A stretch of DNA of 64,000 nt from Pyropia yezoensis (taxonomy: Eukaryota > Rhodophyta > Bangiophyceae > Bangiales > Bangiaceae). The stretch is from assembly GCA_009829735.1 (NCBI GenBank), contig CM020620.1, forward strand, positions 10,475,420 through 10,539,419. The letters are read 5' to 3'. Position 1 is the stretch's first letter. Each line of letters starts with the position of its first letter. Both the position numbers and the translations under genes were made by a program. The notes under the pieces were generated by a model. It did not search any database and was not told the DNA's origin. It saw only the letters and a program-made list of their open reading frames with translations. Shown piece by piece: positions 1 to 64,000 of the stretch.

Positions 1-2533
1 GGGGGCGTCGAGCCTCCGCGGGCGTGTATTGTCACACATCCAAGTGACCGTGGCCAGAGGAGTACGGTGCGACAGGGACAATCGATAGCTCAGTACAGAC
101 GACTTTTTCGTGGATGGACCTTGTTAATGCGTCTGCATTTTGTTCTTCATAAACATTCGAAGCTTCTATCTATCTACCTTTCACCGAAGTGCTAGAAAGT
201 GCGCTCTGTTTTCGACCCTTAACACTTTCCGATGAGACGGCCAATGTCTTTTTCACTTGGCACTGGAGAGCAGACCCGAGCTCTGTGCTCACGCGTCCGC
301 CTTCCGACGCCTTCGTCGAAACCTTGCCAAGGTGCATCATGTCGCTTCCTTCACCGCCGGCTGCCCCCAACTCTACGGCCGTGGTCGCGCGCCGCCGCGT
401 GGAGCGGTCAGCTAGACTGTGGACCGCCTGGATGACGCGCCTGGATTCTGTTCCGATCCACTTGGATGAGGCAGCCCGCAACGGCGGGGTCCCCGTGGCG
501 ATTGCGGTGGCGTGAGCGTGCGCTGTGCGGCGCTGGACTGGTGGCCCGTTTTGGCAGGCTTTTTTCGGGCTGACCGTGGCCCTCGGGTGGTCAAGCGGCG
601 GACCGCCAGCAACCTGGGTGAGGCGCTGAGGGATGAGCGGGCGATGGGAGCCATCACCTAGAGTTTGGTTGACAAGCCTCGAGTGGTTGCGTTTCTGGAG
701 TCGGCGGCCGTGGCAGGAGCGGGGGAGCGGCATCGGAGGGTGGCGGGCTATCGACCAAAGGCGGCGGTATGGGGGGACTGGTTGCCACGGCAGACCTCAC
801 CCATGGAGGGGGAAACGTTTGCCTATGTTTGGGCTTCATTCTCTTGCTTTCCTCTGGCCTTCGTGGCCTCTAACGCGTGGCCGCCTCCGCGGTACGGCCG
901 GCCGCCGCTCTTTGGATTACAGGAGGCCGCCACGAACCGCGGGGACAGCCTGTGTACCCCGCCTACATCGGGGACAGGGGCTCTTGGCGGCAGCGATGAC
1001 CGGGTGCGCTGCTGGGGTGGCCATGGTCAGCCGTGAGGGCTCACCAGGTGGTGGTGGCGTGTGTGGCGCCCGTAGCAATGTCAACTGTGTGCCGGTTTCA
1101 GTGGCGATGACAGCGGTGGCGTCGGCGGTTGGGGCGCGGCCGCGGCAGCGTGGTGGCGGACAAGAGGTAACAGCGGCACAGGCAGTGGCGGCGGCAGTTC
1201 CTGAGGCAGCGTCTAACATAGCCGTAGTGTTCCTTTCGGCGTGTTGGCGGTGGCGGTGGCGGCCGAAGCGGCGCACACGTGGTCGTGATATCAAGCTGCG
1301 GAGGCGGTGGCTGTCGGCGGGCGGGTGACAGCCGGTCAAGATTGGGATGTGCTTCACGGTCACGCGTAGGCGGTGCTGGCGTCGGGGGGCGCGAGGCTGC
1401 TGCTTTTTTGTCTTGTGTTCTCTCTCTTTTTTTTCTGCGCGCGCGGGTCTGGCGCACGCAGCCTCTGTGGGGTCAGCGGCACATGGCGGCGGGTGGCGGC
1501 GGCGGCGGCGGCGGGCGTGCGAGGCTGGCTGGTGCCCGTTGCCGGCGGTGGGGCGGCCAGCGGCAACGGACATAGTGGCGGAGCTGGCGGTCGCTGCTGA
1601 CGGTGACGACGGGCGGCTTGACCTTTTGGCTTTGCGGGGGGGGGTGGGGGATTGTGTGCTGGCAACCGCCGGTTGCCACGGCAGGTGGCTGCAGACAGCT
1701 GGCTGGGCGGCGGTGGCGTGTTGTGTGTTTATGGATGTATTGTACTGTACTGTACATACAGTCATGGGCACCCACCCCCCACCCCTCTCCGGTTGTCTTT
1801 TTCCGTGGTCCTCTTGCGTTTGCTCCATGTCTACTCCCCGCCACTCTGGCCTTGCAAAGTCCAACAAGCAAACATGCGGGGTGCAACGACGGCGGGCCGA
1901 CGTGGCCGCCCTCGCCGTCCCACCCGCCGCCACCTCCACGTAGCCTTCCGCGACCCCCTGCGTGAAGCACCGCGACATCCTCCCTGCCTCGGGTGCGTCA
2001 CCGACCCGCGTTGTGCCTGGCCCCGTGGGTCGACACTACTGTATCGGGTGACATCAATGCGCTTACTTCCCCCGACGGGCAGGTTAATGCCACCAACGAG
2101 GGCGGCACCTTCATCATCCCGGGTGGGGGGGGGGCAGGGGAACCTCCTCGACCGCCGCCGCACCCGGCGCCACCTCTACCGCCACCGGGTCCTGCTGCTG
2201 CCGCTGCCGAAAGCTGCCGCCGAGGGCCCCGGGGCGCCCCCCCCAACCCGTGACGGTCGGGCCAGCGGGCAGTTCGACGGACGTGTCGGTCGCCCAGACG
2301 TGTCTGCAGGTAGAACCCATTACATGCCCACCGCCATGATCGGTCGACGCAGTCGAAGGTGGTCGCCGCCGCCGACATGGTGTGGCATCCGCCTCCACTA
2401 TCCGCCATGGTCGCAGATGGCGGGGCGATACTCACCGTCTCGCACGCCTCGCAACGTGACGGGTGCGGTTGACCACACTAGCCGATCACGGCGAGACCGT
2501 ACGGAACGTACTGTACATGCCCTGGCCGTCTGT
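1..2533. other. No recognisable gene
   Basis: GC-rich DNA with long open frames on both strands, all of Ala/Arg/Pro/Gly-biased low complexity and without a family motif that I recognise. Such frames arise readily at this base composition, so none is called. A short GTAC-rich stretch lies near 1740-1760. The right part may hold the 3' untranslated region of the ankyrin gene that ends at 2534. Confidence 0.5.
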
Positions 2534-5500
2534 TCACCCGCCGCCACCGCCGCGGCCACCCCGCCAGCCGCTACCGCTATGGCCTCCCCAGCTGGCCGTT
2601 GCGGGCGACCTCCCCCCTCCCCTCCCTCCCGCATCAGGCTCACCCTTGACACCCACGCCTGCCCAGCCGCCGCCCACGGAGCAGCCGGCACAGACAGGAA
2701 GCGCCCCCTCCCTCCCGACCAACCTTTCCCGCCCGTTGATGTCGCAAAGGTAGGCGTGCGCCAACGTCACGAGCCCCTGCGGCGGTCCCCCGTCACGCCT
2801 CCGTCGGAAGCTGGACAGCAGCTGACGCGCCAGACGATCGGGGTCCTCGGCAGCCACGGCGGCGGCGCCCGAAATCATCTCCTTCTCGGCCATATGGGTG
2901 ATGGCCCTACGGAGGGAGGCCACAACGGGCGGGGCGTGGCCGGAACTGAGCCTTGACGCCAGTTCCGCAGCCAAACCCGCCGGTGACAGCTTCTTACACG
3001 AGGGGCAGGGGCAGGGGGGAGCAGCGGCGCTGGCGTTGGTGGCGCCAGCAGGGCCCACCACGCCCCGGGTGGATGACGGCGTGCGCCTTGCCGCACGCCT
3101 GCCGTCCCACCCGCCCGTCGTTGGTGTCGCGCTGCACGACCGACTCGGCGTCGGCGGTGGGTCTCCCATTTTTGTCAACACAGGCCCCTTGGCAGCCCTG
3201 CTCTTGCCGCGCAAGTTGGTCGGCCCGCCATCGGCCGCCGCCGCCGTCTTGTCGCCGCGACGGATGCGTACACGAGGGAGAAACCGCCGCGGCACGGCCT
3301 CCGCAACCGCTGTCTGGGATGGAGGCAGCGGCGACGAGTCATCGTCCGAGTCATCCAAGACAATGACGTCCGCAGGGTTGCAAGGCTGGCCACGTACATG
3401 AGTCGTCTCAGATAAAGACCTCATCGAGGCCGCGGCCCCTGCCATCCGCGGGGCCGGCGTCGTTGGGCTCACGGCAGTCCATGCACTCTCGGACATGGCC
3501 AACAAGGCACGCGTGGGCGGGCTAGCCACGGGTGCCTTCGACAGGCGGGGGGTCTTGGCTGGCCGCGACGACGGCGGCGGGCTGGTTGGCCCGCCGTCAT
3601 TATCAGGGGACCGCGGTCGCCGGTCGCCGACTGACAGTTGCACCGCTGCGGGTGGCGTGAGGTCAGTGGCATCCAGCATACTAGCGTCCACGGCGATGTT
3701 TCCCGTCGCACTAGCGCCTACGGCGGCAGTGCTTCCCATAGCCGTCGCCGTGGACAAAGGGGGCACGTCCACGAATGCGGTATCCTCCTGGACTATCGTC
3801 CTGGGAGTCCCATGTGCAGATGGAAGTGGGCCCGCAGGCCCGCCGGTGCCATCAGGCGACCGCGGCCGCGGGTCACCGGCCGGTAGCCGCCCCGCCGCGG
3901 CCGGTGCACGGTCACTGGCGGCCGCCACATCGGCATCTTCAGAGGCGGAGCGCCCCACGGCCGGCGCCAGTGACAGAGGTGGCACATCCCCCAGCCTAAA
4001 CGAAACGTCCTCCTGAGCTGTTGTCCCAGGCGCCCCATCCGCAGTCGGAGCTGCGCAGCAGCGGAGGAGGGAGTCAACTGGCGACGGCGGTAACTGTTGG
4101 TCGGGAACGAACCGTGGCGACCCAGGGCCGGGGCCAGCCGGCGAAGTTGTCGCACCCGCACTGACTGTCGGAGAAGGACTCACCCGGGGCGACACTAAGG
4201 CGAGCGGGTCGCCAGGGCCGGCCACTGCTCCCGCCGCGGCACCTGTCGATATATGGCACGTCGCGACCGCCCGCCCCGGCAATGAAGCACGCCCTTCCGC
4301 AAAGCTGGCAACCACGGGCAGAGAAGGCAAGGGTGGCAGCGTGGCGGGGAGACTTGGGGGTCTGTCCTCAGAGCCGAAACCGACCATCCCGCGGCCCGCG
4401 TCAGGCGTGACCACCCTGTCGAAACGAAGGGGCGAGCTGGGGAGGGGCGAATCGGGAAGGGGGGAACCGGGGACCCCATCACCCCAGCCAAGGCCACCCT
4501 CGTCACCATCCTCGTCACCATCCCCATCGCCAACGCCGTCCCCACCAGCGGCCATCACCAGCGTCGGAGGGACAGTGAACGAATGAGACACAAGGTGCGT
4601 TTGCTTCCGTATGGCGGCGTCCGCCCGCCTTGTCGGCCTTGCTGCACCACCAGCGACGCGGTCACCGTTACGCGCCGCAACCAAGGGCGCGCTGTCGTCG
4701 ACGGCGGCTGTCGCGGACGCAACCACCAGCTCAGTCGGTGTTGCTGCCGTCTCCACCGTCCCAGCCACCGCCGCCGCGGGGCGCTCACCAACCGCGTCCT
4801 CGCCACCGCCCGTATCTTCGTCGAGCTCGGTGGGAGGGGGAGACTCTGCGGACGCGACCACCGGCAGCGACGGTGTAGTTGCTGATAACACAGCCAGAGC
4901 TGCCGCCACCGTCTCCGTGGCGCACTCGCTGGGGTAACCGCTGACTGCGTCCCCTCCGCCGACGTCCATGTCCTCGCTGCGTGTGGGTGACTCCGCAGCC
5001 GCAATGGGACCCGTCGAGGGCGGGGGCGTCACACCCGCAGCCTCGTCGCTGCGCGCGTCTACGATGTTACTGCCCGTCCATGGTGGGAGCGTCGTCGGTG
5101 GTGTGGGCGTCGACGGTGGCGACGTCGGCGGTGGCTGCGTCCGTGGTCGGAGCGCCTGTGCTGGCAGCATCTGTAGCAGCTGCGGGGGCGCCTCTGGGGG
5201 CGGCGGGGGCACGTCGCGGTCTATAAGGGACCACGCCGCAGTGGCGTCCTTGAAGGATAGCTGAGTATGCCTGAGAGGTGGCCCCAGGAGGGTGTCCATG
5301 CCCGCCAATGCTTCGACTGGACCTTCGTCGTCGACGTCCGACGCAGCATCCAGAACGGCGGCGGCCGCCGCTGCTTCAGGTGTCCATCCACCAGCTAGCG
5401 GTGTCGGCCCAGCGCGAGAATTCCCTCCAGTTGAGGACCGCTTCGTCGCTGGAAGTGTAGATGGGCGCAAGTCAACACCCTCCGGCGTCACCAAAGACCC

Positions 5501-7144
5501 ACCCTCGTGATTATCTGTCCGGGCAGCAGCGGCAGTAGCCTTGGCCGCAGCAGCGGCAGCAGCCTTGGCGGCAGCAGTGACAGCGGCCCGCTTGGAGGCA
5601 GCGGCGGCAGCGGCGGCCGCAGCCTTGGCGGCAGCGGCTGCCGTGGCCGCTGTCTCGGGCGTCCATTCCGCTGCCTTCGCGATCAGCAAACGCTCCAGCT
5701 CGACGTGCTGCTCGGTTGCCGCCTCACCTGCGGGCGTCGAGCCGCTGTTGTTCAACACCCTAGGGTTGGCCCCCCACGCCAGCAGCTCAAGGGCAACCTC
5801 ATGCCCGCCCCAGGACGCAGCCAAATGCAACGCCGTGTCGCCGAGGGGGGTGGTGGCGGCTACATCAGCACCTTCCAGCAGGAGCGCCCGCACCAGAGGC
5901 AGACACAGCTGCTCCGTCGCCAGGTGAAGGGGCGTGAAGCCCACCGTAGTTCGTGCATGAACCGATGCGCCGTGGTGGAGGAGGAGGCGGACGACCCGTT
6001 CGTGGGTTCCATGAACCCCACAATGCAGAGCGTTGTTCCCGTCGCGGCGAGGGACGGCGTCCACCGCCGCGCCCGCGTCGAGGAGAGCGGCCACAGCACC
6101 ACTCTTGCCAACATGGGCCGCTAACATCAACGGTGTCGATCCATCTTGACAGCGGGGGTTCAACCCCGCCGCCGGTGTCGTCGTCGCCTCGCCACGAGCA
6201 ACCGCGACGGTGGCCAGCGCTGCCGCCAGTGCCCGTACCGTTGCCACGTCGCCAGCGTTCGCCGCCATGTGCAGGGCGGTCGTCTGGGTTTTCCACTCGG
6301 CGGCGCTCGGGTCGGCGCCTGCGCGCAGGAGGGTGTCCACCACGGTCCAACGTTCCCTCGATGCCGCGAGCAGCAGCGCCGTCCAGCCGCCATCTGCCAC
6401 CACATTGACCGCCGCGTGCGCTTTCAAAAGCGCCTCGACGTGCGCGTCCTTCCCCAGTTGAGCCGCATTCATCAGCACCGACCAGCCGCCGTCGAGGGAC
6501 ACGTTGACGTCGGCGCCCTTTTTGATGAGCAGGGCAATGGCCGTCGCCTTGTTTTCTATCGCCAACACCAGCGCCGGGTTGCCCTTGCCGTTCACCGCCC
6601 GTATGTCGGGCGGAGGGCGGGCGGCGAGTACGGCGGCCAGCACCGCCGGGGAGCCCTTCTCGGCTGCAATGAGCAGCGGCGTGGTCTTATCCGGCGACTT
6701 GACGTTGACGTTGGCGCCCGCGGCAAGCAGCATCGCCACCACCTCGGCGGACGCGCGCCGCGCGGCGATGCACAGCGGCGTGCTCCTGTCGCCCGACCGC
6801 GCCACGCCGTCCACCGGCGCGCCCGCTTCGAGGAGGGCGGCCACCACGGCGGGCGCGCCCGCCAGCACGTTGGCCGCCACGGCGAGGGGCGTCGAGCCCC
6901 CAAACACGCCGCCCGCGAGCGGCGCCGCCGCCAGCGACGGACGGGCGGCCAGCGCGGCGCGGAGGGCGGCCACCGCGGCCTTGGACGGGCGGTCGGTGGC
7001 GGCGATGAGGAGACGGCCAAACGCGGCGGCCTCGATCGCCGATGGCTCGGTCAAGGGCGGCGGTGGAGGCGGCGGCCGGAGGGCGGGGGCCGGGGAGGGG
7101 GGGCGCGACCGCCGGGCCATCACCACGACGCGTTTGGAGCGCAT
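2534..7144 (-). CDS. Large ankyrin-repeat protein with disordered C-terminal half and SUMO-interaction-like motif
   Basis: About 1536 aa if translation starts at the ATG at 7144 (MRSKRVVVMARR). The open frame continues upstream to 8218, but that extension is Pro/Gly/Arg low complexity and overlaps the divergent promoter region. Residues ~80-490 hold about 11 ankyrin repeats, recognised by recurring STPL.IAA / T.LHLAA starts and LL..GA.VN ends (for example TPLHLATEQLCLPLVRALL). Ankyrin arrays are protein-protein interaction scaffolds. A poly-Ala/Lys segment follows, then about 900 residues rich in Ser, Pro, Thr and Asp that look disordered. Near residue 1258 is VIVLDDSDDD, a hydrophobic core followed by acidic residues, as in SUMO-interacting motifs. 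A Cys-containing stretch (CPCPSCKK) and a short helical, basic segment lie near the C-terminus, before a Gly-rich tail. The partner and pathway are unknown; a nuclear scaffold or SUMO-linked regulator is a guess. No intron is evident, though the Gly-rich end could be read-through past a splice site. Confidence 0.8.
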   Translation of the reverse strand: MRSKRVVVMARRSRPPSPAPALRPPPPPPPLTEPSAIEAAAFGRLLIAATDRPSKAAVAALRAALAARPSLAAAPLAGGVFGGSTPLAVAANVLAGAPAVVAALLEAGAPVDGVARSGDRSTPLCIAARRASAEVVAMLLAAGANVNVKSPDKTTPLLIAAEKGSPAVLAAVLAARPPPDIRAVNGKGNPALVLAIENKATAIALLIKKGADVNVSLDGGWSVLMNAAQLGKDAHVEALLKAHAAVNVVADGGWTALLLAASRERWTVVDTLLRAGADPSAAEWKTQTTALHMAANAGDVATVRALAAALATVAVARGEATTTPAAGLNPRCQDGSTPLMLAAHVGKSGAVAALLDAGAAVDAVPRRDGNNALHCGVHGTHERVVRLLLHHGASVHARTTVGFTPLHLATEQLCLPLVRALLLEGADVAATTPLGDTALHLAASWGGHEVALELLAWGANPRVLNNSGSTPAGEAATEQHVELERLLIAKAAEWTPETAATAAAAAKAAAAAAAAASKRAAVTAAAKAAAAAAAKATAAAARTDNHEGGSLVTPEGVDLRPSTLPATKRSSTGGNSRAGPTPLAGGWTPEAAAAAAVLDAASDVDDEGPVEALAGMDTLLGPPLRHTQLSFKDATAAWSLIDRDVPPPPPEAPPQLLQMLPAQALRPRTQPPPTSPPSTPTPPTTLPPWTGSNIVDARSDEAAGVTPPPSTGPIAAAESPTRSEDMDVGGGDAVSGYPSECATETVAAALAVLSATTPSLPVVASAESPPPTELDEDTGGGEDAVGERPAAAVAGTVETAATPTELVVASATAAVDDSAPLVAARNGDRVAGGAARPTRRADAAIRKQTHLVSHSFTVPPTLVMAAGGDGVGDGDGDEDGDEGGLGWGDGVPGSPLPDSPLPSSPLRFDRVVTPDAGRGMVGFGSEDRPPSLPATLPPLPSLPVVASFAEGRASLPGRAVATCHISTGAAAGAVAGPGDPLALVSPRVSPSPTVSAGATTSPAGPGPGSPRFVPDQQLPPSPVDSLLRCCAAPTADGAPGTTAQEDVSFRLGDVPPLSLAPAVGRSASEDADVAAASDRAPAAAGRLPAGDPRPRSPDGTGGPAGPLPSAHGTPRTIVQEDTAFVDVPPLSTATAMGSTAAVGASATGNIAVDASMLDATDLTPPAAVQLSVGDRRPRSPDNDGGPTSPPPSSRPAKTPRLSKAPVASPPTRALLAMSESAWTAVSPTTPAPRMAGAAASMRSLSETTHVRGQPCNPADVIVLDDSDDDSSPLPPSQTAVAEAVPRRFLPRVRIRRGDKTAAAADGGPTNLRGKSRAAKGPVLTKMGDPPPTPSRSCSATPTTGGWDGRRAARRTPSSTRGVVGPAGATNASAAAPPCPCPSCKKLSPAGLAAELASRLSSGHAPPVVASLRRAITHMAEKEMISGAAAVAAEDPDRLARQLLSSFRRRRDGGPPQGLVTLAHAYLCDINGRERLVGREGALPVCAGCSVGGGWAGVGVKGEPDAGGRGGGRSPATASWGGHSGSGWRGGRGGGGG

Positions 7145-8441
7145 GGTGAGGAGTGGGGGGGGGGGAGCGGAGGAACGGGCGCCAGCCAGCCGCGGCAGCG
7201 GCGGCACGGTTGCGCGCACAAACGATGAGGGAGGGTGGGGGGGGAGGGGGAGGAGGAACGTGCCAGCCACAGGTGGCCTGCTCCCACCGCAGGGGCCCCG
7301 CTGGCCGCCTACCGCCACGGGTGCGGGGGCGGCCTCTGGCAGACAATGCGGGCCCCAGCTTCCCCCCCCGCCCCGCCCTGCACCGCCGCGACGCGGCGGG
7401 CGGCAAGAGGAGCCAAGGCCGCCGGCTTGGGACCGCTGCATGTGGCGGTGCGACACGAGCAGCAGGGACCTCCGTGACGCGCCCGGGCGCGTGGGTTCCC
7501 GCAACCCCCCGGCGGACGGTGTAGGGGGGGGGCACAGAGGTCGCCAGACCAAGCGCAGGCGCCCCACCTCCCTCTCCGCCGGGGGTGCGCGACCGCCGAC
7601 AAGCCCGGGGGAGGTGGCCGGCCACGTCCAGGCGGCCTCAGCCGTGGGCGGTGGCGGCGGTGGACTTTGGCCCCCCCCCCCACGCACTCCCCGCCCAGGC
7701 ACCCACCTCCTCCACCCTGGCCGCAGCCAGGGGTCTTGGTCGCAACGCGTCCCCACGGCCGACAGGCGGGGGGGTGTGCCCCCGGCAGGCTGCGCGCTCC
7801 TGCGCGAGTGAGCCTCGGCGGGGTGGGTGGGGGGGGAGGACCCAGAGTCTTGGTCCTTGGGGGGGGAGGACCCAGAGTCTTGGTCCTTGGGGGGGGGTGG
7901 CCCGCGCCCCGTGCCCCACAGCCCGGGGATGGCAGGTGCCCCGCCGCGCAGTGGGGTTGGATCCTGTGGATCGCGCCCCGCAGCAGCTGTGGCCGCGGTG
8001 GTGGTGGTGTGGCCAAGGCGAAGTGACACTTGACAGACGGTCTCCCACCTGGGAAGGTTACGGATAAAGTCATTAGATGTCAAAATCTGATTCCACATGA
8101 GCGTGTCCACTGCAAGGGCCCTGCGGGTCGATCGGCGATGATCGCCGCAGCAGGTGGCGCCTTGCTGCCCCACCCGCGACGTCTTCCTGCCCATAGCGGG
8201 CGCTTCCTGCCTCTTCATACCTCTGCATCGGCCAGCCCCTTCGGCTGCACCTCTCCCCCATTTTCGTTGGGCCAGTCCCGCTCCTCACCACGTCCTCCCG
8301 CTTCCCCCATCCTACCAGCGGCCTTGGTGCCTGGCTACACTGGTCCGCCTGGCTCCGTTTACCTCCCGCCCCCGCTGTCCCTGCCTCGACGGCGCCGGTC
8401 ACAGGTCGCGGGCTCGCCCCCCCCCCCCGCATCTTTCCTTG
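7145..8441. promoter_or_regulatory. Divergent intergenic region between ankyrin and acetoacetyl-CoA synthetase genes
   Basis: About 1.3 kb between the proposed starts of two divergent genes, so it should contain both promoters. It is rich in G- and C-homopolymers and holds an exact 30-bp tandem duplication at 7831-7890. I see no convincing TATA element. Confidence 0.5.
7831..7890. repeat. Exact 30-bp tandem duplication
   Basis: Two identical, adjacent 30-bp units (7831-7860 and 7861-7890), each a G6 run followed by AGGACCCAGAGTCTTGG and CCTTGG. It lies in the divergent promoter region. Confidence 0.95.
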
Positions 8442-11141
8442 ATGGGCGCTCCAACTGTCCCGGCCACGTGGTCCCCCCCACCCGACGCGGCGGCCACCAC
8501 CCGCCTCGGCGCGTTTCTCCGCCTCGTCGAGGCACGCCACGGCGTGTCGTTTGGCGGCCGCTTCGCCGCCCTCCACGCGTGGTCGGTGGCGGCGGCCGAT
8601 GACTTTTGGGCGGCCGTCTGGGACTTTGTGGGCTTTGCCGCTGTCGCCGCCACCCCATACACGGCGGTGTGGGTGGCCCACCCGGCGGGGACCACCCCGG
8701 CGCTGCCCCCGCTGGTCGCCCGCACCTGGTTCCATGGCGCCACCATCAATGTGGCCGCCTACCTCCTCCGCCACGGGGCGGACGGCTCGCCACTGGCAGC
8801 CACCCCTGCCTTGGCGTGGGCGTCAGAGTCCCCTTACGCCCCGTCGGGGGTGCTCTCCCACCGTGACCTGCGCGCGCGTGTTGTGGCCGTCGCGGCGGGC
8901 CTCCGCGCCCGCGGCGTCGCGCCGGGCGACGTGGTTGGGGGGGTGGTGGCCAGCACGGTCGACACGGTGGTGGTGGCGCTGGCCGCCGCGGCGGTCGGCG
9001 CCGTCTGGGCCGCCGTTGGCACCGATGCGGCGGGGGTCACCGCCGTGGTGGACCGACTGGGCCAGCTCTGTCCGTCCGTGCTTGTCGTGTCTGCCACCAC
9101 CGTGTACCGTGGGCGAGTGCGGGGCTGCCTAGGGGGGGTGGCGCCACTGCTGGGCCGCCTCGGTGACCGCCTCCACACCGTCCTTGTCCTCCCGGATGCG
9201 GTGGGAGGGGACGGCACGGAGAATGAGGGGGTGTTCCTGGCCCTGCCCGGCGACCGCAACTACGACGGCGACGGCAGCCGGCCGACAGTAGACGGGGGCG
9301 TGAGGGGTGGTGGGGGGGGGGGCGGCGCCCTTAGGCGGGCGGTGCTGACCATGGCGGAGCTGTCAGTGCTGGCGTCCCCCGCGGCCGTGGCGGCGTTTGC
9401 GTTTACGCCATTGCCATTTTCCGCCCCAGTTCTGGTGCTGTTTTCGTCGGGCACGACGGGCGCTCCAAAGGGCCTCATCCAAGGGGCGGGGGTTTTCCTC
9501 AACCACGCCAAGGAGCACGTGCTGCACTGTGACCTGACGCCTGCATCGGTCCTCTTTTTCTATTCGTCACCCGGGTACGTCTGTCTGGGGGGGAAGGGGA
9601 TGTCGCTCTGGACTGTGTGATGCTGCTCGGGGTTTCACCTGCAGCGACCATGTTGGGTTGCCCGTGCCGTTCTCGTCTCCTCTGCAGGGAATCGCGCTTC
9701 CAGCGAGATTCTGACTCGGCCTTTCTCGTGTGCTTGTCTGTGCTTGTCTGCCCTGTACGCTTGCTGGTATGATGTGTCCGGCAGGTGGATGATGTGGAAT
9801 TGGGCCACCTCGGCGCTCGCGACAGGCGCGACGGTGGTTCTCTACGATGGGAGCGCGTTGCCGCCCGGGGGGCCCACCCGGCTGTGGGAGGTGGCCGCGG
9901 CGACGGGGGTGACCCACTTTGGGGCCTCCGCGCGATACTACTCTGCACTCGAGGCGGCGGGCGTCTCCCCAACTGACGCGTGGCCCCCACCTGGCGGCGG
10001 CGGCGGCGACGGCGGCGGCAGCGGCAAACCCTTCCCCGCCTTGCTCACAGTGCTTGCGACGGGGAGCCCGTCGAGCCCCGCCAACTTTCATTACATTGCG
10101 CGCACGCTACCCGGGGTGGCCTATGCCAGCATCTCGGGCGGGTCTGACATCAATGGTTGCTGGTGCCTCGGGTGCCCCCTCCTCCCCGTCCACCCGCCCG
10201 AGCTGCAATGCGCCGCCCTGGGCGCGGACGTGGTCGTCCTCGCCGACGATGGGGTGACGCGGCTCCCCGCTGGCGTGACGGGGGAGCTGGCGTGCGCAAA
10301 CGGGGTGCCCAACATGCCGCTCGCCTTTTGGGGCGACGACCCCGCCGCGAGCCGCTACACGGCCGCCTACTTTGCCGCCGACCGCGGCGGCCCGTGGCGG
10401 CACGGGGACTTTGCAGAGCGCACCCCCGCGGGGGGGTGGCGCATCCACGGCCGGTCCGACGCGACGCTCAATCCGGGGGGCGTCCGGCTGGGCACCGCCG
10501 ACCTTTACCGCGTCATCGAGGCAGACGCGGACGTGGCCGACGCGATTGCCGTTGCGCAGGCGTGGGCGGGCGACGTCAGGGTGGTGCTGTGGGTGGCCCT
10601 GTCGCGGGGGGGGGAAGCTGCCGAGGCCGCCCGCTGGGCCGCCGCCGCGGCCGCTGCGGGCCTACCAGCGCCGGCCACGCCGGCGGGCGCCCTGGCCGCC
10701 GCGGCAGCGGCAGTGGCGGCGTGGGTGGGGGGCCCCTTAGGGGGGGCGGCGCCGGCGCTCGCACCGGCACGCTTCGCCCCCCCCACTACGTCACGCGCCC
10801 AGCGCCCACCCTGGTGGGTGAGCCCCGTCCTGCAGGCACGCCTCCGCGCTGCTCTGCGCAGTAGCCTCTCCCCCCGCCACGTGCCTGCCCTCCTCCTCCG
10901 CGTCTCGGCCGTGCCCGTGACGGTGAATGGCAAGAAGGTGGAGGTAGCGGTCAAGCGAGCCGTTGACGGACGGGCCAAGGGCAGCGCAGGGATAGCCCCG
11001 GGGGCTGGGGCGGGCGCGGGCGCCGCGATTGCCAACGCAGAGGTCCTGGAAGAGATGCTTCGCTGCCCGCTGCTGTGGGCGTCCACCGGCGCCGCGCCTT
11101 CGCGGGGGCCGGGCGGGGGGCGGCTACGCAGCCGCCTGTGA
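8442..11141 (+). CDS. AACS: Acetoacetyl-CoA synthetase (two exons)
   Basis: ANL-superfamily adenylating enzyme that should activate acetoacetate to acetoacetyl-CoA with ATP, feeding sterol and fatty-acid synthesis, normally in the cytosol. Proposed model: exon 1 8442-9574, intron 9575-9784 (210 bp, GTACGT...GCAG, phase 2), exon 2 9785-11141; 829 aa, longer than the ~650-670 aa usual for the family because of Ala/Gly-rich insertions. Seen in order: the family N-terminus with LHAWSVAAADDFW and VWDFVGF; the AMP-binding loop SSGTTGAPKG near 9450; a glycine run at ~9310; then, across the splice, GWMMWNW, which aligns with the same motif in animal AACS and fixes the junction. SGGSDINGC, HGRSDATLNPGGVRLG and the C-terminal PVTVNGKKVE with the catalytic lysine follow. 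The ATG at 8442 is chosen because family similarity begins just after it (WSPPPDAAATTRLGAFLRLV); the frame is open further upstream but unlike the family. Plain acetyl-CoA synthetase is less likely, given GWMMWNW and the RSDATLNPGG block. Confidence 0.93.
9575..9784 (+). other. Spliceosomal intron of AACS
   Basis: A 210-bp interval with donor GTACGT and acceptor CCGGCAG. Removing it restores the family-conserved run ...SSPG/WMMWNW. In-frame stops occur inside it. It is one of the few introns that can be supported in the window. Confidence 0.9.
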
Positions 11142-11972
11142 GGGACCAGAGGAGGACACGCATCGCTTGGCGTGGCGCATCGAGCGGTGGTATAAGGGTG
11201 CGTCCGCCCATCCGGCCGGCCCCTCCCCAGTCCCGCGGGCGCCTTTTCTTCTCGTCCGCTAGGCAGCAGCTGGTGGTGCGCGCTGGGGCCCAAGTCGCGC
11301 CTCCTCCCGGGGGGGGCGCGCGGCGCTACGCCGCCGAACCGGCGGCGCCCTCCTGTCTGTGCTCGGCTGCCCCTGCGCGTCTGATCGGGGCCACCTCTGC
11401 GCTCGGGACGGCAGCGGCGCTGGGCGGCGGCGTGCACGCCCTGGGTCGTCCCCGCCTTTGTTCGGTGTCTTCTTCCTCCCTTCCCTCCCTCCCTGCCCCC
11501 CCTCCTCCCTGCTCTCCCCGAGTTCCGCCACGTGATGGTCTCGCGGCCGCGCGCGCTTGGGAGACGACCGTTTGGCAGCAGTGGCGGTGGTGACGGGGCA
11601 CCCTAAGTACTGTACACGCCGTCCGCGAGAAGGGAGCTAAAAACGCTGGGGCACGGAGAACGCAGCGAGCGAGGCGACGACAACAGGCAATTCACAAAAA
11701 AAAAAACACAGACACAAAAAAAACGACAAAGGAAGAGTAGAAAGGACACCCCCCGTGGCCAGCACGCGACCCACTGAAACACAAAACACAATGCAGAGAG
11801 ACGACCCAAAGCCCAAACAAACAAACACATTTCACACATACACATGCACACAACCCTCGATCCCGTCGCCCCAAGTCCCCCCGAAACCCCATCGACCGCG
11901 CGGTGGATCGTCGGCTGGTGCAGATGACCCATCCCCGCCCCCCGCCTCCCCCACGCCCTTACCAGCGCCCCC
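11142..11972. other. Convergent intergenic region, no gene seen
   Basis: Separates the 3' ends of AACS (+) and the following minus-strand gene. It holds A/C-rich tracts at 11690-11840 (long A runs on plus, T runs on minus), which would suit 3' untranslated regions. No protein or RNA gene is recognised. Confidence 0.5.
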
Positions 11973-14951
11973 CTACTGGTAGCTGCTGTGCGTGGAGGAC
12001 GCGGGCGCGTCCACCTGTCGCGGCCGCCCGCCGCCGAGGCCGTCGCCCGCCTTCATAGCGATCAGCGCATCGAGGGCGGCCGCCTTGTGGGGGCTGGCCA
12101 CCCGGTAGTGGCTCGCGTGCGGTGGGGGCGGGGGGGGAGTGACGGGCGGGCCACCACCTCCGCCACCGCCAACCCCACCTCCGCCGCCACCACCATCGCC
12201 ACCGCCACGATCACCACCATCCCCACCGCCACCGCCACCGCCACCGCCACGGTCGGCGGCGGCATACGCCCCGCCATCGACATTGCCGCGCATGTGCCGC
12301 TGGGGCGTAGGAGGGGTAACGCTGCTGCCATAGGCGGTCAGAACAGCATGTCCGCCGCCAGGAGAGGTGCTTGGCGCCGCGCTGTCGCGGCCGAGATCGC
12401 TGCTGCTACCCACCACAGCATCCCTGCCGCTGCCGCCGCCGCGCGCAGTAGTGGCGGGGGAGGCCGAAACGCCCGCCGCCGCCACCGCCGCCGAGGACAT
12501 CCGTTCCCTCTGCCGCTCTGGCGGCGGCACCCCCTCCTCTGGTGTCGTGGACGGGTCGCTGAGCTCGCCATCCTTGCCGCTCCCTCCATCATCCGTCAGC
12601 GACCCGTCCCGGTGGGGCACCTCCACCCCCGCCTCCGCAATATCGTCGTCCCCATCGCTCCCTCCGTCCGAGGAGTCCCTACCGTTGGCTGCCACCGACG
12701 GCACCTCGGGGCGCACGTCGGCTGGCCGCGCTGCGTACTCTTGCCACGCCCGCACGTGCGCGGCGTACTGGTGCAGCGTGTCGACCGACGGCGCGGGGTG
12801 GGGAGGGGGGCGCCTGCCGGCCGCCGCCATCCCGGCGACCGCGGCGGGCCAGCCCATTGGTAAGGAGGGGGAATATTGTGGCGGCGGTAACGCTGGCGGG
12901 TAGGCAGTTGTCATGCCATGCGACACGCCCGGCGCACCGCCGACTGCAGCAGGGGTCCCGCCCAAAATCAAGCCTGGCAGGGTGGGGGCGACGACCAGCG
13001 GGTGACCCGCCGGGCTCATCGCCCACATGGGGGGCGCCGACGACGGGGGCGCCCGCGCCCACGCGGTCGCCACCCGCGCACGGGTGCTGAAGAAGAGAGG
13101 CACCGTGTGGGGGATCACCACGGCCGGGGGTGTCAGCACCGATGTCTCGGCGCGGGGGGTGGCGGCCGCCCGCCAGGGAGGCTGCGGCGGCCGCGGCGCT
13201 CGATCTCTCCCGTCATCTGATTGGGGGTCATCGTGGCCCGCCCCGCCGTTGAGCTCCCCCATCCATTCTGCTGGGATGCCCTCCTCCTCCAAGTCGTACG
13301 AGCCGCGGCCGTGGCCGACCTCCACCACCAGCGCGTTGACGCGCGCCAGCATGGAGCGGTACCGCCCCGCGGTGCCTTTAGTCAGCGAAGCCGCCATGGC
13401 GCGCGGCCCGCCGCCGCCGCCGCCACCGTCATGGGTGGCCGCCCCTGGAGGGGGCACCAGCCCCTCGAGCGCCCCCGTGGAACTGTCAAAGGCAAACAGC
13501 ACTACGGGATGCGCGGGGGGCAGGCCAATGTCGGCGAGCGTCTCGAGCGGGTGGCGCAGGGTGAGCAGCACGGTAGAGCCGTTGGTGTAGGTCACGACGA
13601 CACCGTCCGCCGCGTAGCTGGTGCCGTTGGAAAAGGGGATCTGTACAGCGGCGGAGGGCGCGGCGAGATTGGCGCCGCCAGCGGTTGGCAACGCTACCCC
13701 CGCCTGCATCCAACCAACCGAGGAGAGGGTGCAAGACTTGGCAACGCCACTCGCGTCCCTCCCCAGTGACGACCTCGTCGGGGAGTCCCCCGTCAGCACC
13801 TCAAAGCCGTTGCACAAAAGTCGCTGGGCGCGGAGCGACGCAGACGCTGTCGCTGCTCCAGTGTCTGGAGCGCTGTTGGGTGGCAGTCGCGAGGAGGCCG
13901 ACCCCGTGTCGCTATCACCGCCACCGTCGCCCGACGAACCGCCGCCGCCGCCGCCGCCGCCCTCGCCGCCGCCACGGTTGGCGTGACGGCCGCCGCCGTC
14001 GCCGTCGTTGCCGCAGGCCTCCGTCCCTGGCGGCACCTGCAGGATGACCAGCAGCCCCGATACAGAGGTGGCGAGCAAGCGCGCAACAAGCGGCAGCACG
14101 AGCGCGTAGAGTAGATGGCTCCTCTGTACATTCTCCACGTACACGTACTGGGCACCCCAGCCCGGTGAGCAGCTACCGCCGCCGCTCGGCCCCTGCGGCT
14201 GAACTGTCCCCGACAGCGGTGATGGTCGTGGCGGTAGTGGTGGCGCCCGCTGGGACGGCGGGGCGGTGCTCAGGTGGCGGTAGATGGAGTGCAACACGCG
14301 CTTGGCAATGGGCTCCTGCCGCCCCATCCGCCGCTCATCGTCGTACCGCCGCTTGTGGCCCACCAGTGTGATGCCGTTGCCCACCGACGAGCGCCACAGG
14401 TAACCTCCGTTGCGGCCATTGGTGTTGTCCCTTCGACGCGCCGACGCGACGTCGAGGACCGCGGCGTTGCGGATAACGTCCTCCCGCGCCCACTGCAGTA
14501 GCTGTGCGATGGGCGCGGAGGCGGGCTTGGGCCGCAGCATCTCGGCAAAGAGGCCGCCACCGCGGCGAGGAGATGCACCCCCACGCCACGGTGACGCCGG
14601 TTCAGGCAGCCGATGGGGGGGAGCGTCAGGCGGGGGGACCAGCCGGGGCGGCGGAGGTGCGGCCCGTCTCGCTTGCCGTCGCGGCGCACAGAGGCCGTCG
14701 GCGATTCGCACACACGCAGTCACGGTCCTCGTATCGGTCCAGGCCAGGCCAAGAACGACGGCGGTGCGGCGCGCGAAAAAAAGAACGATGAGGAGCGAGC
14801 GCCTCCGTGGGGAGCGGGAAGGAGAGGTGGGGGAAAAAGAACTCGACACCCACGCGGCGAGGGGGGGCGGTCCGTCGCTTTGCAGGCGCTCCCGTCCGCT
14901 GGTGGGCTGTGGTGGCGGGTCGAGCGAGCCGGCAGCGGCGGCTGCCAACCC

Positions 14952-14983
<32 letters not shown>

Positions 14984-15095
14984 CAGCCCCGTGCAGAGCG
15001 GTTGGCGCCGGAAAGCGCGCACGCGATTGGTGGCGGCCGCCCGCCGGTCCGCCCAGCGAGGGGCGCAAATAGGACGTGGAACAGCGCCCCGCCAC
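11973..15095 (-). CDS. Long low-complexity protein of unknown function
   Basis: Open frame of 1040 aa. The N-terminal ~150 residues cross a C30 tract and are probably not translated as drawn; the true start may lie further in or in another exon. Three parts look constrained. (1) A segment near 14250-14540 with QLLQWAREDVIRNAA and SVGNGITLVGHKRRYDDER. (2) A hydrophobic stretch near 14060-14140 (LLYALVLPLVARLLA then SGLLVILQV) that could be a membrane span. (3) A segment near 13480-13740 with VGWMQAGVAL, then FSNGTSYAADGVVVTYTNGS and LLTLRHPLETLADIGLP. This vaguely recalls a polo-box-like fold (a Gly-Trp, then strands with NG.S), but I would not assign it. The C-terminal ~350 residues are Pro/Gly/Ser-rich, with long Gly runs. 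It is convergent with AACS. Its 5' part is duplicated at 39179-39727. Confidence 0.6.
14953..14983. repeat. Poly-C tract (~30 C)
   Basis: Uninterrupted run of about 30 cytosines inside the open frame of the preceding minus-strand gene. Length errors are likely in such a tract, so the reading frame across it is uncertain. Confidence 0.95.
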
Positions 15096-17480
15096 GCGAG
15101 GCGGCTTGTCTGCGCGGCCGGGGCGGGCGACCCCACCTCCTCACCGCCGGCCCGCCACCCGGCGACCTGCGTGCGCCACCCGCACTGCAGAGCGCCCAAC
15201 ACCGTGGTGACCTGACTGTCGGGGGGAGGGACCAGGGGGAGGGCGGGACCTGGGGGGGGGGGAGGCGGGTGGCGGATCCGCGCAGACGCGCGTACGCTCT
15301 TTCTGCCTGGAGGGGGGGTCCCGGTAAGACTGGGGAGGCGCTGGAACCGCCACCACCTCCTGGATCTCCTGTTGGGACCTCCACGTGGGCCGAGACGAGA
15401 GGAGGGGACCGTCCCGGCGGAGGCGCACGCGATTGGCAGGCTGGCCCAAGCGACACGCTGAAGAATATCTTTGGGCGACGCTACCCGCCACAGACTGGCG
15501 GGTGGCTTCCGTTGGGCCATCAGGGGGATCGAACCGGCGCCACCGAGATAAGAGTTGTGGAAGGTACTGGAGGTTGGGTGGAAGGCACGGGTGGTGTGGC
15601 GGTCTCCACCGCCGCAAGTATCTTGCGTCTCAACAACAAGCCCATCTAATTAGGTACCTCTTGTGCGTCCCGGAACAAGTGGACGTTTTGATTACAACAT
15701 GGTAATTATACTATATTGATTAGTTCAGTTCGCGCCGCTTCGACAACTACTCCGGAAAACGCGAATCATCACGCGAGGTCGACGGGCTGCCACGGGCGGC
15801 ACAGGAACGACGCCGATCTTTTGTCACGACCTGCATCACCGGCGATTCCTGCTCACAATAGACGCCCATACGAGCTGGAATCGCACGATGTCACGTGTGC
15901 TTGGTGCCAAATGACCCCCCACAGCGATGCTCTGGGGGGGTTCCTATCTTTTTAGTCGAGTCGGCCAATCATCTGAGCAACAATCCATGTTTTCGAGCCA
16001 TCATCCCGCCCTCCTATTGGTTGATCCATGCCGAGTAGCGCGACCTGGTCTTGCCATGATGTTCGTGATTGTGGTATTCGATTTGTGACCGTCATATCGC
16101 ACATGACTACTAGGTCGGACACGTGGCACTGGCAGACTCCCATGCAGGCGCTGCAGGCGCCGGTGCGCCGGTCGCCTTGCAGCTGGCTCGAGACCGGTCT
16201 CACTGGCGCCGCCATTCGCCCTAGCCGGCTGCCTCGCGGTGCACCCCGGCGCTGGCGGTGCGAACATTCTTCCGTTAGCTAGTCTGGGCCAAATGCCGAC
16301 CATTCCTGGAAGTGTCGACCACGCCTCACGGCCCCAAGAAGCCACATTCATGACTGACGCATTTTCCTTTGCTACTTCCAACGCCAGGGCAAGAGAAGCA
16401 CACTTAAACACCACCACGAGAAGATGGAGATAGACGATGTCTTTTTATGGTCAAGCATCAACACCGAGGTGAGGACATCCTCTGCTCTGTGCTTTTCTTC
16501 TCTGCTGCAGACAGTGCTTCTTTCTGCGACGAACAGCACCCAGGCAGCCCCATGGTCGTCGTCGGCCAACACTCAGCATGATTGATTCGCTCACAGTGCA
16601 CCGCTGGCCCAAGTTGATCGCGGTCCAGGTGTCTCCATTCGCTCCAAGAGCTGGTCGACTTCAGCCCAGACTAGCTACAGTTCACAGCGCGGACTCTTCT
16701 TCGGTGCAATCGCGTTCACGCACTGGCAGGCACGAGCTCACATGCGCGCCTGACCTCATCGCTGCATAGAGCACAGTTATTAAATAATACGATCCCACGC
16801 TGGGACGGGCCAGCGACGCATCCTCTGAGGTAGATAGGTACTATCGTTGTTGACAGCCGTTATCTAGCGGAAAGCAATTGTGCGTGAATAAGTTTCCGGG
16901 GCTTCCGCAGTATTCAAGACTTGGAAGACTCTGCAGATGACACTTGCATGCCGTTGGATCAGTCAGAGTTCATGAAGACAAGTATGTGTGTGGAACGCTA
17001 CTCAGGTAGTGCTACTTTTGAAGCCAGACCGCGCGGTTTGACCCGAGGGCGCACTCCATCGTGCCAAACGCCTGAGTGCGAACCTCATCACCTGGCACGT
17101 ATGTGTCTGGCTTTTTTCGGTTGCACCTAGGTTGCTGGATACAACCGCGAAGCGTTTCGCACGTCTGGTGTTTTGTCGCGGGCGTTTGATCGGCTGCGCT
17201 GACTCGCTCTGGGCCTCCTCCGTCACAGTAGAGGAACAGGCCCATACGTTGCATGGAACACGGGCCGCAGAACTCGGCCGCACAACGTGGCGGCATCTTG
17301 GCAACGCTGTGCTGCTTGACAAAACGATGTGGCGCGAAAAATCTCTCGCGCCACTCGCTTTTGTCACCAGATGGGTAGCCACCTTAGGCGCTGAGTGGCG
17401 CGTTGGTGCCTGACTGCAGGCTGAGGGCTTGGCCGCAAGCCGGCTCTTGCACTCAAACCCGAGTGCGATGGTAGGAGGTG
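15096..17480. other. Intergenic region, no gene recognised
   Basis: Contains one copy of a ~394-bp dispersed repeat (15394-15787). The rest (15790-17480) has lower GC than the flanks and carries only short frames without recognisable similarity. No tRNA or other RNA gene was found. Confidence 0.5.
15394..15787 (+). repeat. Dispersed repeat X, copy 1
   Basis: 394 bp that recur in the same orientation at 56565-56956, with about 95% identity by eye. No terminal inverted repeats, poly-A tail or target duplication were seen, so the class is unknown. Copy 1 lies upstream of the 5' end of the minus-strand gene at 11973-15095. Confidence 0.9.
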
Positions 17481-17490
17481 TATAAAAAGG
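17481..17490 (+). promoter_or_regulatory. TATA box
   Basis: TATAAAAAGG lies about 300 bp upstream of the ATG at 17782. It is the clearest TATA element near any host gene here and is compatible with a start of transcription near 17510. Confidence 0.6.
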
Positions 17491-17663
17491 GACTACCCAC
17501 AGCGGGGGCTCTCGATCGATCGGCTCATCCCCCCTGTCGCTTCCTCCATGTTCGCACGCTGAGCTCTCTGTTAGTACCCCGATCCATTCCACTTCAAGGT
17601 ACACACTTTGAGCCATCGACCTTCCCCCCCCGTTCCACCCTCCACCTGTGTGCCAATTGCCTC

Positions 17664-17744
17664 GCCCCCCCCTCCTGGCCCCCCCCTCCTGGCCCCCCCC
17701 TCCTGGCCCCCCCATCCTCGCCCCCCCCTCCTCGCCCCCCCCTT
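17664..17744. repeat. C-rich 14-bp tandem repeat
   Basis: About six copies of a 14-bp unit (C8 followed by TCCTGG, later units TCCTCG). It lies in the presumed 5' untranslated region of the gene starting at 17782. Confidence 0.9.
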
Positions 17745-17781
17745 CCGATGATTCGCTTGCGGAGGGGTGCTCACGTGCAAG

Positions 17782-18351
17782 ATGGCTCACCGTCGGCTGC
17801 TTCCTGCTGGGCGTTCGGCGCACCGGCCGCTCTCTGCACAGGCCCCCCTTCCTGCACACCACGAGCTGCTGCCTCCGTGGCCCCTGGGCGACGAAGTCAA
17901 TGACGGGGAGATGTGGGACGACGAGGAGCCGATGACTAGCGCGAGTATCCTGGGTGCTGTGGCTTCCGGGGCGGCGGCGGCCGCCAAGCGCGTCTCCGAT
18001 GACGCTGCCACCGCCCGTTTCAACGCCGACGAGGCGGCTACGGCAGCTGAGCGTGCCGATCGTTTTTCTGAGATGGCGGCTGCAGCGGCAGCGGAAGCGG
18101 CGGCGGATGCGGCCGAGGGGCGTGCGCGCGAGCTGGAATGCGTCATGTCTCGTCACGAGCAGCGGGACGAGGACCTTGCACGGGCTTTGACCGACCAGGA
18201 ACGCGACGCCCGTCTTCAAGACGTCATGGCCAAGTACGGCCTGGACCTGTGGTCCCTTCCGTTTGAGGACACCATCGTTGTCGCGGCGTTTGACATCATT
18301 GTGCGCGCCCGCAAGGACGTTATCGGGCGCCTGCGGCGCACTGGTGAGTAG
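17782..18351 (+). CDS. Small Ala-rich, probably coiled-coil protein of unknown function
   Basis: 189 aa from the ATG at 17782 (MAHRRLLPAG). An out-of-frame ATG lies upstream at 17747, so the start is uncertain; MWDDEEPMTSAS is an alternative. An acidic segment (DEVNDGEMWDDEEP) is followed by an Ala/Glu/Arg-rich stretch of ~80 residues with heptad-like spacing (ADEAATAAERADRFSEMAAA). The non-repetitive C-terminus holds YGLDLWSLPFEDTIVVAAFD and ends RLRRTGE. A TATA box lies ~300 bp upstream and a C-rich repeat between. I do not recognise the family. The LTR of element B starts 230 bp downstream, so a link to a mobile element cannot be excluded. Confidence 0.5.
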   Translation: MAHRRLLPAGRSAHRPLSAQAPLPAHHELLPPWPLGDEVNDGEMWDDEEPMTSASILGAVASGAAAAAKRVSDDAATARFNADEAATAAERADRFSEMAAAAAAEAAADAAEGRARELECVMSRHEQRDEDLARALTDQERDARLQDVMAKYGLDLWSLPFEDTIVVAAFDIIVRARKDVIGRLRRTGE

Positions 18352-18583
18352 CAGGTAAGAGGGGTCGTGTGGTGCTGTGGAGGGTGTTCTGTCACCGATT
18401 AATAGTGTCATGGCTTGTGCTCTGTGTGTCATTGCGGGTCTCGTGCCTTCTTGATGTTGTGGAAAAAGTAGAGCGGTGTTTGTGTGGGACAGATCAGCTC
18501 GACCTGTGCTCGCGTAAAGAAGAGTCTCCTCAAGGCACGGCGATTTGCCGACACCAGGACGACTCTTGGCGGGCACCCCCACG

Positions 18584-19052
18584 TGTGGCAAAAACCTCTC
18601 GCGCACGCGGCACCCAAGTTGGGGCGGTGTACAAGGGCTGCCTCCCGTGTCGGGGGAACCGGAAGAAGTGCAAGTCGCACACACTCTATCCCTGTTGTGG
18701 GGCAATCCCCCCACTGACAAACAAGAAGATGGTGTGTGGTCCAACAGTTTCTTGGTCGGGACGGGGACGCAGGACTAAGCCCCGCTGTCCCTCCCCTTAT
18801 CCCCCCAGGGTCCCCTCAGAATCTCGCCACTCAGAATCTCCCACCCCAGCACCTGCCCACCGGGCCACACGAAAATTCAAGACGGTAAATGCAGAAAACC
18901 CTCAAATCCAAGTTGGATTTACTACTAAGCTAACTATCCCAAACTTAGGGAATATGGACCCAAATGCAGGGGGAGGAACGGATCAGGCTAGTTGCCTGCC
19001 GCCCCTTGCATGGCACGTGTTGCCCCCCTACCTGGGGGCCAATACTGCCACA
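18584..19052 (-). repeat. Element B 3' LTR (left copy)
   Basis: 469 bp, TG...CA termini, matching 38244-38712. On its internal side (19053-19067) is the polypurine tract, read on the minus strand. Confidence 0.96.
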
Positions 19053-19067
19053 CTCCCCTCTCCTCAG
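19053..19067 (-). promoter_or_regulatory. Element B polypurine tract
   Basis: The minus strand reads CTGAGGAGAGGGGAG directly before the LTR, a purine-rich plus-strand primer site for this element. Confidence 0.8.
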
Positions 19068-19390
19068 TTCCGACCGACCCGGTCGGGCTTGTGAGGGGGT
19101 GCGTAAACGCACGTCTCGGCGTTGGGGGCGCGACTTGCTGTCCCCCCTCGAGTACGTAACGCGGATGTGGAGGCGGTCACGTTGACCGCCCCTCTCCTCA
19201 AGCTTGCCCACTTGGCAGCTTGCTCTCCCCGGTTCTCACTTCACCACCACCACCACATCCCTTTCACCTTCCCCTGGGCCGCCCCACGCTGGGGAGGCCA
19301 CCCGTCTACCCACGATCCGAGTCCCCCTCAACTCGAGGAGGGTCTCGTGCCGCTGTAGCCAGGGCGTCTCTCCCCAACTTGGGGAGAGCC

Positions 19391-20966
19391 ATGGCGACCC
19401 CGGGGGTGGAGACGGACTCCCTCGATGAACGTATGGAGGACACCTCCTACGGTGCAGCGCCCGCCGGGACTTCCGGCGGGGGCTCCGCGATCGCTCCGGG
19501 GGATGGGACTCCCGCGTCACCCGGCTTTGGGTTGACGGCGGGATCTCCCCCGGAGGCGGGACAAGTTGTCCCGCGTGAGGCCTTGGGGCGGTGGTTTTAC
19601 CCCGCTTGGCCTCTGTATGAGGAGGGGTTGACTGTTCTTCGCTGTGGCCGACTTGGCACAGCGATGGGTCGGGTGTGGGACCGCCTACGGGAGAAGTATC
19701 CCCGTAGGGTCGGGTTCCCTGCCGGCTTCAGGACGGACCAGTTTGCCTTCCTGGACGATGATGAGGTCGAAGACGTACAGCGGGCCAAGGCCATGATGGA
19801 CCGCGGGGGAACTATCCCGGGTCCCGGCGACTTGCCTACCTTTACTTGGGACGCGGTGGCAACTCGCCCCCCGTACCTTCATGAGGCGGATCCGCACACT
19901 CATCACTTTGATGTGCGGATGGAGAAGGACTTCCGGCGAGGTCCCTACTTGGTGACCTCGGCTCAACTTGAGTTTCCGCAGCAGTCCGCTGCCAGTAAGG
20001 AGCAGTACTACCCGAAGAAACCCGAGTGGTGGCCTCAAGTGGAGGTCCCCTACGGGTTCCCGGCGTTGCTGCCACGGTTGCTCGACCACTTCGGCTCCGT
20101 CATGTTGACGGCTAGCCCAGATCACCTGGTGTGGGCCATGTTGGCCACCCAGTGGCTGCTCGAGGTCATGTCGACCTGGGTGTCCTGTGTCCAGCGGCGA
20201 GGGATGCTTTGGCATCTTCCCCTCCGGCTTATCCAAGGTTTGGAACAGCTCACCCCTCAGCTAGTTGCTGAGGGGTGCTCATCAGGACAACTCACTACTT
20301 GAGGAGATGCTCCGCCTCCACAAGTTTATCGAGTGGGAGAGCATTGAGCACAAGTTGCGCCGCCCCACTCGTGGGCCCAAGGACGATGGCGCACTTCGCC
20401 AGTTCGTATGGGTCGCTCGTGAACTTCACGACGGCCGTGTGGTCCTACGAGAGGGGTTGGGCATCGGGGACTACCCGTATGCCCCGGGGGTGGATCGCCA
20501 CACTGCGCCACCCGCGGACAAGGCCATAGTTATGGCCGTGCCCTCACATGATGACCATATGACTCAACCCACTGCGGGGGCCCCAAGTCGGGGTCGCAGT
20601 TACACCCGGCCACCGCCACCTCGGCGTGCCCCTCTACTTCCTCCTGTCCCCTACCAGCCGCACGGGGACATCCCGATTAGCGTGGCCGTTGAGTCGTCCA
20701 CCCCGGTGTCCCCCAACTTGGGGGCCACCCTCCTGACGGTATACCCCAAGTTGGTGTTACCGGCCACGCCTCTGACCTCAGAGATGATGATCACCACGTT
20801 GGTGCGCACCATATCCTGGTTGGCCGCGTCGACCGCAACCCTTCAAACTTCCGAGACTCCTCAACTTGAGGAGCGCGTTCGTACGGCAGTGTCGACCGCG
20901 AGTTGCGAGTCGGTGGCGGAGTTTATGACGGCCGAGTTGGCTCGCATTGGGGCTATTATGCCCCAG
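19391..20966 (+). pseudogene. Element B antisense accessory ORF, part left of element A
   Basis: Coding-like sequence on the plus strand, antisense to B's own gag-pol, starting MATPGVETDSLDERM. It is related to the antisense ORF of element A (28393-30840): both have PPYL, an FGSV block, then HLP 43-44 residues after the start of FGSV (RRGMLWHLP here, RQGRLFHLP there), then an LL..H...W block. No known domain is recognised; a Gag- or Env-like or regulatory role is open. The frame is broken by the insertion of element A and apparently by about one other change. Coding-like sequence resumes on the far side of A. Confidence 0.75.
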
Positions 20967-21329
20967 TGTAGCAATATGGTTGTCCGTATTGTGACCCTAA
21001 TATCAGGGGGGCTACTTCTAATCCTTAACTTTCAATTTGAGAGTCCGAACTGGTCACGGTATCTATAAGTTACGTATGACCAGAGGGACTTGCATCTTGG
21101 GGTGGAGGGTAGTTAGTAGTGTCTCCGAGGGTTTATAACGAGGGGGCCGGTGGCGAATCCACCGCCGGCCAAGGTAGAACAACAAACCCCTCCCATTTGG
21201 GCTCCCATCTTGGTCCCGTGGCTTGCGCTCCAAGGACAGCAACCTTGGCCTCCCGGTGACGTTGGTGCCGATCCCCCTTGGTGAGTGTTCCCTGAGAGTG
21301 GACGTGCGACGGATTCCTATTGTGCTACA
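20967..21329 (+). repeat. Element A 5' LTR
   Basis: 363 bp, TGTAGCA...TGCTACA, nearly identical to 31426-31788. Confidence 0.97.
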
Positions 21330-21330
21330 T

Positions 21331-21349
21331 TGGTGGAGCAGCAGGGGAC
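21331..21349 (+). promoter_or_regulatory. Element A primer-binding site
   Basis: TGGTGGAGCAGCAGGGGAC one base after the 5' LTR. Its complement ends in CCA, as a tRNA 3' end would. The same 19 nt occur at the equivalent place in element B. Confidence 0.85.
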
Positions 21350-21549
21350 GGGTTTCCGTCACCCTTGTGGTGACGCCGTCTTCGGCCCTGGCACACGGAT
21401 ATGGATCCGGTCCTTTTTCTTGTACTCGTGGTGTTGCAACCTGATCGATTGTGTTGAGCTTTTACCTGTGACTGTGACATACTGTTACTCTCCCCAATCT
21501 ACCCCCTCGCTCTCTTATTCGTGGTGATCGTTGCGTCGGTGGACTGATT

Positions 21550-23739
21550 GTGACTATGTCTACCCAAGAGACGGGGAACGTTCAAGATGACGGATCGGCG
21601 TCGACGCCGACTCCGGAGGTGACTACGGGAACCGGGATCGGGAACCCGATCGATAACATTGAGACGCCAATGCTTTCCGGTGCCGGATCGACGTTTGGCA
21701 CGGCTCGGACGGCAGGAGGCGGGGGCCCGCCTCAACTGTCGTCGACCGACCTCACTCCGCCGCCTCCTTCACCAGGGGATTCCCTGATGGCATCATTGGC
21801 CCGCATCGAGGCCCGGTTTTCCGGGCTCGACGCCCGTCAAGATCGGACGGAGGACGCAATGGCAGTGTTGATGTCAACACGGCACACGACGGGACCCCGT
21901 CGTGTTCCGCCCACACCGGTACGGTTCGAACCGGCCGGACTACTTTCGGAGTCCACCAGGGTCAATCCCGGGGTTGCTACTCCTGGACAACCCCCGGACA
22001 CAATGGGGTATGGGTCCGACTCGTCGGCAGAGTTGGAACGGAGTCACACGGAGCGATACGCTCGGAGCACCCGAAGCGGACTCCGCGGACACGACCCGGC
22101 GGATACGTACGCCGGGGGAGAGTCGGTTATTGGGGGAGGGGGTACCCTCTCGCAGTACCCCCACGACGAAGGAGGCCAGGCAACTCGGGTTCCCGAGGTG
22201 CCGACGCCTGAAGTACCATCTTCAGTGGTGGAAGCTATGACCGCGCAGGTAACTGCGAGCCTACTGAAGCGGATGGAATCCGATGAGTTCGCTCATCAAC
22301 TGGCTAAGCGACTGGATATCCAGGACGCTGACACGTAGATCGTCAACGAGGTCTTCCGGTCGGTTCTTACTCCGGAACGTTATCGTTTGGAGGACCGCTC
22401 TACCACCGTATCGGAATCGATGCGTAATACGTCGCATCGGGCGATCCGCTCTATGCAGACCCTTATGAAGGGAGTCCCTATGTTCGGGGGGCCGAACGGA
22501 CGCCCGTTGGCAGTCATCGGCTTCTTGACTAGCTTCAAGGCAGCCGCAGACAAGGCGCTCGTTAACGAGGGGCTGGCCCTGGAGATCCTCCCGTTCTTTG
22601 TTGATGAACGGGTGCGAGGCATTCTTCGCCAGGCATCCCCGATGCCGGGAATGAGGGTCGCGGCCACCCCCATGGATTACCGTGGGATATTGAAGGAGCT
22701 GCTGAGCAGCTACCTCAGTGAGGACAAGTGCGAGGACCACTATCGGGCCCTTCGCACTGCCACCGCCCAGTCCTGGGAGGATGAGGAGATGTTTGGACGC
22801 CGGATCCAAGAGCTCGACTACGAGCTGGGGAAGCTCCTCGGAGAAGGGGAGCTACGGGCCATCCTGTTCGCAGGAGTACCCAACTACGTGCGGATATCCG
22901 CACGGGGCGCCAACACGGCACGGACGAACTTCAGTCGACTGATGCATATGTGCAAGTCCCTAGGGGACGCCTACCGGGTTCTACACCCGGAGTGTGCCTT
23001 GGCCCCGAAGCCCAAGGGTGAGGGAGGCAAGCCCAGTCTTACCCCGGTACCGAGGCTAGAGAAGGTGGAACGTAAGGCCGCACCAGTACTGGTGGCGACC
23101 GAACATACCCCTATTGGTGAGGATGACCCTCTAGTCGACCATCAGGGCCACCTGTTGCTACCGGCGACGCCGGTGATTGATGAACATGGTACGGTAGCGT
23201 ACATCGCCCCGGCTGGAACCCAGTTCCAGGTCAACGAAGGAACGGGACGGCGCGTCCCGTATGTGCGGACTACGGGGTACTCCCCGGTGACGGGTAACCC
23301 TCACCAACCCTTGCCAACATGGGCGGTGCGCACGGAGGCACCTCCGCAGATTGCGGGCCGACCCAACCGGTTGGGGGAGTCCATGTTCCGGTTGACCCAA
23401 GGACCCAAGGCCTACCAGGGAGCAGGCACTCGGGCGCCCGAGGGAGGCAACCGTAGCTACGGGGCTACCCCTATGCGAACTCAAGGGGGGACCGGCACGT
23501 CCGGGTGTATGTTGTGTGGGGATCCCCAGCACTGGGTGTCTTCCTGCCCACTCATCCCCGAGGAGTCTCGGCGGGCAGCGGCGCAACGCAAGGCATCCAC
23601 CGGGGGGTATCCCGCCCGAGCACCCGGACCCGCACCGGGTAGGCAGCCAGCTCCAGGTGGAGTACTGGCCGTCGAGGGGGCACCTCCTCAGCCGGATGTC
23701 CCGGCGGACAGCACCCTACCAAGGGCGGGAAACGAGTAA
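21550..23739 (+). pseudogene. gag: Element A gag region
   Basis: Capsid/nucleocapsid region of the element. The N-terminal part is Thr/Gly/Pro-rich; the second part has a capsid-like helical stretch and one CCHC zinc knuckle (C-X2-C-X4-H-X4-C, CMLCGDPQHWVSSC) near the end. The region looks interrupted about once and is treated as a fossil. pol starts 8 bp downstream in another frame. Confidence 0.85.
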
Positions 23740-23747
23740 GAGGAAGG

Positions 23748-26700
23748 ATGACCGGGGGGCGCTGGGGTTACCCAAGCAAGCCACTCCGGAGTACCGCGGG
23801 GAAAGCCCCACGGAGAGCGCGGTTGAGCCGACGCCGCATCAACCCCCGGGTACACCTTCCGGCCCCGACGACACGGCGTCAGGGGATTGATGACCAACCT
23901 CCAAGGTTGGGAGGAGAGGACGGGAAGTCCCGTCACGTTGAACCAGACAAGGGCCCTGTTCAGGATGCCCGAGCTACACCGGATATCGGTGTAGGACATG
24001 TGTTGTTTACCTTGGAGAACTTCAAGGTATCAGCCACACTGGGGGTTGACCCCCAGTCGACACGATCGTACTACCCTGTACTGGACACAGGGGCTGGACC
24101 CAACCTTATCCGGAAGGATACCCTCCCGGACAAGTGGCTTCCACGAGTCAGAGTGACTCGGGGACCCACCATCAAGGACGCGAATGGTCGACTCATTCGT
24201 ACGACCGCAGCGATGTCGCTGCAGGTTACCATCGGGGATCTCACCACGGAAGTGGACTTCCTGGTATGTGAAACGCTGTCGGTGCCCTGCATACTGGGGT
24301 GCACCTTCATCAACGTTCACGTTGATGCAATCCGGCCAGGCCGGAGGACCGTCGAGCTTCAAGAAGCCGACGGGACGAAGCGAGGACACAAGGCTATCGT
24401 CAGGGACCTGACGCTACAAGGAAGCCACGTTAACGTGGCTGAGGTGTACGCAAGCGTCGAGCCGAAGACACTTCGGTTGGCCAAGCGAACTCGCTTTGAG
24501 CCGTTGTCAGAGACAGTCCTCCCGGTTAACTGCGACCTCGCAGGCATCTGCAGAGTCCAGTCCAACCTACGGACGTACAAGCGCCATGGGTTGACCATGG
24601 CCAACGGTCTCATAGACCTCCCAGCAGGAGGGTCGTCCCTCCTAGTGATGGCGAACTATCGCCGTAAGGCAGTCACCCTCCCGAAGGGAACTATCCTCGG
24701 GATTGCCGAACTCTACGAAGGAGATATCCTTACCCCTGATAAGGAAGGTCAAGTGGAACCACTTGAAGTACTGGCGGTCGCCGAGACCACCGAGCGACAG
24801 CAACCCGATGACGGGAAGCCTAACCCATCGGCGGCTCCGGCGGACCTGCCGCCAAAGAACCAAGAGGCCTTGAAGGCACTGGCCGAGGCTGACCTCGACC
24901 ACCTTCCCCCTTCGGTAGCCGAAGGGGTACGACGGATGCTAAGAAAGCATGACGTTATGTGGACAGGCGGGGCCTTGGGGACCATTGGGGCAACCCAACA
25001 TCGTATAGACCTGGTACCAGGCGCACGACCCGCCCGCTCACAACCGCACCGAGCGGGACCTATGCAACGAGAGATCGTTGATGGAGAAGTGAAGAGGATG
25101 AGTGAAGCTAAGGTGATCCGACCTTCGATGTCGGAATGGGGTGCCCCAGTCGTTATTGTGCCGAAGAAGGATCAAACCCCTCGGTTTTGCATCGATTATC
25201 GACGCCTCAACTTGGTTACCAAGAAGGACTCATACCCTTTACCAAGGATGGATGAATGCATCGACTCCCTGGGGGAGGCTACGGTGTTTACCACCATCGA
25301 CTGCAATGCCGGATACTGGCAGATCCCGGTGGCGGACGAGGATATCCCCAAGACGGCATTCGTCTGTCACAGTGGAGTGTACGAGTTCCTAAGGATGCCC
25401 TTCGGATTGTCCAACGCCCCCGCTACATTCCAGCGGGCTATCGACATCATACTGTCGGGGGTGAAGTGGCGTAACTGCCTAGTGTACCTCGATGACGTCA
25501 TCGTCTTCTCGCGTAACATGGATGACCATGTACAACATGTTGACGAGGTACTCACCCTCTTGAGGAACGCCGGGGTAACCCTGCGTCTGAAGAAGTGCGC
25601 CTTCTTCCAACAGACGGTCGAGTATCTGGGCCACCAGATAACCCCTGGTAAACTAGGGGTACTCGAAGCCAATACCCGGGCACTCCGGGATGCCCGGTTC
25701 CCTAACACCCAGACGCAGCTCAAGAGCTTCCTGGGAATGTGCAATGTATACCGACGGTTCGTCAAGGACTTCGCTCGGATAGCTAAACCGTTAACGGTTC
25801 TTACGAGCAGTACCTTACCCAAGGTACTCCAACCCCCTTCGCCTAGCGAAGAGGAGGCATTCGAGTCGCTGAAGCGAGCCCTACTAGCCCCACCCGTCCT
25901 TGCGTTACCGCATAGACGGGGTACCTTCGTCATCGATGTCGATGCGTGTGATACACAAGTGGCATGCACCCTGTTACAGGGAGAGACGTTGATAGGTACC
26001 GACAACGTTATCCCGGACCTACGTCCGGTAGGGTACTTCAGCCGGACACTCAACCCGGCTGAGCGGAACTATAGTGCCACCGAGCGTGAATGCCTCGGAG
26101 TTATATGGGCAGTGCAACTGCTCCGTCCATACCTGGAGGGCTCCAGGTTCATCGTGAGGTCCGACCACGAACCCCTACGATGGCTCCTCAACCTTGGTGA
26201 CAAGGATTCCGATAGCCATGGGAGGCTAGCCCGATGGAGGCTGAAGATGGCCGAGCACGACTACCGCACGGTGTATAAGGCTGGGTCAACCCACCACCTC
26301 GGAGACGCGTTGTCTCGACTCGACACCCCGAGCGGGGATACCCGCCCGGTGGACGAGGACATCCCGGTGGTACCGGTGTGCATGGTGGGTAATGCTACCC
26401 AGGGTATGGTTGACCATACCATGGCACACCTTGCGTGCCCATTGACCCTCGCGGACTTCCGCGAGGCACAGGCCAACGACGATGACTGTAGACGTCATCG
26501 TGCTAACCTCCTGGCCGGTACGGCCGGCATCTTCTCCGAGAACGAAGACGGACTCTTACACCGGCGGGCACCCGCCGATGGACGACATCAAGTCGTGGTT
26601 CCCGTGTCCTTACGGCAAGCCGTCATGGAACGAGAACATGAGAACCCTACAGCCGGACACCCGGGGGGTTCACGTATGTTCGCAGCAATGCGAAGGTTCT

Positions 26701-27914
26701 TCTACTGGCCAGCAATGGCCGTCGACGTGGTCGACCACGTAAGGGGATGCCACCCCTGTGCACGTAACCGCATGAGTCTACATAGGCGGGCGTCTGCCAT
26801 GAAGCTATTCCCACCTGATGGGCCCAACGAGCAAGTCGCTATCGACATACTCGGGCCACTTCCGATAACGGAAGAAGGGAACAGGTACATCCTGGTCATG
26901 TCTGACCGCTTCACTAAGCTGTCAAGAGCGGCAGCCATCCCGAATGATACGGCATACACGATCATGAACGCAGTGGTTGACCACTGGATCAGTGCATACG
27001 GAGTCATGAAGCAACTCCTCTCCGATAACGGAGCAAACATTACGTCGGCATTCTGCACTAAGGTCCTGGGCATGTTCGGTATCGAACCACGTCGGGCATC
27101 CGACTACCACCCGCAGTCCAACGGGCAGGTGGAGCGGTTCAACCGCACCATCGTAAAGATGCTACAGTGCTACGTGGCCGAGCACACGAACACTTGGGAC
27201 AGGCTTCTGTCCGTACTCACCCTGGCATACAATGCCAGGCCACATCGGAGCACAAACATTGCTCCGCTGGAGTGGGTCATGCCACTAGGCGTCGGTAACT
27301 TGACGCTGCCACCCGGCAGGTGCACTCGGTATGATACACCGAAGGGCCGACCCGCCGAACGCATCCACCTAGCTTGGTTGGCCAAGCTATCGTGGATGAT
27401 TCCTAAGCTCAAGGGTGCCCTTGACAGAACACAACTTCGATATAAGAAGAACTTCGACGCCCGACTACGGGTGCGCAACGCAACCCTGGTAACAGGTGAC
27501 CGGGTCTATATCAGACACCAGAAGTTCCGAGGGAACAAGCTTATGCAACCGGTCAAGGGACCGTACCAGATCCTCCACAGAGATGACCACTCTGTTATCT
27601 TACACTCCGATACGGAGATTCAACGCATCAGCATGAATGACGTCACACCTGCTCCGAAGCCGGAACAGCCTCAGCCGGTACCGGCTGGGTTGCTACATGA
27701 AGCTCTTACAACCCACCGGTCAGATGACCCGGTGGGACCGGATGGGATTCCATACCAAGTAGAGAGCGTGGTCGGACACACCGACCCGGACCTACCAGGA
27801 CCCTGGTACGTCAAGGTTATGTGGGTCGGATACGACTCACCCACCTGGGAACAGGCGGCAAATATACCCCGCCAACTCCTCATGCCGTACATGAGGCGAC
27901 GACGCCTACTGTAA
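23748..27914 (+). CDS. pol: Element A pol polyprotein (protease-RT-RNase H-integrase-chromodomain)
   Basis: 1388 aa. Domains in order: aspartic protease (LDTGAG), reverse transcriptase with YLDD, RNase H, integrase with an HHCC zinc-binding region and a DDE core, and a C-terminal chromodomain-like segment (YVKVMWVGYDSPTWE). The chromodomain places the element among chromoviruses, whose integrases can be guided to chromatin. Open throughout. It ends 478 bp before the 3' end of the antisense ORF. Confidence 0.95.
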   Translation: MTGGRWGYPSKPLRSTAGKAPRRARLSRRRINPRVHLPAPTTRRQGIDDQPPRLGGEDGKSRHVEPDKGPVQDARATPDIGVGHVLFTLENFKVSATLGVDPQSTRSYYPVLDTGAGPNLIRKDTLPDKWLPRVRVTRGPTIKDANGRLIRTTAAMSLQVTIGDLTTEVDFLVCETLSVPCILGCTFINVHVDAIRPGRRTVELQEADGTKRGHKAIVRDLTLQGSHVNVAEVYASVEPKTLRLAKRTRFEPLSETVLPVNCDLAGICRVQSNLRTYKRHGLTMANGLIDLPAGGSSLLVMANYRRKAVTLPKGTILGIAELYEGDILTPDKEGQVEPLEVLAVAETTERQQPDDGKPNPSAAPADLPPKNQEALKALAEADLDHLPPSVAEGVRRMLRKHDVMWTGGALGTIGATQHRIDLVPGARPARSQPHRAGPMQREIVDGEVKRMSEAKVIRPSMSEWGAPVVIVPKKDQTPRFCIDYRRLNLVTKKDSYPLPRMDECIDSLGEATVFTTIDCNAGYWQIPVADEDIPKTAFVCHSGVYEFLRMPFGLSNAPATFQRAIDIILSGVKWRNCLVYLDDVIVFSRNMDDHVQHVDEVLTLLRNAGVTLRLKKCAFFQQTVEYLGHQITPGKLGVLEANTRALRDARFPNTQTQLKSFLGMCNVYRRFVKDFARIAKPLTVLTSSTLPKVLQPPSPSEEEAFESLKRALLAPPVLALPHRRGTFVIDVDACDTQVACTLLQGETLIGTDNVIPDLRPVGYFSRTLNPAERNYSATERECLGVIWAVQLLRPYLEGSRFIVRSDHEPLRWLLNLGDKDSDSHGRLARWRLKMAEHDYRTVYKAGSTHHLGDALSRLDTPSGDTRPVDEDIPVVPVCMVGNATQGMVDHTMAHLACPLTLADFREAQANDDDCRRHRANLLAGTAGIFSENEDGLLHRRAPADGRHQVVVPVSLRQAVMEREHENPTAGHPGGSRMFAAMRRFFYWPAMAVDVVDHVRGCHPCARNRMSLHRRASAMKLFPPDGPNEQVAIDILGPLPITEEGNRYILVMSDRFTKLSRAAAIPNDTAYTIMNAVVDHWISAYGVMKQLLSDNGANITSAFCTKVLGMFGIEPRRASDYHPQSNGQVERFNRTIVKMLQCYVAEHTNTWDRLLSVLTLAYNARPHRSTNIAPLEWVMPLGVGNLTLPPGRCTRYDTPKGRPAERIHLAWLAKLSWMIPKLKGALDRTQLRYKKNFDARLRVRNATLVTGDRVYIRHQKFRGNKLMQPVKGPYQILHRDDHSVILHSDTEIQRISMNDVTPAPKPEQPQPVPAGLLHEALTTHRSDDPVGPDGIPYQVESVVGHTDPDLPGPWYVKVMWVGYDSPTWEQAANIPRQLLMPYMRRRRLL

Positions 27915-27960
27915 CAACCCAACCGACACCGACTTCGGCTGTTGGGGGGTGAGGCTCATA

Positions 27961-28085
27961 CCTACTAAGTAGGGTGTGACATGGTTACGGCAGACTTAGG
28001 TTTCTAAGTCAAATCAGACTTAGGTTTCTAAGTCGAACCAAGCTTAGGTAACTAAGTAGAGCTAAGCTTAGGTAACTAAGTAAAA
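27961..28085. repeat. Periodic hairpin array between pol and the antisense ORF
   Basis: Four short inverted repeats begin at 27993, 28017, 28042 and 28066, a 24-25 bp period. The first two have 7-bp arms (GACTTAG/CTAAGTC) around GTTT. The last two have CTTAG/CTAAG around GTAA. A fifth palindrome, CCTACTAAGTAGG, is at 27961-27973. The array lies between the convergent sense pol and antisense ORF. Confidence 0.9.
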
Positions 28086-28392
28086 CTTGAACCTTAATAA
28101 GTTAACTTAAAGGTAAAGGCTAACTCCGATAATATCGAAGTAACTAGGGAGCTTACACGGGAGGTTGACCTCCCCAAGCCAAGACACCAAGTGAGGGAGG
28201 ATGACCTCCCCAAGCATGAACCTACCGGAAGAAGTTGGACGGGAGGCAAGGCACCACTGCGCCAGAAGGGGTACTCCCCAGGGCAGCAAACAGAGGCAAG
28301 CAATGCCCCCAAAGGGGATGAGTTTATACTCACTACTACCCGGCTACCATAAGGGTTGCCGGGGCCCTCTCCCGCACAAACAATAGCACTCC

Positions 28393-30840
28393 TCAGTGGG
28401 TAGACCGACTGCCCGAGGGAGGCCACTCACGCGTAAGCGCGTAGACCTCCGTGCTCCACCGGTCGGCAACGTCACGACGGTCGACCACCCGAGTTACCTC
28501 GGTGCATAGCTGGACGAGGGTGCTGCGGCCAGCCTCCACGTCCTCCAGAGCTTTCTGGAGGCGGTCCAGCACGCCACCGAAGCAACGCGCTGACCCAACC
28601 AGCGCAGCACCTGGGGGGATATCCCCCCGGCTAACAGAGAGACCCCCACGCATTGCGCGGGTAACAAGTGCGTCAACGCCCTCATACCAGAGACGGGGAC
28701 CCCCGTCATGTAGGACAGGGGCGGGAGGTGACACTGGCGCAGCCAGAGGAGCCACAGGAGCCGACACGGCTACCACCGGAGCCGGTGGCACCTGATACGA
28801 GGCCCGGTAGGACCCTACCGAAGGGGCTCCACCGTAACCACGGCGGTACTCCGCCCGACGACGGGACACCTCACGCTCCCCACCCACAGAGCCCCACTCT
28901 CGGGGACGACGGCCAACCGCCGCCGGCATCGGGTTACCGAACCACGGAGCAAGGACCTGAAGAGGGTCATGGATAACCATGGGAATACCCAGGTCAGCAA
29001 CAGCCTCGGTGGATGCCCACCCATGGCAACTGGGCTCACCCGGCTGAGTACGCCGGACACGCAACGAGTGACGAGGCAAGGGGGAAGCCCCAGCCTGCGG
29101 GTCCCGGTACGGGGGAAGGGCCAACACCCCAGCCCAGTTCACGGCATTGTGAACAGCCAGCAGGGCCTCGAACTCCCGGGCCAACCCGGTCTTGGCGGCT
29201 ATCAGATCCACGCCCAACTGCGCGATGTGCCGACGGACACCCGTCGGAAGATGAAACAGACGACCCTGCCGGCGGACGGACAGCAAGAAGGATGAAGCCT
29301 GCCCGAGGGTAACCTCAAGGGTGAAGGTACCCTGCAACGGGTGGACCGGTCGCGAGGCCAACACACTCCCGAAGTAGCGAAGACAGGAGCCGGTGTCAAA
29401 CCGGAAAGCAGGGGCGGGTTCCCACCCCTCCTGCCATAGCGGCGGGCGCACGGGAGTGTGTACCGGAGCACGACCGTTGCCGGTCTGCAACGCACACGTT
29501 ATATCCGTGCGGAACGCATCCGCCATGACACCATGGTTACGTCGCCAACTCGACGCCGACTTCAACCCCGCCATGGGCGGGTAGGGAGCCGTCAACGACA
29601 GATACGGGGGTTCCCCCGGGTAGTAGTCAAAGTCGGGATACCGACCGGTACTGCCCACCGTCTCCCCAAACGCAACCGGCTCCGCCGCCGCCGCAATCCC
29701 CCGAGCACTAGCCGGGTAGTCAATCTCCCGCGGCAACGCGGGGGCAATCAGGTCGCAGACCCCGAAGTTGGGGTCGAGGTAGACCTCACCCCGTCCCACC
29801 CGGGTGCGCCAGAGCTGCGCATGCCGGTCGTCCGGCTGACTCAGGATCCAATGGTGTTCCACCCGGACCGCGTTCGGCTGGTTGACCAGCCGCACCAACT
29901 CCCGCTCCCAGCTCGAGTCCACCTTGACGCGCCGGGAGGATTCTCCACGGGGATGCACCAGGTGGAAGTCCACCCGCATACGCCCATCGGACTCCATCGA
30001 CTCTTGCACCGTGAGGCCTCGAGCCCGAGCCACCAAGTCGGACACCGACATGGCGGGTTGACCCGCCGCCACGGCGACGCCGCCACCCAACGGGGCAACC
30101 CGGGCAGGACCAGGAAGAATCGGGGGCGCCGGGGGACGCACCACCGGCAGAGGGGCCGACGTCGGAGATGGACGAGGCCGAGGAGGAAGAAGAAGGGCGG
30201 GCGCCCGCCCGGAGTAACTCCCGGTGTCAACCGCCATGGGAGAAGGAGCGTCTTGACCGCTCGACACCCGCGGCACCGCAGGTATGGTACCGGCGCCGGC
30301 ACCACCCGTCGGCGTAGCCCCCGCCTCGGAAGGGGAAGGCACTTGGACAGCCTCCGGAGCCGGAGCCCCGGCCGTGCGGACACCCGCACCGTCTTGACCC
30401 GCCGCACCGGGTGTCGCACCGCCACCACCACCCGCGTCAACGTCGGGACCGCCTCGAGGAGTCACCGCCCGGACACCCGGACCACCTTGACCAGCCGGAG
30501 TCGGCTGCGGGTCGCCACCTCCGCCGCAGGGCGGACCATCTTGAGGTAGCTGCAGTGAGCCGGCACCGGCACCAGGCTCCATCCGGGCAACCGGCAGAGA
30601 GGGGGTAGAAGCCGCCACGCGCGGTTGACCGCCGGGTTGACCTCCGGCCGACGGCACCGTCGTGCCGCTGCACACGGACGACAGTCCTCCGGCCGACAGA
30701 CGGACGGACACCGCAGGCTCGTCGTCGTCAGACGAGCTCACCCCGTAACGCGCGGCGTCGGGACCGACAGGCGCGTCGTCCTCCATCTCCTCCCCGATCA
30801 GGAGGTCTTCCTCCTCTTCAAGCACCTGGGGATAGGACAT
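28393..30840 (-). CDS. Element A antisense accessory ORF
   Basis: 816 aa from the ATG at 30840 (MSYPQVLEEEED); the frame is open upstream to 31122. It is encoded antisense to gag-pol, between pol and the 3' LTR. The N-terminal third is acidic and Pro/Ala/Gly-rich. The middle is globular-looking and holds the block shared with element B's antisense ORF (FGSV ... RQGRLFHLP, then LLAVHNAVNW). The C-terminus has a helical segment (FGGVLDRLQKALEDVEAG). No reverse transcriptase, protease, signal peptide or clear transmembrane segment was seen, so it is not a typical Env. Antisense ORFs are known from some plant Ty3/gypsy lineages. The function is unknown. Confidence 0.8.
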   Translation of the reverse strand: MSYPQVLEEEEDLLIGEEMEDDAPVGPDAARYGVSSSDDDEPAVSVRLSAGGLSSVCSGTTVPSAGGQPGGQPRVAASTPSLPVARMEPGAGAGSLQLPQDGPPCGGGGDPQPTPAGQGGPGVRAVTPRGGPDVDAGGGGGATPGAAGQDGAGVRTAGAPAPEAVQVPSPSEAGATPTGGAGAGTIPAVPRVSSGQDAPSPMAVDTGSYSGRAPALLLPPRPRPSPTSAPLPVVRPPAPPILPGPARVAPLGGGVAVAAGQPAMSVSDLVARARGLTVQESMESDGRMRVDFHLVHPRGESSRRVKVDSSWERELVRLVNQPNAVRVEHHWILSQPDDRHAQLWRTRVGRGEVYLDPNFGVCDLIAPALPREIDYPASARGIAAAAEPVAFGETVGSTGRYPDFDYYPGEPPYLSLTAPYPPMAGLKSASSWRRNHGVMADAFRTDITCALQTGNGRAPVHTPVRPPLWQEGWEPAPAFRFDTGSCLRYFGSVLASRPVHPLQGTFTLEVTLGQASSFLLSVRRQGRLFHLPTGVRRHIAQLGVDLIAAKTGLAREFEALLAVHNAVNWAGVLALPPYRDPQAGASPLPRHSLRVRRTQPGEPSCHGWASTEAVADLGIPMVIHDPLQVLAPWFGNPMPAAVGRRPREWGSVGGEREVSRRRAEYRRGYGGAPSVGSYRASYQVPPAPVVAVSAPVAPLAAPVSPPAPVLHDGGPRLWYEGVDALVTRAMRGGLSVSRGDIPPGAALVGSARCFGGVLDRLQKALEDVEAGRSTLVQLCTEVTRVVDRRDVADRWSTEVYALTREWPPSGSRSTH

Positions 30841-31413
30841 GTTAACGGGTGCAGAGTCCCCCGCGCCCACAAGCCGTCGACGGCTACGACCCGGTACGGT
30901 GGGATAACCGGGACGAGCCAGGGAAGCGCGGGCCCCCGCGCTTATGACCACAAACGGCCACGAGAAGCGCCACAAACACGCGGGTCGACCCACGCCCCAC
31001 GGGGCTACGAACGCGCTCCACCCAGGCACCTGGGCGGGACGGGGCCACCCCCACACACGGGGTAAGCAAGGGGGGTCACCCCCAACCGCCCCCACGCAAC
31101 GCGGGCAGCCCCCGCCCCCCACTCAATCGTCCACACGAGAGGGACCCCCCTACCACCAGGCACCTGGCGGCGGATCCGCTTGCACCACCCCTCGGAAAGC
31201 GGGGTCGTGAACAAAAACCCGCATCGGGAAATTAACGGTCCGGAAAACGGATCGTGTGTGTACCACACAAAGGGGGGCACCCCCCTCGGACAACCTCGAA
31301 AAGGGGTGTCTGTCGCGACGGGGCGCAAAGCCCCACCCGACGGGTAAACAGTCACGCGACCCACTTACATTCGGTAACCCGAATGCAACTCGACCCGGGG
31401 ACGGGCCGAATCT

Positions 31414-31425
31414 AAGGGGGGGATA
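31414..31425 (+). promoter_or_regulatory. Element A polypurine tract
   Basis: AAGGGGGGGATA immediately before the 3' LTR. Confidence 0.85.
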
Positions 31426-31788
31426 TGTAGCAATATGGTTGGCCGTATTGTGACCCTAATATCAGGGAGGCTACTTCTAATCCTTAACTTTCAATTTGAG
31501 AGTCCGAACTGGTCACGGTATCTATAAGTTACGTATGACCAGAGGGACTTGCATCTTGGGGTGGAGGGTAGTTAGTAGTGTCTCCGAGGGTTTATAACGA
31601 GGGGGCCGGTGGCGAATCCACCGCCGGCCAAGGTAGAACAACAAACCCCTCCCATTTGGGCTCCCATCTTGGTCCCGTGGCTTGCGCTCCAAGGACAGCA
31701 ACCTTGGCCTCCCGGTGACGTTGGTGCCGATCCCCCTTGGTGAGTGTTCCCTGAGAGTGGACGTGCGACGGATTCCTATTGTGCTACA
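31426..31788 (+). repeat. Element A 3' LTR
   Basis: 363 bp, differing from the 5' LTR at about two positions. It is followed by the target-site duplication CCCAG. Confidence 0.97.
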
Positions 31789-31793
31789 CCCAG

Positions 31794-32108
31794 CCAGCCC
31801 CACTTGGGCGTGGCAAACGTCGCGCGAGCCGGGCATACTCGCCTCCTCGCCGTCGTCGCCGACGCTCCCGGCGCTCTCCCTCCGTGTCGGAAAACGAGCT
31901 GTCTTACTCCGTCTCGGAGTCCTCTACTCCGTCAGTGTCGGAGTCGGTCCGGCGTCTGCGTCGGCAACTTGCGCGCAAGACTAAGCAGAAGGGCAGCCGC
32001 GGTCGTCGCCACTTGCGCGGTCTCGCCGCTCGCCTCCACGTGAGGGCGAGGGCCGTGGGATTGGAGAGTCTAGCATGCATGCCTAGTTGGCAGCTGCCTT
32101 TGTTGTGA
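31794..32108 (+). pseudogene. Element B antisense accessory ORF, part right of element A
   Basis: Coding-like stretch on the far side of the nested element, very rich in Arg and Ser. It ends 90 bp before the 3' end of element B pol, which is transcribed from the other strand. Confidence 0.6.
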
Positions 32109-32197
32109 GAGTGTGAGGGTTAGGGCTGTAGTTAAAAGCCACTCTGCGTACCACTTCGACTTGAAGCACTCTCTTGGCACTGTTGCTCGGCCTTCCC

Positions 32198-35100
32198 TCA
32201 CGTTGAGGGGGGGCTGTTAGGGTCCATCTCATTCCGGGCACAGTATGCCCGGACCTTCTCAGCGGGAAGGTCCTCCACATACTCCCACGTATCATCCTTG
32301 GCTTTGTAGCCGAACCAACGCACTCTCAACATGAGGCGGTTAGTGTCCTCATCCCAGCCGTGGTCGATGAACTTATCGAACACGTACTCCTGTGGGCCCT
32401 GTTTGGCCGCAGGCAGCGAGGGGAGGCGCCACGCTTCCAGCGCCCGCGCCCAAGCTGGGTCGCCTGCAGGCGGTGGTGCAACTTTGACCACGTCCTGTCC
32501 GTTCACTGTGCGGACCCCATCGTCACTTTCGATGGTGAAGCGCCGCCCATCAGTACGAAGGACCTGGTACGGCCCCTTCGTCTGGAATACCAACTTACCC
32601 CCAGTTGGGGTGTGTGAGTGTAACAGCACCCAGTCACCCTGCTCGGGGACGTGCTGAGCATTGCGCACCTTTTTGTCAAAGGTACGCTTGTAGCGCTTTT
32701 GTGCTTTGTCCATCTCAGCCCTGACTTTAGGGATGAGGTTTTCAAGCCTAGCAGCGAACTCCGCCTTACTCTCAGTAGGAGTAGGCGTACTGCCACCATC
32801 CTCCCTAGTTGGGAGCGGCCGCCGCACGGCAATAGACCGCACGCGACGGGGGGTCACAAATGCGAGGGGTACTTCCCCGGTAGATGAGTGAACCTGCGAA
32901 TTGTAGGCAGTGGTAAGAATAGAAATGTATTGGTCCCACGTTTTCACATGCTCACTCACATAGTGGCGCAGCTGCCGAACAATAGTTTTGTTGAAGCGCT
33001 CCACCTGCCCATTAGTTTGTGGGTGGTAGGGGGTGGCATAGTTTGCCTTAACCCCCAACATATCCAGCACTCCCTGAAACAGTACAGACGCAAATTGCGG
33101 TCCATTGTCCGGTAGTGTACTATCCGGAATGCCATACGCGGTAACCCAGTGATCTAGGAAGGCTGACACGACCGACATGGCCGTGATCTCTGCCAGTGGG
33201 ATCGCTCGCGTAAGTTTCGTGAAGCGATCGCAGATGACCAGGAGGTACTGGTTGCCCTCCTCGGTCACTGGCAGTGGCCCAACGATGTCCATCGCCAACG
33301 CGGCAAAGGGCTCCTTGGCCGGGAACAATAGCATAGCCGTAGTAGGCTGCCGTTCCATCAGACGGTTCTGCGCACAACTTGTGCAGGCAGCCACCAAACT
33401 GTAGCTGTCCACTACCATGGACGGCCAGTAGTACCTGGTCCTCAAGGTCTGGTACAGTTTACTAGACCCCAGGTGTCCACCTTTGGGAGCGTTATGCTCC
33501 CTCTCAAGGATACTGTCCTTGAGGGATGCGGGGACGACAAGTTGTTCGGTCCCCTGGAATACCCCACTCCTCATGAGGAGGCCATCGTCTCCCAGAAAGA
33601 ACCGCGTCTCCGCCACTGTATCCAGTGTATCCCTCTGCGACTTGCAGAAGGGATCCTCGGCCTGGGCCTTCACCCCCTCGGCCAGGGACAGGGGCAAGTA
33701 CTTCTTGTTCCCTGGCGCCTCGGGGTTCAACGCCTGACCCGAGCGCGTGACTACCCCCACGATGGGGATGTCCTCATCGACTGGGTTAGTGTCCAGCCCC
33801 TCGGTAGGTACCCGAGAAAGGCCGTCGGCAAGGGCATGTTGCCTGCCAGGTCGGTACTCAATATCAAAGTTGAAGGGTGCCAGTCGCACCCTCCACCGGT
33901 TGAGACGAGTGTTCGTACAATCCGTCTTAAAGATGAACTGCAACGCGCGGTGGTCACAGCGGATGAGGAACTTCTCACCCTCTAGGTAGTGACGAAGTGA
34001 CGTCACCGCCCACACCACTGCGAGTCCTTCCAACTCGGTGACTCCGTAGTTCTTCTCGGCCGAGCTCAGCCCCTTGCTGAAGTATCCCACCGGCAAGTAC
34101 TCCTTGTCCGGCTGCTGTTGAAGCAACACACAACCAATTTGGTCGTAGCTAGCGTCCACATCCAGGATGTAGTGGCCTCCCAACCTGGGAATAGCCAAGA
34201 TGGGGGGCTTCAGCAGAAGGTCCCGAAGAGTATCAAAGGATTCCCGCTCCACCCGACGTGGGGGAGGCAGGTTCTTCGGTAGCGTTGAGCTAACTAGCTC
34301 ATTCAACGGCTTCGCCACCTTGGCGAAGCCCTTGGTGAAACGTCGGTACACGTTACAGATCCCGAGGAAGCTCCTCATCTGGGTCTGGGTCCGGGGGTAC
34401 TGAGCCTTACGGATGGCCCTTAACTTCTTCTCGTTGACACTGAGACGCCCCGGACGGACAACATATCCCAAGTATTCCACCTCTTGAGTGAAGAGGTGGC
34501 ACTTACTCGCCTTCAGTGACACACCGGCGTCAGCAAGTAGCTTGAACACCTGGCCAAGATGGCCAATGTGTTCCTCCGGACTTCGGGAGAGCACAATGAT
34601 ATCGTCTAGGTACACCAGACAGATCTGCCACCGTACTCCGGCCAGAATCATGTCCATAGCATGCTGGAAAGTTGCCGGCGCGTTGCACAGTCCAAACGGT
34701 AGTCGCTTGCACTGGTAGGTACCACAGTGACAGGTAAAGGTAGTTTTATGCCTGTCCTCCGGGGCAATGGGAATTTGCCAGTACCCCGCGTTACAGTCCA
34801 GGGTAGAGAACACGTTTGCCTCCCCCAGAGAGTCCAGACAGTCGTCCATCCTAGGTAGGGGATAACTGTCCTTCACCGTGCTCTCGTTGAGCTCACGGTA
34901 GTCGATACAGAACCGGGGGGTCCCATCAACTTTGGGTACGATAACCACCGGACTCGCCCACTCGGCGTTGCTGGCCTCGATCACATCGAGGCCCTCCATG
35001 CGAGCAACTTGCTCCTTGGCGAGGGCCCTTGAACGGGGTCCTCCCCTATACGGTTGTTGGCGTAGAGGGGGTGCACCGGGCTTCAACTCGATCCGGTGTT

Positions 35101-36181
35101 GGGTAGCTCTCATGAGTCTCAATTGGCCATCCCACAACTTGTGATATTGGTCCAAGAGGCGTTCAACTTGAACCCTCAACCTGGGTGGAACACCCTCCAT
35201 GTTCACATGGGGCCGAGGAGAGGCGGCCGACTTGGCTTGGTGCTTCTCGTTTCCTGACTTCGGGTCGCTACTCGCGCCCGCATTGAGGGTGACCGCTACT
35301 ACCGGTCCCTCATATTGGTCGATATAGCCGAACTTGGCTCCCGACTTGAAATACTTGGGCGACAAGCTCAGGTTCATAACCTGGATCCTCAACGGGACTC
35401 CGGCTTTGGAGTCCATCGTGCCAAGGGCAACATGCACTTGATGCTTGCGAGCAAGACGGGGGTGAGGGTGCACCAACCCGTTCCCCGTATAATCAGTTAC
35501 AACGTCAACGTGCGCCACCGAGTTGGGGGGCAACGTGACTTTACGGGCTAAACGCAGGGTAGCGGTAAACCCTTCCCTCACAGAGCAAACAGGATTCGAC
35601 TGTGAGACTGTCACAGGAGCCTCAGACTTTCCCTTACCAAGGATGGGGATGGTTTCCCCATTCATCAACTTGACCCAATACTCAGGGCCACAAATCAAAG
35701 GCACTTGTGTTCCAACGTAAGGGGTACCCAGAAGCAGGGGTACCGATATATTCTCAACTACTCCATAGGTCACGTCGACCTCATGGGTCCCCAACCTAGT
35801 TGGTAGGGTCACGGCACCAAAGATGGGAAGTACCCCACCATTGATATCGATTAGATGGTCAGCTTTAGACCTGCAGCGTTGGAGCTTCATCTCCTTTTGT
35901 AATAGCGACTTGCGTATCAAGGAGGCTCCTGAATCGGTATCAAGTACGATACGGGCACAGCAGGCGCGGCCGGGGGCAAGTTGCACCCGTCCAGCCACCT
36001 GGAAGTTCTCACCCGTCAGAACCGCGATGACCCGACGTGGGTTTACGTTCTTGGGGAGTCCTACCCGAGGTGGGCGGACTCCCTTAGGTCGCCGCAGTAT
36101 CCGGCACGGTTGGTTCATCCTCTTGACCCACTTGGCCGAGGCTGCCGTTGTGAGCTTCGGACGGCCAGCTCCAGCGGTCAT
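32198..36181 (-). CDS. pol: Element B pol polyprotein (protease-RT-RNase H-integrase-chromodomain)
   Basis: 1327 aa. Protease-like region with DTDSGAS, reverse transcriptase with YLDD, RNase H, integrase with HHCC and DDE regions, and a chromodomain-like C-terminus (LRVRWFGYKAKDDTWE). It overlaps the end of gag by 4 bp (ATGA). Open throughout. Clearly the same superfamily as element A, but a different lineage by sequence. Confidence 0.95.
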   Translation of the reverse strand: MTAGAGRPKLTTAASAKWVKRMNQPCRILRRPKGVRPPRVGLPKNVNPRRVIAVLTGENFQVAGRVQLAPGRACCARIVLDTDSGASLIRKSLLQKEMKLQRCRSKADHLIDINGGVLPIFGAVTLPTRLGTHEVDVTYGVVENISVPLLLGTPYVGTQVPLICGPEYWVKLMNGETIPILGKGKSEAPVTVSQSNPVCSVREGFTATLRLARKVTLPPNSVAHVDVVTDYTGNGLVHPHPRLARKHQVHVALGTMDSKAGVPLRIQVMNLSLSPKYFKSGAKFGYIDQYEGPVVAVTLNAGASSDPKSGNEKHQAKSAASPRPHVNMEGVPPRLRVQVERLLDQYHKLWDGQLRLMRATQHRIELKPGAPPLRQQPYRGGPRSRALAKEQVARMEGLDVIEASNAEWASPVVIVPKVDGTPRFCIDYRELNESTVKDSYPLPRMDDCLDSLGEANVFSTLDCNAGYWQIPIAPEDRHKTTFTCHCGTYQCKRLPFGLCNAPATFQHAMDMILAGVRWQICLVYLDDIIVLSRSPEEHIGHLGQVFKLLADAGVSLKASKCHLFTQEVEYLGYVVRPGRLSVNEKKLRAIRKAQYPRTQTQMRSFLGICNVYRRFTKGFAKVAKPLNELVSSTLPKNLPPPRRVERESFDTLRDLLLKPPILAIPRLGGHYILDVDASYDQIGCVLLQQQPDKEYLPVGYFSKGLSSAEKNYGVTELEGLAVVWAVTSLRHYLEGEKFLIRCDHRALQFIFKTDCTNTRLNRWRVRLAPFNFDIEYRPGRQHALADGLSRVPTEGLDTNPVDEDIPIVGVVTRSGQALNPEAPGNKKYLPLSLAEGVKAQAEDPFCKSQRDTLDTVAETRFFLGDDGLLMRSGVFQGTEQLVVPASLKDSILEREHNAPKGGHLGSSKLYQTLRTRYYWPSMVVDSYSLVAACTSCAQNRLMERQPTTAMLLFPAKEPFAALAMDIVGPLPVTEEGNQYLLVICDRFTKLTRAIPLAEITAMSVVSAFLDHWVTAYGIPDSTLPDNGPQFASVLFQGVLDMLGVKANYATPYHPQTNGQVERFNKTIVRQLRHYVSEHVKTWDQYISILTTAYNSQVHSSTGEVPLAFVTPRRVRSIAVRRPLPTREDGGSTPTPTESKAEFAARLENLIPKVRAEMDKAQKRYKRTFDKKVRNAQHVPEQGDWVLLHSHTPTGGKLVFQTKGPYQVLRTDGRRFTIESDDGVRTVNGQDVVKVAPPPAGDPAWARALEAWRLPSLPAAKQGPQEYVFDKFIDHGWDEDTNRLMLRVRWFGYKAKDDTWEYVEDLPAEKVRAYCARNEMDPNSPPST

Positions 36182-38148
36182 TCGTTTCCCGCCGACTTGG
36201 CGTCCGAATCTGAGGGCGAAGCGGAAGACGACGAGTCCGAGGACGACGTGTCCGCCTCCTCCGCCGAGGGTGTGGCGACCGCGACGACCGGTCGAGACCC
36301 ACCCTCGCGGCGTGAACGTACCTCGTTCGTAGCCGACTTCTTACTCGCATTCCGAACAAGTTGTTGGATGCGTTTACTCAACTTGGGGCAATCATATGCC
36401 CAGTGTCCATCGGAGTTGCAGTTCCAACACAGATTGTCAGTTCCCGGAGGGGTCTTCCCGACTGGGGAAGACGAAGAGGTACCCTGGGAAGTTCCCACGG
36501 CAGCTACCACCCTTTCCTTGCGGATTCGGCGTGCCTCTCTCAACTCTCTGGCCTGGCGCGCCTCCACACGTTCCTTGGCCAACTCGGCCTGACGCTCCTG
36601 GCGTTGTTCCTCCCGCAACTTGCGGTAGGCCTCACCTCTGCGGTAAGCGAACCTTGCCAACTCGGCCAGGGTCGCCCGGGCAGTGTTATGCTCCTGGGTC
36701 TCCATCCGGACTGACCAATGGAGTCCCTCCACAAACCGACTCTTCACCACAGCATGTGGATGAAGAAACCCACAAAGATTGTTGAGCTTACGAACTCGCT
36801 CCGCAAAGGACAACTCGTCCTCCGCCTCTTCCTGATGGGCTTGCGTAAACTCCTCAACTTGAGAAGCCAACGCTGCTTCATCCACCATGGCTCTCAACAA
36901 CCAGTTGACGGGCTCCAAATAGGACGTCACCTCACCAGCGCCTCCACTTGAGGAGCTGGGCATGACGGACATAAGTTCTGTCCGCAGGTCCCCCTTTGTG
37001 AATTCCTGTAGCATATAGAACGCCATGCCTTCACTTATGGCATTGTCGTCACAGGCTTTTGTGAAACTACGTAGGAACTCAAAGACACGGAGGCGGGGAG
37101 TTCCATCCCACTCCGCTTTGTGCCCAAAAGAGTGAAGTGCATTCTTCTTGGCACGGCCCATGGCTCGGGCCTGGACAGGACCATAAGCCACCGACTTGTT
37201 GTGGAGGGCGTGGGTCTCACAATGAAAGATCCTCTGGTAGACCGGGTTGGCTACCTGGATCTTGGGCGGCACCTCACGTTGAGGGAACAACCGCTGTGGC
37301 ACTGGGGTAAGTTGACCCTCAGTGCCCATAGTCTGGCGCGGCGCGCTTGGTGTAGCCGCCGGCGTTTCCGGGGGAAACTCCCCCGTGAAGGGCGTACGCC
37401 CCACCGAGTATGGTGTGGCTCCCTCGTTGGGAGTCACAGGTGTCGCCCCCTGTTCGGGGCGACCTGAGATAGGCGTAAGGAGGGATTCCCCCTGCGCCTG
37501 CGGGCTCGAAAGCCCCAATCCGGTCTGGACATTAAGGCCATCTGGCAAACTCGCCACAATCTGATTCAGAATAGTATTCGTCATCGTGACCACCAGGTCC
37601 GGCAAAGTCTGCCGCAACACATTGGTCGCCTCCCGACGGACAGTTTCCGCGAGGAGTGGATTGTCGTCTCCAGTTGAGTCTCGGTCCGCCTCCGGGAGTC
37701 CACCTGAGGGATAACCACGTTCCTCAGTGGTCTCAACCGGGGGCATGTGCGCGAGCCCATCGCCGACCAACGGAGGTCCGCCGTCCTCCGAAAGCCTAGT
37801 TGGCGACGGCTCCAAGCCAAAATTGGCTCCAACCCGAGTGGAACCCGCGGGGACAGTCCTCACCCCTTGGGACGTTCCCGTTGAGCTTACCACACGGTGG
37901 CCAGACTTCGGCCCACCCACATCAGAAGTGTCACCCGAGTGAACTCCCGACTGAGTCGGGGTGGCCTGTTGCCCGCCCGCACTTCCAGTCCTGCTGGCTT
38001 GAGGGACCTCTAGCTCCTCTGCGACCCCAGGTAAACCCACCTGTGTCTCACCAGTATTCGAAGGCACTGAAGTACATGCGTCACCCGTGTACTCCCCGGA
38101 CGACGGGGGGTCCGAGCTAGCCATGTTGGCTGACGATCCGTATGACAC
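36178..38148 (-). CDS. gag: Element B gag
   Basis: 656 aa, with a Ser/Thr/Gly-rich N-terminal third, a capsid-like helical region, a basic Arg/Glu-rich helix and one CCHC zinc knuckle (CWNCNSDGHWAYDC) near the C-terminus. It is translated before pol, with a 4-bp ATGA overlap. Confidence 0.92.
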   Translation of the reverse strand: MSYGSSANMASSDPPSSGEYTGDACTSVPSNTGETQVGLPGVAEELEVPQASRTGSAGGQQATPTQSGVHSGDTSDVGGPKSGHRVVSSTGTSQGVRTVPAGSTRVGANFGLEPSPTRLSEDGGPPLVGDGLAHMPPVETTEERGYPSGGLPEADRDSTGDDNPLLAETVRREATNVLRQTLPDLVVTMTNTILNQIVASLPDGLNVQTGLGLSSPQAQGESLLTPISGRPEQGATPVTPNEGATPYSVGRTPFTGEFPPETPAATPSAPRQTMGTEGQLTPVPQRLFPQREVPPKIQVANPVYQRIFHCETHALHNKSVAYGPVQARAMGRAKKNALHSFGHKAEWDGTPRLRVFEFLRSFTKACDDNAISEGMAFYMLQEFTKGDLRTELMSVMPSSSSGGAGEVTSYLEPVNWLLRAMVDEAALASQVEEFTQAHQEEAEDELSFAERVRKLNNLCGFLHPHAVVKSRFVEGLHWSVRMETQEHNTARATLAELARFAYRRGEAYRKLREEQRQERQAELAKERVEARQARELREARRIRKERVVAAVGTSQGTSSSSPVGKTPPGTDNLCWNCNSDGHWAYDCPKLSKRIQQLVRNASKKSATNEVRSRREGGSRPVVAVATPSAEEADTSSSDSSSSASPSDSDAKSAGNE

Positions 38149-38222
38149 GGTCCAAGCCCACCGTTCCTCTGAGACAGAGGGTCCCCTACACCCGGGTGCA
38201 CCCAGAGGTAAAGTTTACCACT

Positions 38223-38241
38223 GTCCCCTGCTGCTCCACCA
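38223..38241 (-). promoter_or_regulatory. Element B primer-binding site
   Basis: On the minus strand it reads TGGTGGAGCAGCAGGGGAC two bases after the 5' LTR, identical to that of element A. Confidence 0.85.
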
Positions 38242-38243
38242 AA

Positions 38244-38712
38244 TGTGGCAAAAACCACTTGCACACACGACACCCAAGTTGGGGCGGTGTACAAGGGCTG
38301 CCTCCCGTGTCGGGGGAACCGGAAGAAGTGTAAGTCGCACACACTCTATCCCTGTTGTGGGGCAATCCCCCCACTGACAAACAAGAAGATGGTGTGTGGT
38401 CCAACAGTTTCTTGGTCGGGACGGGGACGCAGGGCCAAGCCCCGCTGTCCCTCCCCTTATCCCCCCAGGGTCCCCTCAGAATCTCGCCACTCAGAATCTC
38501 CCACCCCAGCACCTGCCCACCGGGCCACACGAAAATTCAAGACGGTAAATGCAGAAAACCCTCAAATCCAAGTTGGATTTACTACTAAGCTAACTATCCC
38601 AAACTTAGGGAATATGGACCCAAATGCAGGGGGAGGAACGGATCAGGCTAGTGGCCTGCCGCCCCTTGCATGGCACGTGTTGCCCCCCTACCTGGGGGCC
38701 AATACTGCCACA
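38244..38712 (-). repeat. Element B 5' LTR (right copy)
   Basis: 469 bp matching 18584-19052 with about nine differences. It is followed on the plus strand by the target-site duplication CCACG. Confidence 0.96.
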
Positions 38713-39178
38713 CCACGCATCGCGCCCCAGAGTCAGATCGCACGGCAGGGCTGGTGTGCCCCAGTCCAGCAGGCCAAAGAGGCACCAACGCATGCGTTTC
38801 TTGTGCGGTATGAACAGCCGCTTAATGGCACAAGTGCATCTTGGTACCAGATCATCGACCAGCTGAACTTCGTCACCATTGCATGGTGTGAATTTCTCAC
38901 CTGGCACCAGTGCCTGGACCATTATAGAATTGTCACCAGTGCGTAATACCCATGAAGGGGGTAGCGTTTTGTCACCAGTGCCTGTGGCCCTCATGTATGC
39001 CGTAGGGGGCAGTCAGTCAAGCTTTTGTCACAGGTACGTCACCAGTGGTACCTCTTCTCCGACTGCCTGGCACCAGTGCGAGGACCATAACGGTATTGTC
39101 ACCAATGGGTGATGTATGCTACATTTGGGGCACCAGTTTTGGCACCAGTGCGTGGCAGGCTGCACTATCAAATGTTTA
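38713..39178. repeat. Flank of element B with degenerate CACCAGTG repeats, no gene seen
   Basis: The motif CACCAGTG and near variants recur about seven times between ~38895 and 39165. Two longer related units (GGCACCAGTGC..GGACCAT...ATTGTCACCA) lie near 38896-38946 and 39069-39110. No coding frame of substance. Confidence 0.7.
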
Positions 39179-39727
39179 CAGCAGCTACCGCCGCCGCTCG
39201 GCCCCTGCGGCTGATCTGTCCCCGACAGCGGTGATGGTCGTGGCGGTTCTGGTGGCGCACGCTGGGACGGCGGGGCGGTGCTCAGGTGGCGGTAGATGGA
39301 GTGCAACACGCGCTTGGCAATGGGCTCCTGCCGCCCCATACGCCGCTCATCGTCGTACCACCGCTTGTGGCCCACCAGTGTGATGCCGTTGCCCACCGAC
39401 GAGCGCCACAGGTAACCGCCGTTGCAGCCATTGGTGTTGTCCCTTCGACGCGCCGACGCGACGTCGAGGGCCGCGGCGTTGCGGATAACGTCCTCCCGCG
39501 CCCACTGCAGTAGCTGTGCGATGGGCGCGGAGGCGGGCTTGGGCCGCAGCGTCTCGGCAAAGAGGCCGCCACCGCGGCGAGGAGGAGATGCACCCCCACG
39601 CCACGGTGACGCCGGTTGAGGCAGCCGATGGGGGGGAGCGTCAGGTGGAGGGACCAGCCGGGGCGGCGGAGGTGCGGCCCGTCTCGCTTGCCGTCGCGGC
39701 GCACAAAAAAAGAACGATGAGGAGCGC
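39179..39727 (-). pseudogene. Duplicated 5' fragment of the 11973-15095 gene
   Basis: Matches 14167-14798 at about 98% in the same orientation, but lacks an internal ~84-bp stretch bounded by short GCGCCGC-type microhomology. Only a fragment of the gene is present, with no downstream exons. It is probably a segmental copy and not functional, although the frame stays open through the copied block. Confidence 0.85.
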
Positions 39728-39740
39728 GCGGAGAGGGCGA

Positions 39741-39808
39741 CGGCGTGGGGAGGGTGGCGGCGTGGGGAGGGTGGCGGCGTGGGGAGGGTGGCGGCGTGGG
39801 GAGGGTGG
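39741..39808. repeat. 17-bp tandem repeat, four exact copies
   Basis: Unit CGGCGTGGGGAGGGTGG repeated four times without change. Confidence 0.97.
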
Positions 39809-40124
39809 CGGCAGAAGGAGCAGGCGCCTCGAGGTGGGAGGGAGGGGCACGCGGCGGACCGAGCGGGCGCGCCGCTCTGGGGGGAGGGGGAGGGAGGCGG
39901 AAGGGGAGGGTGGCGGATACGTGCGCGCGGTAGTGGGCAGCGAGAGGTTGGGCAGAGGGGGGGTCCGGAAAGGCCCGAGTGACGGCCAATGGGGCCCCGT
40001 CTGCGGCGGCGCCGGCCAACGGGGCCCCGCCGGCAGCAGCACGTCGCAGACTGCCAATGTCCCTTTAGATCCCTCACAAGCAAAGCGACAGAACACTCCC
40101 AAGCACAGACAGAACCCCCGCCCG

Positions 40125-40163
<39 letters not shown>
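40125..40163. repeat. Poly-C tract (~39 C)
   Basis: Uninterrupted cytosine run directly followed by the palindromic 29-bp repeats. Confidence 0.95.
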
Positions 40164-40279
40164 AGGCGCACCGCCAAAGGCGTGGCGCGCCTCGGGGGAG
40201 CAGCTCCCCCTCCCCAGGCGCACCGCCAAAGGCGTGGCGCGCCTGGGGGGAGGCGCACCGCCGAAGGCGTGGCACGCCT
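40164..40279. repeat. Three palindromic 29-bp repeats
   Basis: Units at 40164-40192, 40216-40244 and 40251-40279, nearly identical. Each can fold on itself (AGGCG...CGCC, AAA, GGCG...CGCCT). A 17-bp palindrome centred near 40202 lies between the first two. Confidence 0.9.
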
Positions 40280-40306
40280 GAGGGGAGCAGGAGACGATGG
40301 GGACGG

Positions 40307-40639
40307 TTAGTAGCGACCACCCGTCCGTCGACGCTTGGTGGGGGCGGTCCACGTCCGCAGGGACGGGCTGTCGCCCGCCGACACAGGCGACCACGCCGGG
40401 GGAGGGGCGTACTCGCCTGCCGGGGGAGGGGAGTACGCCGGCACGACGGCAGGGGTGGGCGCCGGCGCCGCGGCAGGGGCGGGCGCCGGCGCCAAAGCAG
40501 GGGTGGGCGCCGGCCGATGCGACGGCGCCAAGGTCGAGCGCGCGTGGTGGGTCTCTCGGTCCCACGCCAAAAAGTTCAGGTACTCCGCCTTGAGGACCTC
40601 AGGCGTGAGTTCAGACCGCACCGCCTTCCCCCTTGCCAT
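40307..40639 (-). CDS. Small Pro/Ala-rich protein, hypothetical
   Basis: About 110 aa from an ATG in good initiation context (CGCCATGG) at 40639. The N-terminal ~40 residues look globular (RSELTPEVLKAEYLNFLAWD). The rest is Ala-Pro repeats ending in a basic TKRRRTGGRY that could be a nuclear localisation signal. No homology is recognised, and composition bias makes a chance frame possible. Confidence 0.35.
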   Translation of the reverse strand: MARGKAVRSELTPEVLKAEYLNFLAWDRETHHARSTLAPSHRPAPTPALAPAPAPAAAPAPTPAVVPAYSPPPAGEYAPPPAWSPVSAGDSPSLRTWTAPTKRRRTGGRY

Positions 40640-40853
40640 GGCGAAAAGGGATGGGCAGGGGCAAGGGGAAGGCGACGGGGACCGAGGCGGAGACGGGGAT
40701 GGAGAGGGGGGGGGGTGGGGGGGCGGGGGGGGCGGCGGGGGTCGGGGGGGAGGTCGGGGACGGGGGCGTTCGGGGACGGGACGGGGGGGGCCAGCCAGCC
40801 ACAAGCGCGCAGCGGCCTGGCAGAGAGGGGTACAAATGTGCAGCTCATTCGCC

Positions 40854-40972
40854 CGCCACAGCTCCCTTAGCTCGCCATGCTACCTCCGCCACAGCTCCCT
40901 TAGCTCGCCATGCTACCTCCGCCACAGCTCTGCTACCTCCGCCACAGCTCTGCTACCTCCGCCACAGCTCCG
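40854..40972. repeat. Two-tier tandem repeat (about 33-bp and 20-bp units)
   Basis: Two copies of a unit starting CGCCACAGCTCCCTTAGC, then two copies of CGCCACAGCTCTGCTACCTC. The shorter unit is the longer one with its middle removed. Confidence 0.9.
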
Positions 40973-41082
40973 CGACAGTGAGGGCGACCGTGTCGCCGCG
41001 GTGTGCCGCCGCCGCCTCGTCTCGCGGGATGCCGCCCGCCCGCCCGCCCGCCCGCGCACGCGCGCGCCGCCGCCTCCCCCAT

Positions 41083-41815
41083 CGTTAAGAAAATCCTCAA
41101 CGAGGGAACGATCGTTTAACGACTTCAACGATGTTATTGAACGACTTCAAGGACTCTTGTTAACGATCTACTTACAGTGTACTCAGAGTACAACTTTGTT
41201 AACTGCGCTCAATCGCAAAGCGAAGTCTTCACAAGCCTGCGACCACCCGTGGTACACACACCTCGTCAGTTGGAGCCTCGTCAGTTGCAGCCCGCGCCGA
41301 CGACCAGGGGCCCCAGTACGGGAAGCTCGACTGTAACACCTGGAAGATTGCAGATGGCGGCCTCGTCCCCATCGCAAGCGTCTACGTCGCGCGGGTACCG
41401 CTCGTGGACTGCCTCGCCAGCATGGTAGAAGACAAACCAAGAGTTGGTTGCCTGCCCATCGCTGTCCAGCACGTGGTCGCTAGGTTTCTGAAAGGCAGAC
41501 CACAGGTCCCTCCAGCTGCTCCTACGCGACCGAAAGTGACGAAAATGAAAAGCGGTGGGAATGCCTGTCCCGGTGAGAGCTCGCAGTTCGCTGACGCGCG
41601 CGCAGGCTAGAGGCAAAGAAAGCAACTCGGACCCTGACTTGTTCGACTTCGCGCACATGTGGCGCTGTCCTCCAGAACTGCATTGCCAGATAAGTAAATA
41701 CAACAGGCACCGGTCTTAACAACTATAACGAGTTCTCGGCGAAGTTCCCTAACGATTTAACGATCGTTATAACGATCGTTTAACGACTTTCGCTAATTAA
41801 TTCTCTTAACGACTG
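41083..41815. repeat. Region flanked by AACGA-rich repeat clusters
   Basis: AACGATCGTTTAACGACTT occurs at 41107-41125 and again at 41771-41789, each within a 70-90 bp cluster of AACGA/TCGTT motifs. The ~640 bp between carry only short frames. The clusters could be the ends of a small unidentified element or a regulatory array. No duplication of flanking DNA was seen. Confidence 0.5.
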
Positions 41816-42119
41816 ACAACCTTGCCCCCACCCCCCCCCCCCCCGAGGGGCCTGACAGGGAGGGCCTCCCGCCGGTCGCGGCCGCGCGAGCGCGGCGATC
41901 CGCTCGCGCCGCCCGCCGACCGGGGGGAGCAGACCCACCGCCCCGCTGCGCCGCGCGGGCTGACCGTTCCGGGTAGGGGGGCGGGCGCCCCCGCACCGCC
42001 AGGTGGTGCACCGTTGACGGCTCACCCGCAGGCCTGGCTTCCTCGCCTCCCTCCTTCCCATCTTTCGTCCTCCCCCCAACCCCCCCCCCCCCCCCTTTAC
42101 ACATTTTCTGGGCGTCGGG

Positions 42120-42995
42120 ATGGGGAGAAGCCGGCGATACAGGGGCGGGGCGCGGCGGGGGAAGAGTTGGTCCACGACCAAGTCTGGTCGTAGCGACTCC
42201 GTCAGTGGCGCTGGTGGTGGTGCTGGCGGTGGTGGTGGTGGCGGTGGTGGCCTTGGCGGCGGAAGTGGCGGTGGCGGTGGCGGTGGCGGTGGCGGTGTCG
42301 GTGGCGGTGGCGGCAGCTTCGCAGAGAGCAGCTACATCTCCGGATCCGAGGAGTCTACGTCTGCCGCCGCTGCTGCGGCGGCGGCGGCCGCTGTTGCTGC
42401 CGCCGCCGCCGCTGCTGCTGCCGCCGCATCCGCCACGCCGCCAGAGGCTGGCGGTGGTGGCGGCGGTGCCGCCTGTCCGAGTGCCTCCGCCTCTGCCGCT
42501 GCTGCGGCGGCGGCCGCAGCCGCTGCTCTGGCAGCTATCGCACCGCCGCCAGGGGCCAACATCGTTGAGACGCCGACTGTTGCTGACGACGGCGGTTGGG
42601 CGGCGGGCCTGGACGCCGGTTGCATCTACCTCAACAAGACCCGCCTAACCGACCCTGACGAGGTGTCCCACCTGGAGGACGTGCGCGGGGACATCCTCGG
42701 CCAGGTGCAGGCCGCAATGGAGGGGCTGGCGCGGTGCTTCGGCGCGACAGGCTGGGGCGTGGGGCCTAACCGCGTGGGTGATAAACGGCTGGCGGCGTCA
42801 TCGACGGGTTTTCTCTACTTGCTGGCCGGCTATGCCGCGGGCGGCACCAGAGGCACGGGGCACAAAGCCATCCTGGCCGGTAAGTGCTTCTCGGAGTGTG
42901 GCCTTTCGTCTGGGTTCGCGCAGATGCGCAGCCGGTACGCGGGCGAGCTCGCTCGGAACGGCTGGGGGGGGCTGACTGCCGACCTGGACGCATAG
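42120..42995 (+). CDS. Unknown protein with Gly and Ala runs (first frame)
   Basis: 291 aa: basic start (MGRSRRYRGGARRGKSW), a long Gly run, poly-Ala runs, then a complex C-terminal half (GCIYLNKTRLTDPDEVSHLE, TGWGVGPNRVGDKRLAASST) that looks like real protein. A GTAAGTG donor-like site lies at 42880, but no acceptor I tested keeps phase with the frame that follows at 43020. The two may be parts of one decayed or mis-phased gene. Family unknown. Confidence 0.45.
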   Translation: MGRSRRYRGGARRGKSWSTTKSGRSDSVSGAGGGAGGGGGGGGGLGGGSGGGGGGGGGGVGGGGGSFAESSYISGSEESTSAAAAAAAAAAVAAAAAAAAAAASATPPEAGGGGGGAACPSASASAAAAAAAAAAALAAIAPPPGANIVETPTVADDGGWAAGLDAGCIYLNKTRLTDPDEVSHLEDVRGDILGQVQAAMEGLARCFGATGWGVGPNRVGDKRLAASSTGFLYLLAGYAAGGTRGTGHKAILAGKCFSECGLSSGFAQMRSRYAGELARNGWGGLTADLDA

Positions 42996-43019
42996 TCCAT
43001 GACGCTGAGGCGTCTTTAG

Positions 43020-43496
43020 ACGCTGCCCGCGGATGTCGCCTTAAAGTCGGTCGCGGCCGTCGCGCTGGAGGTCGATGAGGACTCCGCCATCCGCGCGTGC
43101 GTGCAGAGGTACGCTGAGGAAGACCCTCGGTACGGTACGTTGCCGAACAGGGCTCGGGCTTCGCGGAAGCTATCTGTGTGTGGGTTAGGTGGCTTTTTTG
43201 ACGCTCGTAGTCGTCTGTTTTATATGGCCGTGCATATGTTTCATGCTCAGCACGGACACTGCGAGCCGACGAATGGTGAGGGGAACTACGGGTATCCGGG
43301 TAACTTTGCGTTCGACGCGCATATGAACCGTACCCATGAGCATGTTGCGCGGAGGGACTCTGTCTATGGGCGGGGGCTGACATTGCTTTGGTATACATTT
43401 AGCAGGGTGGCCTGGAGAGAGCGCGGGGAAGGAGCAGGGGGAGAAGACGCGGGGGGAGAAGACACGGGGGGGGACGCAGTCGGGAGTGAGGATTGA
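43020..43496 (+). CDS. Unknown protein (second frame)
   Basis: Frame in the same phase as the one before it, open from 43020 with no ATG at its beginning (LPADVALKSVAAVALEVDED), through GLGGFFDARSRLFYMAVHMF and NGEGNYGYPGNFAFDAHMNR, ending in Gly/Glu/Asp repeats. The complex composition suggests real coding origin. No family is recognised. It is probably the 3' part of the preceding frame. Confidence 0.45.
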   Translation, partial: TLPADVALKSVAAVALEVDEDSAIRACVQRYAEEDPRYGTLPNRARASRKLSVCGLGGFFDARSRLFYMAVHMFHAQHGHCEPTNGEGNYGYPGNFAFDAHMNRTHEHVARRDSVYGRGLTLLWYTFSRVAWRERGEGAGGEDAGGEDTGGDAVGSED

Positions 43497-45004
43497 GCGC
43501 GTACACGTAAATGCGTGTGTATATTCACACACAGCCGCGTCGGCGGGGAGAGGGGGCGGCAGCCGCGTCGGCGGCATCCGCGTCAGCCCCCGCCATGTGA
43601 CCAGTCCTTGGCGTGGAGGGGGGGCGGCGGGGAGGGAGGGCGGCGGTAGCCGCGTCGGCGGGGAGGGGGGTCGTCTGCGACAAGCCACCTCCCGCGCGTA
43701 GGTGTGGGGAGGCAGCGCGTCCAGCTGGGCAACTATTCCGACCGACGAGCCCAGCCGCCGGCAGCTGCCGGTCGGGACGGGCGGGGCGAAAACCGTGTAC
43801 CTGCGGGGGGTGGGGTCCCAGGAGAGGCACGAGGGCTCGGTGAGGAGCACGGGCAAGACGGTCGCCAACGGACCGTCCGCGGCATGGTCGCCGCGGCTGA
43901 GGCCGCCACTGCCGCCGCTCCCGCCGCCGTCGTCGCCCCTTTGTTAAGACCGCCCAGCAACGCGTCAAGGGCGGCATGGTACTGGGTATCGGCGACGTGG
44001 AGGGGGGAGACAAGCGCCAGCTACGGGGGCAGCCACGGGGGACGGCCGTCCGTCTACAGGAAGGGGGCGGCTGGCGGGCGGTGGCTGCCCACACGACGGG
44101 CTCTCTGTGCGGGGTGGCGGCCGCAGGGGCGGCACAGCAGCGGCGGCTGCCTCGGCGTCGGGGGCTTCCCCCCAACTTCCCCGCCATGGTCGACGCTGCC
44201 CCGGCGGCGGGAGAGTGTCACCGCCGTCTGCAGCCGGGGGGCCGTGCTGCATAGGGCGACACGCCAACGCGGAGGAAGTGGCACGCCTGCCGGCGGCGGA
44301 TGGATGGAGGGGGAGAGGAACACGGGGGGGGGGGGGCGCGCCACCACCCCCACGCCCCCCCGGCCACCCCCCTCGCCGCGTCGGTCGACAGCAACGGGGA
44401 GGGGGGAACCCGCGGTGGTGGTGACGCCGCTGGCCCCCCCTCCCGCCGCTTTCGTTGACAACGCCGCCGCGGGCAGCTTACCCAACCGCCGCCGCCTGCC
44501 GCCACCGCCACCGCCGCCGCCGCCGCTGTCGCCGCCGCCGCCACCACCAAAACCACCGGCCGCGCGTCGTGGCCGCTCCCGAGGAGTACAGCCGCCGGGC
44601 GCAGCGCCACCGCCGTTGGGTCCGCCGCCGCGACTGGTGGCAGCGGCGGAGAGAAAGCGGGCAACGGCGGCGGCATCCGCGGGAGCATGACAACGGGACG
44701 ATCGCTTCCCCCCACCCCTACCCCCTCCCCCCCCCCACCTCCTCCCCCCCCCCACAAAAAAAGTCGCGCGTATTGCACTGCACAAGGAGTCCACTGCAGC
44801 GTGGTCCGGCAGGGGGAAGAGGTGAGGTGGCCGGGGCGGAGCGACGGCAGGGCGTCCTCCGCTGCATGTGTTCCCGGTAGAGTGGTGCAGCGCCGCGGCG
44901 GTGGCATGGGAGGGGGCAGGTGAGCGAGCGGGGCGCCGCCCGCCGTGGGGAGCGCAACGCCCGAGTCGGGGACGCTGCGTGGCGGCAGGGCACGTGGCGG
45001 TGGC
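43497..45004. other. GC-rich low-complexity region, no gene called
   Basis: Long frames exist on both strands (for example 43704-44690 + and 44054-45070 -), but all are Gly/Pro/Arg/Ala runs with no family motif, as expected by chance here. Imperfect CCGCGTCGGCGG-type repeats occur at 43540-43700. Confidence 0.5.
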
Positions 45005-45635
45005 CAGGAGACGGCAGGGTGGAGCGTTTGACGGCACGGGGGTTTTGACGGCACCGGGGAGTGACAGCACGGGGGTTTTGATGCGACAGGGGCTTTGACG
45101 GCACCGGGGTTTTGACGCTACAGAGGTTTTAACGGCACCGGGGTTTTGACGGCACGGTTATTTTGACGGCACCGGGGTTTTGACGGACCGGGATTTTGAC
45201 GGCACGGGGGTTTTGACGGCACCAGGGTTTTGACGCTACAGGGGTTTTGACGTCTCCTGGGTTTTGAAGGCACTGGGGTTTTTGCGGCAAGTGGGTTTTA
45301 GCGCCTTGCTGAAGAGGAGAAGGCCACCTGACGGGGCTTTTTGACGCCACCTTCGTTTCTGACTCTACCGGGGATTTGAAGCCACCGTGGTTTTGATGGC
45401 GCCGTGGTTTTGGTGGCATCGTGGTATTGACGACACCGGGGTTTTGACGCCACAGCAGTTTTGACGGCTGGTTGAGGGGGAGGACGTTTTCACAGTGCGT
45501 TTTGTCGCCACCGAGGTTTTGACGCCACCGAGGTCTTGACGCCACCGAGGCTTTGACGCCACCGGGTTTTTGACGCCTGGCGGAAGGGGCGGGAGCGTTT
45601 TGGCCTGGGAGGTTTTTGAACGGAGACCGCCCCGG
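45005..45635. repeat. Minisatellite, ~21-bp degenerate unit
   Basis: Over 20 units of roughly 17-22 bp around GGGGTTTTGACGGCACC. Variants include GACGCTACA and GACGCCACC, and there are interruptions near 45300-45350 and 45470-45500. The minus strand can be read as repeating KTP..SKPRCRQNPGAV peptides, because many units are near 21 bp. Confidence 0.9.
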
Positions 45636-48600
45636 ACGGGCGCACTGGCGGAACATTGCTCTTTATTGGACAAAACTGCATGTACAGGTGCTGATGCTAT
45701 GAACATTGTGGATGTTGCGCTGTATATATATCGACGTTGATACGAAAGAGTGCTTGACTGGCGTGACATCGCCGTCCTGGTAATTGATCACCTTAACGTG
45801 TCTACGAAATCAGTGCTGGCCTGGGAAACACATTTCCGCACAAAAAAAACGAAAAAAGACGAATTCCTATTGCTGAACTGTTCGTCACATCGCCGGGGTC
45901 CATACTAACTGAGACTTGTCGGGGATGAGCTTTGAGACCGTGAGGCCGAGAAGACAGAAATGCCAACAGAGCGCGAGAGAGCTCATCGGACGTGTGCGTT
46001 ACATAGACTGCGACTTGTTCTTCGAGCCATCCATGAACCCGTAGGGCAACAAAACTTTGTTCCGTTTCAATCTTCTAAATAAAAACAAATCAGTTCTTCG
46101 TTGGTGGAGTGACTTCTTTGAATACTTCCGATAGCAAACGAGACCTTGTCCTTCTAATTAGGTGCGCGCATGCCAGCACTCCGTTTTTACCTTACTAGAG
46201 GGACTATGCGCGTCTAGCGTATGGAAGATTGAGGCAATAAAAGGTCTGTGATGCGCTTAAATGATCATCTGGGCCGCGTGCGCGCTACACTGATACATTC
46301 CACGAGTTTCACTTGATAGTTTTGGGTCGGAAAGCTCGGGTAATCTGTTGAAAGTGCATCGTGCTGGGAAGAGGTATCTACAGTTATTGACCATCATCGA
46401 TGTCTCTTTCTTCTTTTCTTGGAGGCGCAGGCCATAAGCATGGGCCGAATACGTCACTGCCTTTTGTACACGCCACCCGTTGCTCTCTGCGATTTAGTGG
46501 TTCGATGGATTGCCCGGATCGAGGCTAGTGTGATGGACTCGTCCAGAGCGGTAGCCGTGATAAGCTCATTACATTTTGTCTCTGAGAGGCGGGAGGAGTC
46601 GTACCAATGTTGCCGCGTTTAGTGGATGGGCACTCACAGGCTTTCAAAGCGCCTGTCATGATGTCTCCTTCAGCAGGATAACGTACCAATCCGCCTGTAC
46701 AAATGTCAATGAAAGAGAGAATTTGCGCGTTGCCTTTCGCAGTACCACCACTCTCTTCTATCGCTTGTATGCCGCGCGTAATCTCCCATTCGAAAATGTG
46801 GGATACCCAGCCTCACTGGCCAATGATCGTCATCCTTTCACATTCTCCCAAAATGACTCACCTGTGGTCAGAGGCTTCCTGTGGACCCCCCTCTTCCTAT
46901 GCAAGGAGACACCATTAGATGAATCGGAAAAGTCAACCCATCCTCCACCAACACAGTGCGCCGGGATTTCTCGCAAGAATTGTCACGGAAGAACATACAA
47001 CAAATTATCATGAGAAATATTAGCTGGCGTGGTACGCGGTACAATCCTTTGACATTTGAAAGAACCGGACGTAACATCATTCAGCAGCTTACTCATGTCT
47101 ATAGATGTCTCTCGCGTAAAGAATCCTCTTTTTTGTTGAGCGAGGTCGAGCGGAAGTAGCGGACTTTGAAGATTGTGTAAATTCTAAAGACATCCCAGAA
47201 GCCGCCTGTACGGCCCCTGAGAGCGCGATCATCGCAATGTGGAACACTTTTCTGTACGCAATAAGTCATCTGCATTAGGTCGGAAGAGTTGCATCCAACA
47301 GCAACGAAGAGATCTCGTTCTGCTCGTCACGACGGTATGTACAACTCAAAATGTTCAGTGCCAAAAAGTCATGCTTCTTCAGTAAGCAGCCTCGTAGTGA
47401 CCTAGCACATTTGTTGCCAAACCGATTCTCAGGACAACTAGTAATTTGCCGTCAGTTGCCTCAAGAACGAAACATGCTTGGTGAGTAAGGTCTCAACTCT
47501 CAACGACGCAGCATGATTCTGAGGACTATCCCTCGAGCAGTTTTTTGAACCTTGGCAAGAACATAGTCAGCGTGGCCGTGAAATCTCACTTGTGTCTGTC
47601 TTCCGACTTCTCTTACGTACACTTGCATCTCGTTTAATAGATGACACTGCTTCAGCTTTCGTACATGATCTATCTCAAGCTTCACGCGATTTCAATTACT
47701 TCAAATGCGCTCAACGCAGTCCTCGAAAGCTGTTTCGTTGACGTTTTGAAAAAGCATGGAGTCAAGCCGTGGAAACTTCAGCGGCTCGCACATGAACTGA
47801 AGGTAAGACTCATTTAAATCGATGGCAGAATGATACTTGCATCTGGACCGCGAGTTCTGAGAGTCAATCTGCGGTTTCGTCCTTGGCGGTCAAGCTCAGT
47901 TTTCTGGACGAGCGGACAATGCGCTGTGGATCGTATAAGGTTTGGAGTGTCCCGAACTGTAAGTTAGTCCGGCAAATTCAGGAGACACAGAGCGCAAAAA
48001 GAAATTGTATGAGAACAAGCGCACGCTCGGTGATGCGAAGAGAGCCGGGGCGCTAAGAACGGTCTAAGGGGGGCATCTCGTGACTTTACAATAATTCCAT
48101 AGAGCCGCAGTCGAATACTAAATGGCGGTCAACAGCACTCCGCGGCCATGAGTCCGATAGCCCTATTCGGTGGATTCTTGAATACAGTGAAATACTGCGG
48201 ACGACGAAGAGTGAGTGTGTGCACTTAAAACGAAGACAGTTCCAGTCCTTCTTTCCCAGGACAAGCTCGGGGGGCCGCGTTTTGTAGTATCGGATCATAA
48301 CACAAGTAGGAGTTGCAAGCGACCGAAACCAAAAACCAGTTTTGCCTTTACGGGGATTACCGTTCCAATAGGGGCGGGCGACTAGGGCAGTGCGCCGCGC
48401 CTCTTTTTTGCTGGTGCGCGGGGCGGGGGCGCTAAATCACGCCGTGAAAGGGCCCCGAGACCGTCATCGCCCCATTAAAGTGCCCTTGTAGCCCCCACTA
48501 CCCATATACTCTGAATACAACTTTGAGCGGCAGTCTCCCCAACTAGCTGGCGATGAATTAAGAATCGGTCGCCTGTGGCTTGCGCTTGCGTTCTGGTCCC

Positions 48601-49029
48601 CGTTGATCTCTTCGTTTTGGAGCAGCTTGCAGCTTTGTCAGTGCCTATTGATAATGCCTGATTCCTACCATACCCACCAATCGCGCCTCAAGAGCCTGGG
48701 CGATTCGGGGATCATCTCGCCCTTTTCGCGCCTTAGCAGCGCCGAAATAACGCTCTCCAAGGCGCGTGGGGCGAATTCTATGGACCTGCGGACGACGAGA
48801 GAGTTCTTGTTTTCTTTTGGACTCTGAAATCGAAATTGTCGCGCATTCTTTACTTGTTCATATCCGCTCTCACGCCCCATTTATGACATTATACTGATCA
48901 AGAGGTGTGGTTGATTTCGCATGCGCGCCAACAAGAACGTTTTCTGTGGGGCATGCTTCAAGGTTTGCAACGCTTCCAGTTTGAACAACGCGCCTCCAAA
49001 TGGCTATTGTGAATGGCCTTCTTCACTTC
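45636..49029. other. Low-GC block, no gene recognised
   Basis: About 3.4 kb of clearly lower GC than the host-gene regions, with only short frames. It precedes the diverged LSU rRNA sequence and might be decayed rDNA (SSU, spacers, 5' LSU). I searched by eye for universal SSU, 5.8S and 5' LSU strings on both strands and found none convincing. Confidence 0.5.
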
Positions 49030-50460
49030 GCCTTGAAACACGGACCAAGGAGTCTTTTCGCGAGCGTTTAGCTGGTTAAGACACGAACGCGCAATGAAAG
49101 TATACGGTGGCTCTGTGCTGCTGCTTGGTGGGAACCCTGCTCTTGTATGGGGGAACACCATTACCCGACGCCGATCCCTTCGGGGTGGTTGGATTTGAGG
49201 CGAGTATGATGGGACCCGAGAGATGGTGAACTGATCCTACGCACGGCGAAGCCAGAGGAAACTCTGTCGGAGGCTCGTAGCGGGGCTGACGTTCAAATCG
49301 CTCGTCGAACTGGGCTATTGTGGCGAAAGACTAATCGAACCATCTAGTAGCTGTTTCACTCCGAGGTTTCCCTCAGGATAGCGGGAGCAGATCAGTCAGT
49401 ATCATCCGGTAATGCGAATGATGGTGGCGTCGGGAGAGTAACTCCTTCGGCCTGTTCTCAAATACTAGATAGGTGAGGAGCCGCCAACGTCGCTTAAAAC
49501 AGTAAACGCCATGCGGACAGTGCTTGCTCTCAGTGGGTTGATTGTGGTAAGCAGAACTGGCAATGCGGGAAGAACCGAAAGCGAAGCGACGATAAGGTGC
49601 GAAGAGCCCAGCTCATTCAGACGCCAGAAAAGGTGTTGATTCATACATACAGCAGGACAGTGGCCATGGAAGTCGGAATCCGCGAAGGAGCGTGTAACAA
49701 CTCACCTTCTGAATGGACCATCTCTGAAACGGATGGCGCTTAAGCGGGGGACCGAGGCGTCGCCGTTGGGTTACATACATAGTCTCAATGAGTCGGAGGA
49801 CTTTCGAGTTTCGAACTACGGTACACTTGCATGGAAACCGGGCGTAAGCTCGGGTTGAACGACCCCTAGTGTAGATCTTCGTGGCAGAAACAAGTATTCA
49901 TGTGAAAACCTTGAAGACTGAAGTGGGGAACGGTTCCACGCGAACAGTGCTTGGATGTGGGTTCGTCGGTCCAAAGAGATAGGGAAACTCTGAATTTAGG
50001 TGCGCTCTTGGAGAGCAGTTTATCGCGCTCTTGCAGCACAGTCCATCGTAAGGTAAGCGGGATAACACTTCCGCGCCAGGATGTGGAAACAGTGGTTACA
50101 GCAAAATTCGGCAAGGCAACTGACATCGGGGACGCCCGTAGGAGCTCCGAGCTGGGATCTCTTTCCCGAAATGTGCCAACCCCCCTGGAATCGGTTCGTC
50201 CGGAGATCGGGGGCGAAATGCCGGAAAAGCACCGCACGTCTTGTGGTGTTCGGAACGCTTGAGTGACCCTTAGAAACACAGGGGAAAGCAGCGGTCTTAC
50301 ACTTGTGTGTCATGAGGAGTTGTCACACCTGGATTTCAACTATAATCGCATCAGGCCCCTAATGTGGACAGCACCTTGTCAATACTGTAATGTAGAGAAG
50401 GGAAGTCGGCTAAATAGATCCGTAACTTTGAGGAAAGAAATGGCTCTAATATTCGGGCTT
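49030..50460 (+). rRNA. LSU (28S) rRNA-like sequence, part 1, strongly diverged
   Basis: Recognisable universal eukaryotic LSU strings occur in the right order: CTTGAAACACGGACCAAGGA (49030), CGAAAGACTAATCGAACC and ATCTAGTAGCTG (~49330), CCATGGAAGTCGGAATCCG (~49665), GTGTAACAACTCACC, ACTGAAGTGGGGAACGGTTC, GGGAAGTCGGCTAAATAG and ATCCGTAACTT (~50415). Many normally invariant positions are changed, for example around 50350-50385. That argues for a pseudogene or a very divergent paralogue over the main rDNA. The 5' boundary is where similarity starts; earlier LSU domains were not found. Confidence 0.88.
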
Positions 50461-50639
50461 GTTGGGACGCCCATGGGCGTCGATTCTTTTAAAAAGCAGA
50501 CGAGCCAGAAGCAGATATTGCGACCGTCCGGACGTGGACGCAAATGTGTCACAGTAACGGAGAAGGGGCTTTCTCGCTTTCCACTCGAACCCTCGACTTT
50601 CGTTCCTAACTACTACCGAGGATCAACTCCTCCTGACTA
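50461..50639. other. Boundary zone between LSU part 1 and the LINE
   Basis: Falls in a normally variable LSU region. At 50582-50604 the minus strand has AACGAAAGTCGAGGGTTCGA, which resembles a tRNA variable/T-arm but lacks a pairing T-stem. Confidence 0.4.
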
Positions 50640-53067
50640 GGTCCCACTACTACTCACCAATTGAAACCCCCACGCTCTCACACCCCAAAGGACCCTCCGT
50701 ACCCATCCCAGCCGGGTCCTCCACTTCAAAGCACCGAGCGTACCCATCGGCCACGGCACGGGCGTTGGACCGCCACAGCGCAACCGAGATGGCGCTGCGC
50801 AGTCGCGCCCGTGCCGTGGCCAGGCGGGGACCCCCAAAGGTGTCCCGCAGCCACGCCGCAGTGGCGGGCCCAACCCGCCCGTACACCTCCCACACCAGTG
50901 GGGTAAAGACGTGCGCGGGCGGGCCAGCGGGGAGGGCGCGGGCGTAGCGCCCCACCTTGACGCCCTCCCGCGTCTCGGCCGCCACGGGCGCCAGCGGGGT
51001 GCCAGCCACCCGCGGCGCCAGCACAGACGAAAAGGAGGACGCCACAGAGACGTCCCCCCAGGTCACCTCCCCCCCCCCCACACGGGTGGCCCGGAAGTCA
51101 GGGCGGAGGGAGGCGCGGGAGGTGTCCAAACCCACCTCCACCACCACCTCCCCCCACCCCTCCGCCCGGCGCAGCGCCCCCGCTACAAGGTGCACCACGT
51201 GGTGGTGCAACCGCGTGTGGCGGGGGCGCTGCTCGGGGCAGGCCGACAAAAAGTGGCGCCCCGCGGCATCCGCGGCCGCCCCACAGCGGCAGCGGGCGGC
51301 CGGCGGCGACGACCGCGGCGCCACGCCGAGCCACAGACGCACAGCCGTGCGCATCGCCACCCCCGGGATGGCCGTCCCATCCAGCCCGGGGGTGGGCAGC
51401 GCCGACAGCCAGGCGGCGGCGCCATGCCCCTGGCACGCCGCCATGCCCGCGCGCTGCCAGAGCGAAAGCTCGGCGTAGGTGCGCGCGCGGGCGGCGGCGT
51501 GCGCAGGCAGCGACAGGTCCCGCTGGGACGCCCGGACGTCCCCCCCCCCCAGCAGCCCCCGCCACGACAGTGGCACGTGCGGCGCCGGACCGTGTAGGCC
51601 GTCGGCCGGTGTCCCAGGGGTGGCACCGGCGCCGCACAGGGGGGCGAGAGGGGAGGGGGGGCGGGCGGGGGGAGCCAGCGGGTCGCCGCCGCTACGGGCG
51701 GGCGCGCGCGGCGCGGGCCGCGGACGCACCCACAGCACGCCGCTGGTGGGGGCGGCACAGTGGGCCTGCTGGGCTGCAAGCAGCTCCAGCAGGCCCCCAC
51801 ACAGCTTCGAGGACGCCGCCGTCGGCGGCGGCGGGCGGGACGAGAGCAGCGGCGGGGGGGTGGGGGGAGGAGGTGGACTCGCCGGCACGACCCACTCAAA
51901 CTCCACCGCCTCCCCATCGGGGCCCCACCCCCACCAGCGCTCGTGCGGGGCGACCTCGGCGCGGGGGCGGACGCCCGCCGGACGCGCGGGGGCCCCAGGC
52001 GCGGCGGCGCAAGCTCCACGAGCTGGGGTGGAGGGGGTGTGCGCCGGTGGCCGCGCGGGGGGGCGCAGCGGCGCGCGGGCGGCCGGCCGCGGCGGCGGCC
52101 GGCGGGGCGGGGGGTCGAACAGGTGGCGTCCCAGAGGAGCCCCCCCCCCCCGCCACCGCCCACTGGTCGTTGTGGCGCTGCGTCGCTTCGTCACCCCCCC
52201 CACCACGCCCCCCGGGCGCCGGACAGCGGGGCGGGGCTGCGCAGGGCGGGGGGGAGCTCCCCCGCCGGGCTGGCACGGCGTCACGACGCCGCCGTCCGCC
52301 GCTGCCACCGGCAACCGCAGCAGGTCGTCGCGGATGGCGGCGAGGGCGGGGGAGTAGGCGGCGCCGGCGCGCAGGGCGTCCACCCAGGACGCCAGCGCCG
52401 CCGCCGGCAGCACACGCGCCCTCCCCCCAATACCCAGCCCCCCCATGGCCAGGGGGAGCGCCGCGCGATCCGCCACCGCCGTCCGCGTCGCGGCGCTGTC
52501 CCGCGCGTCGCACAGCGCGGACAGCACCACCCGCTGCGCGTCCCGGTCGACGGCCCCCGCCAGGCGGGCGCCCCACACCAGCGGCAGGGCGCGAAGCCAG
52601 TAGTTGGCTCGCGGGCCCGCACACAGGCGCAGCAGCAGCAGCTGCCCCTGCAGCTCAGCCGCAGGAAGTGCCGCGATGGCGGCGAACAGACGGCCGTGGT
52701 CGGCGGCGAGGGCATCCACCCCCGCCGCCACGTGGGCGTCGCTGCCGAGGGGGACAGAGAACTGCGTCACCCCCTCGGCCGCCCACGTCGCCGGCCACCC
52801 CGCCGGCGCAGGCAGCCCAGCCGGCGACCAGCCAGCACACTTGGCTGGCGCCAGCTCGGCGTCGACCGCCCGGCCCAGGCGGTCGGCGTCAGCAAGCGCT
52901 GAGGGGAGGGAGGCGGGCGGGCCAACCACGACCACGTCGTCGTGGAAGGCCCGCACCAGCAGGTCGGGGTGGGCGGCAGCGAGCCGGCGCAGCACCAGCC
53001 ACAGCGCGGCGGCGTGGAGCAGCGGGCCTAGCGGGTCACCCTGCTGGGCGCCCCGCTCGGCTATTAG
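50640..53067 (-). mobile_element. 5'-truncated LINE with restriction-like endonuclease, antisense in LSU rDNA
   Basis: A GC-rich island inside lower-GC rDNA. One 806-aa frame (50650-53070) starts abruptly inside the reverse transcriptase at GAQQGDPLGP, so the N-terminus and the first RT motifs are missing. It has FHDDVVVVG as the catalytic FxDD box, a thumb region, low-complexity linkers, then a CCHC-like knuckle (CRCGAAADAAGRHFLSAC). The C-terminus is a PD-(D/E)XK type endonuclease: RPDF, WGDVSV and a lysine in GVKVGRYARA. This order (RT, CCHC, C-terminal RLE) is that of R2/NeSL/CRE-type non-LTR elements. It is antisense to the rRNA and not at the R2 site, so it is not a normal R2. The frame is open after truncation, suggesting recent arrival. 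Confidence 0.85.
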
Positions 53068-53099
53068 CACGACACTCTAACCAGCTGAGTTACACCGTC
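53062..53099 (-). tRNA. 5' half of a tRNA-Ile(AAU), cut at the anticodon loop
   Basis: The minus strand has the acceptor 5' strand GACGGTG, TA, a D-arm ACTC-AGCTGGTTA-GAGT, then TCGTG and CTAATA. The run GTTAGAGTGTCGTGCTAATA is nearly identical to eukaryotic tRNA-Ile(AAU). The sequence then switches directly into the LINE coding frame, so the 3' half is absent here. It cannot be a functional tRNA. Confidence 0.8.
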
Positions 53100-53169
53100 T
53101 TTGGATATCCTGACTCCAGAAGGGACAAGACATGGCGCTCAGTAGGGGGTTGACCTCGTGGAGAGTCGA

Positions 53170-53400
53170 CACCGGTGTGAACTGGTGGCAATGGCTGTCG
53201 TAGGGCACTCAAAGGTATGGGCTGACTGTTCTCGTAAAATTGTTGGTTCAAGCGACATGCCATCCCACACGACAGTAAATAGTGTAGTCTTGAAGAGCTC
53301 CCACAGGACAGAATACAGACTGGGTTGCAGACGGAGAGAGCAACATCCGTTCTGCTTCTGGGCGCAAATTATTCAGGTAGTCAAGAATGCCTCGTCATCT
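53170..53400 (+). rRNA. LSU rRNA-like sequence, part 2
   Basis: Weak similarity from GAACTGGT (~53178), passing CTGACTGTT, becoming clear at CAGGTAGTCAAGAATGCCTC (53375-53394) and GTCATCT before the intron. The normally invariant stretch upstream of AGGTAG is heavily altered, again suggesting decay. Confidence 0.7.
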
Positions 53401-53702
53401 AAACAAATGGGATGAGATTGTTCGAGTGAAAAGCTACCCCCCGCATGGAAAGGCACGTGGTACCATCCTCGCGGGGAAACTCGAGAGCGGGATCCCGGGT
53501 CATGATCGGAGCAGATGGTAAAAACCCACGTGACCGATGGGGTGACCCTGTGGCGTGACGCTAAGTTGCGGGACATCACGCTCTCATAATACGCATCCGT
53601 CGCGGTGACTGATCGGGACTGGGCTCGGTCGATGGCCAGCCGGCCTCCAGGCTCAGCATCCAGTCCGGGAATGAGGGGTTGAGAAACCTGGGGAACTTCC
53701 AG
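53401..53702 (+). ncRNA. Group I intron in LSU rRNA
   Basis: 302 bp, interrupting the invariant LSU run CATCT/AATTAGTGACGCGC. The exon end TCATCT can pair with GGATGA 10 nt into the intron (P1), with the expected U.G wobble at the 5' splice site, and the intron ends in G. Core pairs seen: GACCGA with TCGGTC (P3) and GGACT with AGTCC (P7). AAGTTGCGGGA resembles the J3/4-P4 start, and GACTGGGCTCGGTCG resembles the P7-P3' block of the Tetrahymena intron. There is no open frame for a homing endonuclease. The position corresponds roughly to the known LSU site L1949. Confidence 0.85.
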
Positions 53703-54219
53703 AATTAGTGACGCGCACGAATGGTTTACCGAGACTCCCACTGTCCCTATCTACTATCTAGCGAAGCCACAGCGAAGGGAACGGACTTGGAAAAAACATT
53801 CAGCGAAGAATGAAGACCCTGTTGAGCTTGACACTAGTCCGACTTTGTGTGATGGGTTGGGAGTCGTACTCCAAGAGGCAGGGGCAACTCGACAGTGAAG
53901 TACCTGTGCTCCCAAATTTGTTCTACTTCCTCCCGCCAGCAGAGATGGGTGGTAACACCCTTTATCTAGGATTCACGCCTCTTCAGAGGCGGACATGCGC
54001 AAAGGACATTGCCAGGTCGGAAGTTTGCCTGGGGCGGCACATCTGTTTAAAGATGACCCAGGTGTCCTAAGATGAGCTCAGAGGGAACAGAAATCTCACA
54101 TAGAACAAAAGGGTAAAATCTCATTTGACTTTGACTTTCAGTTCGAATGCACACTTTTAAAGCATGGCCTACGGATCCTTTTGACGTTTAGGGTTGGAGC
54201 AAGAGTCTCAGAAGAGTTA
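53703..54219 (+). rRNA. LSU rRNA-like sequence, part 3
   Basis: Conserved strings in order: TTAGTGACGCGCACGAATGG, CCCACTGTCCCTATCTACTA, AGACCCTGTTGAGCTTGACA (~53815), TGCCTGGGGCGGCAC (~54026), CCCAGGTGTCCTAAG (~54057), then GGATCCTTTTGACG and TCAGAAGAGTTA. This is the 3' LSU core leading into the peptidyl-transferase region. Confidence 0.88.
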
Positions 54220-54992
54220 ACACGCGTTGCGGTATTGCTGATTTATGAATTCTGTCCTAGGGGACCGAGACTGACTCTCTCAGACGGGCTCACAGCCACT
54301 CAGGTAAGGAAAAGTGACCGGCTCTCGAGCCGATGTGCCTCTACAGGCTGCAATAACCTCTTCTCTGTCTCACCTCTTCTGGGAATCGAGTGGTTCTGTC
54401 AAGATCTTCCGCTGAACGGATCCGGAAAATAAAAAACAATGAAGTTTTTGAGAAGAACTGTGGCGGGTTGTTTCAGACTACTCATTATTTGAGACACTTG
54501 AAGTTTATCGCTGGAGTGCAGTACTCGATGCGGCTTGAGGAGCTCTCTCTTCTCGTGCTCTTCGTTTTTTCCTTTCTCCGCTTGTCTATGTATTTTATGC
54601 GTTTTTGTATCTCTGAGAATGTCACGTATCTTCCAACTGACGGCCAGAGAATGCCAAGAACTTTTGGAATTCGGGGGGCGACCTTCTGGGAACTCGCTCG
54701 ATTCGCATCTTTTTGACGCCTTCGAGCCAATGGGGAGGCGTTCCGGAAGGCAAACTGTCAAATGAGAGCGCGCTGACAACTACTGTAGGTCGCTGCTTTG
54801 TGCGTCCAGTGCCTTCAGAGACGCAATCCTCAGACGCCTCTATCTCAGTTCGACCGACCTCATGAGAGTTCTATAGTAAGCCACCACAAAAAGCAAGAGA
54901 CAGTTTTAGCCTTTTCTGGCCCAGCATACGACGAAATCATTGCGATGTCAAGCAGCTGTCCAGTCAATGCGGTGCCCGTTACTCTCAGAAAT
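54220..54992 (+). other. Insertion in the peptidyl-transferase region of the LSU copy (possible intron)
   Basis: About 770 bp separate AAGAGTTA from AACTGGCTAGTGG; these are nearly adjacent in normal LSU rRNA (GTTACCACAGGGATAACTGG). The site is near the known intron position L2449. The ends are too diverged to place exactly, and I did not identify a group I core or endonuclease motif inside, so it may be an intron or another insertion. Confidence 0.55.
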
Positions 54993-55135
54993 TAACTGGC
55001 TAGTGGCAGCCAAGCGTTCATAGCGACGTTGCTTTCTGATCCTTCGATGTCGGCTCTTCCTGTCATTGCGAACCAGATTTCGCCTAGTGTTGGATTATTC
55101 ACTCACTAATAGGGAGCGTGAGCTGGGTCTACACT
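54993..55135 (+). rRNA. LSU rRNA-like sequence, part 4
   Basis: TAACTGGCTAGTGGCAGCC, AAGCGTTCATAGCGACGTTG, GATCCTTCGATGTCGGCTCT, CACTAATAGGGAGCGTGAGC and TGGGTCTACACTG follow the normal LSU order. Similarity stops where GACCGTCGTGAGACAGG should follow. The sarcin-ricin loop string AGTACGAGAGGAAC was not found downstream. Confidence 0.88.
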
Positions 55136-56564
55136 GTATGTCCAACAGCTGGATAGCAGGGCTTGTGTCTTAGGCGGCGGGACTTTTCAAAACCCGTGCC
55201 TTTGTCTTCGCGCGCGACGGCAGGGCCCAGAATGGATTTTCTGGCTTGACTCGTGGGGAATAGATAGAGATCGTCAAATATCGGGAGACCCCTTAGAGTG
55301 TTGAGCCATCAAATGCGTGTCGAAAGGTTAGACGCAGCGAGCAGTGGCCGTCGCATGGCTTGATTCCATCAAAATCGGAAGAATGTCAGAGGATTGAAAA
55401 ATCCGCAAGGCAAGCCCCCAAGATCTCTTCTCGTGGACTATGGGGAAGATTCAAAGGATCTAAAGCGTGCTGTACAAACGGACTGTGAATGTACAATTAC
55501 TTGGCGTCCTGAGGTCATTAAGAAAGAGCACTAAGATGCCGTCACAGAAGAGTGTTTTCCTTGCTCATCGTACTTACAAAAACGAGCAGTACAACAGAAC
55601 AGAGCAGCAGCTATGTCTAATCTCGGCGCGCCAAGCGATCTATTCAACCCGAAAACAGAAAAAGTACCTAGGACAAAGTTTCTATCGTCGATCGCTGTAA
55701 TTACTGTGTTGAACTGAGCAGATGCAACGTGTCTCACCAGTGTGCTCCCTGGCTGAGAATAGATACCTTGGGAGCGGTATTCGTGTTTTAGCTTTGCCCT
55801 GGAAAAGCAGGGAGCACCGCGAGGCTATCGATTTAGCTAGCTGTCCCTACCGTCTGCTACTCAAAATGAACAACTTGTCTGTGTCCCTGCCTAATGATAT
55901 TCTTGGTAAAAACCGAAAGGGCGCACCACGAAGCTCTCGATTTCGCTGTCGTTATCATCTTCCACTAAAAAATGGATTACCTGTACGTGTCCCTGCCTAA
56001 TTTTATGATTGGTAAGTAAGGGTTTACCGCACAGCTCTTGACTTAGCTAGCTTTCGCCAACATCTGCCACTTATATTTGGACAGCCTGTCTCTGTTCCTG
56101 CCTCGTTATTTGGAATCGAGCGTTTCCAGCGGTACACATTTTGCACTTTATTCTTCACTCGCTCGGTCCTCCTTTTTTTTTCTGCCGTTACCAGAGGGAG
56201 TCGCTCCGCCCGTTCACATTAGGGGTGCGACCCTCCGTCGCGGGAAATCAACATCTTCTATCCCCACACGCCATAACTACAAACGCTCTCTATGGAATCA
56301 CACATGATCGAGTCTGTCGCCTCGAAGCCATTCGCGCTGAGTCATACAAACAGTACGGCCGATTATGGAAATGGATAATCACAACATACAGCAAATTGGG
56401 AATATAAGAAGCCAAGTTAATCGAGGTTACTTTGCTTTCTTTCACTCAACGACGCGCCACATGGATACGATCCATGGGCACCTCTCCAAGGCCGTGGGTT
56501 TGAATATGCTCTTTCGGGACCTAACGTGAAGTGTCGTTCACGGGGCCGTAGAGCAGCGGCGGGT
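55136..56564. other. Low-GC block downstream of the LSU fragment, no gene recognised
   Basis: Short frames only. It contains a degenerate triplicated sequence (55809-56115). The remaining LSU 3' domain was not recognised; it may be lost or lie behind further insertions. Confidence 0.5.
55809..56115. repeat. Degenerate tandem triplication, ~108-bp unit
   Basis: Units start near 55809, 55919 and 56020. Each has (GGG..)CACC.CGA.GCT.TCGATTT.GCT, then CTGT.T.TGT.CCTGCCTAAT and TTGGTAA, with heavy divergence between copies. Confidence 0.75.
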
Positions 56565-56956
56565 GACAAGAGGAGGGGACCGTCCCGGCGGAGGCGCACG
56601 CGATTGGCAGGCTGGCCCAAGCGACATGCTGAAGAATATCTTTGGGCGACGCTACCCGCCACAGACTGGCGGGTGGCTTCCGTTGGGCCATCAGGGGGAT
56701 CGAGCCGGCGCCACCGAGATAACAGTTGTGGAAAGTATTGGAGGTTGGGTGGAAGGCACGGGTGGTGTGGCGGTCTCCACCACCGCAAGTGTCTTGCGTC
56801 TCAACAACAAGCCCATCTAATTAAGTACCTCTTGTGCGTCCCGGAACAAGTGGGCATTGATTACAACATGGTAATTATACTGTTTTGATCAATTCAGTTC
56901 GCGCCGCTTCGACAACTACTCCGGAAAACGCGCCTCATCACGCGAGGTCGACGGGC
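56565..56956 (+). repeat. Dispersed repeat X, copy 2
   Basis: 392 bp, about 95% identical to 15394-15787. It ends about 170 bp upstream of the SF3B5 start codon, so it probably includes part of that gene's promoter or 5' region. Confidence 0.9.
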
Positions 56957-57128
56957 ACACAGTCGCCCGAGAGCGCCCATCCGCTGGCCGGCTCCTTGCG
57001 GACGAGCACTCGCCCCTGCCCCTGCCCTCCCTCCGCCTTGCCCTTGCTCATCCTGCCCATCGAACTCCGCCCCCCCCCCCCCCCCCACCCTTCCCCCCCC
57101 CCCGTCCCTTCTCCTTTCTTTCCCCACC

Positions 57129-57413
57129 ATGTCATCTGCCCCGACCCCGCCCGCGTCGGGTGTCACCACCCAGCTCGCCGCCCTTGCCGCCCGCTACACT
57201 GGCGCCGGCGACGGGCACCTGCACGACTGGGCGACCGCGTCGGCCCGCGACGCGGCGGCGCTGTACGTCGGCCGCGAGTCGTGGCTCCGCTGTTTTGCGC
57301 TCGCGGAGGGGGGGGGAGTGAGCGTTGCGCGCGCGCGGCGCAACATGCTGGAGCGTCTGCATGACCCATGTGGGGTGGACGACCGGGCAGGGGGGGGGGG
57401 GGGTGGAAAGTAA
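57129..57413 (+). CDS. SF3B5: Splicing factor 3B subunit 5 (SF3b10/Ysf3 family)
   Basis: 94 aa, close to the family's usual ~86 aa. SF3b10 is a small helical subunit of the U2 snRNP SF3b complex, which recognises the intron branch site in the nucleus. Sequence support: QLAALAARYTGAGDGHLHDW aligns with QLEHLQSKYIGTGHADTTKW of human SF3B5; the SYCSYMGHFDLLNYFAIAE region is matched by AALYVGRESWLRCFALAE, and VRFNLMEKMLQPCG by RARRNMLERLHDPCG. The ATG at 57129 (CACCATGT) is the first in frame and matches the family start. The tail is Gly-rich and variable. It is a single exon. Dispersed repeat X lies just upstream. Confidence 0.93.
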   Translation: MSSAPTPPASGVTTQLAALAARYTGAGDGHLHDWATASARDAAALYVGRESWLRCFALAEGGGVSVARARRNMLERLHDPCGVDDRAGGGGGGK

Positions 57414-58012
57414 TATGGAAGAAGCAAAAAATAGGCGCGGCGAGAGTGTGGGAGAGCTGCTGGGATCGCGGGCTGGGGCAGGTGCGTTTTGCCCTCTGTG
57501 TTTCCAGGGACGGTAGCGGATAAAGACGGGAGAGCAAGGGAAGTGAGCGCGGCGGTATGGGGGAGAGGGCGTGGTGGTGACGGGGGACGAGTGATGTGGT
57601 CAGGAGGCGAACGCAGGGAGGAGGTGAAGGCCAGAGGGAAAGAAGAGCTGTGCTCAAAGGGCGATGTACTGTACGGTGAGTAGGGGGGCTACTTTACATG
57701 GACGCGTAGGACTGCAACCTCGCCGATCCCGTCACCTCCGTCCACCCGGTGCCCGTCCGCTGCGGTGGTGTGGAAGCGCGGGTTTCGGTCGGCGCCGATC
57801 GTGGTCCGCCCGCCGCTCGCAGCCCACGCTGCTGCATCGCCGCCGCTCGACGCACCCCTGTCGAGTCTTTCTTCTAGCTACCCTTGCTTCCCATTCCTAC
57901 GGCCAAGCCCCTCTTGTCGTTTTTGAGACAGGTTGTTTGGCTTGGCTCGTCGACCCTCCCTTCCCCCCCCCGCCCTGTCTGACGCCCTCCCCTCCCTTTC
58001 GGCAAACCCCCG
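57414..58012. other. Intergenic region between SF3B5 and the next gene, no gene seen
   Basis: About 600 bp with a G-rich left part and a C-rich right part (57950-58010) directly before the next start codon. Presumed 3' and 5' untranslated and promoter sequence. Confidence 0.5.
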
Positions 58013-58984
58013 ATGGCGGCCTTCCTGGCACCACCTGGCCTCTCGGTTGGGGCCGCCTGCCCACCTCAGGTGTGCGCCACCCCCCGTCGCAGCACCGCCC
58101 CTGTCGTTTTGGCGTCTGTCGCAGGTGGCGAAGAGAGGGTGGCGGCAGCGGCAGCGACGGCGGTGACGACCGCGTCTGGCGTGGGCGCCCTCTCCCTCCC
58201 CACCCCGTCTGGCTTGACCGAGCCGGTCGGCTCGCCACCACCGTCGGGTGGCCGGTCTGTGTGGCAGCGGCTGGTGCGTGGGGCGGGCACGGCCGCTGCG
58301 GCGGCGGCGCTCGGGTGCCACGTGGCCAGTGGCGGCCGCGTTACGCTACCGGGCGGCGGCGGCGGTGGCGGCGGCGGTGGCGGCGGCTTGTCGTTGCGGC
58401 CGGCGGCAGCGGTGGCGGCCGAGCCGGGCATGACGGCGGCTGTGGCTGCCGCTGCGGACACGGCCCCAGCAGCCATGGTCGGCGGGCCGCGAGGGCGGAC
58501 AGTGGGCGTGGTGCCGCCGCCATCGTTGAGTGGTGGTGACTCTGCTGGCGTCGCTTTTCAGCAGATTGACCTGGGCAAGCTGGGCGTCAAGTACGATGAC
58601 CTCATCAACGACCGTGTGCTGATGAGCGACAAGACGGTTGCGTACAATGAGGCAGAGTTGGAGATTATGGAATTGGAAGATCTCCAGCAGCTCGACGGAT
58701 GGCGGCAGGGGCTCAAGCTGGGGGTGTCCCTCGGCGTGTCGGCTACGGGCCTCGCCATCCTCTACAAGGGCGGCGTGCTGTGGGAGCGGTGGATCAAGGA
58801 ACAGGAGAAGAAGGACATGGAGGACGAGATTGAGCTGACGGGTACCTTTATTGCCCCATCGGCGGTGCGGCTGGCCGAGGAGGAGGAAGCGGCGGCCAAG
58901 AAGAAGAAGAAGAGGAAGGACAAGCAGAACAAGGACAAGGATGGGGGGGGTGAGGGGGATTCGCCCAAACCGACGACTGGCTAG
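58013..58984 (+). CDS. Probable organelle-targeted single-TM protein, function unknown
   Basis: 323 aa from the ATG at 58013 (CCCCGATGGCGG context). The N-terminus (MAAFLAPPGLSVGAACPPQV) is Ala/Ser/Pro-rich, nearly free of acids and resembles a plastid or mitochondrial transit peptide. An Ala/Gly-rich linker follows. The conserved-looking domain begins near residue 180: LGKLGVKYDDLINDRVLMSD, then ELEIMELEDLQQLDGW, one membrane segment (GLKLGVSLGVSATGLAILYK) followed by GGVLWERWIKEQEKKDMEDE. The end is a strongly charged Lys/Glu tail. No family is assigned; a thylakoid- or envelope-anchored factor is a guess. It is convergent with COG3, 266 bp apart. Confidence 0.75.
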   Translation: MAAFLAPPGLSVGAACPPQVCATPRRSTAPVVLASVAGGEERVAAAAATAVTTASGVGALSLPTPSGLTEPVGSPPPSGGRSVWQRLVRGAGTAAAAAALGCHVASGGRVTLPGGGGGGGGGGGGLSLRPAAAVAAEPGMTAAVAAAADTAPAAMVGGPRGRTVGVVPPPSLSGGDSAGVAFQQIDLGKLGVKYDDLINDRVLMSDKTVAYNEAELEIMELEDLQQLDGWRQGLKLGVSLGVSATGLAILYKGGVLWERWIKEQEKKDMEDEIELTGTFIAPSAVRLAEEEEAAAKKKKKRKDKQNKDKDGGGEGDSPKPTTG

Positions 58985-59250
58985 TCGCGCTGATTCGGTG
59001 GAGTAGCTCTTGGGGGTAGTCTTGCAAGGGGGGGTGATGTTGGGGGGTGGGCTGCACCAGTGAACGGAGAAACAGGGATGGGGGGGTTAGGCGGGGTGCC
59101 TGTGCGCTTTTTTTTTTTTGCTTCAGACCAGCAGACAAACTCCTGGTTGAAGATCAGGGCAGCTATTCTTTCTAAGGGGGTGGCGCTCCTCAGTAGTCTC
59201 GCGCGGGCAGTCCTATGGTCTCCCCCCCCCTGCGGCCCGCGCTTCCTTCC

Positions 59251-62200
59251 TTAATCCCGGTCACGACGCCCAACGCCGCCCCCCACCGGTGGCAGCCGGA
59301 GCACACCGTCAAGCCGCCCCAGCAGGTCCTCCACCGCCGCGCCGTCAACCCCAATCGCCTCCCGCTCCTCCAGGCTGTATCGGCGGGGCAAGGCGGCCAG
59401 CAGCTCCGCCGCTGCGTCGGCAACCCCGCGCCGTACGGGGCGGAGGAGCAGCGCCGCGGCGGCGGAAGACGAGAGGTAGACGCGGAGGCGCTCGACGATG
59501 GGGGGAAGGTCCGTATCAATTGCATTGACGACCGCCGCCCAGGTGGCTGCGACGGCGGCGGGGTGGGCAAAGGAGTCAGGCGACGCCTTAAGGGCCGCGT
59601 AGCCAGCCGGGCTGGAAGCGGTAGCGTCAGGTGCGAGCGGCGCGCTCTCCAACGCAGCGCTATCACCGTCATTGTCGCTGTCACCAACGACAGCGGTGGT
59701 GGAGGCCGCGTCTGCTCCCCCCGCCGTCGCCACCGACGCCAAGAAGCTCAGTAGGGGGCGGAGGACGAGGCGGCACGTGTCGAGGATCCACTCCTCGGCC
59801 GCCCCGCGGACGGCAGCTTCCAGGTCCCCCCTGCTGTCGCCCGTCGTGGCGGTTAGCCCCGGCCCTGGCAGGCGCGCAAGCGCTCGGACGGGCGCCTCCC
59901 CCCGCGCGACCGACGCGACCAACTCCCGGAGTCGCACAAAGTCCAAACGCCGTTCCGTGTAGCCAAAGTCCACGTCAAACGGCGCCATCTGCTCACGCAC
60001 GCAAAGCAGCTGCCAGAGAAGAAAGAGACGGGCGTGTTCCCGCGCTCCATCCTCGTCCCCGCGGGGGGCGGCTGCTGCAATGCGCGCCGCGGCAGCCGAG
60101 ACGGCCGCCACGCACGCTCGAACAGCTTCATGGGCGAGGCCGGAAAATACGGGGGCATCAACGACCCGATACACCATCGACAGCAGCCGCAGCGTGCGTT
60201 CGACGGGCGGGTACCAGGTAGCGTAGATGCCCGTCAAGGGTGCCGCATCGCCAGCAGCATCGTCGGCATCGTCAGCGTCAGCAGACGCCGCCACCACAGC
60301 TGTGGTGGTAGTAGCGGAAGTTGTCGCAGCTGACGCCCCCACTGCCGCGGCACCCGTCGCGGCACCAGCCACACCATCGGCTGCGTTTGCCTCTCCTGAT
60401 GCGTCGGCCGGACGAGGCAGCGACGTAGGCGGTGCAACCAGCTCCCCCCCACTCGGGATCCCCGCCGCCTCGGCTGCAGCATCACCTGTGACACTGCCCT
60501 CCCCCGCCCCGGTCAATGACACAGAAGACGACAGGGGAGTGTCTGGCGGCGCAGGTGTGGACATCGCGCTGATGCCTGCCGCAACAGCCGCTGCCCGCGC
60601 AGCTCGGGCGGCCGCGGCACGGCGCGCGCGGCGCTCCACCGCCCGCCGGGCGCGAAGGATGCGGGCAGGGTAGTCCAGCTCGGCAGGTCGCGGGACGTAG
60701 CCTCGCACGTGGTCGCGGAGGAACACGTCGGACCGGTAGCAGATGCGCTCCTGGGCGTCGGCAATAGCGCGCGCCGCAGCGGGTGCGTAGGCGCGGGCAG
60801 CAGCGGCGGTGGCAGCAGCGGCGGCCGCTGCAGCCGCGGCAGCCGCGCCTGATGACACGCCACCGTCTGCGGCCACGTCGCTGTCAGCAAGCGCCAGCAG
60901 GCGAGGGGTGCCGCCACGGGAGCGCCCGCCTCCACCTCCACCGCCTCCACCGCCGTTGAGGCCAGCACCAAACGAAACTTCTGTCTTAAGCACTTCCACC
61001 AGGTAGACAAGCACATCCAGCCGCGCTTCGGCTACAATCGCCGGCCGCAGCGCTTCGTACACGACGGTGCACAGGTCTCGAAGGAGGACAGAAAGGGCTT
61101 CGGGCTCCTCAGCGGCCGCCACAGAGTCAGCCTCTTCCGAGGCGGCATCGTCCAGCTCGGCTGCGCCGCTATCGCGGCCGCTGATGCCCCCCGCATCCAC
61201 GCTGCCACCCCGTCGATGACGGCGGCGGGTAGCCGCCGTTGCGGCCTCCCAGCGCCGCCGCGCGGCCTCGGCAGCAGGTGTTGGAAAAAAGTGCGCATAC
61301 AGGCTGGCCTCAAGGCACGCCACCCGCCGCACAAACGCGGACGCGGAGCGCGCTGCGTCCACAACGCGGGCGCCCTCTACCAGCGCTGCCACGTGGGCAG
61401 CCACGGCTGGCGCGACCAGACGGCGGCGGGCGGTCACGTACGCCTCCTCGCACTCAGCGTAGAGGGAAAGGGCGGCTCGGCGGGTGGCGTCGGCACCGAT
61501 GCCCAGACCAACACTGCCACCACGACTGCCGCCACCAAGAGGGGTGGCACCGCCAATGATTCCGCTCCCCCCCAGCCGAGGGCTCGCGTCCCCGCCCCAG
61601 CGGCGGAAGCCCCGGCCATAGGGCGATGACGGTGCCGCGCCAGAGCCAGAACCCGCAGGGTAGGCGCGTGCGTGGAGCTCCGTCATCAGGCTCTTGATCT
61701 TGGGCGCCACCGTGCGAAAGCGCAGATACTCGACCGACGCGTCGGTCAACAGCTCGTCCTGGGCAAAACCAGGAACGCCCGGCGGTCCACCGCCGCCCTC
61801 TCCAGTCGCAGCCGACAGCGAAGCGCCCATGCCGATGGCGGCCACGGGCGCGTCGTCGACGCCATCCACGGCCGCAGCCGACGGGCGCCCCCGACCCGGC
61901 AGACCTCCACCCTTCCTTCGCCCGCTGTCGCCCCCGGCAGCGTCGGCCGCCGCCTCGACCGCCGCGGCGGCCGCAGACGCCCGCGTCTCGACCTCCCGTC
62001 GCTCACGAGCAACCGCCGCGGCCGCCGCCTCCACCGTCACCACCGTGTGATCACGGACGTCGCCGAAAGCGCGGCGCTGGAGGCCAACAAACCGCGCCAG
62101 GTAGCCGTCTGCATCCACGACGGTGCCGGCACAGCTGCTGGCATACGCAACGCACTCGTCTAGCCGGTGAAGGAGCGTCACAAAGTCGGGGGTGCCAGGC

Positions 62201-62926
62201 ACGACGCGGCGGATGGGTGTGCCGCCCACCCCTGGCGCACCGCCGCCACCCGCAGCGGCCGCGCTGCTGCCACCACCCGTCAGGGCGACGAGGCCGCTCA
62301 GCGCGCCACCGCCGACGACGCTCCCTACGCCTGCCGACGTAGGTCGCATCAGCGCACCACCAGGTAGCTCTGTGCCGTCGGGCGCCACGCCCAGCTGCGC
62401 GGCCAGCACCTCGAGCTGATCAAAGTAGTGGAGCCGCCCGCGGATGGCCGCCGCCACCGCCGCCGCGTGCGCGCGGCCAGCCGATAGGGCCGCTCCATCC
62501 GCAGCAACGGTGGCCACGTCCGCCGCCGCCGCGTCGCGGCCGGCGGCCACGGCCGCCAGCGACTCGCGGGCGGCGGCGGCGGCGGCGGCCAGTGCAGTAG
62601 CCTCGGCCGCCGCGGAGCGGGCAGCTTCAACGGCGGCAGCCAGGGGGGCCTCGTCCGCAGCCGCGTCGGCGGCGGCGGCAGCGGCTAGCCAGGCCCGTAC
62701 GTCCGTGTCGGTGGACAGGAGGGGGAGGGCGGCGAGGAGAGCAGCCGGGGATGGCGGCGGGGCGTCGCCGACAGAGGCCGAGGTAGGAGCCGATGCCGTG
62801 GTGCCGCCACCGCTGCTCGAAGGTGCCTGAGAGGGGGGGGGAGGAGGCTCCAACGCCGCGAGTAGGGATGCCTGCTGTGGGGTGACGGGCGCCGCGGCCT
62901 CCCAGCGGCGAAGAAACTCACCATGG
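59251..62926 (-). CDS. COG3: Conserved oligomeric Golgi complex subunit 3 (5' end incomplete)
   Basis: COG3/Sec34 is a lobe-A subunit of the COG tethering complex for retrograde intra-Golgi vesicles. In order: RRWEAAAPVTPQQ (the N-terminal W..APLT.QQ signature); an Ala-rich coiled coil; LHYFDQLEVL (human LSYFNELE); FVTLLHRLDECVAYASS (human MLAKLDDCITYISS); VEYLRFRTVAPKIKSLMTEL; ECEEAYVTARRRLVAPAVAA; CYRSDVFLRDHVRGYVPRP; ATWYPPVERTLRLLSMVYRV; LLCVREQMAPFDVDFGY; and VYLSSSAAAALLLRPVRRGV. At ~1225 residues it exceeds the usual ~800 because of Ala/Gly/Ser-rich insertions. No ATG is in frame at the start of the signature. The sequence before 62926 looks like a 3' splice site (pyrimidine-rich, ...TCGTAG), so at least one short upstream exon with the start codon is expected. 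Confidence 0.92.
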
Positions 62927-64000
62927 CTACGAGTACAAACGAGGTAGGTGGGTGCAGATAGGGGGGGAATTCAGCCAACCAAAGCCTTGCAACATGGGAA
63001 GGACACCAACGACGTGAGTGCCGCAGGTCTCCTTCAGGCCATGGCTCACTTCCAGACGAGGGGACGACGTGGCAACCAGACACGTGCATCCCGCTGCGAA
63101 GACCACGTCGATGCTACGACTGGCAACCCAATACAGCACCAGCAAACGCTGGTGCTCACCAGAAGGACACCATACCTCCGCGCCCGCGCGCTTGTTGGCA
63201 TCGACGACGCCATGGCGGTGGCCCGCCGGCGGCTTGACGGCCAGGACCCACGCGTCCAGTGGGGGAAGGATGGCACTTGCGAGGTTGACTCGGTAGACTG
63301 CCTGCTGACATCTGGGCAGAACGATGTCCTCACGGCGGGCGGCTTCCAAGACCTTACAGTGATGCGAAGCATGAACTTGGCAGCCTCTTGGTCGAAAACA
63401 GTTCAGTCGACATAAGTATTGAGAGTGAAGCCATTCGGTTTCGGTTCGTTGCGAGGGCGAAACGGGCACCCGCGCAAGTACAAGGTCGATGACATCAGCT
63501 GGGCGTAGATGACGCCCATGCCTCAGCCACAGCAGAGCAGGCCCATGACCGAGCCACAGCAGAGCAGAGCGGCACGGAACGAAACTAAATGTTCTTGCAG
63601 GCGGCAGCGTGTGTTTGTATACTGTACCATCCCTTCGTCGCGACCAACGCATGCGCGCCGCCAAAGAAGGACACCCCCCACGCCGTGCAACGCCGCGCGA
63701 GGCCCGCCCAGCGTCGCCGCTGCTCTCACACCGAACAGAGTACCCCCGCACAACATGATGGTGTGACGCCCGTCCCCCGTCCGCAAACGCACCGCCATGC
63801 ACGCTTCGCTCGGACACCAAGAGGCACACTAGCCTTCCCACCTGCACCCGGCCTATGGGTCAGCACGGACTGTCCGCGGACGCCTTTGCAGCGGCGGCAC
63901 AGCAGCTACAAGGGGTCTGCCGCTGCACCACCGTCCCTCATCAGCACGGACAGCTCCCGCCTGCTTAACGCCCCGTGCTTGAAGGCGACAGTGGCAATCG
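62927..64000. other. Upstream region of COG3, no gene called
   Basis: Should hold the missing first exon and promoter of COG3. A 306-aa minus frame (62927-63847) exists, but its composition (Arg, His, Cys scattered) and lack of motifs argue for chance. A short direct repeat GAGCCACAGCAGAGCAG-like occurs twice at 63524-63580. Confidence 0.45.

What the first reader, a model, noticed from the sequence alone, without database searches (positions are those of the whole stretch)
18584..38712. Two nested chromoviruses of different lineages share a related antisense accessory gene
Elements A and B each carry, between pol and the 3' LTR, a large ORF on the strand opposite to gag-pol (28393-30840 in A; 19391 onward in B). 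The two antisense products are related: PPYL, an FGSV block, HLP 43-44 residues after the start of FGSV, and an LL..H...W block, in the same order. gag and pol of the two elements are clearly distinct lineages, so keeping the antisense gene suggests a selected function. Antisense ORFs are known in some plant Ty3/gypsy clades; a conserved family in what looks like an algal genome may be undescribed. No Env, RT or protease motif was seen.
Basis: partly seen in the sequence, partly recalled or inferred. Interest (0 to 1): 0.75.

Follow-up and report, generated by a model that had tools for sequence, protein, structure and literature searches.

The report
Conserved antisense gene in seaweed retrotransposons
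Two families of jumping genes in the genome of a red seaweed that matches nori carry the same kind of extra protein gene, written backwards relative to their other genes and preserved by natural selection, which points to an unknown but useful job in their life cycle.

Summary
Confirmed. Element A (20967-31788, plus strand) lies inside element B (18584-38712, minus strand); both are Ty3/gypsy-type LTR retrotransposons. Each carries, between pol and the 3' LTR, a large gene on the opposite strand: A's from the ATG at 30840 to 28393 (815 codons); B's from 19391, broken here by a frameshift and by A, but intact (576 aa) elsewhere in the genome.

The proteins are homologous in a ~170-residue core: profile-profile E 1.3e-5, score 42 against at most 20 in 100 column shuffles; only the antisense/antisense frame pair stands out (z 8.9). 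The genome matches Pyropia yezoensis. Of 20 A copies picked by pol, 20 carry the gene, 14 open. Core pN/pS is 0.16 in A and 0.42 in B; other frames give 0.95-2.9, except one wobble-sharing frame (0.34 in A, 0.56 in B) that in A is full of stops. So the protein is under purifying selection.

No known domain or fold was found. Antisense accessory ORFs are known in plants and a fungus; this protein family, and a red algal host, I did not find in print. Function is unproven; a nuclear regulator is my best guess.

The parts
20967..31788 (+). Element A, complete LTR retrotransposon inserted in the antisense gene of element B; duplication CCCAG on both sides
20967..21329 (+). 5' LTR of A
31426..31788 (+). 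3' LTR of A (99.4% identical to the 5' LTR)
22387..23739 (+). gag of A, weak zinc knuckle
23748..27914 (+). pol of A: protease, RT, RNase H, integrase, weak chromodomain
28393..30840 (-). Antisense gene of A, 815 codons from ATG to stop (stop-free frame reaches 31122)
29125..29664 (-). Core of the A antisense protein (residues 487-666 of P0001), the part shared with B and the most constrained in the pol-picked copies
18584..38712 (-). Element B, interrupted by A; duplication CCACG on both sides
38244..38712 (-). 5' LTR of B
18584..19053 (-). 3' LTR of B (98.1% identical)
36178..38148 (-). gag of B, CCHC zinc knuckle
32198..36181 (-). pol of B: RT, RNase H, integrase, chromodomain just under cut-off
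19391..20299 (+). Antisense gene of B, codons 1 to about 302, from the ATG to the frameshift
20292..20966 (+). Antisense gene of B, second piece, up to the insertion of A
31789..32108 (+). Antisense gene of B, last piece on the far side of A; the match to P0006 525-576 ends near 31943, the stop-free frame runs on to 32105

Best explanation
Both elements descend from a Ty3/gypsy element that already had a third gene, written antisense between pol and the 3' LTR, and both have kept it. Shown: the position, the strand, many intact copies, homology of the cores, and purifying selection on the protein. Inferred: descent from one three-gene ancestor; an antisense transcript that starts in or just inside the 3' LTR and runs towards pol. 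The product is an accessory protein: a constrained, probably helical core between fast-changing, proline-rich or charged ends; B's C terminus is arginine/serine-rich like a nuclear or RNA-binding tail. I think it most likely acts in the nucleus on its own element, regulating transcription or silencing of the element or handling of its RNA or DNA, as proposed for plant antisense ORFs.
For: Gene in place in 30 of 30 A loci picked by the antisense protein, the window's copy included, in 20 of 20 A copies picked by pol with 14 open over at least 815 codons, and full length in 3 of 4 B copies picked by pol. No stop in 44 of 50 scored A matches and 74 of 76 scored B matches; both are best-match lists and so favour intact copies. 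pN/pS in the 20 pol-picked A copies: core 0.16 [0.09-0.26], residues 360-735 0.22 [0.15-0.31]; other frames over 360-735: 1.51, 2.18, 0.95, 0.34, 2.90. The 0.34 frame shares the wobble positions and has 6-12 stops in each of the 20 copies. In the first set of 30 loci, biased by how they were chosen, residues 360-735 give 0.24 and the C-terminal part of pol 0.23. B-type copies (9): core 0.42 [0.34-0.49]; other frames 1.12, 1.36, 0.97, 0.56, 1.34. Homology. Divergence of the antisense protein (24%) like that of gag (25%) fits joint descent. Basic RS-rich tail of B.
Against: No transcript, promoter or localisation data. The stretch upstream of the antisense ATG is the most variable of five regions compared (pi 0.0207; spacer 0.0167, LTR 0.0131, pol end 0.0118, ORF 0.0111), so a conserved own promoter there is not supported. 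A has no comparable RS tail. N- and C-terminal parts show no convincing A-B similarity, and one HMM search with the A family missed B. Structure models are too poor to use. Whole-protein pN/pS is only moderate (0.44 in A, 0.49 in B).
Confidence: 0.5

Rival explanations
1. The antisense product is a particle or replication cofactor (a second Gag-like or chaperone protein), not a nuclear regulator.
For: It diverges at the same pace as gag (24% against 25% identity). The core is predicted helical in both models, at low confidence.
Against: No zinc knuckle or Gag family found. Antisense orientation would separate it from the gag-pol RNA, which is odd for a structural protein (inference). B's tail is RS-rich.
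Confidence: 0.22
2. The protein matters little; the antisense RNA itself regulates the element, for example as double-stranded RNA feeding small-RNA silencing.
For: Antisense transcripts with such roles are discussed for other elements in PMC7264820 (part 2 read).
Against: Selection acts on the amino acids: pN/pS 0.16 in A's core and 0.42 in B's. Similarity stands out in one frame pair of 36. The ATG is kept in 48 of 50 loci, the window's copy included.
Confidence: 0.08
3. The two antisense genes were acquired or exchanged separately (recombination between elements), not inherited from a common three-gene ancestor.
For: The N-terminal part differs between A subfamilies: L050 and L053 resemble P0002 there. 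Only the core is shared between A and B.
Against: A recent swap would leave much higher identity than 24% (inference). Position and orientation are the same, and divergence matches gag.
Confidence: 0.15
4. A host gene captured by the elements.
For: Accessory genes of retroelements are sometimes captured host genes (PMC7264820, part 1).
Against: No host gene or other-organism relative turned up: three protein searches gave 4, 2 and 10 hits (the last list repeats P0006), and the only organism named by a source is Pyropia vietnamensis (in 11 and 36 only the roughly 8000 candidates sharing most words were scored). Pfam is empty at E 1 for 7 of 7 relatives tested.
Confidence: 0.05

Closest known systems
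Antisense accessory ORFs (aORF-3R) of plant Ty3/gypsy elements: Grande gene23, RIRE2, Retand ORF4
   Same: Third gene between pol and 3' LTR, antisense, kept in most copies, conserved across families (PMC7264820, parts 1-2 of 3 read; PMC11963269, passages).
   Different: Retand's antisense proteins carry the Transposase_28 domain (PF04195); none is found here. Retand is a non-chromovirus lineage reported only from Eudicotyledons and Liliopsida. Here the host is a red alga and Pfam recognises no family. The plant proteins themselves were not compared.
Boty of Botrytis cinerea with antisense gene brtn
   Same: Antisense extra gene in a gypsy element outside plants (named in PMC7264820; passages of PMC8365987).
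   Different: The original paper and the sequence were not seen, so no comparison was made.
Antisense gene of HTLV-type retroviruses (HBZ; name and bZIP domain recalled)
   Same: Antisense gene read from the 3' LTR side; a regulatory role for retroviral antisense genes is discussed in PMC7264820 and PMC11963269.
   Different: No bZIP or other known domain here; antisense transcription not shown.
Env-like third ORFs
   Same: Same place, between pol and 3' LTR.
   Different: Opposite strand; no transmembrane stretch.

Membership tests
Antisense accessory ORF of Ty3/gypsy elements (aORF-3R, as a kind) | Lies between pol and 3' LTR, antisense to gag-pol | tested here: met
   Window; 30 of 30 A loci have LTR and pol on the two sides, the window's copy among them; 6 of 6 B loci L031-L036, the top six by score, have LTR and pol
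Antisense accessory ORF of Ty3/gypsy elements (aORF-3R, as a kind) | Present in most copies and conserved like the other genes | tested here: met
   20 of 20 A copies picked by pol, 14 open; 3 of 4 B copies picked by pol; pN/pS. Picks leaned to copies with complete pol
Antisense accessory ORF of Ty3/gypsy elements (aORF-3R, as a kind) | Transcribed antisense from its own promoter (reported for Grande) | not testable with these tools
   No RNA data
Antisense accessory ORF of Ty3/gypsy elements (aORF-3R, as a kind) | Nuclear product (reported for Grande) | not testable with these tools
   Only an RS-rich basic tail in B
Retand antisense gene | Transposase_28 domain PF04195 | tested here: not met
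   No such hit in Pfam for P0001, the two B pieces or seven relatives
Chromovirus | Chromodomain at the C terminus of integrase | tested here: inconclusive
   B E 3.1e-5, 24.2 bits against cut-off 25.1; A E 0.042, 14.2 bits; the two C termini align over 35 residues at E 8e-5
Chromovirus | RT in the chromovirus clade | not tested
   No reference RT set on hand
Env-like third ORF | Sense orientation and transmembrane segments | tested here: not met
   Antisense; no 19-mer above 1.6 in 3 of 3 proteins
HTLV-type antisense gene (HBZ, recalled) | bZIP domain (recalled) | tested here: not met
   No bZIP in Pfam

The most novel reading that the evidence does not exclude
A whole group of red algal Ty3/gypsy elements has antisense expression of a third gene as a founding feature. 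Its new protein family acts in the nucleus against host silencing or as copy-number control, an invention independent of the antisense genes of flowering plants, fungi and retroviruses.
Probability: 0.3. Interest if true: 0.75.

Novelty: new member of a known kind. Interest (0 to 1): 0.52.

Why it matters
Antisense accessory ORFs of LTR elements are described mainly from flowering plants and have no settled function. Here is a protein family in a red alga, with at least 150 scored pol matches for each of two lineages whose pol is only 40% identical, and codon-level evidence that the protein is selected. It makes the question 'why do LTR elements keep an antisense gene' testable in a lineage far from plants and fungi, and it marks conserved core residues to test.

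Tried and rejected
Chance ORF: rejected for A (0 of 1000 shuffles); for B's first piece 3 of 1000 reach it. Similarity by composition alone: rejected by shuffles, frame test and column shuffles. A sense-strand gene in the same DNA: the one competing frame has 6-12 stops in each of 20 copies. Relatives in viral contigs (5 scans) and prokaryote genome contigs (2 scans): none confirmed. Solved structures by sequence: best E 0.093 with the A profile and 0.0086 (a flagella entry, C-terminal stretch) with the mixed profile; both judged chance. Fold search with the A model: best E 3.5, meaningless at mean pLDDT 36; the B model (31.9) was not searched.

Results against the reading. hmmsearch with a profile of four A proteins did not find P0006: nothing at E 0.001, and the top eight rows were all shuffled sequences out of 3000. 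The first hhalign gave only 34% probability. In the better one the A alignment is thin (Neff 1.3), and one direction aligns only 84 columns, the other 173. P0007 against the A proteins gave p 0.002 to 0.37. C- and N-terminal segments showed no convincing similarity (best p 0.03, 15 tests). In the frame test one wrong pair has a higher raw score (142 against 118) but z only 2.8. The codon-usage score puts the antisense frame first but only narrowly in A (-0.025 against -0.088 in the core, -0.182 against -0.197 in the N-terminal part); in B it is clear. A sub-threshold Pfam hit of P0001 (DUF6214, E 0.088) was ignored. The first alignment of 30 loci was not oriented; its identity figures were not used. 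For one search P0012-P0016 were left out, and of the fetched A loci only three were used.

Full report
What is there. Two complete Ty3/gypsy-type LTR retrotransposons are nested. B (18584-38712) runs on the minus strand; its LTRs are 98.1% identical and it is flanked by CCACG. A (20967-31788) runs on the plus strand; its LTRs are 99.4% identical, it is flanked by CCCAG, and it lies inside B's antisense gene. Both have gag and pol open. Just inside the 5' LTR they share the stretch TTGGTGGAGCAGCAGGGGAC, presumably the primer binding site. Their pol proteins are 39.7% identical over 1316 residues and their gags 25% over 220, so they are distinct but related lineages. Chromodomains are weak: B just under Pfam's cut-off, A well under it.

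The antisense genes. In A the frame 28393-31122 (-) has no stop for 909 codons; 1000 shuffles that keep dinucleotides reach 512 at most. For B's first piece (380 codons) 3 of 1000 shuffles reach as far. A's ATG at 30840 is ATG in 48 of 50 A loci, one of them the window's own copy. In B the gene starts at 19391, has one frameshift near codon 302, is interrupted by A at 20966, and its tail resumes beyond 31788. A public protein, P0006 (576 aa), is 96% identical to B's first piece and is encoded without a stop elsewhere in this genome.

Are they related? blastp gives E 7e-8 over 204 residues in a two-sequence comparison. Smith-Waterman scores 119 for P0001/P0006; 1000 full shuffles reach 88 and 1000 local shuffles 95. 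Of 36 frame pairs of the two regions only the antisense/antisense pair is exceptional (z 8.9, next 3.3, 100 shuffles each); one other pair has a higher raw score, 142, but z 2.8. A profile of 8 A-type cores against 13 B-type cores gives E 1.3e-5, probability 80%, score 42.2; 100 column-shuffled versions reach 20.3 and the reversed one 14.9. That direction aligns 84 columns, the opposite one 173 (E 1.9e-5, probability 78%). An earlier, shallower comparison was weaker (E 4.4e-4, probability 34%), and one HMM search with the A family missed B. The shared part is about residues 487-666 of A and 133-319 of B. The ends show no convincing similarity.

Where it comes from. The relatives with a named source are hypothetical proteins of the red alga Pyropia vietnamensis. 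The window's genome has 107,475,971 bases, with contigs of 43,592,136, 34,331,705 and 29,385,039. The Pyropia yezoensis paper (PMC7423979, passages seen) reports scaffolds of 43.6, 34.3 and 29.4 Mb and says LTR elements dominate its repeats. I take the host to be P. yezoensis; this is an inference from sizes and relatives.

How many copies, and do they keep the gene? B antisense: 76 scored, 76 full length at 96-100%, 74 without a stop. C-terminal part of pol: 150 of 150 scored at 98-100% for A and 150 of 150 at 96-100% for B. The antisense lists favour intact copies. I therefore took 20 A copies by hand from along the pol list: 20 of 20 have the antisense gene in place and 14 have it open over at least 815 codons. 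My picks leaned to copies whose pol frame is complete (17 of 20 show the full 1423 codons), so 14 of 20 may be above the average of the family. For B, four copies with complete pol that I did not see in the antisense lists gave 3 intact and 1 interrupted. The first seven rows of a search with P0007, divergent B-type copies (about 51-75% identical over their main pieces, apart from one 90% piece), were also fetched; 4 of 7 show B-like pol on the opposite strand within the stretch.

Selection. In the 20 pol-picked A copies pN/pS is 0.16 (95% bootstrap 0.09-0.26) in the core, 0.22 for residues 360-735, 0.71 in the N-terminal part, 0.48 in the C-terminal part and 0.44 overall. The other five frames over 360-735 give 1.51, 2.18, 0.95, 0.34 and 2.90. 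The 0.34 frame shares its third positions with the antisense frame and has 6-12 stops in each of the 20 copies, while the antisense frame, read in the reference columns, has none in 19 of 20; 4 of the 20 have frame-shifting gaps there. In 30 loci chosen by the antisense protein, a biased set that includes the window's copy, residues 360-735 give 0.24 and the C-terminal part of pol 0.23. For B, nine sequences including the seven divergent ones give 0.42 in the core and 0.49 overall, against 1.12, 1.36, 0.97, 0.56 and 1.34 in the other frames. The core shared by A and B is also the best conserved of the well-covered parts between A and its relatives: 96% to P0002 and 65% to P0003, against 62% and 45% in the N-terminal part. 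These signs agree on one selected domain.

What it may do. Pfam finds no family above its cut-off; the only listing is DUF6214 for P0001 at E 0.088. Both AlphaFold models are poor (mean pLDDT 36 and 32) but show a similar order of helices around HLP; the two alignments share rows, so this is not independent. No transmembrane stretch was found. B's C terminus is arginine/serine-rich. The gene is tail to tail with pol and heads in from the 3' LTR. By analogy with Grande, whose antisense gene has its own promoter and a nuclear product, and with retroviral antisense genes (both as told in PMC7264820), I favour a nuclear accessory protein acting on the element itself. That step is inference.

What is known. 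Antisense ORFs between pol and the 3' LTR are reported for Grande, RIRE2, Retand and PvRetro13 and for fungal Boty (PMC7264820, parts 1-2 of 3 read). In Retand 97% of clusters carry the TRP28 domain, and the lineage is non-chromovirus and reported only from flowering plants (PMC11963269, passages). Searches for algal or red algal cases and for chromovirus cases showed no title or abstract opening that I recognised as this; only the listed rows (11 to 20 per search) were seen, and one with possible bearing, on Ectocarpus (PMC12477816), was not opened. Subscription papers and supplements were not seen, so the absence is weak. The kind is known; the family and the host group appear new.

Noticed in passing
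23731-23754 (+) and 36172-36190 (-): gag and pol are separate frames. In B the gag stop and the pol start overlap (ATGA); in A the pol ATG lies 8 bases after the gag stop. This suggests termination-reinitiation rather than frameshifting, unusual for Ty3/gypsy (recalled).
   Followed up: partly
21330-21350 and 38223-38243: A and B share a 20-base putative primer binding site although their pol genes are only 40% identical; which tRNA it matches was not found (no tRNA gene in the window).
   Followed up: partly
14168-14690 and 39180-39705: A 97% direct repeat flanks B at both ends, about 4.9 kb apart without B, lacking TG..CA ends. The frames that cross the two copies encode a 155-residue stretch 94% identical. 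Possibly another mobile element into which B jumped.
   Followed up: partly
L050, L053: Copies of A whose antisense gene has a different N-terminal part, resembling P0002: possible module exchange between subfamilies.
   Followed up: partly
G000, list: Several A pol copies lie in pairs roughly 5-15 kb apart on the same strand, some with one complete and one truncated pol, as if elements recombined or inserted next to each other (not counted).
   Followed up: no
15394-15787 and 56565-56956: 394-base direct repeat, 95% identical.
   Followed up: no
2534-8284 (-) and 59251-62970 (-): Host-type genes flank the region: a large ankyrin-repeat protein and Golgi complex subunit COG3.
   Followed up: no
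45027-45468: Minisatellite-like tandem array; successive self-matches are spaced by about 17 bases.
   Followed up: no
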